In this document: one piece after another, positions 1 to 64,000 of the stretch | How the letters are laid out: the number at the start of each line of letters is the position of its first letter | How positions within the stretch are numbered: position 1 is the first letter of the stretch | Origin: Siphonodentalium dalli | Lineage: Eukaryota; Mollusca; Scaphopoda; Gadilida; Siphonodentaliidae | DNA length: 64,000 nucleotides | Assembly (NCBI GenBank): GCA_032622095.1 | Contig: CP136063.1 | Coordinates: 10,271,814-10,335,813, forward strand | Direction: 5' to 3' | Notes under the pieces: model-generated | Database searches by the model: none | What the model saw: only the letters and a program-made list of their open reading frames with translations | Told to the model about the DNA's origin: nothing | Made by a program: the position numbers and the translations under genes

Positions 1-392
1 AGTAAAAAAAAATGGTTGCTGGTGGCTATATGTTTTCCAATGAAATTCAAAAACATTTGATAGCTTCCATCTAGTGGATCAAGATTAATATGAATTTAAA
101 TTTGGTGATGATCGGATGAGAGAATTGGACTGTAGTGCTGCCAAAGGATTTAATCATGAAAACAGTAAAATCCAAGACAGCTGCCAGCCGACATGTTTTT
201 AGTGCCGAATGAGCCCAAAATGACTCGTTCCCATCTAGATGTCAATGTAAACAGCTATGACAAATTTCATAATGATCCGACCAAAAGTACCTGTAGCCTG
301 CGAAAAAGGAAATTGTTGACAGACACATGTAAACACGGACACCAAGCCATGGCAATAGCTCAAACTTTACAAAGTAAAGTTGAGCTAAAAAT
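1..392 (+). repeat. Dispersed repeat family A, copy 1
   Basis: This stretch shares a string of near-identical phrases with 6,866-7,375 and 7,533-8,449. They include 'aaaatccaaga(t/c)', 'ccaaaatgactcgttccca', 'gacaaatttcataatgat' and 'gccatggcaatagctca'. The shared order of modules shows an interspersed repeat, not a unique gene. The open frame over 193-567 lies largely inside this repeat, so it is not called as a gene. I cannot name the superfamily: no terminal inverted repeat or reverse transcriptase is visible in this copy. Confidence 0.75.
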
Positions 393-1160
393 AGTGGGAT
401 GGTGTTTTCATTTTATTTTATTTTTTCATTTTTTTTTATTTGCTCTTGGTCTCGTGTTAACCTCCAACATACATGGAAGTTGTAATTTAATCAACTATTT
501 AAATGACAGCTATAAAAAATATTCAAGATGGTGCCCTTTATTTAATCCTTTGCTAACTGGATACTAGCTGATGAGTAGTTACATGATTGCCATTTGTGGA
601 ACTTATTTATGAATATCCCTACTAGTACAAACGAATGCATGGGAATGCAAGGAGAAATCTCAGGAAATATTTTCTGCCTATCGTCTGCTCCTATTATTGT
701 AACATCCTCAGAAAAGAAGAATAGATTATTCTAATGAATAGCATGAGGATCAGCGAATAATTTTATCATCTTCTTAAATGTAGTGATCTACTGTATGTTG
801 TACATCTATGTGTATCAAGGATGGATCCTCCAGGAGATGTTTTGGCGATACCTGTTTTCTGACCATGATACATGTACATGTACAGTATGCCAAGGGCATA
901 TCTCGAAAGTTGATTTATGAATTGATTCCCAAAAAAAAAAAATTAGTAACTCTTTCCATATTAGTATAAAATTTCATTTACCCGATGACACAAATGATTT
1001 ATGACATTAACTGTTAAAACAATAATTATTTACAGTATTCTGGTACTCCACCGAGTTATTAATTAGACCCCCACCTCAATTTGAGGTAATATCTTGTTGT
1101 CGATCGGGTGGCAAAATTTGATATATAAAAAAGTTGCTAATAAAAGTTCCAACATGAAAC
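393..1160. other. Intergenic, no gene recognised
   Basis: AT-rich sequence with a T-rich tract near 415-440 and a poly-A run near 931-942. A 15-bp odd palindrome (acctcaatttgaggt) lies at 1,073-1,087. I see no coding exon, RNA gene or clear transposon end. Confidence 0.5.
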
Positions 1161-1705
1161 AACAAGAGCACACCGTCGGGGCGTGGGCACAATACACCCT
1201 TTCTAAAGCAAAGTGGGGCAAGGTTTAATTCATTTGTTTGAAACTTGGTTCAGTTCACTTGATTCAATCTAAAGTTATCATCTGGAAACCGCATATCAGG
1301 TAAAATCTGAGTCATAAAAGGGGCATAACTCAGTCAAAATCATGCGGACAAAACCCATATTCGAACTTGATCTATATTTTGGGGTGGTTAACTAACATAA
1401 TGAATTTGGTTCATTTCACTTAATTCAATCTCAAGTTATCATCCGGAATCCGCAAATCAGGTAAAATCTAAATCGAAAAAAAGGCATAACTCTGTCAAAA
1501 GCATGCGGACGAAACCCATATTAGAACTTGATCTGTGTTTTGGTATGGTAAACTAACATACCAAATTTGGTTCAGATCACTCGATTCAATCTAAAGTTAT
1601 CATTCGGAAACCAAATACGGATGGACAGACAGACGACCCTACGGATGGACGGACAACCCATTTCCATAATACGACCTTTTTTTCTTCAAAAGGGCGTATA
1701 AAAAA
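1161..1705 (+). repeat. Dispersed repeat family B, copy 1
   Basis: A module of roughly 190 bp is repeated inside this stretch. Its recurrent phrases are 'gcataactc(a/t)gtcaaaa', 'atgcggac(a/g)aaacccatatt', 'aacttgatct' and 'caatct(a/c)aagttatcat'. The same phrases recur at 6,121-6,506. Near the left end 'atacaccctttct' is a rough inverted match to 'aaaagggcgtat' at the right end, suggesting short inverted termini. The right end carries the run 'acggatggacggacaaccca'. It is probably a non-autonomous element. No protein is encoded. Confidence 0.75.
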
Positions 1706-2055
1706 GTTGGAAACTCTTGCAATCAACAGCGTTTAAACAGTGAAATTGACTTCATAAAGTTAAATGGAAAAAGGTACCGTACTGGTAGATATTTGTACCT
1801 AATGACATGAAGTCCAGAAACGAAATGTACGCTGGCAGTGGCCATGATTTATGAAAATTCTTAAAAATATATTTCATTTTAAAGTTTTTCTGAAAAATGA
1901 TATATACTAGTAGGTCCTTCCAATAGTCATAAGGGCTTATATTTGGGAATTTCTGAATGTTGATAATATCATAAAACAGGTGATATTGCTGAGAAAATGA
2001 GTGCTTTTGATCATATGGTAAACAAAATAATTTAATAAATAATATAAAGTTATTC
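1706..2055. other. Intergenic, no gene recognised
   Basis: AT-rich sequence between repeat family B and the hairpin at 2,056. It includes a purine-rich stretch and several ATG/TAA-dense segments, but nothing I can assign. Confidence 0.4.
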
Positions 2056-2212
2056 TACAATATTGTGTACAGTATGTATCTTTCTTGTACGAGTCCAGGT
2101 TGTGGTGAAAAGTCATATTGGACCAGACATGCAGTGTCTAGTCCAATATTACTTTTCACCACAACTTTGACGAGTACAAGAAAAAGACATACTGCATGTA
2201 CACAACATTGTA
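2056..2212. repeat. Long imperfect hairpin (foldback/MITE-like)
   Basis: The left arm (2,056-2,123) and right arm (2,141-2,212) are imperfect reverse complements, separated by a loop of about 17 bp. Arm segments include 'gtggtgaaaagtcatattgg' on the left and 'ccaatattacttttcaccac' on the right. The inner motif AAAAGTCATAYTGGAC also occurs at 2,464 and, inverted, at 2,490 and 2,540, so the hairpin seems to belong to a small repeat family here. It could be a foldback transposon or MITE. A small hairpin RNA is possible but unsupported. Confidence 0.7.
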
Positions 2213-2461
2213 TAATGACATTTTTATTATCCATCTGTATCCAAATTTTTGGAATAAAACTTTTATGGTTATTTTTGGTATTTGTCGGCACTTGATTCTC
2301 TATAAAAGCCTGTATTTGATCATCAGAATGCATGATTTGGAACAGTAAACACGGAAGTAAAAAAAAAAGCAATGCAGATGTGAAATATCTGCTGAATCCA
2401 CCCGAGTACATGTATTGCCATTGGCAATAGAGTTACTTCGTGATGTCAAAGAGTCCCGATT

Positions 2462-2560
2462 AAAAAGTCATACTGGACTCAATTGAGTCCAATATGACAT
2501 TTTTATCAGGACTCTGGTGACATCATAAACTTTCGTGAGTCCAATATGACTTTTTCTCAG
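2462..2560. repeat. Palindromic cluster of the GTCATAYTGGACTC motif
   Basis: A perfect 16-bp palindrome (ggactcaattgagtcc, 2,475-2,490) sits inside a longer inverted repeat covering about 2,462-2,504. A further inverted copy of the motif lies at about 2,537-2,557. The motif is the same as in the arms of the 2,056-2,212 hairpin, so these are probably ends of related elements. Confidence 0.6.
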
Positions 2561-2845
2561 ATTATCATGTGACAGCTTAAATTTGTCCAAGGGTTGGATA
2601 ATAATAAATCTTAAAAACGATTCCAACTTGAATGTTTTGAATACACATACATTTTAGTTGCATTGAATTGACAGAAAAGTGATAACTTGTATCTTCTGAA
2701 ACGATATATAAACTGAATCTGATGTGAATAAATTTTTCTGGAATGGATATTGTTCATTTAATTCTTCAAGGAACAATCATACTACATGAATATTCAGTTA
2801 TCAGTTTGAAACATATGAAAGAGCGCGCAATATGTTTTAACATAC

Positions 2846-4556
2846 CTGTACAAAACCTCAAAAAATTCCTCAATCTCTCACCATCACTCTTTTTGACAAA
2901 TTTTTTCAGATAGTCCACCACTTTGTGATCATCACTACTTAAACTGTCAAATACCAACAGCGCCAGTACTTGCTTTGGCTTTGGAGTCAGACCTGATATG
3001 AGATCATCAATGTCATTTGGTAACTGTTTGGCAAATTTGTTTAACACAACAGACCAACAATCTGCCACATATGCTGGTTCCTGTATGAGTTCCTTGTGTG
3101 CTATTTCAATTAAAATTTTCGACCAGTTGGAAGAATTAACTAATGACTTCACATCATGGTTGCTTAGGAAGTCCAAAAAGTCTTCATCATTGTAATCTTC
3201 AATTGGGTTCGTTATTAATTCTTTTTCTTGTTCTGGAATAAAGTCTTTGTAGCATTTGATGATGCACTCATCACTTATTGACTTTCCCAAAACATGTTGG
3301 AGAAATACTGGAGCAATTCTCACAGGGAAATACTTAACAACATTGAATCCAACTACCATGATCACAGCCACAAGAGGCCACTCTTGCCTCATATCATGTC
3401 TAATGACAGGTACTTTTAACAATCGCCCACTTGTCCCTTTGCTGTAAAAAGTGTCCCAATACTCAGTCAGAGCATCTCTTAAAACACCTCCATTATCCTG
3501 GCCTTTCTCTTCAGTTCCATTTGGCAGAACCATTGTTACAGCTATATCATTTGTATTTGCATTTATAATATCATTTTTCACAGCATTATTAAGTTCGTTG
3601 AACACGTGACCTCTGTGCAATCTTATCTCTGGTGGAAATTTGTTTTTAAGTCGATGGGAATCCAACACTGGTAAAGTTTCATCAAGTTCATCTATGTCAT
3701 TTTCACCCTCTCTTCTGCCAAATTCAACTGTACTATTTAGAGGTAGAGACGATTCCCTGATTGCAAACTGTAAAAGATCTTCGAAATCATTTGAGTCACT
3801 GAGTGAATCGATGTCGGGAAGATAGTCATCACTTAAACCAGACATGGCATCAGCAGAAGAATTCAAGTTTGTCTTGGGTGACGACTGTTCCTTTGAATGA
3901 ACACTTTTAGATGACACACTATCATCAGATTGCTTCACTTCACAACTTTGTTTCTTTGGTGAAACACTGAAACTTTCCTCCTCCTCCGAAGAATGCTTAT
4001 TGTTATTTGTTATTTCTTTTGAATATAAGTAAACCCGCACCATTTTCACCTTTGTTTCGTCATAAAGCCATGTCAGTGTTCTTTCACCTGGCAAATATCT
4101 TCCAGCAAAATCCCTCATAGAAAGTTCATGACAATCATGATCATTATCTGGAAAGAATAGTTTTGTACCAATGACTTTCATTTCAGTAACTGTTAAAGTT
4201 GGTTTGCCACTTAAGTGTCGTGTTCCACCCCCTACTTTCTCACGAATATACATGTACTCATCTTTTTTGTTGTCATAGACTTTCCACCCAAATTCATAGC
4301 GTCTTTCTTCTTTGGATGCATTTTTATTTCCAAATACGCCAAGTTTGATTTTTTTTTTACTGTTGAGCGATTCCGGAGCTTTCAGTTTTCTGCTTTCGAT
4401 TTTATCTTGTAAGCGCTGCTCTATGCTTTTCAGTCCTTCATCTTCAGCAGCAACTGAGGTTTCACAGAATTGACGAACAGCTATCCTATCCCCAAATTTT
4501 GGAATAAATAAGCTTAAGTCTTCTTCTGACATGGTCTGTACTATTTGTTCATCAAT
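2846..4556 (-). CDS. Internal exon of a SAM-like/HECT-like domain protein
   Basis: A single 1,711-bp coding exon, about 570 codons, open throughout. At its 5' end a pyrimidine tract and CAG stand directly before ATTGATGAAC. At its 3' end TACAG is followed by GTATGT, a consensus donor. It enters in phase 0 and leaves in phase 1, so it is an internal exon; an in-exon ATG lies 8 codons in. The first 20 or so residues (MSEEDLSLFIPKFGDRIAVR) resemble the end of a SAM-like domain. A Ser/Asp/Glu-rich linker follows around residues 200-290. From about residue 310 the protein matches HECT-like proteins related to vertebrate G2E3, with RLHRGHVFNEL, DNGGVLRDALTEYWDTFY, IAHKELIQEP and LRNFLRFCTG. The exon stops at the point where the C-lobe with the catalytic cysteine should begin. 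No such exon is seen downstream in 1-2,845, so ligase activity cannot be judged. The family call is from memory of motifs, not a search. Confidence 0.72.
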
Positions 4557-5156
4557 CTGAAAGTGAAAGAGATAAAATAAATTTCTTAAAGTCAATACTT
4601 TAACTCGCGGTTGGTAGATATCCGATCAGTCTTTTAAAAAGCATTGGTGGCTCATATAAGTTACAAATATTGACATTACAGACTCACCAAAGAGATAAAT
4701 AAAATTTAACATTTTACCTAAAGGGTATTTAATTAACTACCGAAAAACGACTGCTGTGTGTGCCAGCCTAGAACTTGTGGAGGATTTGTGTCAATGTTAG
4801 CCCAAACTACATTTCCAAATAACGATGGTTTTGTCTTGTTTTGTTTAATTTCGAGGAATCACACCGCATCAGATGAATTCAGCCCAAATATATTGACAGG
4901 TGCTAAGGGTCTGCCTATATACCGATCAATATAAAAGCGGTCCTCATAAAAGCCGAAAATTATTTCAAAATCAAGGCTGTGGAACAGCTGCAGAAAATGC
5001 ATTTTTACAGCGATAACGCTATGCCCACAAGAAAATTTGGTATTAAAAAGTTTATCATCTATTGCACAACACAAATCTATTAATTCGAGTGAAGCTTCAA
5101 TTAATGCACACATAGAGACCGATTAACCCACACATGCGAAGGCGCCACTAAACATG
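4557..5156. other. Probable intron or upstream region of the HECT-like gene
   Basis: The exon ending at 4,556 has a good acceptor, so transcription on the minus strand should extend into this region. I could not find a convincing upstream exon. A minus-strand open frame of 84 codons (4,859-5,113) has no recognisable domain and no clear splice framing, so it is left uncalled. Confidence 0.4.
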
Positions 5157-5762
5157 AACTAGAGGTGTGACTGTCCAAATGGGACTATGGATACCCCCCT
5201 GTTTTTAAAATACTAAGATGTTTCACATGTCAGTAAACATTTAGTTAAAATAATAAAATAACAGTTCCCATTGCAGGTGTACAGCCATAACCCTAATCTT
5301 AAACCTATTGACCGAAAAATGTAGGAATAAAAGCTTGGACAAAATTATGCATGTTGCGAAAAAATTTCTAAGTCGAAAAAGGGGAATAACTCCATACAAA
5401 AAATGTCGGACAGACGTCATAATCGCAGGTTCCCATGGTACTAAATATCAGTGCCAAGATTAAAAAACATTGACCGAAAAATGTAGGAATAAAAGCTCGG
5501 ACAAAATTATGCATGTTGCAAAAAAATTTCTAAGTCGAAAAAGAGGGGATAACTCCACCAAATAAAGTCCGACAGACGTCATAATCGCAGGTGCACAGGT
5601 TCCGATGGTGGTTGATGTCTGTGCCAAGTTTCACGGAAATTGATAAAAAAAACGACTGAGAAAAACTCCGGACAAATTTGTGTCCACGGACGGACGACAG
5701 ACGACAGACAGACAAGCCGACTCCAGTATACCCCCCCTAACTTCGTTGCGGGGGGTATAAAT
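5157..5762 (+). repeat. Dispersed repeat family C
   Basis: Near-terminal sequences are inverted: 'atacccccc' at about 5,190 and 'ggggggtat' at about 5,750. The interior holds two tandem copies of a module of about 165 bp with phrases 'ttgaccgaaaaatgtaggaa', 'acaaaattatgcatgttgc' and 'cagacgtcataatcgcaggt'. A run of 'gacagacagac' type precedes the right end. No protein is encoded. Layout parallels family B (tandem modules, GACGGAC-like run, inverted ends), so the two may be related non-autonomous DNA elements. Confidence 0.7.
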
Positions 5763-6120
5763 AGACTCGATGTTTACAATAACAGGATTGATTTCATTCA
5801 ATAATCTCCAAACGGTATATCTAGTTTCAATCGTAGTTACACGTCACACCGCCCCCCACCATTTGCCAATTGTACATCATTCTTTGCTGCTGCCATATTG
5901 CAACTGCTGAATTTGTACTTTTGTCCTGGGAGTGTTTTGGACGGGTCAAATCGTGACCTCGACCTGACCTTGACCTTCAAAATGGTCAATTCAAGGTTAA
6001 ATAGCGCAATTCGCCGAAAAGCAGAGGGGAACAGCCACGACGAAGTCGGGTCCACCAGCTAGTCTGATATATATTTTGGGACTTCTGTTTTTTTATATGA
6101 ACGACCCACAAAAAAAAAGA
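5763..6120. other. Intergenic, no gene recognised
   Basis: Moderate GC content with the short repeated phrase 'gacctcgacctgaccttgac' near 5,955. Minus-strand open frames of 72 and 62 codons overlap each other here and show no domain. Confidence 0.4.
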
Positions 6121-6506
6121 ATTTCCAATTAAGCAATCCAAACTTGAGTTATCATCCGGAAAGTTGGAAACCAAAGAAAAAACAAGAAAAATTTAATTTT
6201 CTAAGTCGAAACGCCCATAACTCTGAGAAAAATCATCGGATTAAACTAACATACCACATTTGGAAACCACAAATCAGGTAAAATTTAAGTAAAAAAAGGG
6301 GCATAACTCAGTCAAAATCATGCGGACGTCGGACGAAACCCATATTCGAACTTGATCTGTATTTTGGTGTGCTAAACTAACATACCAAATCTGGTTCAGT
6401 TCACTCGATTCAATCTAAAACCAAAATACCAAATACGGACAGACGACGGACGGACGGACAACCCATTTCCATAATACGACCTTTTTTTCAAAAGGGCGCA
6501 TACAAA
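6121..6506 (+). repeat. Dispersed repeat family B, copy 2 (shortened)
   Basis: Shares with 1,161-1,705 the phrases 'gagttatcatccggaaa', 'gcataactcagtcaaaatca', 'aacccatattcgaacttgat' and the right end 'acaacccatttccataatac' followed by 'aaaagggcgcat'. It is shorter because one internal module is reduced. Confidence 0.75.
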
Positions 6507-6634
6507 TTGGAAAACATGATTGAAATGAAAGTGAAATGGCTGGGTCTCAGAGAGGTGTACAGTGCACTACAGGCCATCAGGGCCTAGGTTATCGAAGACG
6601 CCGAATCACAGTTACTGGAAAAAAAGTCCCAAAC

Positions 6635-6730
6635 ATAAGGTTTTAATCAAATTTATAGATTGGTATCCTAATTTAAAGATTCTTTATATAATATTAGGAT
6701 ACCGATTTTTAAATTTGATTAAAACCTTAT
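6635..6730. repeat. Hairpin with 38-bp arms
   Basis: The left arm 6,635-6,672 (begins ataaggttttaatcaaattt) and right arm 6,693-6,730 (ends aaatttgattaaaaccttat) are near-perfect inverted repeats with a 20-bp spacer. It is AT-rich. It could be a small foldback element or a precursor hairpin; nothing in the sequence decides. Confidence 0.75.
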
Positions 6731-6865
6731 CTTTGGAATGTTATTAAGAGTCAGTCTCAGAAGTGTGCTTTTTATGGGAAATGCTTCAATTTTTTAATAA
6801 GAGCATCGCTAGGGCGTGGCAAAATATGCCCTTTTAAATAGACATTTTGAATTACCTCAAAATAT

Positions 6866-7375
6866 AATGAAAGTGTCAATGACACTGTAGCTCAATTTGT
6901 AAAGGGAATAATTTCATGTGTTACAGTCAATGGAGTGATTAGGAATGTGGAAAGTTGAAAGGCCTAGTTATGCAAAGAGTAAAATCCAATATGGCCGCTG
7001 GCAGCAATGTTTTGTTGCCGAATGACCCCAAAAAGACTCGTTCCCATTTACATGTCAATATTAACAGCCATGACAAATCTCATAATGATCAGACGAACAA
7101 TTCGACCTGTAGCCTGTGCTAATGGATTGAATTTTTAAATCAAAGATGGCCGCTGGTGGCCATAATTTTTTGCCGAATGACCCCAAAATGACTCGTTTCC
7201 CATCTAGATGTCAATGTCAACAGCCATGATAAATTTCATAATGATCCGACCAAAGGTACGACCTGTAGCCCGTGCTAAAGGAAATTGTTGACGAGTCACG
7301 CACACACACATGCACACACGGCCGACGGATACCAAGCCATGGCAATAGCTCATACTTTACAAAGTTTGCAAAGCT
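6866..7375 (+). repeat. Dispersed repeat family A, copy 2
   Basis: Begins with 'atgaaagtgtcaatgacact' and ends with 'gccatggcaatagctcatac'. It carries two tandem inner modules, each with 'atggccgctgg' followed by 'actcgtt(t)ccca'. The start phrase is shared with copy 3 at 7,533. Confidence 0.8.
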
Positions 7376-7532
7376 AATAATACTTGGAGCTTACATTTGA
7401 AAAAAATCTGAAAAATATATACCCCTAAATTTAAATGCCAAAATGCGGTCATATTCTAAGTTGAATAAAAGGTCGGACTACCACAGTGTCCCCCGAAAAC
7501 GTGGCAAGCCGAAGCCGCTTTGTTAAAGAAAT

Positions 7533-8449
7533 TAAAATGAAAGTGTCAATCACACTGTAGCTCAACTTGGAAAGAGAATAAATTAATGTATTATACAGTC
7601 AATGGAGCGATTAGGAATGTGGAAAGTTGAATGTCTAATACTAGTTTATCAACATGAAGAGATATATATATATAAAAGTAAAATCTAAGATGGTGGCTGG
7701 CGGCTATGTTTTCCAATTAAATTCAAAAGCATTTGATAGCTTTAGTCATGCAAATAGTAAAATCCAAGATGGCTGTCGGCGACCATGTTTTTTACTCGTT
7801 CCTATCTACATGTCAATATTAACATCCATGACAAATTTCATGATGATCAGACAAACAGTACGACCTGTAGCCCGTGATAATAGATTGAATTTTGAAATCC
7901 AAGATGGCCGCTGGCAGCCATGTTTTTTGTCCGAATGACCCCAAAATGACTCGTTCCCATCTATATTCCAATTTCACATAGCTGTGAAAATTTTATGATG
8001 ATCAGGCTAAAGGTACGACCTGTAGCCCGTGCTAAAGGATTTAGTCATACAAAGAGTAAAATCCAAGATGGCTGCTGGCGGCCATGTTTTTGGGCCAAAT
8101 GACCCCAAAATTACTCGTTCCCATCTACATGTCAATAACAACATCCATGACAAATTTCATGACGATCAGACAAACAGTACGGCCTGTAGCCTGTGCTAAA
8201 GAATTGAATTTTGAAATCCAAGATGGCCACTGGCGGCCATGTTTTTTTCCCGAATGAACCCAAAATGACTCGTTCCCATTTACATGTCAATGTCAACAGC
8301 TATGACAAATTTCATAATGATCCGACCAAAGGTACGACCTGTAGCCCGTGCTAAAGGAAATTGTTGACGCATCACGCACACACACAAGGACGACGGACGA
8401 CAAAGCCATGGCAATAGCTCAAACTTTCCAAAGTAAAGTTGAGCTAAAA
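7533..8449 (+). repeat. Dispersed repeat family A, copy 3 (expanded)
   Basis: The longest family A copy in the window. The inner module 'aaatccaagatggc...' occurs about five times, at intervals of roughly 130-160 bp. It starts with 'atgaaagtgtcaatcacact' and ends with 'gccatggcaatagctcaaac'. Copy length varies with module number, so the family expands by internal tandem duplication. Open frames inside it (for example 7,654-7,938) are repeat sequence. Confidence 0.8.
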
Positions 8450-8529
8450 AGGGCCCCGTAACTGATGTAAAAATAATTGGAAGGAACCCATATTCGAACT
8501 TGACCTGTACCGTTAGCTGGAAAATACAC

Positions 8530-8980
8530 ACTGTATACACCCGTCATACACTTCTGCATTATCAAAGGATCTTACAAAAACACCAAGTCATTACTCCACA
8601 TCCCATTGGATTTAATCTGATAGAGGTGTGAACAATAAGTGGCACATCCTTTGATTTTATTGATTTGAAATTTTGAAACCTCTTTGACTGACCCAACAAC
8701 TAAGAATAGAATAAGATGTATATAATTCAGAACAACATTAACACAGTGTATACTATTATACATCTTTATTATTTAAGAAACTGGACAAATTATAAAAGCA
8801 CAGATGTGCTTGAGTATCTTCTCCTATTCTACAGGATAGAAAGACATGATTCTATTCACCTTCCAAGAGCTCAAAAATAGGGGTGGGCTTATCCACGAGG
8901 ACCAGCCCATGTTTTGTTTAGGGTTAAAACACAGACTGGGCTTATCTTCGAGGATGGGCTTACTGACGGGTGTGTACAGT
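8530..8980. mobile_element. Candidate small inverted-terminal element
   Basis: A 17-bp terminus at 8,530-8,546 (actgtatacacccgtca) is matched in inverted orientation at 8,964-8,980 (tgacgggtgtgtacagt). The interior of about 420 bp encodes nothing recognisable. It has two near copies of a 'gggcttatc(c/t)(a/t)cgagga' phrase near the right end (about 8,888 and 8,939). No target-site duplication is obvious, so the call is tentative. Confidence 0.4.
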
Positions 8981-9008
8981 ACCAACTTTAGTTCAGATTA
9001 AATAATCC

Positions 9009-9108
9009 NNNNNNNNNNNNNNNNNNNNNNNNNNNNNNNNNNNNNNNNNNNNNNNNNNNNNNNNNNNNNNNNNNNNNNNNNNNNNNNNNNNNNNNNNNNN
9101 NNNNNNNN
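9009..9108. other. Assembly gap (100 Ns)
   Basis: Exactly 100 consecutive Ns, the usual placeholder for a scaffold gap of unknown length. Features on the two sides may not be truly adjacent. Confidence 0.98.
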
Positions 9109-9554
9109 ACTACTACATTTATTGTATCGGCTTCCTGTAAATAATTATGATTTTCTAAACAGGTAGCTATAAAACGCATTCCAGTTGTTGTCTTTCACTC
9201 TAACCCTGTGGGTATTAAACATGGAGTTATACATTACATAATCCAACCCCTCACTCGGTAAAATAAATCGTAAGATAAGACACACATCTCGATCGATACC
9301 TATGTCGCCCAGTGACGTCTCTGGATCATATTGATACATTTTGATACGCTGAACGTATCATACGCATGGGGAATTTAACGCAGTATTAGGGACTCCTAAA
9401 TACGCTACCGGTTAAAATATTGCATTGCGGCTGGGCCAACTGCGTGTTGGCGAGTGTTGCAATTAGAAATTTTTGACAATTTTCGACGCCATAGCAGGGG
9501 TTGGGGGAAACTGCAGACACGGGGTGGGAAAAACTGTTTTATTCGGTTTGGGTA
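9109..9554. other. Intergenic after the gap; unassigned minus-strand open frames
   Basis: Two overlapping minus-strand open frames (9,145-9,339, and one running into the gap from 9,179) look moderately protein-like. I recognise no domain, and they are in different frames. A possible acceptor (ttatttacag, minus strand) precedes the one that runs into the gap. They could be exon pieces of a gene cut by the gap; evidence is weak. Confidence 0.25.
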
Positions 9555-9646
9555 CCCCCCCCCCCAAAACAGCCTATAACTGCAGTTTTATTTCACTGTC
9601 CATGTATTTGGCCCCCCCCCCCCCCCCAAACCCCCCACCCCCCCCC
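9555..9646. repeat. Poly-C tracts
   Basis: Cytosine runs at about 9,555-9,565, 9,612-9,627, 9,631-9,636 and 9,638-9,646 stand just before the zinc-finger pseudogene. On the minus strand these are G-runs that could form a quadruplex. Lengths in such tracts are prone to sequencing error. Confidence 0.8.
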
Positions 9647-9656
9647 AGAAAAATAA

Positions 9657-10379
<723 letters not shown>

Positions 10380-10380
10380 A

Positions 10381-10910
10381 TTGGCTGCCACTCTGGCCCA
10401 CCCCTCGCTCGTCGACACTCTATCCCATGGGCCAGAGTGTTGACGAGCGAGAGGTGGGCCAGAGTGGCAGCCCAGAACCGGCTCGTCGACACTCTGGCCA
10501 TGGGACAGAGTATCGACGAGCGAGGGGGTTTGGGGCCAGAAAAAAGCCAAACCCCGAGCGAGGGTTGGGCCAGAAAAAAAATACAAACCCCTCGCTCGGG
10601 GGCCACTCTGGCCCATGGGCCAGAGTGGTCCCGAGTGAGGGATGGTGAGAGTGACAGCCCGGACCGGGCGATGGGCCACTGTGGCCCATGGCCCCGAGCG
10701 AGGGGTGGGCCAGAGTGCCAAGTCATGGGACCCTGGCACTCTGGCCCACCCCTCGATCGGGGCCTCCGGTCCTGGGCTGCCATTCTGGCCCACCCCCTCG
10801 CTCGGGGCCACTCTGGCCCATGGGCCACAGTGGGCCCCGTGCGATGGGTTTGGATTCTTTTCTGGCTTCCCCCCTCGCTCGGGATGGGCCAGAGTGACAG
10901 CCCAGGGTCG
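10381..10910. repeat. GC-rich block of nested palindromes
   Basis: About 530 bp assembled from a few short modules in both orientations. CTCGCTCG or CGAGCGAG occurs about ten times. 'actctggcccatgggccaga' forms perfect or near-perfect palindromes at several places, and 'gggccagagtggcagccca' alternates with its complement. Composition is far more GC-rich than the flanks. Open frames on both strands here are by-products of the palindromes (repeated LWPTPRSGP-like peptides) and are not genes. The block starts two bases after the stop of the zinc-finger pseudogene. Confidence 0.85.
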
Positions 10911-11493
10911 GTCCAGAGGTTGTGTTAGATTCCAAAGATAAAGGTGAGCGCTTCGAAGGGGTTTTGACAGAAAAGAGCATAATTTACTAATGTATCGTTT
11001 TTTTTCACGGATTCTAATGCCAGTGTGGTAAGCGAAGGGCGTCTCCCTTCGCGGGACACACTGAACTTAGAAACTGAGCAAACAATCGAAGCATTAGTAA
11101 ATTGTGCTACTTTACCAGTGCATTTTTTAACAAAAGCGAAAGTCTTCGAATAAATTCGAGGACGCTAGCGTTGTAAAATGTACTCGTAGAAGTTACCTTT
11201 CAGTGAAATATGTTGTGAGATAATGGTAAAATGGTCCATATAAAACTTCTCCGAGTCAAATCGTTTTATTCGTAGAATTTGTCTGCAATGAAAGTTTTAC
11301 TGAATGAAACTTAAATTTACCCCGAAATTCCAAATGCAATCAACTAAGATTGTGTTTTTCTCAAGAACTGATATCTGAATTTTCTCCGAACTACTGCCAC
11401 AGCATACTTTAAATAGGCATTGCCTATCATATACATCTTCCATTGGTTGGTATAACTTCTAAATTGACTACATGTACATGTACTTTTATCTAA
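10911..11493. other. Intergenic, no gene recognised
   Basis: Holds a 15-bp inverted repeat (cataatttactaatg at 10,978-10,992 and its near complement at 11,092-11,106) around a segment with a local 'cgaagggcgtctcccttcgc' hairpin near 11,034. No coding exon is evident. Confidence 0.5.
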
Positions 11494-12963
11494 GGTCAAA
11501 AGGAAGAATACCTGAGTTTAGGGTAACATGAGGGGGGAAAAACAGGGGCGGGCGGGGCGGTACTTCATTTTATTTTATTTTTTCATTTTATTTTTCACGG
11601 GGAATAGTATCTAAGTATTCGTGCCTTTTAATCCTCTGCCAGTGTCACTCGTATATAGCTTGGGCAAGTCATTGTCCACACTAATCAATGTCATGGTAGC
11701 TTTAATCAGTTTAATGGGTGTTGCAGAAATTCAATGACATGTATACAGCATTATATTAAATGATATTATATATAGAATAAGTGTCTAGTGTTGGAAATTA
11801 AACGGTTTGTGTTCACGCTGAAGCTCGGATATTACAGGACAAATCCTACGAGTGGACATATTACTTTTCAATTTCCCACACAAGACACGTATGATATTTT
11901 GTTATCCACCGACTCGAATACTAAGAATTTTGCGAAATATTCAACTCAGAAGGTGAATTTAACAAGAGTTTCCTCCATTGGAAATGACACATACATGCGG
12001 CAACGCCAACGTGAAGTACATAACATAATCAATATGTACATGTAAAGCGGTGGTGGCATTAACACCTGTTAAACAAAGTAAGCTCCAAGAACAATATACA
12101 TGTATGTGCATTGATTACCCTATGACTGTTGCATCGGATCATTGCGACACAGAAGATGTTGATTCATCGGGTCCGGCTTTCTGTAGAACTATAAATGAAT
12201 ATTTAATGAGAAATAGTTCTAGGAAAAAAATAAGTTCTACCAGGCACATACCACTCCTACTGCATGGGTACATACAGACTCATGTTACGTCAGGCTTATA
12301 ATTATTCAGGGTGGATGCGGTGAGAGGTGGATAAACTATAATAATGGAATTTTGAGCTTTGGGTCGATTTCAAAAGTGTCAGAATTATTTTAATCCGACA
12401 TTTTATTACCATGTCCTTTTCTTGCCAGTTCAGAATCCGTGTGGTACCGGTTCACGCATGACAACATGTCTGTGCTATAGTTGACAGGCGCCATGATGTT
12501 TCTATTCTGATTCATATGAACGCATTTGTGAAGTTTAATAGCTAAAACTCAGGATCTATCCGCACACGGAAGTGTTTCCGCCATATTCAATGGCCATGTC
12601 CAATCGGCAAAATATCCGGTTACTTTCGATTTACTAGTTAATACATAAATTATTCCGGCACAAGTATCGCGTGTTTTTCTGGTTTCCGCTTTCGAGAAAT
12701 CGGCGAGGTTTGCCGAACAATGACGAGGGAATACGAATATACTAAAACAACAATGGCGGCACTTCCGTTTTTCGTGAATTGACGATATTTGCAAGGAAAT
12801 GGTTTACTTGTTTAAGCTAATTCCGTAGTCGCGAATTCCTAATTACAAAAAAATAAAATGAAGTCGGAGGAAATTTTTGAAAAACGATAAAATGGAATTT
12901 GGCGGCAGGTTTTGAGTAGGGGCGGGCGGGTTACCCTAAACACAGGTATTCTTCGTTTTGGCC
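11494..12963. mobile_element. DNA-transposon-like element with 34-bp inverted termini
   Basis: The left terminus (11,494-11,528) reads ggtcaaaaggaagaatacct then gagtttagggtaac. The right terminus (12,930-12,963) is its inverted counterpart with about three mismatches. Immediately outside stand TAA on the left (11,491-11,493) and TAA on the right (12,964-12,966), consistent with a 3-bp TWA target duplication as in PIF/Harbinger elements. Both ends continue inward with similar G-rich sequence (gggcgggcggg). Two short plus-strand open frames inside (11,788-12,045 and 12,050-12,301) show no transposase motif, so the element looks non-autonomous. Superfamily assignment is an inference from the target site only. 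Confidence 0.65.
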
Positions 12964-13104
12964 TAATTAGGCTAGCCCTGGTGTGGAAAATTCTTAAATT
13001 TTATAGCCCGATGTGCTGTTTACCGACGCCTGCACCAGGGTTTACTGTCCGCAGTTGGTATTCTAGGATGACCAGCATGTTAATTTTGTGAGGTAAACAA
13101 ACTT

Positions 13105-13793
13105 AACAAGAAAACCCGCGAAAACAAAACAAAATCATATTTAATGTTTTAAGTTATTTCCTTCATAAAAAGGATCTTCGTGATAATGAACCCTTTCAAT
13201 ACTTTAGAATATAGAATTAACCTTAAAATAACAAAAACCTTCGGAATAGAGAACCTTCGGAATAGCGAACCTTCGGAATAGTGAACCTTCGGAATAGCGA
13301 ACATTCAGAGAACCTTCGGAATAGTGGACCTTCAGGATAGCGAACCTACGGAATAGAGACATGCCCCCAATATTCATATTATATGCCCAGAGTTAAAAGG
13401 TATGGGCCCATAAATTTCTAAATTTTGCCCTTAAAATATTGAACCCCAAATTGGAACCCGCACAGAACTTACGGTAAGTCAACTGTACCTGTGTCATGTC
13501 CCAATGCAGGAGGGTCCATATATACCGCAACATTCATATTATATGCCAAGAATTCAAAGGTATGGGCACACGTAATGACATTAAATCTCAAGAAAACCCG
13601 TGAGAACAAAACAAAATATCACATTTAATGTTTTAGGTTATTTCCTTCATAAAAAGAATTTTCGTGATAATGATCCCTCTCAATACTTTAGAATATAGAA
13701 TTAACCTTAAACAAAAACCTTCGGAATAGAGAACCTTCAGAATAGCGAACCTTCGGAATAGTGAACCTTCGAAATAGCAAATATTCAGAATAG
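13105..13793. repeat. Direct duplication (481-bp lag) carrying a 17-bp minisatellite
   Basis: Segment 13,111-13,250 reappears at 13,592-13,730, starting with gaaaaccc and including 'ctttagaatatagaattaac'. Each copy leads into short tandem units of about 17 bp of type 'gaaccttcggaatag(c/t)'. These occupy about 13,236-13,356 and 13,715-13,793. A shorter shared phrase (catattatatgcc...ggtatggg) lies between them near 13,375 and 13,540. No coding function is seen. Confidence 0.75.
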
Positions 13794-13859
13794 ACAGGGT
13801 TTCCGGCAGGGGGAAATAAATGAGTCCGTATTGGAGAAACACATAACGCACTTAAAAGT

Positions 13860-15806
13860 AGCCATTTCCTTGCACCTGAGTGTCCCACAAAGCAATCCAA
13901 AGCTACATATATTATGCAAGTCGATCATTTATGTGGGTGCATTAATTCTGTTGATGGTATACAAATAATTAATCATGTAATTACGTACGTACATGTATAA
14001 GACTGCCGTCTATTATTCACCGTATATTCAATAATAATAATGGGCCCAACTTCTCCGGTTAGCAAATTTATGTGTTACAGAGTGGCTATTTTATCTCATG
14101 CATGAAATGGCTTGATATTTTATTATCTTATACCAGGCCACCATTCGTCACTGCGTGTTGAAATTTTTTGCATAATTTTTCAAAGTCTAAATTAAATCAC
14201 GATATGTAAATTAGATCCTATCTTCAGCAAAATACATGTAGCTTTACCTACCATATCGTAGCTGAAGTGTGCATGTAATATTCAGTTAATGCAATGAATC
14301 ATGAATAGAACCTGGTTGAAATACTACTGTGTGGCGAGTCACACTCGTCTTCGAGCTATATTAAGGTCATGTACATGTATGCATGGTGCTATGAACGGTT
14401 TGTATTGTGAATGGGTAAAATTATCTGCTCGTAAACCCTCATAGTAGACAATTTTATACCAGGTTCTATTCAGTTTTCAGAAATAGCTCGCAATGGAAAT
14501 TTGCATGGTACATGTCAGGGTTTCCGCCAAGCCGGCTGCGGGTCCGTCCCACGGACCATTCCCCTCGCAGATGATCTGTTTGATTCATACATGTACCAAA
14601 AGTCAGTAGCAATATGTCATAAAAAATTTGGCTGCAACGGGAGTTCGGGGGTTAAACAGAATACTGGTGAAAAAGCGGGTCAATTGAGCACAGTGTGTTA
14701 CCAGTACAGCGTAACCCTTTGTAATCAAAGCGCCAAAAACTACAACGTAATGTTTGGTGTGCATTGAAATAACGACGTTATATACAGCGTAATAACGGTC
14801 GCGGTAACATCAAAGAATGTCGCACTGCTGAGTACGGATATTATTTTGCACGCGATTTCTGTGGTTGAAACTACTCACGCTCGGAGATCCCGTGCTATCG
14901 TACGATTACATAATTTGAACAGAGAATGCCGACTTGCTGAGTTAGGCAGAGTAGGGATCGACATACGCCAACAGGCGGCCCCGGTTCTCCTACCAAAGGA
15001 GGTATCTACCTCCAAGATCCTGTGCTATCGTACTGTTATAAAACGGAACCTGTCCCAAAGCAGTCTTTATAGCGGGAATTCATAGTGACAAAATCATTCA
15101 TTTGACATACATGCATGGAGGATAAACACAAAAAAACATGCCCCCCCCCAACAATATGGAGCCTGGATAAAGTCAAAGTACGGTCAATAATAGTTTCGTT
15201 GTCCAGCCTGGGTCCCCAAACACAAACAACGGCGCACATGTTCCCATTTCCCGCCAAAACTCAATTATATTTTTTAACACGTTGGCTAAAACTCTATAGC
15301 AGCGGTCGTCAGTTGTTGGACTAATACAGACTATTGACAAGCTATGCGTTCCGAGTTTGAATGATTTGGCTACCATTCGTATTTCGCCACTATAAATATC
15401 TCCTGCAGACAAACCCTGCAGTATATATGACGTCACAGTGCACAAATAGTTTTACGATTGACAGAATACATGCTAAAGTCAGTTTCATTTTCACGGAAGC
15501 TACTTGAAATTCTAGGAAATACTTAATTCAATTATCCCAGCTAGGTAGTATTGGACAATGCATAGATGCTTTTTTGTGTTTAGTTTCATTATACGGAATC
15601 TTATTGTCAGTTATAAATTTTTAAACACTGTAACTTGTAGCTTGATATAGTATTCAATCAGACGGCAGTCTTACGTGCGTAATTATATGATTAATTATCT
15701 GGATACCATCAACATAATGAATGCACCCACGGAAAATGATTGACTTGCGTAATATACGTAGCTTTGGATTGCTTTGTGGGACACTCAGGTGCAAGGAAAT
15801 GACTAG
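13860..15806. mobile_element. Element with about 150-bp inverted termini
   Basis: The left arm (13,860-14,011) and right arm (15,660-15,806) match as reverse complements over about 150 bp with scattered mismatches. Shared phrases include 'catttccttgcacctgagtg', 'caaagcaatccaaagctac' and 'gactgccgtct'. The interior of about 1.65 kb holds a further inverted pair (gaatagaacctggt at 14,303-14,316 and its complement at 14,458-14,471). Short open frames such as 14,501-14,767 and 14,846-15,085 have no known domain. Long inverted arms without a transposase fit a foldback or non-autonomous DNA transposon. Confidence 0.65.
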
Positions 15807-15811
15807 TTTTT

Positions 15812-17019
15812 AATGTCAAATAACAAAATTTTCGCCTGACAGAACGAATATATAGGGTCCTGATTCATATTGTTATTCTGATGAATCTTCCACACTGGAC
15901 TTAAAGAACTAATAGTTGTATTAAATGATATTTCTAAGTCATGTGAATAAACCCCATGTTATGTAGACAAACAGTATGTGAAGAGTTTGCAGTAGGCAAA
16001 ACACTCATTGCCGCGGATACCCTATGCATTAAGTGAACTTTGGTTAGAAATTCCACCAAATTGTTTATAACATAACAGTATAGCGCTAACTAATTTTAAC
16101 CCTCACCTTTCAAGATTTCGGTGTTGAATGGGTCACTGTGAATCACTCTCCTGAAACATTTCCACGATGTTGAGTGTTGTGCTTATCGCTCACTCTTTAC
16201 ATGCTGTATAATGTATATAATCCAACGTTCAACTGACACAATGTGTGTTTTGAGGACATGGCATTCATACTTTCATAGTATACCATTACTACCGGTATAT
16301 TCTTTACAACATGTTATAATTTCTTAACTTTTATTTCTAAATTATAATCTATAATGAAGGCCAACCGTGCCTTTAACCAGCAAGGTCCAAATGACATGGT
16401 TTCAGTAACAGGGCATGGCAGACATTTAATTTTTACCGGTATATGTCCATGAACTATAAACATCTATACAGTACCAATGATACCAGATTTAAACTGGCAC
16501 ATTAATTAATGCGACTTGAGAATATATATACTTCAAAGTATCAACCTGTGTGGGGTACAATTATCATTCACCTACATGTAGGCCTACATTGTATAATATA
16601 ATTGTATATTCTAATTTTATATCTACATGTACGGTACATATCATGGACTTGGAAGGAGTAAATGTTCGGACACGTTATTATCATATTAATAAATGACAAA
16701 CAGTCACTATGCCAGACTTGGATATTTTAGGTGTTGTCAGAGTAACAGATCATGAGTTGATAGAATGCAAATATTTCACTGATTGGCTTGGTGCACTGAT
16801 GAAAAGTGTGATGACAGATATTTTCTACCCATTGATAGTCACATTAATGTTTGAGACAGTTGCTTGCTCTTTTTCCATGCACACAATGATCTTGACTTTA
16901 GTCACATCAAGACAAATTTATTTATTTCAGTTATACATTTCTTGAGGCTTCTTTCTGAAGGGTTTCATGAAGGATTGTTTTCACCCCACCACCCCATATG
17001 CAACATGTCATATAGCTTA
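15812..17019. other. Intergenic, no gene recognised
   Basis: AT-rich sequence. A plus-strand open frame of 78 codons (16,709-16,945) has hydrophobic stretches but no motif I recognise, and it is not called. Several short TACATGTA-type motifs occur near 16,570-16,630. Confidence 0.45.
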
Positions 17020-18075
17020 ATGTCATCTCCACTATAAAGGCCCATATGAGGTCACAGTAACATCAAATATAGTGTTTTTGCAGTTATAAAGATGGTGTAC
17101 TGATTGACTTAAAATTGGGTAAAAAACCCATATTTTCATGTCATAAGCATCCCTGCCCCATGCAAGTATCTCGCCATCCTGTAGCTCTAGTATAACAGCA
17201 TAAAGGGGCCTCTCCTGCACAGATACATACAATGTCCATGGTCATAAAAAGGGAATTAGGGGTTACATGGGGCCTGCTTCCCTCATGTGATGGGCCTACA
17301 TGTATATGTATATAGACTCGAAAATTTAAGAAAAAACATATTTCCTAATGCATATCAGCATACTTGCCCCATGAATGTGAGTCTCCACCGGAGCTCTAGT
17401 GTATTTGATAACGGAACATCTCCTGCACAGATATGTACAAGTTCCATGGTCATAAAAAGGGAATTAGGGGTCCCTGGGGCTTGCTTCCCTCATATGGTGT
17501 ACATTGGGGCAGCTCCTGCACAGATACACACAATATCCATAGTCATAAAAAGGGAACTAGGAGTTACAGGGGCCTGCTTCCCTCATGTGATGGGCCTATA
17601 TACATGTAGACTCGAAAATTAAAGAAAAGCCATATTTCCGATTAAATCCTGAAAAGTTACCCTTAATTCTGCTGTGGTTAAGGAGTCGATTACTTAGGGC
17701 ATTAATGTACTTATTGACTTAAAATTGGGTAAAAAACCATATTTTGATGTCATCAGCATCCCTGCCCCATGCAAGTTCCGGTATGTCTCCATTCTGGAAA
17801 CTATTGTATTTGAATAAAGTGGGTATACCCCGCAGACCTTGCTCAGATGCATACAACATCCATGTCATAAAACGGGAATTAGGGGTTACAGGGGCCTGCT
17901 TCTCTCATGTGGTGGGCCTATATATAGACTCGAAAATGGAAGAAAAAACTTATGTCCTAATGTATATTGTATATCAACATCCCTTCCCCGTGATGTTTGT
18001 CTGCACCCGGAGCTCTAGTGTAATTGATAAAAGGGACATCTCCTGCACAGATATATACAAGTTCCATATATATGG
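17020..18075 (+). repeat. Tandem repeat with 610-bp period
   Basis: The phrase 'ttgacttaaaattgggtaaa' occurs at 17,104 and again at 17,714, a lag of 610 bp. Phrases 'ctcctgcacagat', 'cataaaaagggaatta' and 'gggcctgcttc' recur three to five times, showing sub-modules of about 300 bp. Open frames here (17,287-17,622 and 17,744-18,133) share peptide phrases because of the repeat and are not called as genes. Confidence 0.75.
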
Positions 18076-18431
18076 TAATCTATGGAAAGTTCCTAGGCAA
18101 AAGGTTGATTCGATGAAGATTTCCAACAGTTGAAAGTATTGAAATAACAGTCAACTGTTGCAACATTCCACCCAGTGGGTGCAAATTTATGTCCCATTTC
18201 TATTTGTGAATTCATGCATTCCTTATTGTCATAAAAATACATTTGAGGGCTCGCAAATTACGTTTACGTATAGTCATATTAAATTTAAAACTAAAACAAT
18301 GTGCTTCATTATTATTAGTATTATTATTACCATGTTAAGCCTACTGTAAACACGGCATGCTGTTGTACAGCACGTGCAATGACATAAAAGTATTTACAAT
18401 AAATAAAGGTCGGTCACCGGATCTCAATGGA
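18076..18431. other. Intergenic, no gene recognised
   Basis: AT-rich spacer between the 610-bp tandem repeat and the first MITE copy. Nothing assignable. Confidence 0.4.
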
Positions 18432-18434
18432 TAA

Positions 18435-18877
18435 GGTTAGAAGAAATTAAATGTTGTTAATAGGCCACAGTGTTGACGTTTTGACCACGCCCACGCTAAA
18501 TTCTCGACTTCCGAAGTTGCACAATTGCATGCGCTCGTGAAGACAAAACCCTTTGGGCATCTGTCCGCAAAGAGGAGAACCTTTCCAGCCACGCCTTTTT
18601 TCAAAAACCAACATACGTTTCCACACCATCCCACTTTTTGCACACAATTTTACAGTCTGACGAAAGCAATACACAGTCACAATCTCCAGCCATTGTTTGG
18701 ACACAAACACATTTCAGACTAGGAAACGCCCACTTTTTACATGCTATGGATATTATATTTCCTTGAATTAGTATATTTAGTTCACATATTATTCGCCAAT
18801 CACGCGCCAGAATTCGTATTCGAGATTGGGTGTAAAAACGAAAGGGACGTAATTCTACTTATTTAGTCCTTCTAACC
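18435..18877. mobile_element. MITE, copy 1
   Basis: Inverted termini GGTTAGAAG (18,435) and CCTTCTAACC (ending 18,877). The flanking TAA on both sides (18,432-18,434 and 18,878-18,880) is a clean 3-bp target duplication, typical of PIF/Harbinger-type MITEs. The interior matches the second copy at 19,649 over most of its length, for example 'ttgaccacgcccacgctaaa' and 'caaaaaccaacatacgtttc'. No transposase is encoded. This copy has extra sequence near its right end compared with copy 2. Confidence 0.8.
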
Positions 18878-18880
18878 TAA

Positions 18881-19645
18881 AGCGATGGGGGAAAACTGAT
18901 CCTACGTAATCCATACTACCTGGGCGTGACGCTGGGTCATATCTATGCTAAATAAAACTAATTTTATACATCTCTTTGTTCTCGATCTCCAGCAATCTTG
19001 GATATTTTAACCTAACTAATGTCCGAAGATTGTTCATTTACTAGAAAAAGGTTGACGGCAATTGTCCTTGTCATTGACAATTATGGGACGTCCGTTCACA
19101 ATCAAAGAAGTGGTATTCGGGAACTGATCATTGCCGTCTTCAGGTCAACATAAAAAATCATGGGTGTCTCATGATCATCACATACCGAGATTTGCCATAT
19201 TTGGTATAATGGACATGACGCGTATACAGACAATATGTGCAAATCGTGTTTCGGATGGTATGATTAGTTAACCAAACTGCCCGGGTTTCTGAATAACTAA
19301 TCAGATTTTTACACCCCCTTGCATGGTCGACAAGTTGGCAGCTGCATGGTTAAAAATACTCGAGGCACCAAGTTTGTGATGATGGTCAGATGTCCACAAA
19401 TAGAATGAAGATATCGATGTGAGGTGTTTTCTCTCTTAAAGTGGCACACCAGATACAGAATAGCGATAAATAAGTCTCACTCAGGTTATTAGGCGCAAAT
19501 ACCCCACCACGTCCTGAAAAGCGGTAATAAAATTCAAATTCTGGTGTATATGTAATGTAAGGTCTAACTATGTATGCTTCGCAAATCTGACCATACAGGT
19601 GTGATTTTTCACCATGTTTCTCCATCATCTATGATGTTTTGTATT
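18881..19645. other. Spacer between two MITE copies, no gene recognised
   Basis: Unique-looking sequence. Contains a weak inverted pair around 'gttgacggcaat' (19,051) and 'attgccgtc' (about 19,130). No exon or RNA gene recognised. Confidence 0.4.
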
Positions 19646-19648
19646 TTA

Positions 19649-20063
19649 GGTTAGAATGAACTAAATGTTTCCAGTAGGCCACAGTGTTAACGTTTGACCA
19701 CGCCCACGCTAAATCTTCTAGTTCCGAAGTGCACGATGCATGCGTTCGTGAAGACCAACCATTTGGGCCATCTGTTCGCACAAGAGGAGAACCTTGTTTC
19801 CAGTCACGCCTTTTTTTTCAAAAACCAACATACGTTTTCCACACTACCCCACTTTTTGCACATTAATTTGACACTCTTACGAAGCATTACACAGCCACAA
19901 TTCTCCCTACCATTGTTTGGACTTGAAACGCATATCAGACTAGGAAATGCCCACTTTTTTACGTGTTATGGATATTATATTGCTTGAATTAGTAAATTTA
20001 TTTGACATATTATCGCCAAACGCGAAAGGGACGTAATCATACTTATTTAGGTTCCTTCTAACC
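19649..20063. mobile_element. MITE, copy 2 of the same family
   Basis: Same termini as copy 1 (GGTTAGAA at 19,649 and TTCTAACC ending 20,063) and the same interior order. The flanking trinucleotides are TTA (left) and ATA (right), so the target duplication has decayed by one base. Copies 1 and 2 lie in the same orientation, 1,214 bp apart. Confidence 0.8.
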
Positions 20064-20120
20064 ATAGCATATATGTGTCGATGGATGATATAATTTTCGT
20101 AAACTATATATTTTTGTAAC

Positions 20121-20312
20121 AGAACGAGAGAGATAAGAGAAGAGAGGAGAGTGAGGAGAGAGATGACGGAGAGGAGAGATGAAGATGAGGAGAGAGAGAG
20201 GGAGGAGAGGAGAGAGAGAGTGAGAGCAGGAGGGATGAGAGATGAGAGAGAGGAGAGAGAGAGTGAGATGGAGGAGGGAGGAGAGGAGATGAGGAAGAGA
20301 AGAGAGGAGAGA

Positions 20313-20344
<32 letters not shown>

Positions 20345-20403
20345 AGAGAGGAGAGGAGAGAGAGGATAGAGAGAGATAGAGAGAGAGAGAGGAGAGAGAG
20401 GAG

Positions 20404-20462
<59 letters not shown>
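20121..20462. repeat. (GA)n-rich low-complexity tract
   Basis: About 340 bp of almost pure purine on the plus strand. It is degenerate GAGAGG/GAT on the left and passes into perfect (GA)n of about 50 bp at the right end. Long open frames on both strands (Ser/Leu on minus, Arg/Glu on plus) are artefacts of the repeat. Confidence 0.95.
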
Positions 20463-20465
<3 letters not shown>

Positions 20466-20810
20466 CCTTCCAAAATCACAAACCATAAACGGTCACGAAA
20501 ACTGTTTTATAGATCTTCCTTTTCCAGGCTGTTCAGATTTTAGGCACAATTACTTTTTCGTAAACTATGTATTGTGACATTGTTCTATTCCACCCACCGC
20601 TGCTTAAGACCATTTTTTCAAACGCGTTTCGAGACAATTTGACTTTCATTTCTGCCTGTCATCCGAGTATTTCTTAACTTAACTGTATCGATCGTCTGTT
20701 CCATAAATTAAACTCTTGCATGATATTTTCTGTTAGCTTAAGTCAGGTAATCACATGCTGGCTAAGCACTAGCCCATTGGATATTGTACTCAAACAGATA
20801 CAGGTGAATC
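20463..20810 (+). other. 5' flank of the zinc-finger gene
   Basis: Contains no recognisable exon. Near the gene a possible splice acceptor (agatacag, ending at about 20,803) precedes the start codon. An in-frame TGA at 20,805-20,807 blocks upstream extension of the reading frame. I see no clear TATA element. Confidence 0.4.
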
Positions 20811-22037
20811 ATGCATGGGGAGGTGGAGTCATCAACAATGGAGACAGGAGAACATAAACACACGTCGGTAAATACGTCACAGACAGGCGTTGATTCGTTA
20901 AGCAGTTTGTCCAATAAGGATATTCGTTCATATCAGTGCGATATATGTTGGGAAACATGCAGCACAACTGCACATTTGCTGGTACATAAGAGAATGCACG
21001 CTGGTGATCGCCCGTATCAATGTGATGTGTCACGTGATAATTCATTTACTGAGTCGAGTAACCTGGCGAGACATAAGAGGATCCACACGGGGGATCGCCC
21101 GTATCGATGCGATGTGTGCGAAAAATCATTTACTGGATCGAGTCACCTGTCTACACATAAGAGGATCCACACGGGTGATCGCCCGTGTCAATGTGATGTG
21201 TGCGAAAAATCATTTACTCAGTTGAGTCACCTGAGTGAACATAAGAGGATCCACACGGGGGATCGCCCGTATCAATGCGATGTGTGCGAGAAATCATTTG
21301 CTCGATCGAGTCACCTGTCTACACATAAGAGGATCCACACGGGGGATCAGCCGTATCAATGTGATGTGTGCGAGAAATCATTTACTCAGCTGAGTCACCT
21401 GACTATACATAAGAGGATCCACACGGGGGATCGGCCGTATCAATGCGATGTGTGCGAGAAATCATTTACTCTATCGAGTCACCTGTCTACACATAAGATG
21501 ATCCACACGGGTGATCATCCGTATCAATGTGATGTGTGCGAGAAATCATTTACTCAGCTGAGTCACCTGACTGTACATAAGAGGATCCACACGGGGGATC
21601 GGCCGTATAAATGTGATATATGCGACAAATCGTTCACTCAGTTGAGTAACCTGGCGAGACACAAGATGATCCACACTGGAGATCGCCCGTATCGATGTGA
21701 TGTGTGCGATAAATCATTTATTGTGTTGAGTAGATTGGTGAATCATAAGAGGATCCACACGGGGGATCGCCCGTATCAATGTGATATGTGCGAGAAATCA
21801 TTTACTGTGTCGTCTCACCTGACGAGACATAAGATCATACATACGGGAGATCACCCGTATCAATGTGATGTGTGCGAGAAATCATTTATTCGATCCAGTC
21901 ACCTGACTGTACATAAGAGGATCCACACGGGGGATGGGCCGTATCAATGTGATATGTGCGAGAAGTCATTTACTGTGTCGTGTCACCTGACGAGACATAA
22001 GAGGACACATACGGGAGATCGACCAATATCAATATGA
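20811..22037 (+). CDS. C2H2 zinc-finger protein, 13 fingers
   Basis: An open frame of 408 codons, ATG to TGA. Probably a sequence-specific nuclear DNA-binding protein. After about 41 Ser/Thr-rich residues without a KRAB, SCAN or BTB domain, 13 finger units of 28 residues follow to the C-terminus. Twelve have full C-X2-C-X12-H-X3-H spacing. The second is degenerate, with Ser in place of the second Cys (CDVSRDNSF). Linkers are TGDRPY or close variants of the TGEKPY type. Fingers 4, 6 and 8 share FTQLSHL and fingers 3, 5 and 7 share SSHLST, so the array grew by a two-finger (168-bp) duplication. Helix position +3 is His in most fingers, which suggests little diversification of binding specificity. 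An in-frame TGA just upstream supports this ATG unless earlier exons join by splicing. The last finger has both histidines, but a frameshift in its linker ends the protein at DRPISI. Finger-like sequence continues beyond, so the protein may once have been longer. Confidence 0.85.
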   Translation: MHGEVESSTMETGEHKHTSVNTSQTGVDSLSSLSNKDIRSYQCDICWETCSTTAHLLVHKRMHAGDRPYQCDVSRDNSFTESSNLARHKRIHTGDRPYRCDVCEKSFTGSSHLSTHKRIHTGDRPCQCDVCEKSFTQLSHLSEHKRIHTGDRPYQCDVCEKSFARSSHLSTHKRIHTGDQPYQCDVCEKSFTQLSHLTIHKRIHTGDRPYQCDVCEKSFTLSSHLSTHKMIHTGDHPYQCDVCEKSFTQLSHLTVHKRIHTGDRPYKCDICDKSFTQLSNLARHKMIHTGDRPYRCDVCDKSFIVLSRLVNHKRIHTGDRPYQCDMCEKSFTVSSHLTRHKIIHTGDHPYQCDVCEKSFIRSSHLTVHKRIHTGDGPYQCDMCEKSFTVSCHLTRHKRTHTGDRPISI

Positions 22038-22480
22038 TACGTGTGAGAAATCATGTGTATCAGTCGGGTGACCCGGCGAAGCATATGTGGATCCACCCGG
22101 GTGATCGCCCGTATTAATGCGATGTGCGCAAGAAGTCATTTACTGAGTCTAGTCACCGGACTTCGCATAAGAGGATCCACATGGGAGATCGTCCGTACGA
22201 TTGTGATGTGTTGCGTGAAATAATTTACTGAGTCGAGTCACCTGACGAAACATATGATGATCCACACGGATGTGATATATCCGAGAAATCATTTTCTTAT
22301 TTGTGTAAACTTCCGAGGTATAAGAAAATCCACAAGGGGAATCGCCCCTATAAACGCGATATGTGCGAGAAGAGATTAACTCGGCTGAGTAGTCTGAATG
22401 TGCGTAATATGATTCACTTTAAGGATCGTGATGTGTGTCTAAAAAATAATTAATTCGGCCTAGCGACCTGACTACTAATA
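22038..22480 (+). pseudogene. Decayed continuation of the zinc-finger array
   Basis: About five or six finger modules follow the stop at 22,037. They are recognisable by 'aagaggatccacatgggaga', 'gagtcacctgacgaaacata' and 'gatatgtgcgagaagag', but carry several frameshifts and in-frame stops (for example 'cccgtattaatgcg' near 22,110). Similarity falls off to the right. This is the former 3' part of the gene at 20,811, or a neighbouring finger gene, no longer translatable. Confidence 0.8.
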
Positions 22481-22660
22481 TTATGATCAACTAAGGCTGA
22501 AAGGGTCACACTCACCAAAAAAAGTGTTGACTGGTACACATGTTTTGTAGATGTGCTGAAGTGTACGCATGTTTTGAAATGTGGTTCTAAATACTTTTAG
22601 TTATGTCTGCCGTGATCTCTGTTGAAGAATAATTGTATATTATAGTCAATGTGTAAAAAT

Positions 22661-22890
22661 CATTTTGATCCACTCAGAGGTGATCGCCCGTATCAACGTA
22701 ATGTGTGCATGGAATCATCCTACCATCAGAGTGACACCAGACGTCTCATAACATAACTCACACAACTACTTATGGCCAATTAGAAAATGCACGCAGGAGT
22801 TTGATCTTATTTGTGCGATAAATTATATGGTCGTGTAAATTGTTTGACGACAAATAAGAGCATACACTCCGAGAATCGTCCATATCCATG
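22661..22890 (+). pseudogene. Relic fingers at the satellite edge (founder flank)
   Basis: Two or three decayed fingers. The last reads, in frame, KSIHSENRPYP directly before the first satellite unit at 22,891. The segment CAT/AAG, AGC, ATA, CAC, TCC, GAG, AAT, CGT carries the second zinc histidine and the linker that every satellite unit lacks. It therefore preserves the pre-deletion state next to the array. Confidence 0.75.
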
Positions 22891-23010
22891 TGATATGTGC
22901 GGGAAATCAAGTATCAGCATGAGTCACTTAACCGAACATCACTCGTATCCATGTGATATGTGCGGGAAATCAAGTATAATTATAAGTCACTTAACCTTAC
23001 ATCGCTCATA

Positions 23011-23345
23011 TCCGTGTGCGGGAAATCAAGTATCATTATAAGTCACTTAACCGAACATCACTCGTATCCATGTGCGGGAAATCAAGTATCATAATAAGTC
23101 ACTTAACCGAACATCGCTCGTATCCGTGTGATATGTGCGGGAAATCAAGTATCATTATAAGTCACTTAACCTTACATCGCTCGTATCCGTGTGCGGGAAA
23201 TCAAGTATCATTATAAGTCACTTAACCGAACATCGCTCGTATCCGTGTGATATGTGCGGGAAATCAAGTATCATTATAAGTCACTTAACCTTACATCGCT
23301 CGTATCCATGTGCGGGAAATCAAGTATCATTATAAGTCACTTAAC
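23011..23345 (+). repeat. 119-bp dimeric subarray
   Basis: Three steps at 23,016, 23,135 and 23,254, exactly 119 bp apart. Each dimer joins a 63-bp unit to a 56-bp unit that lacks 7 bp (tgatatgtgcggg shortened to tgcggg). Confidence 0.85.
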
Positions 23346-23939
23346 CGAACATCGCTCGTATCCGTGTGATATGTGCGGGAAATCAAGTATCATTATAAGT
23401 CACTTAACCTTACATCGCTCGTATCCGTGTGATATGTGCGGGAAATCAAGTATCATTATAAGTCACTTAACCGAACATCGCTCGTATCATGTGATATGTG
23501 CGGGAAATCAAGTATCATTATAAGTCACTTAACCTTACATCGCTCGTATCCGTGTGATATGTGCGGTAAATCAAGTATCATTATAAGTCACTTAACCTTA
23601 CATCGCTCGTATCCGTGTGATATGTGCGGGAAATCAAGTATCATTATAAGTCACTTAACCGAACATCGCTCGTATCATGTGATATGTGCGGGAAATCAAG
23701 TGTAATTATAAGTCACTTAACCGAACATCGCTCGTATCGTGTGATATATGCAGGAAATCAAGTATCATTATAAGTCACTTAACCTTACATCGCTCGTATT
23801 AATGTGATATGTGCGGGAAATCAAGTATCATTATAAGTCACTTAACCTTACATCGCTCTTATCGTGTCATATGTGCGTGAAATCAAGTATCATTATAAGT
23901 CACTTAACTGAACATAGCTCGTATCGTGTGATATGTGCG

Positions 23940-24110
23940 GGAAATCAAGTATAAATTATATGGTCATGTACATTATTAAAATCCATGTGATATGTGCGGG
24001 AAATCAAGTATCAGTATGAATCACGTAAACATATAACATAATTTATACAAGTAGTCGTCCGTATCCATGTGATGTGTGCGGGAAATCAAGTATCAGCATG
24101 AGTCACTTAA
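23940..24110 (+). repeat. Second copy of the founder flank inside the array
   Basis: The array is interrupted by 'aaattatatggtcatgtaca', matching 'aaattatatggtcgtgtaaa' at about 22,818. Further on, 'gtcgtccgtatccatgtgat' matches the sequence just before the first unit at about 22,877, followed by the same rare unit variant (atcagcatgagtcac). A block holding relic finger plus first units was duplicated, with internal loss. Confidence 0.75.
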
Positions 24111-24194
24111 CCTTACATCGCTCGTATCCGTGTGATATGTGCGGGAAATCAAGTATCATAAGTCATTTAACTTTACATCGCGCGTATCCATGTG

Positions 24195-26300
24195 ATATGT
24201 GCGGGAAATCAAATACATGTATAATTATGAGTCACTTAACCGAACATCGCTCGTATCGTGTGATGTGTGCGGGAAATCAAGTACATGTATCATTATAAGT
24301 CACTTAACCGAACATCGCTCGTATCGTTGATATGTGCGGGAAATCAAGTACATGTATAATTATGAGTCACTTAACCGAACATCGCTCGTATCGTGTGATA
24401 TGTGCGGGAAATCAAGTACATGTATCATTATAAGTCACTTAACCGAACATCGCTCGTATCATGTGATATGTGCGGGAAATCAGGTAGTATTATAAGTCAC
24501 TTAACCTTACATCGCTCGTATCCATGTGATATGTGCGGGAAATCAAGTATAATTATAAGTCACTTAACCGAACATCCCTCGTATCGTGTGATATGTGCGG
24601 GAAATCAAGTATCATTATAAGTCACTTAACCGAACATCGCTCGTATCGTGTGATATGTGCGGGAAATCAAGTATCATTATAAGTCACTTAACCTTACATC
24701 GCTCGTATCCATGTGATATGGGCGGGAAATAAAGTATCATTATAATTCACCTAACCTTACATCGCTCGTATCCATGTGATATGTGCGGGAAATCAAGTAC
24801 ATGTATAATTATAAGTAACTTAACTGAACATAGCTCGTATCGTGTGATATGTGAGGGAAATCAAGTATCATTATAAGTCACTTAACCGAACATCGCTCTT
24901 ATCGTGTGATATGTGTGGGAAATCAAGTATTATTATAAGTCACTTAACCGAACATCGCTCGTATCGTGTGATATGTGCGGGAAATCAAGTATCATTGTAA
25001 GTCACTTAACCGAACATCGCTCTTATCGTGTGATATATGTGGGAAATAAAGTATTATTATAAGTCACTTAACCTTGCAGCGCTCGTGTCCATGTGATATG
25101 TGCGGGAAATCAAGTATCAGTATAAGTCACTTACCATTACATCGCTCTTATCCGTGTGATATGTGGAGGGGAATCAAGTATCATTATAAGTCACCTAACC
25201 TTACATCGCTCGTATCGTGTGATATGTGAGGGAAATCAAGTATCATTATAACTCCTTAACCTTACATCGCTCGTATCGTGTGATATGTGCGGGAAATCAA
25301 TTATCATTATAAGTCACTTAACCTTACATCGCTCGTATCCATGTGATATACGCGGGAAATAGAGTATCATTATAATTCACCTAACCTTACATCGCTCGTA
25401 TCCATGTGATATGTGCGGGAAATCAAGTACATGTATAATTATAAGTAACTTAACTGAACATAGCTCGTATTGTGTGATATGTGAGGGAAATCAAGTATCA
25501 TTATAAGTCACTTAACCGAACATCGCTCTTATCGTGTGATATGTGTGGGAAATCATGTATCATTATAAGTCACCTAACCTTACATCGCTCATATCGTGTG
25601 ATATGTGAGGGAAATCAAGTATCATTATAACTCATTAACCTTACATCGCTCGTATCGTGTGATATGTGTGGGAAATCAAGTATCATTATAAGTCACTTAA
25701 CCTTACATCGCTCGTATCCATGTGATATACGCGGGAAATAGAGTATCATTATAATTCACCTAACCTTACATCGCTCGTATCCATGTGATATGTGCGGGAA
25801 ATCAAGTACATGTATAATTATAAGTAACTTAACTGAACATAGCTCGTATTGTGTGATATGTGAGGGAAATCAAGTATCATTATAAGTCACTTAACCTTAC
25901 ATCGCTCGTATCCATGTGATATGTGCGGGAAATAAAGTATCATTATAAGTCACTTACCATTACATCGCTCTTATCCGTGTGATATGTGGAGGGGAATCAA
26001 GTATCATTATAAGTCACCTAACCTTACATCGCTCGTATCGTGTGATATGTGAGGGAAATCAAGTATCATTATAGCTCATTAACCTTACATCGCTCGTATC
26101 GTGTGATATGTGGGGGAAATCAAGTATCATTATAAGTCACTTAACCTTACATCGCTCGTATCCATGTGATATACGCGGGAAATAGAGTATCATTATAATT
26201 CACCTAACCTTACATCGCTCGTATCCATGTGATATGTGCGGGAAATCAAGTACATGTATAATTATAAGTAACTTAACTGAACATAGCTCGTATTGTGTGA
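24195..26300 (+). repeat. Subarray with 6-bp acatgt insertion units
   Basis: Units with 'caagtacatgtat' in place of 'caagtat' (6 bp longer) occur at about 24,210, 24,280, 24,350, 24,417, 24,797, 25,427, 25,806 and 26,250, and nowhere further right that I noticed. A linked block with the unusual 'gatatacgcgggaaatagag' recurs at 25,351, 25,730 and 26,174, so a segment of about 380-440 bp was tandemly copied. Confidence 0.75.
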
Positions 26301-29300
26301 TATGTGAGGGAAATCAAGTATCATTATAAGTCACTTAACCGAACATCGCTCGTATCGTGTGATATGTGTGGGAAATCAAGTATTATTATAAGTCACTTAA
26401 CCGAACATCGCTCGTATCGTGTGATATGTGTGGGAAATCAAGTATCATTATAAGTCACTTAACCGAACATCGCTCTTATCGTGTGATATGTGTGGGAAAT
26501 AAAGTATTATTATAAGTCACTTAACCTTACAGCGCTCGTATCCATGTGATATGTGCGGGAAATCAAGTATCATTATAAGTCACTTAACATTACATCGCTC
26601 GTATCCGTGTGATATGTGAGGGGAATCAAGTATCATTATAAGTAACTTAACCTTACATCGCTCGTATCGTGTGATATGTGAGGGAAATCAAGTATCATTA
26701 TAAGTCACTTAACCGAACATCGCTCGTATCGTGTGATATGTGAGGGAAATCAAGTATCATTATAAGTCACTTAACCGAACATCGCTCGTATCGTGTGATA
26801 TGTAAGGGAAATCAAGTATCATTATAAGTCACTTAACCGAACATCGCTCGTATCGTGTGATATGTGAGGGAAATCAAGTATCATTATAAGTCACTTAACA
26901 TTACATCGCTCGTATCGTGTGATATGTGAGGGAAATCAAGTATCATTATAAGTAACTTAACATTACATCGCTCGTATCGTGTGATATGTGAGGGGAATCA
27001 AGTATCATTATAAGTCACTTAACATTACATCGCTCGTATCGTGTGATATGTGAGGGAAATCAAGTATCATTATAAGTCACTTAACCTTACATCGCTCGTA
27101 TCGTGTGATATGTGCAGGAAATCAAGTATCATTATAAGTAACTTAACATTACATCGCTCGTATCCGTGTGATATGTGAGGGGAATCAAGTATCATTATAA
27201 GTTACTTAACCTTACATCGCTCGTATCGTGTGATATGTGCGGGAAATCAAGTATCATTATAAGTCACTTAACCGAACATCGCTCGTATCCGTGTGATATG
27301 TGCAGGAAATCAAGTATCATTATAAGTCAGTTAGCATTACATCGCTCGTATCGTGTGATATGTGAGGGGAATCAAGTATCATTATAAGTCACTTAACATT
27401 ACATCGCTCGTATCGTGTGATATGTGCGGGAAATCAAGTATCATTATAAGTAACTTAACATTACATCGCTCGTATCGTGTGATATGTGAGGGAAATCAAG
27501 TATCATTATAAGTAACTTAACGAACATCGCTCGTATCCGTGTGATATGTGAGGGGAATCAAGTATCAATGTAAGTCACTTAACCTTACATCGCTCGTATC
27601 GTGTGATATGTGAGGGGAATCAAGTATCATTATAAGTAACTTAACATTACATCGCTCGTATCATGTGATATGTGAGGGAAATCAAGTATCATTATAAGTA
27701 ACTTAACGAACATCGCTCGTATCCGTGTGATATGTGAGGGGAATCAAGTATCAATGTAAGTCACTTAACCTTACATCGCTCGTATCGTGTGATATGTGAG
27801 GGGAATCAAGTATCATTATAAGTAACTTAACATTACATCGCTCGTATCGTGTGATATGTGAGGGGAATCAAGTATCAATGTAAGTCACTTAACATTACAT
27901 CGCTCGTATCGTGTGATATGTGAGGGGAATCAAGTATCATTATAAGTAACTTAACCGAACATCGCTCGTATCGTGTGATATGTGAGGGGAATCAAGTATC
28001 ATTATAAGTAACTTAACATTACATCGCTCGTATCGTGTGATATGTGAGGGGAATCAAGTATCAATGTAAGTCACTTAACATTACATCGCTCGTATCGTGT
28101 GATATGTGAGGGGAATCAAGTATCATTATAAGTCACTTAACCGAACATCGCTCGTATCGTGTGATATGTGAGGGGAATCAAGTATCATTATAAGTCACTT
28201 AACATTACATCGCTCGTATCGTGTGATATGTGAGGGGAATCAAGTATCATTATAAGTAACTTAACCGAACATCGCTCGTATCGTGTGATATGTGAGGGGA
28301 ATCAAGTATCATTATAAGTAACTTAACCGAACATCGCTCGTATCGTGTGATATGTGAGGGGAATCAAGTATCATTATAAGTAACTTAACATTACATCGCT
28401 CGTATCATGTGATATGTGAGGGGAATCAAGTATCAATGTAAGTCACTTAACATTACATCGCTCGTATCGTGTGATATGTGAGGGGAATCAAGTATCATTA
28501 TAAGTCACTTAACCGAACATCGCTCGTATCGTGTGATATGTGAGGGGAATCAAGTATCATTATAAGTAACTTAACCGAACATCGCTCGTATCGTGTGATA
28601 TGTGAGGGGAATCAAGTATCATTATAAGTAACTTAACATTACATCGCTCGTATCCGTGTGATATGTGAGGGGAATCAAGTATCAATGTAAGTCACTTAAC
28701 ATTACATCGCTCGTATCGTGTGATATGTGAGGGGAATCAAGTATCATTATAAGTAACTTAACCGAACATCGCTCGTATCGTGTGATATGTGAGGGGAATC
28801 AAGTATCATTATAAGTAACTTAACCGAACATCGCTCGTATCGTGTGATATGTGAGGGGAATCAAGTATCATTATAAGTAACTTAACATTACATCGCTCGT
28901 ATCGTGTGATATGTGAGGGGAATCAAGTATCATTATAAGTAACTTAACATTACATCGCTCGTATCGTGTGATATGTGCAGGGAATCAAGTATCATTATAA
29001 GTCACTTAACATTACATCGCTCGTATCGTGTGATATGTGAGGGGAATCAAGTATCAATGTAAGTAACTTAACCGAACATCGCTCGCATCGTGTGATATGT
29101 GCAGGAAATCAAGTATCATTATAAGTAACTTAACCTTACATCGCTCGTATCGTGTGATATGTGAGGGGAATCAAGTATCATTATAAGTAACTTAACCGAA
29201 CATCGCTCGTATCGTGTGATATGTGAGGGGAATCAAGTATCATTATAAGTAACTTAACATTACATCGCTCGTATCGTGTGATATGTGAGGGGAATCAAGT

Positions 29301-29849
29301 ATCATTATAAGTAACTTAACATTACATCGCTCGTATCGTGTGATATGTGCAGGAAATCAAGTATCATTATAAGTAACTTAACATTACATCGCTCGTATCC
29401 GTGTGATATGTGAGGGGAATCAAGTATCAATGTAAGTCACTTAACATTACATCGCTCGTATCGTGTGATATGTGCAGGAAATCAAGTATCATTATAAGTC
29501 ACTTAACATTACACCGCTCGTATCGTGTGATATGTGAGGGGAATCAAGTATCATTATAAGTAACTTAACCGAACATCGCTCGTATCGTGTGATATGTGAG
29601 GGGAATCAAGTATCATTATAAGTAACTTAACCGAACATCGCTCGTATCGTGTGATATGTGAGGGGAATCAAGTATCATTATAAGTAACTTAACATTACAT
29701 CGCTCGTATCGTGTGATATGTGAGGGGAATCAAGTATCATTATAAGTCACTTAACATTACATCGCTCGTATCGTGTGATATGTGAGGGGAATCAAGTATC
29801 ATTATAAGTCACTTAACCGAACATCGCTCGTATCGTGTGATATGTGAGG

Positions 29850-32800
29850 GGAATCAAGTATCAATGTAAGTCACTTAACATTACATCGCTCGTATCGTGT
29901 GATATGTGAGGGGAATCAAGTATCATTATAAGTCACTTAACATTACATCGCTCGTATCGTGTGATATGTGCAGGAAATCAAGTATCATTATAAGTAACTT
30001 AACATTACATCGCTCGTATCATGTGATATGTGAGGGAAATCAAGTATCAATGTAAGTCACTTAACATTACATCGCTCGTATCCATGTGATATGTGCAGGA
30101 AATCAAGTATCATTATAAGTAACTTAACATTACATCGCTCGTATCCGTGTGATATGTGAGGGAAATCAAGTATCAATGTAAGTCACTTAACATTACATCG
30201 CTCGTATCATGTGATATGTGCGGGAAATCAAGTATCATTATAAGTAACTTAACATTACATCGCTCGTATCCGTGTGATATGTGAGGGAAATCAAGTATCA
30301 ATGTAAGTCACTTAACATTACATCGCTCGTATCGTGTGATATGTGCGGGAAATCAAGTATCATTATAAGTAACTTAACATTACATCGCTCGTATCGTGTG
30401 ATATGTGAGGGAAATCAAGTATCAATGTAAGTCACTTAACATTACATCGTTCGTATCATGTGATATGTGCGGGAAATCAAGTATCATTATAAGTAACTTA
30501 ACATTACATCGCTCGTATGCGTGTGATATGTGAGGGAAATCAAGTATCATTATAAGTCACTTAACATTACATCGCTCGTATCCTTGTGATATGTGAGGGG
30601 AATCAAGTATCAATGTAAGTCACTTAACATTACATCGCTCGTATCATGTGATATGTGAGGGAAATCAAGTATCATTATAAGTCACTTAACATTACATCGC
30701 TCGTATCCGTGTGATATGTGCAGGAAATCAAGTATCATTATAAGTCACTTAACCTTACATCGCTCGTATCGTGTGATATGTGAGGGGAATCAAGTATCAT
30801 TATAAGTTACTTAACCTTACATCGCTCGTATCGTGTGATATGTGAGGGAAATCAAGTATCATTATAAGTCACTTAACCGAACATCGCTCGTATCGTGTGA
30901 TATGTGAGGGAAATCAAGTATCATTATAAGTAACTTAACATTACATCGCTCGTATCGTGTGATATGTGAGGGAAATCAAGTATCAATGTAAGTCACTTAA
31001 CATTACATCGCTCGTATCCATGTGATATGTGAGGGGAATCAAGTATCATTATAAGTCACTTAACCGAACATCGCTCGTATCGTGTGATATGTGAGGGGAA
31101 TCAAGTATCAATGTAAGTCACTTAACATTACATCGCTCGTATCATGTGATATGTGAGGGGAATCAAGTATCATTATAAGTTACTTAACCTTACATCGCTC
31201 GTATCGTGTGATATGTGAGGGGAATCAAGTATCAATGTAAGTCACTTAACATTACATCGCTCGTATCGTGTGATATGTGAGGGAAATCAAGTATCATTGT
31301 AATTCACTTAACATTACATCGCTCGTATCGTGTGATATGTGAGGGGAATCAAGTATCATTATAAGTAACTTAACATTACATCGCTCGTATCGTGTGATAT
31401 GTGAGGGAAATCAAGTATCATTATAAGTAACTTAACCTTACATCGCTCGTATCGTGTGATATGTGAGGGAAATCAAGTATCATTATAAGTCACTTAACCG
31501 AACATCGCTCGTATCGTGTGATATGTGCGGGAAATCAAGTATCATTATAAGTCACTTAACCTTACATCGCTCGTATCGTGTGATATGTGAGGGAAATCAA
31601 GTATCAATGTAAGTCACTTAACATTACATCGCTCGTATCGTGTGATATGTGAGGGGAATCAAGTATCATTATAAGTCACTTAACATTACATCGCTCGTAT
31701 CGTGTGATATGTGAGGGGAATCAAGTATCATTATAAGTCACTTAACATTACATCGCTCGTATCGTGTGATATGTGAGGGGAATCAAGTATCATTATAAGT
31801 CACTTAACCGAACATCGCTCGTATCGTGTGATATGTGCGGGAAATCAAGTATCATTATAAGTCACTTAACCTTACATCGCTCGTATCGTGTGATATGTGA
31901 GGGGAATCAAGTATCATTATAAGTCACTTAACCGAACATCGCTCGTATCGTGTGATATGTGCGGGAAATCAAGTATCATTATAAGTCACTTAACCTTACA
32001 TCGCTCGTATCATGTGATATGTGAGGGGAATCAAGTATCAATGTAAGTCACTTAACATTACATCGCTCGTATCGTGTGATATGTGAGGGGAATCAAGTAT
32101 CATTATAAGTCACTTAACATTACATCGCTCGTATCGTGTGATATGTGCAGGAAATCAAGTATCATTATAAGTAACTTAACATTACATCGCTCGTATCATG
32201 TGATATGTGAGGGAAATCAAGTATCAATGTAAGTCACTTAACATTACATCGCTCGTATCATGTGATATGTGCGGGAAATCAAGTATCATTATAAGTAACT
32301 TAACATTACATCGCTCGTATCATGTGATATGTGCGGGAAATCAAGTATCATTATAAGTAACTTAACATTACATCGCTCGTATCGTGTGATATGTGAGGGA
32401 AATCAAGTATCAATGTAAGTCACTTAACATTACATCGCTCGTATCATGTGATATGTGCGGGAAATCAAGTATCATTATAAGTAACTTAACATTACATCGC
32501 TCGTATCGTGTGATATGTGAGGGAAATCAAGTATCAATGTAAGTCACTTAACATTACATCGCTCGTATCATGTGATATGTGCGGGAAATCAAGTATCATT
32601 ATAAGTAACTTAACATTACATCGCTCGTATCCGTGTGATATGTGAGGGAAATCAAGTATCATTATAAGTCACTTAACATTACATCGCTCGTATCCTTGTG
32701 ATATGTGAGGGGAATCAAGTATCAATGTAAGTCACTTAACATTACATCGCTCGTATCATGTGATATGTGAGGGAAATCAAGTATCATTATAAGTCACTTA

Positions 32801-35800
32801 ACATTACATCGCTCGTATCCGTGTGATATGTGCAGGAAATCAAGTATCATTATAAGTCACTTAACCTTACATCGCTCGTATCGTGTGATATGTGAGGGGA
32901 ATCAAGTATCATTATAAGTTACTTAACCTTACATCGCTCGTATCGTGTGATATGTGAGGGAAATCAAGTATCATTATAAGTCACTTAACCGAACATCGCT
33001 CGTATCGTGTGATATGTGAGGGAAATCAAGTATCATTATAAGTAACTTAACATTACATCGCTCGTATCGTGTGATATGTGAGGGAAATCAAGTATCAATG
33101 TAAGTCACTTAACATTACATCGCTCGTAGACATGTGATATGTGAGGGGAATCAAGTATCATTATAAGTCACTTAACCGAACATCGCTCGTATCGTGTGAT
33201 ATGTGAGGGGAATCAAGTATCAATGTAAGTCACTTAACATTACATCGCTCGTATCATGTGATATGTGAGGGGAATCAAGTATCATTATAAGTTACTTAAC
33301 CTTACATCGCTCGTATCGTGTGATATGTGAGGGGAATCAAGTATCAATGTAAGTCACTTAACATTACATCGCTCGTATCGTGTGATATGTGAGGGAAATC
33401 AAGTATCATTGTAATTCACTTAACATTACATCGCTCGTATCGTGTGATATGTGCGGGAAATCAAGTATCATTATAAGTCACTTAACCTTACATCGCTCGT
33501 ATCGTGTGATATGTGAGGGAAATCAAGTATCAATGTAAGTCACTTAACATTACATCGCTCGTATCGTGTGATATGTGAGGGGAATCAAGTATCATTATAA
33601 GTCACTTAACCGAACATCGCTCGTATCATGTGATATGTGCGGGAAATCAAGTATCATTATAAGTCACTTAACATTACATCGCTCGTATCGTGTGATATGT
33701 GAGGGGAATCAAGTATCAATGTAAGTAACTTAACCGAACATCGCTCGTATCCTTGTGATATGTGCAGTAAATCAAGTATCATTATAAGTCACTTAACATT
33801 ACATCGCACGTATCCTTGTGATATGTGAGGGAAATCAAGTATCAATGTAAGTCACTTAACATTACATCGCTCGTATCGTGTGATATGTGCAGGAAATCAA
33901 GTATCATTATAAGTCACTTAACATTACATCGCACGTATCCTTGTGATATGTGAGGGAAATCAAGTATCATTATAAGTCACTTAACATTACATCGCTCGTA
34001 TCATGTGATATGTGAGGGAAATCAAGTATCAATGTAAGTCACTTAACATTACATCGCTCGTATCGTGTGATATGTGAGGGAAATCAAGTATCATTATAAG
34101 TCACTTAACATTACATCGCTCGTATCATGTGAAATGTGAGGCAAATCAAGTATCAATGTAAGTAACTTAACCGAACATCGCTCGTATCCTTGTGATATGT
34201 GCAGTAAATCAAGTATCATTATAAGTAACTTAACATTACATCGCTCGTATCATGTGATATGTGCGGGAAATCAAGTATCATTATAAGTAACTTAACATTA
34301 CATCGCTCGTATCGTGTGATATGTGAGGGGAATCAAGTATCAATGTAAGTAACTTAACCGAACATCGCTCGTATCCTTGTGATATGTGCAGTAAATCAAG
34401 TATCATTATAAGTAACTTAACATTACATCGCTCGTATCCTTGTGATATGTGAGGGAAATCAAGTATCAATGTAAGTCACTTAACATTACATCGCTCGTAT
34501 CATGTGATATGTGAGGGAAATCAAGTATCATTATAAGTAACTTAACATTACATCGCTCGTATCGTGTGATATGTGAGGGGAATCAAGTATCATTATAAGT
34601 AACTTAACATTACATCGCTCGTATCCTTGTGATATGTGCAGTAAATAAAGTATCATTATAAGTAACTTAACATTACATCACTCGTATCATGTGATATGTG
34701 AGGGGAATCAAGTATCAATGTAAGTAACTTAACCGAACATCGCTCGTATCCTTGTGATATGTGCAGTAAATCAAGTATCATTATAAGTAACTTAACATTA
34801 CATCGCTCGTATCCTTGTGATATGTGAGGGAAATCAAGTATCAATGTAAGTCACTTAACATTACATCGCTCGTATCATGTGATATGTGCGGGAAATCAAG
34901 TATCATTATAAGTAACTTAACATTACATCGCTCGTATCGTGTGATATGTGAGGGAAATCAAGTATCAATGTAAGACACTTAACATTACATCGCTCGTATC
35001 GTGTGATATGTGAGGGAAATCAAGTATCATTATAAGTCACTTAACATTACATCGCTCGTATCCTTGTGATATGTGAGGGAAATCAAGTATCAATGTAAGT
35101 CACTTAACATTACATCGCTCGTATCGTGTGATATGTGAGGGGAATCAAGTATCATTATAAGTCACTTAACATTACATCGCTCGTATCCTTGTGATATGTG
35201 AGGGAAATCAAGTATCAATGTAAGTCACTTAACATTACATCGCTCGTATCGTGTGATATGTGAGGGGAATCAAGTATCATTATAAGTCACTTAACATTAC
35301 ATCGCTCGTATCGTGTGATATGTGAGGGGAATCAAGTATCAATGTAAGTCACTTAACATTACATCGCTCGTATCCTTGTGATATGTGCAGGAAATCAAGT
35401 ATCATTATAAGTAACTTAACATTACATCGCTCGTATCATGTGATATGTGAGGGAAATCAAGTATCAATGTAAGTCACTTAACATTACATCGCTCGTATCG
35501 TGTGATATGTGCGGGAAATCAAGTATCAATGTAAGTCACTTAACATTACATCGCTCGTATCCTTGTGATATGTGCAGGAAATCAAGTATCATTATAAGTA
35601 ACTTAACATTACATCGCTCGTATCATGTGATATGTGAGGGAAATCAAGTATCAATGTAAGTCACTTAACATTACATCGCTCGTATCCATGTGATATGTGC
35701 ATGAAATCAAGTATCATTATAAGTAACTTAACATTACATCGCTCGTATCCGTGTGATATGTGAGGGAAATCAAGTATCAATGTAAGTCACTTAACATTAC

Positions 35801-36880
35801 ATCGCTCGTATCGTGTGATATGTGAGGGAAATCAAGTATCATTATAAGTAACTTAACATTACATCGCTCGTATCCGTGTGATATGTGAGGGAAATCAAGT
35901 ATCAATGTAAGTCACTTAACCTTACATCGCTCGTATCGTGTGATATGTGAGGGAAATCAAGTATCATTATAAGTTACTTAACATTACATCGCTCGTATCA
36001 TGTGATATGTGCGGGAAATCAAGTATCATTATAAGTAACTTAACATTACATCGCTCGTATCGTGTGATATGTGAGGGAAATCAAGTATCAATGTAAGTCA
36101 CTTAACATTACATCGCTCGTATCATGTGATATGTTCGGGAAATCAAGTATCATTATAAGTAACTTAACATTACATCGCTCGTATCCGTGTGATATGTGAG
36201 GGAAATCAAGTATCATTATAAGTCACTTAACATTACATCGCTCGTATCCTTGTGATATGTGAGGGGAATCAAGTATCAATGTAAGTCACTTAACATTACA
36301 TCGCTCGTATCATGTGATATGTGAGGGAAATCAAGTATCATTATAAGTCACTTAACATTACATCGCTCGTATCCGTGTGATATGTGCAGGAAATCAAGTA
36401 TCATTATAAGTCACTTAACCTTACATCGCTCGTATCGTGTGATATGTGAGGGGAATCAAGTATCATTATAAGTTACTTAACCTTACATCGCTCGTATCGT
36501 GTGATATGTGAGGGAAATCAAGTATCATTATAAGTCACTTAACCGAACATCGCTCGTATCGTGTGATATGTGAGGGAAATCAAGTATCATTATAAGTAAC
36601 TTAACATTACATCGCTCGTATCGTGTGATATGTGAGGGAAATCAAGTATCAATGTAAGTCACTTAACATTACATCGCTCGTATCCATGTGATATGTGAGG
36701 GGAATCAAGTATCATTATAAGTCACTTAACCGAACATCGCTCGTATCGTGTGATATGTGAGGGGAATCAAGTATCAATGTAAGTCACTTAACATTACATC
36801 GCTCGTATCATGTGATATGTGAGGGGAATCAAGTATCATTATAAGTTACTTAACCTTACATCGCTCGTATCGTGTGATAT
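29850..36880 (+). repeat. Triplicated 1.0-1.4-kb higher-order segment
   Basis: Two marker variants, 'cattgtaattcactt' at 31,297 and 33,409 and 'tccttgtgatatgtgagggg' at 30,581 and 32,693, are both 2,112 bp apart. The second marker recurs with the same neighbours at 36,247, a further 3,554 bp on. Approximate copies are 29.85-31.32, 32.02-33.43 and 35.99-36.88 kb. Confidence 0.75.
34281..34844 (+). repeat. 375-bp (six-unit) local duplication
   Basis: The three-unit pattern with tgaggggaatc, tgcagtaaatc and tgagggaaatc at 34,281-34,469 returns exactly 375 bp later at 34,656-34,844. Confidence 0.75.
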
Positions 36881-39800
36881 GTGAGGGAAATCAAGTATCA
36901 TTATAAGTAACTTAACATTACATCGCTCGTATCGTGTGATATGTGAGGGGAATCAAGTATCATTATAAGTTACTTAACCGAACATCGCTCGTATCGTGTG
37001 ATATGTGAGGGGAATCAAGTATCATTATAAGTCACTTAACATTACATCGCTCGTATCGTGTGATATGTGAGGGGAATCAAGTATCAATGTAAGTCACTTA
37101 ACATTACATCGCTCGTATCGTGTGATATGTGAGGGAAATCAAGTATCATTATAAGTCACTTAACATTACATCGCTCGTATCGTGTGATATGTGAGGGGAA
37201 TCAAGTATCAATGTAAGTCACTTAACATTACATCGCTCGTATCCGTGTGATATGTGAGGGGAATCAAGTATCATTATAAGTAACTTAACATTACATCGCT
37301 CGTATCATGTGATATGTGAGGGAAATCAAGTATCATTATAAGTCACTTAACCTTACATCGCTCGTATCGTGTGATATGTGAGGGGAATCAAGTATCATTA
37401 TAAGTAACTTAACATTACATCGCTCGTATCATGTGATATGTGAGGGAAATCAAGTATCATTATAAGTCACTTAACCTTACATCGCTCGTATCGTGTGATA
37501 TGTGAGGGGAATCAAGTATCATTATAAGTCACTTAACATTACATCGCTCGTATCGTGTGATATGTGAGGGAAATCAAGTATCAATGTAAGTCACTTAACA
37601 TTACATCGCTCGTATCGTGTGATATGTGAGGGGAATCAAGTATCATTATAAGTCACTTAACCTTACATCGCTCGTATCCTTGTGATATGTGAGGGAAATC
37701 AAGTATCATTATAAGTCACTTAACATTACATCGCTCGTATCCTTGTGATATGTGCAGGAAATCAAATATCATTATAAGTCACTTAACCTTACATCGCTCG
37801 TATCCTTGTGATATGTGCAGGAAATCAAATATCATTATAAGTCACTTAACCTTACATCGCTCGTATCGTGTGATATGTGCAGGAAATCAAGTATCATTAT
37901 AAGTCACTTAACCTTACATCGCTCGTATCGTGTGATATGTGAGGCGAATCAAGTATCATTATAAGTCACTTAACCTTACATCGCTCGTATCGTGTGATAT
38001 GTGAGGGGAATCAAGTATCATTATAAGTTACTTAACCGAACATCGCTCGTATCGTGTGATATGTGAGGGGAATCAAGTATCATTATAAGTCACTTAACCT
38101 TACATCGCTCGTATCGTGTGATATGTGAGGGGAATCAAGTATCAATGTAAGTCACTTAACATTACATCGCTCGTATCCTTGTGATATGTGCAGGAAATCA
38201 AATATCATTATAAGTCACTTAACCTTACATCGCTCGTATCCTTGTGATATGTGCAGGAAATCAAATATCATTATAAGTCACTTAACCTTACATCGCTCGT
38301 ATCGTGTGATATGTGCAGGAAATCAAGTATCATTATAAGTCACTTAACCTTACATCGCTCGTATCGTGTGATATGTGCGGGAAATCAAGTATCATTATAA
38401 GTCACTTAACCGAACATCGCTCGTATCGTGTGATATGTGCAGGAAATCAAGTATCATTATAAGTCACTTAACATTACATCACTCGTATCCGTGTGATATG
38501 TGAGGGGAATCAAGTATCATTATAAGTCACTTAACCGAACATCGCTCGTATCGTGTGATATGTGAGGGAAATCAAGTATCATTATAAGTAACTTAACATT
38601 ACATCGCTCGTATCGTGTGATATGTGAGGGAAATCAAGTATCATTATAAGTAACATAACATTACATCGCTCGTATCGTGTGATATGTGAGGGAAATCAAG
38701 TATCATTATAAGTAACATAACATTACATCGCTCGTATCGTGTGATATGTGCAGGAAATCAAGTATCATTATAAGTAACATAACATTACATCGCTCGTATC
38801 GTGTGATATGTGAGGGAAATCAAGTATCATTATAAGTCACTTAACCTTACATCGCTCGTATCGTGTGATATGTGAGGGAAATCAAGTATCATTATAAGTA
38901 ACATAACATTACATCGCTCGTATCGTGTGATATGTGAGGGAAATCAAGTATCATTATAAGTAACATAACATTACATCGCTCGTATCGTGTGATATGTGAG
39001 GGGAATCAAGTATCATTATAAGTCACTTAACCTTACATCGCTCGTATCGTGTGATATGTGCAGGAAATCAAGTATCATTATAAGTGACTTAACATTACAT
39101 CGCTCGTATCGTGTGATATGTGCGGGAAATCAAGTATCATTATAAGTCACTTAACCTTACATCGCTCGTATCGTGTGATATGTGAGGGGAGTCAAGTATC
39201 ATTATGAGTCACTTAACCGAACATCGCTCGTATCCTTGTGATATGTGCAGGAAATCAAATATCATTATAAGTCACTTAACCTTACATCGCTCGTATCGTG
39301 TGATATGCGCAGGAAATCAAGTATCATTATAAGTCACTTAACCTTACATCGCTCGTATCGTGTGATATGTGCGGGAAATCAAGTATCATTATAAGTCACT
39401 TAACCGAACATCGCTCGTATCGTGTGATATGTGAGGGGAATCAAGTATCATTATAAGTCACTTAACCGAACATCGCTCGTATCGTGTGATATGTGCAGGA
39501 AATCAAGTATCATTATAAGTCACTTAACATTACACCGCTCGTATCCATGTGATATGTGCGGGAAATCAAGTATAATTATAAGTCACTTAACCGAACATCG
39601 CTCGTATCCATGTGATATGTGCAGGAAATCAAATATCATTATAAGTCACTTAACCTTACATCGCTCGTATCCTTGTGATATGTGCAGGAAATCAAGTATC
39701 ATTATAAGTGACTTAACATTACATCGCTCGTATCGTGTGATATGTGCGGGAAATCAAGTATCATTATAAGTCACTTAACCGAACATCGCTCGTATCGTGT

Positions 39801-40389
39801 GATATGTGCGGGAAATCAAGTATCATTATAAGTCACTTAACCGAACATCGCTCGTATCGTGTGATATGTGAGGGAAATCAAGTATCATTATAAGTAACTT
39901 AACCGAACATCGCTCGTATCGTGTGATATGTGAGGGGAATCAAGTATCATTATAAGTCACTTAACCGAACATCGCTCGTATCGTGTGATATGTGAGGGGA
40001 ATCAAGTATCAATGTAAGTCACTTAACCTTACATCGCTCGTATCGTGTGATATGTGAGGGAAATCAAGTATCATTATAAGTCACTTAACCTTACATCGCT
40101 CGTATCGTGTGATATGTGAGGGGAGTCAAGTATCATTATAAGTCACTTAACCGAACATCGCTCGTATCCTTGTGATATGTGTAGGAAATCAAATATCATT
40201 ATAAGTCACTTAACCTTACATCGCTCGTATCGTGTGATATGTGCAGGAAATCAAGTATCATTATAAGTCACTTAACCTTACATCGCTCGTATCGTGTGAT
40301 ATGTGCGGGAAATCAAGTATCATTATAAGTCACTTAACCGAACATCGCTCGTATCGTGTGATATGTGAGGGGAATCAAGTATCATTATA

Positions 40390-43300
40390 AGTCACTTAAC
40401 CGAACATCGCTCGTATCCATGTGATATGTGCGGGAAATCAAGTATCATTATAAGTCACTTAACCTTACATCGCTCGTATCCATGTGATATGTGCGGGAAA
40501 TCAAGTATCATTATAAGTCACTTAACATTACATCGCTCGTATCGTGTGATATGTGCGGGAAATCAAGTATCATTATAAGTCACTTAACCGAACATCGCTC
40601 GTATCCGTGTGATATGTGAGGGAAATCAAGTATCATTATAAGTCACTTAACATTACATCGCTCGTATCGTGTGATATGTGAGGGGAATCAAGTATCATTA
40701 TAAGTCACTTAACCTTACATCGCTCGTATCGTGTGATATGTGAGGGAAATCAAGTATCATTATAAGTCACTTAACCTTACATCGCTCGTATCGTGTGATA
40801 TGTGAGGGGAATCAAGTATCATTATAAGTCACTTAATCTACATCGCTCGTATCGTGTGATATGTGAGGGAAATCAAGTATCATTATAAGTCACTTAACCT
40901 TACATCGCTCGTATCGTGTGATATGTGAGGGAAATCAAGTATCATTATAAGTAACTTAACATTACATCGCTCGTATCCGTGTGATATGTGAGGGAAATCA
41001 AGTATCATTATAAGTCACTTAACCGTACATCGCTCGTATCGTGTGATATGTGAGGGAAATCAAGTATCATTATAAGTAACTTAACATTACATCGCTCGTA
41101 TCCTTGTGATATGTGCAGGAAATCAAGTATCATTATAAGTCACTTAACCTTACATCGCTCGTATCGTGTGATATGTGAGGGAAATCAAGTATCATTATAA
41201 GTCACTTAACCTTACATCGCTCGTATCCTTGTGATATGTGCAGGAAATCAAGTATCATTATAAGTCTCTTAACCGAACATCGCTCGTATCCATGTGATAT
41301 GTGCGGGAAATCAAGTATCATTATAAGTTACTTAACCTTACATCGCTCGTATCCTTGTGATATGTGCAGGAAATCAAGTATCATTATAAGTAACTTAACA
41401 TTACATCGCTCGTATCGTGTGATATGTGCGGGAAATCAAGTATCATTATAAGTCACTTAACCGAACATCGCTCGTATCCGTGTGATATGTGAGGGGAATC
41501 AAGTATCATTATAAGTCACTTAACCGAACATCGCTCGTATCGTGTAATATGTGAGGGAAATCAAGTATCATTATAAGTCACTTAACCTTACATCGCTCGT
41601 ATCCTTGTGATATGTGCAGGAAATCAAGTATCATTATAAGTCTCTTAACCGAACATCGCTCGTATCCATGTGATATGTGCGGGAAATCAAGTATCATTAT
41701 AAGTAACTTAACATTACATCGCTCGTATCGTGTGATATGTGCGGGAAATCAAGTATCATTATAAGTCACTTAACCGAACATCGCTCGTATCCATGTGATA
41801 TGTGCGGGAAATCAAGTATCATTATAAGTCACTTAACATTACATCGCTCGTATCGTGTGATATGTGCGGGAAATCAAGTATCATTATAAGTCACTTAACC
41901 GAACATCGCTCGTATCGTGTAATATGTGAGGGAAATCAAGTATCATTATAAGTCACTTAACCTTACATCGCTCGTATCCTTGTGATATGTGCAGGAAATC
42001 AAGTATCATTATAAGTCTCTTAACCGAACATCGCTCGTATCCATGTGATATGTGCGGGAAATCAAGTATCATTATAAGTAACTTAACATTACATCGCTCG
42101 TATCGTGTGATATGTGCGGGAAATCAAGTATCATTATAAGTCACTTAACCGAACATCGCTCGTATCCATGTGATATGTGCGGGAAATCAAGTATCATTAT
42201 AAGTCACTTAACCTTACATCGCTCGTATCCATGTGATATGTGCGGGAAATCAAGTATCATTATAAGTCACTTAACATTACATCGCTCGTATCGTGTGATA
42301 TGTGCGGGAAATCAAGTATCATTATAAGTCACTTAACCGAACATCGCTCGTATCCGTGTGATATGTGAGGGAAATCAAGTATCATTATAAGTCACTTAAC
42401 ATTACATCGCTCGTATCGTGTGATATGTGAGGGGAATCAAGTATCATTATAAGTCACTTAACCTTACATCGCTCGTATCGTGTGATATGTGAGGGAAATC
42501 AAGTATCATTATAAGTCACTTAACCTTACATCGCTCGTATCGTGTGATATGTGAGGGGAATCAAGTATCATTATAAGTCACTTAATCTACATCGCTCGTA
42601 TCGTGTGATATGTGAGGGAAATCAAGTATCATTATAAGTCACTTAACCTTACATCGCTCGTATCGTGTGATATGTGAGGGAAATCAAGTATCATTATAAG
42701 TAACTTAACATTACATCGCTCGTATCCGTGTGATATGTGAGGGAAATCAAGTATCATTATAAGTCACTTAACCGTACATCGCTCGTATCGTGTGATATGT
42801 GAGGGAAATCAAGTATCATTATAAGTAACTTAACATTACATCGCTCGTATCCTTGTGATATGTGCAGGAAATCAAGTATCATTATAAGTCACTTAACCTT
42901 ACATCGCTCGTATCGTGTGATATGTGAGGGAAATCAAGTATCATTATAAGTCACTTAACCTTACATCGCTCGTATCCTTGTGATATGTGCAGGAAATCAA
43001 GTATCATTATAAGTCTCTTAACCGAACATCGCTCGTATCCATGTGATATGTGCGGGAAATCAAGTATCATTATAAGTAACTTAACATTACATCGCTCGTA
43101 TCGTGTGATATGTGCGGGAAATCAAGTATCATTATAAGTCACTTAACCGAACATCGCTCGTATCGTGTGATATGTGAGGGAAATCAAGTATCATTATAAG
43201 TAACTTAACATTACATCGCTCGTATCGTGTGATATGTGCGGGAAATCAAGTATCATTATAAGTCACTTAACCGAACATCGCTCGTATCGTGTGATATATG

Positions 43301-46300
43301 AGGGGAATCAAGTATCATTATAAGTCACTTAACATGACATCGCTCGTATCCTTGTGATATGTGAGGGAAATCAAGTATCAATATAAGTCACTTAACCGAA
43401 CATCGCTCGTATCCGTGTGATATGTGAGGGAAATCAAGTATCATTATAAGTCACTTAACCTTACATCGCTCGTATCCTTGTGATATGTGCAGGAAATCAA
43501 GTATCATTATAAGTAACTTAACATTACATCGCTCGTATCCGTGTGATATGTGAGGGAAATCAAGTATCATTATAAGTCACTTAACCGAACATCGCTCGTA
43601 TCCATGTGATATGTGCGGGAAATCAAGTATCATTATAAGTCACTTAACCGAACATCGCTCGTATCGTGTGATATGTGAGGGAAATCAAGTATCAATGTAA
43701 GTCACTTAACCGAACATCGCTCGTATCCACGTGATATGTGCGGGAAATCAAGTATCATTATAAGTCACTTAACCTTACATCGCTCGTATCCTTGTGATAT
43801 GTGCAGGAAATCAAGTATCATTATAAGTAACTTAACATTACATCGCTCGTATCGTGTGATATGTGAGGGAAATCAAGTATCATTATAAGTCACTTAACCG
43901 AACATCGCTCGTATCCATGTGATATGTGCGGGAAATCAAGTATCATTATAAGTCACTTAACCGAACATCGCTCGTATCCGTGTGATATGTGAGGGAAATC
44001 AAGTATCATTATAAGTCACTTAACCTTACATCGCTCGTATCCTTGTGATATGTGCAGGAAATCAAGTATCATTATAAGTCACTTAACCTTACATCGCTCG
44101 TATCCTTGTGATATGTGCAGGAAATCAAGTATCATTATAAGTAACTTAACATTACATCGCTCGTATCATGTGATATGTGAGGGAAATCAAGTATCATTAT
44201 AAGTCACTTAACCGAACATCGCTCGTATCCTTGTGATATGTGCAGGAAATCAAGTATCATTATAAGTAACTTAACATTACATCGCTCGTATCGTGTGATA
44301 TGTGAGGGAAATCAAGTAGCATTATAAGTCACTTAACCGAACATCGCTCGTATCGTGTGATATGTGCAGGAAATCAAGTATCATTATAAGTCACTTAACC
44401 GAACATCGCTCGTATCCATGTGATATGTGCGGGAAATCAAGTATCATTATAAGTCACTTAACCTTACATCGCTCGTATCCTTGTGATATGTGCGGGAAAT
44501 CAAGTATCATTATAAGTCACTTAACATTACATCGCTCGTATCGTGTGATATGTGCGGGAAATCAAGTATCATTATAAGTCACTTAACCGAACATCGCTCG
44601 TATCCGTGTGATATGTGAGGGAAATCAAGTATCATTATAAGTCACTTAACATTACATCGCTCGTATCGTGTGATATGTGAGGGGAATCAAGTATCATTAT
44701 AAGTCACTTAACCTTACATCGCTCGTATCGTGTGATATGTGAGGGAAATCAAGTATCATTATAAGTCACTTAACCTTACATCGCTCGTATCGTGTGATAT
44801 GTGAGGGGAATCAAGTATCATTATAAGTCACTTAATCTACATCGCTCGTATCGTGTGATATGTGAGGGAAATCAAGTATCATTATAAGTCACTTAACCTT
44901 ACATCGCTCGTATCGTGTGATATGTGAGGGAAATCAAGTATCATTATAAGTAACTTAACATTACATCGCTCGTATCCGTGTGATATGTGAGGGAAATCAA
45001 GTATCATTATAAGTCACTTAACCGTACATCGCTCGTATCGTGTGATATGTGAGGGAAATCAAGTATCATTATAAGTAACTTAACATTACATCGCTCGTAT
45101 CCTTGTGATATGTGCAGGAAATCAAGTATCATTATAAGTCACTTAACCTTACATCGCTCGTATCGTGTGATATGTGAGGGAAATCAAGTATCATTATAAG
45201 TCACTTAACCTTACATCGCTCGTATCCTTGTGATATGTGCAGGAAATCAAGTATCATTATAAGTCTCTTAACCGAACATCGCTCGTATCCATGTGATATG
45301 TGCGGGAAATCAAGTATCATTATAAGTTACTTAACCTTACATCGCTCGTATCCTTGTGATATGTGCAGGAAATCAAGTATCATTATAAGTAACTTAACAT
45401 TACATCGCTCGTATCGTGTGATATGTGCGGGAAATCAAGTATCATTATAAGTCACTTAACCGAACATCGCTCGTATCCGTGTGATATGTGAGGGGAATCA
45501 AGTATCATTATAAGTCACTTAACCGAACATCGCTCGTATCGTGTAATATGTGAGGGAAATCAAGTATCATTATAAGTCACTTAACCTTACATCGCTCGTA
45601 TCCTTGTGATATGTGCAGGAAATCAAGTATCATTATAAGTCTCTTAACCGAACATCGCTCGTATCCATGTGATATGTGCGGGAAATCAAGTATCATTATA
45701 AGTAACTTAACATTACATCGCTCGTATCGTGTGATATGTGCGGGAAATCAAGTATCATTATAAGTCACTTAACCGAACATCGCTCGTATCCATGTGATAT
45801 GTGCGGGAAATCAAGTATCATTATAAGTCACTTAACATTACATCGCTCGTATCGTGTGATATGTGCGGGAAATCAAGTATCATTATAAGTCACTTAACCG
45901 AACATCGCTCGTATCGTGTAATATGTGAGGGAAATCAAGTATCATTATAAGTCACTTAACCTTACATCGCTCGTATCCTTGTGATATGTGCAGGAAATCA
46001 AGTATCATTATAAGTCTCTTAACCGAACATCGCTCGTATCCATGTGATATGTGCGGGAAATCAAGTATCATTATAAGTAACTTAACATTACATCGCTCGT
46101 ATCGTGTGATATGTGCGGGAAATCAAGTATCATTATAAGTCACTTAACCGAACATCGCTCGTATCCATGTGATATGTGCGGGAAATCAAGTATCATTATA
46201 AGTCACTTAACCTTACATCGCTCGTATCCATGTGATATGTGCGGGAAATCAAGTATCATTATAAGTCACTTAACATTACATCGCTCGTATCGTGTGATAT

Positions 46301-48530
46301 GTGCGGGAAATCAAGTATCATTATAAGTCACTTAACCGAACATCGCTCGTATCCGTGTGATATGTGAGGGAAATCAAGTATCATTATAAGTCACTTAACA
46401 TTACATCGCTCGTATCGTGTGATATGTGAGGGGAATCAAGTATCATTATAAGTCACTTAACCTTACATCGCTCGTATCGTGTGATATGTGAGGGAAATCA
46501 AGTATCATTATAAGTCACTTAACCTTACATCGCTCGTATCGTGTGATATGTGAGGGGAATCAAGTATCATTATAAGTCACTTAATCTACATCGCTCGTAT
46601 CGTGTGATATGTGAGGGAAATCAAGTATCATTATAAGTCACTTAACCTTACATCGCTCGTATCGTGTGATATGTGAGGGAAATCAAGTATCATTATAAGT
46701 AACTTAACATTACATCGCTCGTATCCGTGTGATATGTGAGGGAAATCAAGTATCATTATAAGTCACTTAACCGTACATCGCTCGTATCGTGTGATATGTG
46801 AGGGAAATCAAGTATCATTATAAGTAACTTAACATTACATCGCTCGTATCCTTGTGATATGTGCAGGAAATCAAGTATCATTATAAGTCACTTAACCTTA
46901 CATCGCTCGTATCCTTGTGATATGTGAGGGAAATCAAGTATCATTATAAGTCACTTAACCTTACATCGCTCGTATCCTTGTGATATGTGCAGGAAATCAA
47001 GTATCATTATAAGTCTCTTAACCGAACATCGCTCGTATCCATGTGATATGTGCGGGAAATCAAGTATCATTATAAGTAACTTAACATTACATCGCTCGTA
47101 TCGTGTGATATGTGCGGGAAATCAAGTATCATTATAAGTCACTTAACCGAACATCGCTCGTATCGTGTGATATGTGAGGGAAATCAAGTATCATTATAAG
47201 TAACTTAACATTACATCGCTCGTATCGTGTGATATGTGCGGGAAATCAAGTATCATTATAAGTCACTTAACCGAACATCGCTCGTATCGTGTGATATATG
47301 AGGGGAATCAAGTATCATTATAAGTCACTTAACATGACATCGCTCGTATCCTTGTGATATGTGAGGGAAATCAAGTATCAATATAAGTAACTTAACCGAA
47401 CATCGCTCGTATCCGTGTGATATGTGAGGGAAATCAAGTATCATTATAAGTCACTTAACCTTACATCGCTCGTATCCTTGTGATATGTGCAGGAAATCAA
47501 GTATCATTATAAGTAACTTAACATTACATCGCTCGTATCCGTGTGATATGTGAGGGAAATCAAGTATCATTATAAGTCACTTAACCGAACATCGCTCGTA
47601 TCCATGTGATATGTGCGGGAAATCAAGTATCATTATAAGTCACTTAACCGAACATCGCTCGTATCGTGTGATATGTGAGGGAAATCAAGTATCAATGTAA
47701 GTCACTTAACCGAACATCGCTCGTATCCACGTGATATGTGCGGGAAATCAAGTATCATTATAAGTCACTTAACCTTACATCGCTCGTATCCTTGTGATAT
47801 GTGCAGGAAATCAAGTATCATTATAAGTAACTTAACATTACATCGCTCGTATCGTGTGATATGTGAGGGAAATCAAGTATCATTATAAGTCACTTAACCG
47901 AACATCGCTCGTATCCATGTGATATGTGCGGGAAATCAAGTATCATTATAAGTCACTTAACCGAACATCGCTCGTATCCGTGTGATATGTGAGGGAAATC
48001 AAGTATCATTATAAGTCACTTAACCTTACATCGCTCGTATCCTTGTGATATGTGCAGGAAATCAAGTATCATTATAAGTCACTTAACCTTACATCGCTCG
48101 TATCCTTGTGATATGTGCAGGAAATCAAGTATCATTATAAGTAACTTAACATTACATCGCTCGTATCATGTGATATGTGAGGGAAATCAAGTATCATTAT
48201 AAGTCACTTAACCGAACATCGCTCGTATCCTTGTGATATGTGCAGGAAATCAAGTATCATTATAAGTAACTTAACATTACATCGCTCGTATCGTGTGATA
48301 TGTGAGGGAAATCAAGTAGCATTATAAGTCACTTAACCGAACATCGCTCGTATCGTGTGATATGTGCAGGAAATCAAGTATCATTATAAGTCACTTAACC
48401 GAACATCGCTCGTATCCATGTGATATGTGCGGGAAATCAAGTATCATTATAAGTCACTTAACCTTACATCGCTCGTATCCTTGTGATATGTGCGGGAAAT
48501 CAAGTATCATTATAAGTCACTTAACCTTAC
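40390..48530 (+). repeat. 3,999-bp higher-order repeat, two copies with internal 1,749-bp duplication
   Basis: The rare deletion variant 'acttaatctacatcgctcgt' lies at 40,831, 42,580, 44,830 and 46,579. The spacings are 1,749, 2,250 and 1,749, so the layout is A-B-A-B with a 3,999-bp period (about 64 units). Open short-finger runs at 41,236/45,235, 42,112/46,111 and 44,362/48,362 repeat the 3,999-4,000 lag. The copies look almost identical, implying recent duplication or an assembly duplication. Confidence 0.85.
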
Positions 48531-51292
48531 ATCGCTCGTATCCGTGTGATATGTGAGGGGAATCAAGTATCATTATAAGTTACTTAACCGAACATCGCTC
48601 ATATCGTGTGATATGTGCAGGAAATCAAGTATCATTATAATTCACTTAACCGAACATCGCTCGTATCCATGTGATATGTGCGGGAAATCAAGTATCATTA
48701 TAAGTTACTTAACCTTACATCGCTCGTATCCTTGTGATATGTGCGGGAAATCAAGTATCATTATAAGTCACTTAACATTACATCGCTCGTATCCTTGTGA
48801 TATGTGCGGGAAATCAAGTATCATTATAAGTCACTTAACCTTACATCGCTCGTATCCTTGTGATATGTGCGGGAAATCAAGTATCATTATAAGTCACTTA
48901 ACCTTACATCGCTCGTATCCGTGTGATATGCGAGGGGAATCAAGTATCATTATAAGTTACTTAACCGAACATCGCTCATATCGTGTGATATGTGCGGGAA
49001 ATCAAGTATCATTATAATTCACTTAACCGAACATCGCTCGTATCCATGTGATATGTGCGGGAAATCAAGTATCATTATAAGTCACTTAACCTTACATCGC
49101 TCATATCCTTGTGATATGTGCAGGAAATCAAGTATCATTATAAGTAACTTAACATTACATCGCTCGTATCGTGTGATATGTGAGGGAAATCAAGTATCAT
49201 TATAAGTCACTTAACCGAACATCGCTCGTATCCATGTGATATGTGCGGGAAATCAAGTATCATTATAAGTCACTTAACCGAACATCGCTCGTATCCGTGT
49301 GATATGTGAGGGAAATCAAGTATCATTATAAGTCACTTAACCTTACATCGCTCGTATCCTTGTGATATGTGCAGGAAATCAAGTATCATTATAAGTCACT
49401 TAACCTTACATCGCTCGTATCCTTGTGATATGTGAGGGAAATCAAGTATCATTATAAGTCACTTAACCTTACATCGCTCGTATCCTTGTGATATGTGCAG
49501 GAAATCAAGTATCATAATAAGTAACTTAACATTACATCGCTCGTATCCGTGTGATATGTGAGGGAAATCAAGTATCATTATAAGTCACTTAACATTACAT
49601 CGCTCGTATCCGTGAGATATGTGCAGGAAATCAAGTATCATTATAAGTAACTTAACATTACATCGCTCGTATCGTGTGATATGTGAGGGAAATCAAGTAT
49701 CATTATAACTCCTTAACCTTACATCGCTCGTATCCGTGAGATATGTGAGGGAAATCAAGTATCATTATAAGTCACTTAACATTACATCGCTCGTATCGTG
49801 TGATATGTGAGGGGAATCAAGTATCATTATAAGTAACTTAACATTACATCGCTCGTATCGTGTGATATGTGAGGGAAATCAAGTATCAATGTAAGTCACT
49901 TAACATTACATCGCTCGTATCGTGTGATATGTGAGGGAAATCAAGTATCATTATAAGTAACTTAACCTTACATCGCTCGTATCCGTGTGATATTTGAGGG
50001 GAATCAAGTATCATTATAAGTAACTTAACATTACATCACTCGTATCGTGTGATATGTGCGGGAAATCAAGTATCATTATAAGTCACTTAACATTACATCG
50101 CTCGTATCGTGTGATATGTGCGGGAAATCAAGTATCATTATAAGTAACTTAACATTACATCGCTCGTATCGTGTGATATGTGCGGGAAATCAAGTATCAT
50201 TATAAGTAACTTAACATTACATCGCTCGTATCGTGTGATATGTGCAGGAAATCAAGTATCATTATAAGTCACTTAACCGAACATCGCTCGTATCCATGTG
50301 ATATGTGCGGGAAATCAAGTATCATTATAAGTCACTTAACCTTACATCGCTCGTATCGTGTGATATGTGAGGGGAATCAAGTATCATTATAAGTCACTTA
50401 ACCTTACATCGCTCGTATCGTGTGATATGTGCGGGAAATCAAGTATCATTATAAGTAACTTAACATTACATCGCTCGTATCGTGTGATATGTGCAGGAAA
50501 TCAAGTATCATTATAAGTCACTTAACATTACATCGCTCGTATCGTGTGATATGTGAGGGGAATCAAGTATCATTATAAGTAACTTAACCGAACATCGCTC
50601 GTATCCTTGTGATATGTGAGGGAAATCAAGTATCATTATAAGTCACTTAACATTACATCGCTCGTATCCTTGTGATATGTGCAGGAAATCAAGTATCATT
50701 ATAAGTCACTTAACATTACATCGCTCGTATCCGTGTGATATGTGAGGGAAATCAAGTATCATTATAAGTAACTTAACCGAACATCGCTCGTATCCTTGTG
50801 ATATGTGAGGGAAATCAAGTATCATTATAAGTCACTTAACATTACATCGCTCGTATCCTTGTGATATGTGCAGGAAATCAAGTATCATTATAAGTCACTT
50901 AACATTACATCGCTCGTATCCGTGTGATATGTGAGGGAAATCAAGTATCATTATAAGTAACTTAACATTACATCGCTCGTATCGTGTGATATGTGCAGGA
51001 AATCAAGTATCATTATAAGTAACTTAACATTACATCGCTCGTATCCGTGTGATATGTGAGGGAAATCAAGTATCATTATAAGTCACTTAACATTACGTCG
51101 CTCGTATCGTGTGATATGTGAGGGGAATCAAGTATCAATGTAAGTCACTTAACATTACATCGCTCGTATCATGTGATATGTGAGGGGAATCAAGTATCAT
51201 TATAAGTCACTTAACCTTACATCGCTCGTATCGTGTGATATGTGAGGGGAATCAAGTATCATTATAAGTCACTTAACCTTACATCGCTCGTA

Positions 51293-54200
51293 TCATGTGA
51301 TATGTGCGGGAAATCAAGTATCATTATAAGTAACTTAACATTACATCGCTCGTATCCGTGTGATATGTGAGGGAAATCAAGTATCATTATAAGTAACTTA
51401 ACATTACATCGCTCGTATCCGTGTGATATGTGAGGGAAATCAAGTATCATTATAAGTAACTTAACCTTACATCGCTCGTATCGTGTGATATGTGAGGGAA
51501 ATCAAGTATCATTATAAGTCACTTAACCTTACATCGCTCGTATCCATGTGATATGTGAGGGAAATCAAGTATCAATGTAAGTAACTTAACCTTACATCGC
51601 TCGTATCCATGTGATATGTGAGGGAAATCAAGTATCATTATAAGTAACTTAACCTTACATCGCTCGTATCCGTGTGATATGTGAGGGGAATCAAGTATCA
51701 TTATAAGTAACTTAACATTACATCGCTCGTATCGTGTGATATGTGAGGGGAATCAAGTATCATTATAAGTAACTTAACATTACATCGCTCGTATCGTGTG
51801 ATATGTGAGGGGAATCAAGTATCATTATAAGTTACTTAACCTTACATCGCTCGTATCGTGTGATATGTGAGGGAAATCAAGTATCATTATAAGTAACTTA
51901 ACATTACATCGCTCGTATCCTTGTGATATGTGAGGGGAATCAAGTATCATTATAAGTAACTTAACATTACATCACTCGTATCGTGTGATATGTGAGGGGA
52001 ATCAAGTATCATTATAAGTTACTTAACATTACATCGCTCGTATCCTTGTGATATATGAGGGGAATCAAGTATCATTATAAGTAACTTAACCTTACATCGC
52101 TCGTATCGTGTGATATGTGAGGGGAATCAAGTATCATTATAAGTAACTTAACCTTACATCGCTCGTATCGTGTGATATGTGAGGGAAATCAAGTATCAAT
52201 GTAAGTCACTTAACCGAACATCGCTCGTATCCTTGTGATATGTGCATGAAATCAAGTATCATTATAAGTAACTTAACATTACATCGCTCGTATCGTGTGA
52301 TATGTGAGGGAAATCAAGTATCATTATAAGTCACTTAACCGAACATCGCTCGTATCCATGTGATATGTGCGGGTAATCAAGTATCATTATAAGTCACTTA
52401 ACCTTACATCGCTCGTATCCTTGTGATATGTGCAGGAAATCAAGTATCATTATAAGTCACTTAACATTACATCGCTCGTATCCTTGTGATATGTGCGGGA
52501 AATCAAGTATCATTATAAGTCACTTAACCTTACATCGCTCGTATCCTTGTGATATGTGCGGGAAATCAAGTATCATTATAAGTCACTTAACCTTACATCG
52601 CTCGTATCCGTGTGATATGTGAGGGGAATCAAGTATCATTATAAGTTACTTAACCGAACATCGCTCATATCGTGTGATATGTGCGGGAAATCAAGTATCA
52701 TTATAATTCACTTAACCGAACATCGCTCGTATCCATGTGATATGTGCGGGAAATCAAGTATCATTATAAGTCACTTAACCTTACATCGCTCGTATCCTTG
52801 TGATATGTGCAGGAAATCAAGTATCATTATAAGTAACTTAACATTACATCGCTCGTATCGTGTGATATGTGAGGGAAATCAAGTATCATTATAAGTCACT
52901 TAACCTTACATCGCTCGTATCCATGTGATATGTGCGGGAAATCAAGTATCATTATAAGTCACTTAACCGAACATCGCTCGTATCCTTGTGATATGTGCAG
53001 GAAATCAAGTATCATTATAAGTCACTTAACATTACATCGCTCGTATCGTGTGATATGTGCGGGAAATCAAGTATCATTATAAGTCACTTAACATTACATC
53101 GCTCGTATCCTTGTGATATGTGCAGGAAATCAAGTATCATTATAAGTAACTTAACATTACATCGCTCGTATCATGTGATATGTGCGGGAAATCAAGTATC
53201 ATTATAAGTAACTTAACATTACATCGCTCGTATCCGTGTGATATGTGAGGGAAATCAAGTATCATTATAAGTAACTTAACATTACATCGCTCGTATCCGT
53301 GTGATATGTGAGGGAAATCAAGTATCATTATAAGTAACTTAACCTTACATCGCTCGTATCGTGTGATATGTGAGGGAAATCAAGTATCAATGTAAGTAAC
53401 TTAACCTTACATCGCTCGTATCCATGTGATATGTGAGGGAAATCAAGTATCATTATAAGTAACTTAACCTTACATCGCTCGTATCCGTGTGATATGTGAG
53501 GGGAATCAAGTATCATTATAAGTAACTTAACATTACATCGCTCGTATCGTGTGATATGTGAGGGGAATCAAGTATCATTATAAGTAACTTAACATTACAT
53601 CGCTCGTATCGTGTGATATGTGAGGGGAATCAAGTATCATTATAAGTTACTTAACCTTACATCGCTCGTATCGTGTGATATGTGAGGGAAATCAAGTATC
53701 ATTATAAGTAACTTAACATTACATCGCTCGTATCCTTGTGATATGTGAGGGGAATCAAGTATCATTATAAGTAACTTAACATTACATCACTCGTATCGTG
53801 TGATATGTGAGGGGAATCAAGTATCATTATAAGTTACTTAACATTACATCGCTCGTATCCTTGTGATATATGAGGGGAATCAAGTATCATTATAAGTAAC
53901 TTAACCTTACATCGCTCGTATCGTGTGATATGTGAGGGGAATCAAGTATCATTATAAGTAACTTAACCTTACATCGCTCGTATCGTGTGATATGTGAGGG
54001 AAATCAAGTATCAATGTAAGTCACTTAACCGAACATCGCTCGTATCCTTGTGATATGTGCATGAAATCAAGTATCATTATAAGTAACTTAACATTACATC
54101 GCTCGTATCGTGTGATATGTGAGGGAAATCAAGTATCATTATAAGTCACTTAACCGAACATCGCTCGTATCCATGTGATATGTGCGGGAAATCAAGTATC

Positions 54201-57200
54201 ATTATAAGTCACTTAACCTTACATCGCTCGTATCCTTGTGATATGTGCAGGAAATCAAGTATCATTATAAGTCACTTAACATTACATCGCTCGTATCCTT
54301 GTGATATGTGCGGGAAATCAAGTATCATTATAAGTCACTTAACCTTACATCGCTCGTATCCTTGTGATATGTGCGGGAAATCAAGTATCATTATAAGTCA
54401 CTTAACCTTACATCGCTCGTATCCGTGTGATATGTGAGGGGAATCAAGTATCATTATAAGTTACTTAACCGAACATCGCTCATATCGTGTGATATGTGCG
54501 GGAAATCAAGTATCATTATAATTCACTTAACCGAACATCGCTCGTATCCATGTGATATGTGCGGGAAATCAAGTATCATTATAAGTCACTTAACCTTACA
54601 TCGCTCGTATCCTTGTGATATGTGCAGGAAATCAAGTATCATTATAAGTAACTTAACATTACATCGCTCGTATCGTGTGATATGTGAGGGAAATCAAGTA
54701 TCATTATAAGTCACTTAACCTTACATCGCTCGTATCCATGTGATATGTGCGGGAAATCAAGTATCATTATAAGTCACTTAACCGAACATCGCTCGTATCC
54801 TTGTGATATGTGCAGGAAATCAAGTATCATTATAAGTCACTTAACCTTACATCGCTCGTATCCATGTGATATGTGCGGGAAATCAAGTATCATTATAAGT
54901 CACTTAACCTTACATCGCTCGTATCCTTGTGATATGTGCAGGAAATCAAGTATCATTATAAGTAACTTAACATTACATCGCTCGTATCCTTGTGATATGT
55001 GAGGGGAATCAAGTATCAATGTAAGTTACTTAACCTTACATCGCTCGTATCGTGTGATATGTGCGGGAAATCAAGTAACATTATAAGTCACTTAACCTTA
55101 CATCGCTCGTATCCTTGTGATATGTGCAGGAAATCAAGTATCATTATAAGTAACTTAACATTACATCGCTCGTATCCTTGTGATATGTGAGGGGAATCAA
55201 GTATCAATGTAAGTTACTTAACCTTACATCGCTCGTATCGTGTGATATGTGCGGGAAATCAAGTATCATTATAAGTCACTTAACCTTACATCGCTCGTAT
55301 CCTTGTGATATGTGCAGGAAATCAAGTATCATTATAAGTAACTTAACATTACATCGCTCGTATCCTTGTGATATGTGAGGGGAATCAAGTATCAATGTAA
55401 GTTACTTAACCTTACATCGCTCGTATCGTGTGATATGTGCGGGAAATCAAGTATCATTATAAGTCACTTAACCTTACATCGCTCGTATCCTTGTGATATG
55501 TGCAGGAAATCAAGTATCATTATAAGTAACTTAACATTACATCGCTCGTATCGTGTGATATGTGAGGGGAATCAAGTATCATTATAAGTAACTTAACATT
55601 ACATCGCTCGTATCCGTGTGATATGTGCAGGAAATCAAGTATCATTATAAGTAACTTAACATTACATCGCTCGTATCGTGTGATATGTGAGGGGAATCAA
55701 GTATCATTATAAGTAACTTAACATTACATCGCTCGTATCGTGTGATATGTGAGGGGAATCAAGTATCATTATAAGTAACTTAACATTACATCGCTCGTAT
55801 CCTTGTGATATGTGCAGGAAATCAAGTATCATTATAAGTCACTTAACCGAACATCGCTCGTATCGTGTGATATGTGAGGGGAATCAAGTATCATTATAAG
55901 TAACTTAACATTACATCGCTCGTATCCGTGTGATATGTGAGGGGAATCAAGTATCATTATAAGTAACTTAACATTACATCGCTCGTATCGTGTGATATGT
56001 GAGGGGAATCAAGTATCATTATAAGTCACTTAACCTTACATCGCTCGTATCCTTGTGATATGTGCAGGAAATCAAGTATCATTATAAGTCACTTAACCTT
56101 ACATCGCTCGTATCCCTGTGATATGTGCAGGAAATCAAGTATCATTATAAGTAACTTAACATTACATCGCTCGTATCGTGTGATATGTGAGGGAAATCAA
56201 GTATCATTATAAGTCACTTAACCGAACATCGCTCGTATCCATGTGATATGTGCGGGAAATCAAGTATCATTATAAGTCACTTAACCGAACATCGCTCGTA
56301 TCGTGTGATATGTGAGGGAAATCAAGTATCATTATAAGTCACTTAACCTTACATCGCTCGTATCCGTGTGATATGTGAGGGAAATCAAGTATCATTATAA
56401 GTAACTTAACATTACATCGCTCGTATCGTGTGATATGTGCGGGAAATCAAGTATCATTATAAGTCACTTAACCGAACATCGCTCGTATCCTTGTAATATG
56501 TGAGGGAAATCAAGTATCATTATAAGTCACTTAACCGAACATCGCTCGTATCCTTGTAATATGTGCAGGAAATCAAGTATCATTATAAGTAACTTAACAT
56601 TACATCGCTCGTATCGTGTGATATGTGAGGGAAATCAAGTATCATTATAAGTAACTTAACCTTACATCGCTCGTATCCGTGTGATATGTGAGGGAAATCA
56701 AGTATCATTATAAGTCACTTAACATTACATCGCTCGTATCCGTGTGATATGTGAGGGAAATCAAGTATCATTATAAGTAACTTAACCTTACATCGCTCGT
56801 ATCCTTGTGATATGTGCGGGGAAATCAAGTATCATTATAAGTAACTTAACCTTACATCGCTCGTATCGTGTGATATGTGCGGGAAATCAAGTATCATTAT
56901 AAGTAACTTAACATTACATCGCTCGTATCCTTGTGATATGTGAGGGAAATCAAGTATCAATGTAAGTCACTTAACCTTACATCGCTCGTATCCGTGTGAT
57001 ATGTGAGGGAAATCAAGTATCATTATAAGTCACTTAACCTTACATCGCTCGTATCGTGTGATATGTGCAGGAAATCAAGTATCATTATAAGTCACTTAAC
57101 ATTACATCGCTCGTATCGTGTGATATGTGCAGGAAATCAAGTATCATTATAAGTCACTTAACCGAACATCGCTCGTATCCTTGTGATATGTGCAGGAAAT

Positions 57201-60200
57201 CAAGTATCATTATAAGTAACTTAACCTTACATCGCTCGTATCGTGTGATATGTGAGGGGAATCAAGTATCATTATAAGTAACTTAACCTTACATCGCTCG
57301 TATCGTGTGATATGTGAGGGAAATCAAGTATCATTATAAGTCACTTAACCGAACATCGCTCGTATCGTGTGATATGTGAGGGGAATCAAGTATCATTATA
57401 AGTAACTTAACCTTACATCGCTCGTATCCGTGTGATATGTGCGGGGAAATCAAGTATCATTATAAGTAACTTAACCTTACATCGCTCGTATCCGTGTGAT
57501 ATGTGAGGGAAATCAAGTATCATTATAAGTAACTTAACCTTACATCGCTCGTATCGTGTGATATGTGCAGGAAATCAAGTATCATTATAAGTAACTTAAC
57601 CTTACATCGCTCGTATCCGTGTGATATGTGAGGGGAATCAAGTATCAATGTAAGTCACTTAACATTACATCGCTCGTATCGTGTGATATGTGAGGGAAAT
57701 CAAGTATCATTATAAGTCACTTAACATTACATCGCTCGTATCCATGTGATATGTGAGGGAAATCAAGTATCATTATAAGTCACTTAACATTACATCGCTC
57801 GTATCGTGTGATATGTGCGGGGAATCAAGTATCAATGTAAGTCACTTAACATTACATCGCTCGTATCCATGTGATATGTGAGGGAAATCAAGTATCATTA
57901 TAAGTCACTTAACCGAACATCGCTCGTATCGTGTGATATGTGAGGGGAATCAAGTATCATTATAAGTCACTTAACATTACATCGCTCGTATCGTGTGATA
58001 TGTGAGGGAAATCAAGTATCAATGTAAGTCACTTAACATTACATCGCTCGTATCCATGTGATATGTGAGGGAAATCAAGTATCATTATAAGTCACTTAAC
58101 CGAACATCGCTCGTATCGTGTGATATGTGAGGGGAATCAAGTATCATTATAAGTAACTTAACATTACATCGCTCGTATCCTTGTGATATGTGAGGGAAAT
58201 CAAGTATCATTATAAGTCACTTAACCTTACATCGCTCGTATCGTGTGATATGTGCAGGGAAATCAAGTATCAATGTAAGTAACTTAACCTTACATCGCTC
58301 GTATCCGTGTGATATGTGCGGGAAATCAAGTATCATTATAAGTAACTTAACCTTACATCGCTCGTATCGTGTGATATGTGAGGGAAATCAAGTATCATTA
58401 TAAGTAACTTAACATTACATCGCTCGTATCGTGTGATATGTGAGGGAAATCAAGTATCATTATAAGTCACTTAACCTTACATCGCTCGTATCGTGTGATA
58501 TGTGCAGGGAAATCAAGTATCAATGTAAGTAACTTAACCTTACATCGCTCGTATCCTTGTGATATGTGAGGGAAATCAAGTATCATTATAAGTCACTTAA
58601 CATTACATCGCTCGTATCCGTGTGATATGTGAGGGAAATCAAGTATCATTATAAGTAACTTAACCTTACATCGCTCGTATCCGTGTGATATGTGCAGGAA
58701 ATCAAGTATCATTATAAGTAACTTAACCTTACATCGCTCGTATCGTGTGATATGTGCGGGAAATCAAGTATCATTATAAGTAACTTAACCTTACATCGCT
58801 CGTATCCGTGTGATATGTGCAGGAAATCAAGTATCATTATAAGTAACTTAACCTTACATCGCTCGTATCGTGTGATATGTGCGGGAAATCAAGTATCATT
58901 ATAAGTAACTTAACCTTACATCGCTCGTATCGTGTGATATGTGCGGGAAATCAAGTATCATTATAAGTAACTTAACCTTACATCGCTCGTATCCGTGTGA
59001 TATGTGAGGGAAATCAAGTATCATTATAAGTAACTTAACCTTACATCGCTCGTATCGTGTGATATGTGCAGGAAATCAAGTATCATTATAAGTCACTTAA
59101 CCTTACATCGCTCGTATCCGTGTGATATGTGAGGGGAATCAAGTATCAATGTTAGTCACTTAACATTACATCGCTCGTATCGTGTGATATGTGCAGGAAA
59201 TCAAGTATCATTATAAGTAACTTAACATTACATCGCTCGTATCGTGTGATATGTGCAGGAAATCAAGTATCATTATAAGTAACTTAACATTACATCGCTC
59301 GTATCGTGTGATATGTGCGGGAAATCAAGTATCATTATAAGTCACTTAACCGAACATCGCTCGTATCGTGTGATATGTGAGGGGAATCAAGTATCAATGT
59401 AAGTAACTTAACATTACATCGCTCGTATCGTGTGATATGTGAGGGGAATCAAGTATCATTATAAGTAACTTAACCTTACATCGCTCGTATCGTGTGATAT
59501 GTGCAGGAAATCAAGTATCATTATAAGTCACTTAACCTTACATCGCTCGTATCCGTGTGATATGTGAGGGGAATCAAGTATCAATGTGAGTCACTCAACA
59601 TTACATCGCTCGTATCGTGTGATATGTGCAGGAAATCAAGTATCATTATAAGTAACTTAACATTACATCGCTCGTATCCTTGTGATATGTGAGGGGAATC
59701 AAGTATCAATGTAAGTCACTTAACCTTACATCGCTCGTATCCTTGTGATATGTGCGGGAAATCAAGTATCATTATAAGTCACTTAACCGAACATCGCTCG
59801 TATCGTGTGATATGTGAGGGGAATCAAGTATCAATGTAAGTAACTTAACATTACATCGCTCGTATCGTGTGATATGTGCGGGAAATCAAGTATCATTATA
59901 AGTAACTTAACCTTACATCGCTCGTATCGTGTGATATGTGCAGGAAATCAAGTATCATTATAAGTCACTTAACCTTACATCGCTCGTATCCGTGTGATAT
60001 GTGAGGGGAATCAAGTATCAATGTGAGTCACTTAACATTACATCGCTCGTATCGTGTGATATGTGCAGGAAATCAAGTATCATTATAAGTAACTTAACAT
60101 TACATCGCTCGTATCGTGTGATATGTGCAGGAAATCAAGTATCATTATAAGTAACTTAACATTACATCGCTCGTATCGTGTGATATGTGCGGGAAATCAA

Positions 60201-63200
60201 GTATCATTATAAGTCACTTAACCGAACATCGCTCGTATCGTGTGATATGTGAGGGGAATCAAGTATCAATGTAAGTAACTTAACCTTACATCGCTCGTAT
60301 CGTGTGATATGTGCAGGAAATCAAGTATCATTATAAGTCACTTAACATTACATCGCTCGTATCATGTGATATGTGAGGGGAATCAAGTATCAATGTAAGT
60401 CACTTAACATTACATCGCTCGTATCGTGTGATATGTGAGGGAAATCAAGTATCATTATAAGTCACTTAACCGAACATCGCTCGTATCCGTGTGATATGTG
60501 AGGGAAATCAAGTATCAATGTAAGTCACTTAACATTACATCGCTCGTATCCGTGTGATATGTGAGGGAAATCAAGTATCATTATAAGTCACTTAACCTTA
60601 CATCGCTCGTATCGTGTGATATGTGAGGGAAATCAAGTATCATTATAAGTCACTTAACCTTACATCGCTCGTATCCGTGTGATATGTGAGGGAAATCAAG
60701 TATCATTATAAGTAACTTAACATTACATCGCTCGTATCGTGTGATATGTGCGGGAAATCAAGTATCATTATAAGTCACTTAACCGAACATCGCTCGTATC
60801 GTGTGATATGTGAGGGGAATCAAGTATCAATGTAAGAAACTTAACCTTACATCGCTCGTATCGTGTGATATGTGAGGGAAATCAAGTATCATTATAAGTC
60901 ACTTAACATTACATCGCTCGTATCGTGTGATATGTGCGGGAAATCAAGTATCATTATAAGTCACTTAACATTACATCGCTCGTATCCTTGTGATATGTGC
61001 AGGAAATCAAGTATCATTATAAGTAACTTAACATTACATCGCTCGTATCATGTGATATGTGCGGGAAATCAAGTATCATTATAAGTAACTTAACATTACA
61101 TCGCTCGTATCCGTGTGATATGTGAGGGAAATCAAGTATCATTATAAGTAACTTAACATTACATCGCTCGTATCCGTGTGATATGTGAGGGAAATCAAGT
61201 ATCATTATAAGTAACTTAACCTTACATCGCTCGTATCGTGTGATATGTGAGGGAAATCAAGTATCAATGTAAGTAACTTAACCTTACATCGCTCGTATCC
61301 ATGTGATATGTGAGGGAAATCAAGTATCATTATAAGTAACTTAACCTTACATCGCTCGTATCCGTGTGATATGTGAGGGGAATCAAGTATCATTATAAGT
61401 AACTTAACATTACATCGCTCGTATCGTGTGATATGTGAGGGGAATCAAGTATCATTATAAGTAACTTAACATTACATCGCTCGTATCGTGTGATATGTGA
61501 GGGGAATCAAGTATCATTATAAGTTACTTAACCTTACATCGCTCGTATCGTGTGATATGTGAGGGAAATCAAGTATCATTATAAGTAACTTAACATTACA
61601 TCGCTCGTATCCTTGTGATATGTGAGGGGAATCAAGTATCATTATAAGTAACTTAACATTACATCACTCGTATCGTGTGATATGTGAGGGGAATCAAGTA
61701 TCATTATAAGTTACTTAACATTACATCGCTCGTATCCTTGTGATATATGAGGGGAATCAAGTATCATTATAAGTAACTTAACCTTACATCGCTCGTATCG
61801 TGTGATATGTGAGGGGAATCAAGTATCATTATAAGTAACTTAACCTTACATCGCTCGTATCGTGTGATATGTGAGGGAAATCAAGTATCAATGTAAGTCA
61901 CTTAACCGAACATCGCTCGTATCCTTGTGATATGTGCATGAAATCAAGTATCATTATAAGTAACTTAACATTACATCGCTCGTATCGTGTGATATGTGAG
62001 GGAAATCAAGTATCATTATAAGTCACTTAACCGAACATCGCTCGTATCCATGTGATATGTGCGGGAAATCAAGTATCATTATAAGTCACTTAACCTTACA
62101 TCGCTCGTATCCTTGTGATATGTGCAGGAAATCAAGTATCATTATAAGTCACTTAACATTACATCGCTCGTATCCTTGTGATATGTGCGGGAAATCAAGT
62201 ATCATTATAAGTCACTTAACCTTACATCGCTCGTATCCTTGTGATATGTGCGGGAAATCAAGTATCATTATAAGTCACTTAACCTTACATCGCTCGTATC
62301 CGTGTGATATGTGAGGGGAATCAAGTATCATTATAAGTTACTTAACCGAACATCGCTCATATCGTGTGATATGTGCGGGAAATCAAGTATCATTATAATT
62401 CACTTAACCGAACATCGCTCGTATCCATGTGATATGTGCGGGAAATCAAGTATCATTATAAGTCACTTAACCTTACATCGCTCGTATCCTTGTGATATGT
62501 GCAGGAAATCAAGTATCATTATAAGTAACTTAACATTACATCGCTCGTATCGTGTGATATGTGAGGGAAATCAAGTATCATTATAAGTCACTTAACCTTA
62601 CATCGCTCGTATCCATGTGATATGTGCGGGAAATCAAGTATCATTATAAGTCACTTAACCGAACATCGCTCGTATCCTTGTGATATGTGCAGGAAATCAA
62701 GTATCATTATAAGTCACTTAACATTACATCGCTCGTATCGTGTGATATGTGCGGGAAATCAAGTATCATTATAAGTCACTTAACATTACATCGCTCGTAT
62801 CCTTGTGATATGTGCAGGAAATCAAGTATCATTATAAGTAACTTAACATTACATCGCTCGTATCATGTGATATGTGCGGGAAATCAAGTATCATTATAAG
62901 TAACTTAACATTACATCGCTCGTATCCGTGTGATATGTGAGGGAAATCAAGTATCATTATAAGTAACTTAACATTACATCGCTCGTATCCGTGTGATATG
63001 TGAGGGAAATCAAGTATCATTATAAGTAACTTAACCTTACATCGCTCGTATCGTGTGATATGTGAGGGAAATCAAGTATCAATGTAAGTAACTTAACCTT
63101 ACATCGCTCGTATCCATGTGATATGTGAGGGAAATCAAGTATCATTATAAGTAACTTAACCTTACATCGCTCGTATCCGTGTGATATGTGAGGGGAATCA

Positions 63201-64000
63201 AGTATCATTATAAGTAACTTAACATTACATCGCTCGTATCGTGTGATATGTGAGGGGAATCAAGTATCATTATAAGTAACTTAACATTACATCGCTCGTA
63301 TCGTGTGATATGTGAGGGGAATCAAGTATCATTATAAGTTACTTAACCTTACATCGCTCGTATCGTGTGATATGTGAGGGAAATCAAGTATCATTATAAG
63401 TAACTTAACATTACATCGCTCGTATCCTTGTGATATGTGAGGGGAATCAAGTATCATTATAAGTAACTTAACATTACATCACTCGTATCGTGTGATATGT
63501 GAGGGGAATCAAGTATCATTATAAGTTACTTAACATTACATCGCTCGTATCCTTGTGATATATGAGGGGAATCAAGTATCATTATAAGTAACTTAACCTT
63601 ACATCGCTCGTATCGTGTGATATGTGAGGGGAATCAAGTATCATTATAAGTAACTTAACCTTACATCGCTCGTATCGTGTGATATGTGAGGGAAATCAAG
63701 TATCAATGTAAGTCACTTAACCGAACATCGCTCGTATCCTTGTGATATGTGCATGAAATCAAGTATCATTATAAGTAACTTAACATTACATCGCTCGTAT
63801 CGTGTGATATGTGAGGGAAATCAAGTATCATTATAAGTCACTTAACCGAACATCGCTCGTATCCATGTGATATGTGCGGGAAATCAAGTATCATTATAAG
63901 TCACTTAACCTTACATCGCTCGTATCCTTGTGATATGTGCAGGAAATCAAGTATCATTATAAGTCACTTAACATTACATCGCTCGTATCCTTGTGATATG
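51293..64000 (+). repeat. 1,815-bp higher-order block, four copies
   Basis: A shared anchor (tatcatgtgatatgtgcggg followed by three tgaggg units) lies at 51,293, 53,171, 61,048 and 62,863. The rare marker 'tgtgcatgaaatc' lies at 52,241, 54,056, 61,933 and 63,748. Lags are 1,815 (1,878 for the first anchor, one extra unit), 7,877 and 1,815. The last copy is cut by the window edge. A block of about 29 units was duplicated in tandem and the pair is present twice. Confidence 0.85.
54880..55570 (+). repeat. 188-bp trimeric subarray
   Basis: Three-unit groups start at 54,999, 55,187 and 55,375, each 188 bp apart, alternating tgagggg/aatgtaag, tgcggg and tgcagg units in fixed order. Confidence 0.8.

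Follow-up and report, generated by a model that had tools for sequence, protein, structure and literature searches.

A satellite array in the scaphopod Siphonodentalium dalli very probably arose at a single locus out of one decayed C2H2 finger lying 3' of a zinc-finger gene. The window (the whole stretch of DNA analysed, 64,000 bp) corresponds to C3:10271814-10335813 in a 2.23-Gb, 9-contig genome, from whose assembly unplaced scaffolds are absent. A first look at this genome gave 30,614 C2H2 candidates, and many of the 150 that were scored and listed sit in clusters on C3 and C1. An inverted partner of the locus, called here the inverted arm, lies about 0.3 Mb away on C3. The features of the window, by window position, are the following.

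9009-9108, no strand: assembly gap of 100 N; the array-bearing contig begins at 9,109, and the match to the inverted arm extends exactly to 9,109
20126-20463, no strand: microsatellite rich in GA, upstream of the gene; the inverted arm has a TC-rich counterpart at the mirrored place
20808-22037, plus strand: C2H2 zinc-finger ORF, 409 aa (Pfam zf-C2H2 and zf-H2C2_2); chimeric relative to the inverted arm, with the breakpoint between 21,998 and 22,027
22038-22882, plus strand: decayed finger tail 3' of the ORF; its final part is also present behind paralogues
22752-22878, plus strand: founder junction probe, the last decayed fingers immediately before the first satellite copy
22883-64000, plus strand: satellite array with a 62/63-bp unit, of which 659 monomers have their start in the window; it extends downstream to C3:10370582 with one 10.7-kb interruption
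23952-24087, plus strand: second founder-type finger, undeleted and with linker, within the proximal array edge; matched by the paralogue linker probe

A 619-aa open frame at 2766-4625 (minus strand) had no Pfam match at E 0.001.

The unit is a shortened zinc finger

The C2H2 zinc finger motif contains two Cys and two His (C-x2-C-x12-H-x3-5-H). Read in frame, the satellite unit is PCDMCGKSSIIISHLTLHRSY, which retains C-x2-C-x12-H. Alignments with the intact 84-bp finger showed that the unit lacks about 21 bp, including the second zinc-binding His and the linker. Aligned with the consensus of the 11 intact fingers in the local gene, the unit scored 63.5, while 2,000 dinucleotide shuffles scored 15.5 ± 3.0 (maximum 33.5); against the best single local intact finger it scored 67.5. 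Against a relic finger at 35.58 Mb the score was 101.5 (1,000 shuffles, 17.8 ± 3.6, maximum 36.0), and against a more diverged relic finger at 40.28 Mb it was 62.0, about equal to that of the intact-finger consensus. The scores of 63.5 and 101.5 exceed their shuffle maxima; the unit is C2H2-derived sequence, as originally predicted, and chance similarity to fingers is ruled out. It is not a complete C2H2 finger: the second His is deleted, and about 51% of 1,639 monomers have TGA in place of the second Cys codon.

Extent of the array and its distribution in the genome

Tandem Repeats Finder placed the array from 22,883 (63-bp row) or 22,889 (62-bp row) to 64,000, with about 658 copies and 91% matches. 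Wraparound segmentation gave 659 monomers starting within the window. The commonest monomers there were 62 bp long (362/659), followed by those of 63 bp (268/659), and the reading frame is therefore not kept. An array of 63-bp units in about 650 copies over 41 kb, directly downstream of a zinc-finger gene and its decaying finger tail, had been predicted from the window. Its place behind the 409-aa ORF (20,808-22,037) and the decayed fingers (22,038-22,882), its extent and its copy number were confirmed; the commonest length is 62 bp. The term megasatellite, used in the same prediction, is a misnomer, because a unit of 62-63 bp is not large and has the size of a minisatellite or satellite. As a long head-to-tail array of similar units (58.2 + 7.0 kb, 91% matches, about half of them with a stop), the sequence is satellite DNA.

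The array crosses position 64,000, and the next 10 kb is wholly array. It is continuous to C3:10352884 and, after a 10.7-kb break, ends at C3:10370582. The full window-side array thus consists of 58,189 bp, the interruption, and a further 7,023 bp (65.2 kb of satellite). The interruption, C3:10352885-10363560, is made of 2.7 head-to-tail copies (99.7-99.8%) of a 3,958-bp element, no copy of which was found in the inverted arm. With 501 bp of this element as a probe, at least 40 places (the best 40 of 435 candidates) on all 9 contigs matched at 99-100% identity, and a regular run with a spacing of about 3,956 bp was present on C5 at 3.13-3.16 Mb. No ORF of at least 120 aa was listed for the element. 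It is a recently mobile, tandem-inserting and apparently non-autonomous element.

Near-exact matches to a 29-bp core of the unit (at most 2 mismatches) numbered 1,497 in the 2.2-Gb assembly, 945 forward and 552 reverse. The core pattern read backwards gave 0 matches genome-wide. All 945 forward matches fell in the window-side array and 551 of the 552 reverse matches in the inverted partner (C3:10638848-10698765), so that 1,496 of the 1,497 belong to these two arms. The sole near-exact match elsewhere was an isolated 82-bp fragment (1.3 units) on C6, and no C2H2 motif was found in the 10 kb read around it. This indicates that the unit has moved at least once. The genome search suggested with the original prediction thus found the near-exact units to be local and no old satellite elsewhere in this genome; such pattern counts detect near-exact units only, and diverged copies elsewhere may escape them (the best 37 of 47 candidates were scored).

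A relic finger behind the gene as the probable parent

The founder finger lies about 850 bp behind the ORF stop codon, outside the 409-aa ORF, and the first satellite unit runs on from the decayed finger without a break. The founder junction probe (22,752-22,878) matched C3:10294565 (+), 10690875 (-) and 10698770 (-), partially 10689891 (-), and seven weaker loci at 31-52 Mb on C3, at each of which 3 kb was read. At six of these seven loci, which are finger genes or remnants, a single founder finger stands in the tail together with its linker, and a further relic finger comes after it. These six paralogues are located at C3:31.47, 35.19, 35.58, 40.28, 41.74 and 52.41 Mb, 21-42 Mb from the window locus, and have the same join without the array. 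The seventh locus matched a different part of the probe only. In a word scan, unit words formed one tail cluster of less than 100 bp in 6/6 paralogues and were absent from the seventh locus, and no array was found at the six paralogues. Tandem Repeats Finder, run on two of the six, found no 62/63-bp repeat. The relic stretch is an open frame of 100-102 codons in three paralogues and contains stops in two.

A scan whose query joined the founder finger to its left-hand neighbour (the best 40 of 367 candidates) gave five close paralogues at 96-100% and four local junctions at 91-94%. Three members of the same family, at 40.28, 59.96 and 60.38 Mb, matched at 78-79%; the latter two are known as matches only. 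Undeleted fingers with the linker were found with a linker probe (8/8 candidates scored) at window 24,011-24,087, C3:10698661-10698734 and C3:10689779-10689855. The paralogue linker probe matched the first of these (C3:10295824-10295900) with 78% identity and E 4.5e-8. In a tree of 29 finger rows, the unit and nine relic tail fingers formed one clade apart from the gene's 11 intact fingers, with a support of 0.895; branching within the relic-plus-satellite clade was poorly separated. The unit is the founder relic finger minus about 21 bp.

The probe and paralogue matches, the higher score of 101.5 and the tree clade all point to the relic behind the gene, and not to the working fingers, as the parent of the satellite. 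The original prediction had the satellite born from an exon, a coding repeat, and this part has to be given up, since the founder is a relic outside the ORF and the unit groups with the nine relic tail fingers. It is very unlikely that coding fingers of the neighbouring gene were amplified straight into the array. Such an origin would agree with the alignment to the local intact fingers (63.5 for the consensus and 67.5 for the best single finger, far above the shuffles) and with the contiguity of array and gene tail, but the 35.58-Mb relic finger scores higher, the tree parts the unit and relic fingers from the intact ones, and the founder stands well beyond the stop codon. That an older dispersed satellite landed next to a zinc-finger gene is harder still to believe. 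Against the isolated 82-bp copy on C6, which this would explain, stand the 1,496 of 1,497 near-exact matches at this locus and the first unit, which continues the decayed finger unbroken at a join that the paralogues have without the array. The local birth of a finger-derived satellite, the core of the original prediction, was upheld both by this concentration of near-exact units and by the alignment scores. The claim that donor, junction and satellite stand in one stretch was also supported, the donor relic, junction and array being contiguous. The junction in the window is, however, already the deleted form; undeleted intermediates occur in the inverted arm and, within the window, at 24.0 kb.

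The inverted partner and the chimeric gene

The two arms were compared at both ends and in several pieces between, out of 176 kb. The distal flanks were 99.7% identical over 7.6 kb, the proximal flanks 94.6-99.1%, the far proximal end 95.8%, and the inner pieces 90-99.4%. The window-side contig reaches from window position 9,109 to C3:10457303 and lies between two 100-N gaps, the second at C3:10457304-10457403. Of the sequence past the second gap, about 600 bases were examined, and they gave repeat-like matches only. Because the homology to the inverted arm ends exactly at both gaps, the inverted partner is likely the other haplotype, and the window-side contig an unpurged haplotig placed inverted. 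We consider a true inverted segmental duplication at C3:10.55-10.71 Mb unlikely. Both arms are present in one scaffold, the compared pieces are 90% to 99.7% identical, and among the matches listed elsewhere there are several finger pairs of equal score and open-frame length, which could be further duplications or other haplotigs; the gaps that bound the window-side arm, with homology reaching exactly to both, are nevertheless as in an unpurged haplotig. The array in the window is real, as predicted, but that its contig is probably a haplotig had not been foreseen. Since the assembly probably retains both haplotypes here, gene counts in these clusters may be inflated.

On the haplotig reading the two arms would be two alleles. 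The satellite amounts to 65.2 kb on the window side and 38.0 kb in the inverted arm, where it is divided into pieces of 0.3, 2.3, 15.8, 0.1 and 19.5 kb. Two inserts were observed in the inverted arm. The first, of 5.1 kb (C3:10670009-10675104), interrupts the satellite, has the ends GGTGCCACTCC.../...GGAGTGTCACC with TTA on both sides, and contains no open frame of at least 150 aa; it resembles a cut-and-paste transposon with a 3-bp target duplication. The other, of 11.5 kb (about C3:10658363-10669896), has open frames of 1,555, 774 and 410 aa on the strand opposite to the satellite reading. It is perhaps a retroelement, judging from the open-frame lengths alone.

The order in the inverted arm is gene1-array-gene2-array-gene3, and that in the window arm is gene1/gene2 chimera-array-gene3. 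The inverted arm has an extra finger gene between the arrays (gene2, a 320-aa open frame), and its gene1 is split into open frames of 257 and 178 aa, the window counterpart having 409 aa. The window gene and its tail were aligned with gene1 and gene2 of the inverted arm, which gave 195 informative sites. To the left of a breakpoint at 21,998-22,027, 174 of 175 sites fit gene1, and to the right 16 of 20 fit gene2; 0 of 10,000 permutations fitted as well. Relative to the other arm, the window gene is a gene1/gene2 chimera. In blocks of 150 columns, the 5' parts of gene1 and gene2 of the inverted arm were only 75-94% identical, and their tails 97-99%. Unequal exchange or conversion within the finger region may have produced the chimeric gene, and an exchange would also account for why the window arm has neither gene2 nor the first array. 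To judge from the low 5' identity of gene1 and gene2, the event would have been a loss in the window arm and not a gain in the other arm. A search for a known 3' flank split by the array, in which the distal spacer was set against the seven tail loci, gave no match at the six paralogues and two short matches at the seventh. At the threshold applied, the downstream flank of gene3 and the window tail did not match.

Growth and turnover of the array

The relic finger is common to a family of paralogous genes, which represent the pre-satellite state. At one locus it lost about 21 bp to give the 63-bp repeat, and amplification led to the 1,652 segmented copies of both arms together. About half of the copies are now 62 bp long, and about half have a stop codon. 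The first duplication could have used the similarity of adjacent relic fingers, through slippage or unequal exchange. Unequal exchange between sisters, or the break-induced copying of blocks, may have driven growth, and the satellite is probably young.

In the main array, random monomer pairs were 91.9% identical and neighbours 92.3%, which indicates that homogenisation at the scale of single monomers is weak. A run of 67 consecutive monomers, identical in the aligned columns, was repeated 9.7 kb away, and a run of 38 monomers was repeated 4.0 kb away. Blocks of many units have been copied recently, and the array shows the block turnover of a satellite. Between the main array and the inverted-arm pieces I2, I3 and I4, no run of more than 6 identical monomers was shared; the distal window-side piece shares identical runs of up to 14 monomers with I4. 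Usable monomers were those longer than 55 and shorter than 70 bp (1,639 of the 1,652 in all arms, with 13 dropped for length). At least two of four ancestral bases were kept in 3 of the 1,639. Of these three, two (22,886 and 24,065) are at the edge of the array in the window, and the third is close to the far end of the inverted arm's first array. A polarity in which monomer position follows age is suggestive only.

Coding potential and function

In the window, the second Cys codon was TGA, a stop, in 365/659 monomers and TGC in 277/659. Over all arms, the third base of this codon was A in about 51% of the 1,639 usable monomers, and the first C, whose loss gives 62 bp, was absent in about 52%. 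By piece, TGA ranged from 22% (I2) to 57% (I4), with 0 in the three usable units of I1, and TGC exceeded TGA in three inverted-arm pieces (I1, I2 and I3). Rare substitutions at codon positions 1, 2 and 3 numbered 253, 240 and 357, a third-position excess, and in-frame runs within the array reach 155 aa. Summed heterozygosity at the three positions was 1.92, 0.86 and 1.86, with no third-position excess.

The third-position excess and the in-frame runs are a weak sign that would suit coding. Since about half of the units carry a stop codon, the array as a whole does not code for protein. That it encodes a repeat protein resembling fingers, which these two signs might favour, is barely conceivable and was rejected on the stop codons and the 62-bp units; the unit also lacks the second zinc-binding His. 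A role in regulating or insulating the surrounding finger-gene cluster, for which the array would be retained, is improbable. For the human SST1 array, which lies in a zinc-finger cluster, such a role has been put forward (PMC3018141); here, however, the array content of the two arms is strongly unlike, except near the distal end. The array probably has no selected function.

Relation to known satellites

Broken zinc fingers can also be read in a 148-bp tandem repeat, observed in two other stretches (L003, 8302-8894, and L004, 2537-3165). This repeat forms short arrays on at least 6 contigs, with 159 matches (the best 40 of 662 candidates scored), and may be a second, dispersed finger-derived repeat.

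For the CapA satellite of New World monkeys, an origin in an intron of NOS1AP was suggested in the account of PMC8210747. In both cases, going by that account, a gene part that is single-copy elsewhere was amplified into a satellite in one lineage. The source of CapA was an intron and the present one is a zinc-finger relic; the single-copy state of CapA is known from other species, whereas here paralogues of the same genome show it, and the array itself retains undeleted intermediates. The human ZAV and SST1 macrosatellites and beta-satellite adjoin zinc-finger genes, as described in PMC3018141, and are likewise tandem arrays beside C2H2 genes and clusters. The four macrosatellites tabulated there have units of 2.4-6.6 kb, unlike the 62-63 bp found here; the unit of beta-satellite is given as 68 bp in PMC12273238. 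The description in PMC3018141 presents these arrays as adjacent and states no finger origin, whereas the present unit is finger-derived. Transposable elements, rDNA spacers and micro/minisatellites are the satellite sources named in section 4.1 of PMC12692304. Like satellites from such sources, the present array grew out of a short repeat that was already there. A protein-coding repeat or the relic of one is not among the sources in that section; here the source is a relic finger.

Among the matches listed from open-licence literature (with few subscription papers) on satellite origin and on satellites at zinc-finger genes, no zinc-finger-derived satellite was found. Satellites from gene parts and arrays beside zinc-finger genes are already known, and what we did not meet in this literature is a satellite that appears to derive from a finger. 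The source of a satellite can often no longer be read from its sequence. One genome here holds the unamplified relic (in six paralogues), the undeleted intermediate and the finished array, and with all three states together the order of steps can be read: decay, deletion, amplification, loss of frame and block turnover. This points to decayed protein repeats as a possible seed of satellites, and to such arrays lying at places where finger genes come and go. We tentatively propose, at somewhat less than even confidence, that zinc-finger gene clusters are satellite nurseries, in which the relic fingers behind genes are ready-made out-of-frame tandem repeats; one of them would have escaped here into a satellite, and unequal exchange between neighbouring fingers and arrays would then have gained or lost whole finger genes. 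If this is true, both steps, the escape of a satellite and the gain or loss of genes, would be visible at one locus.
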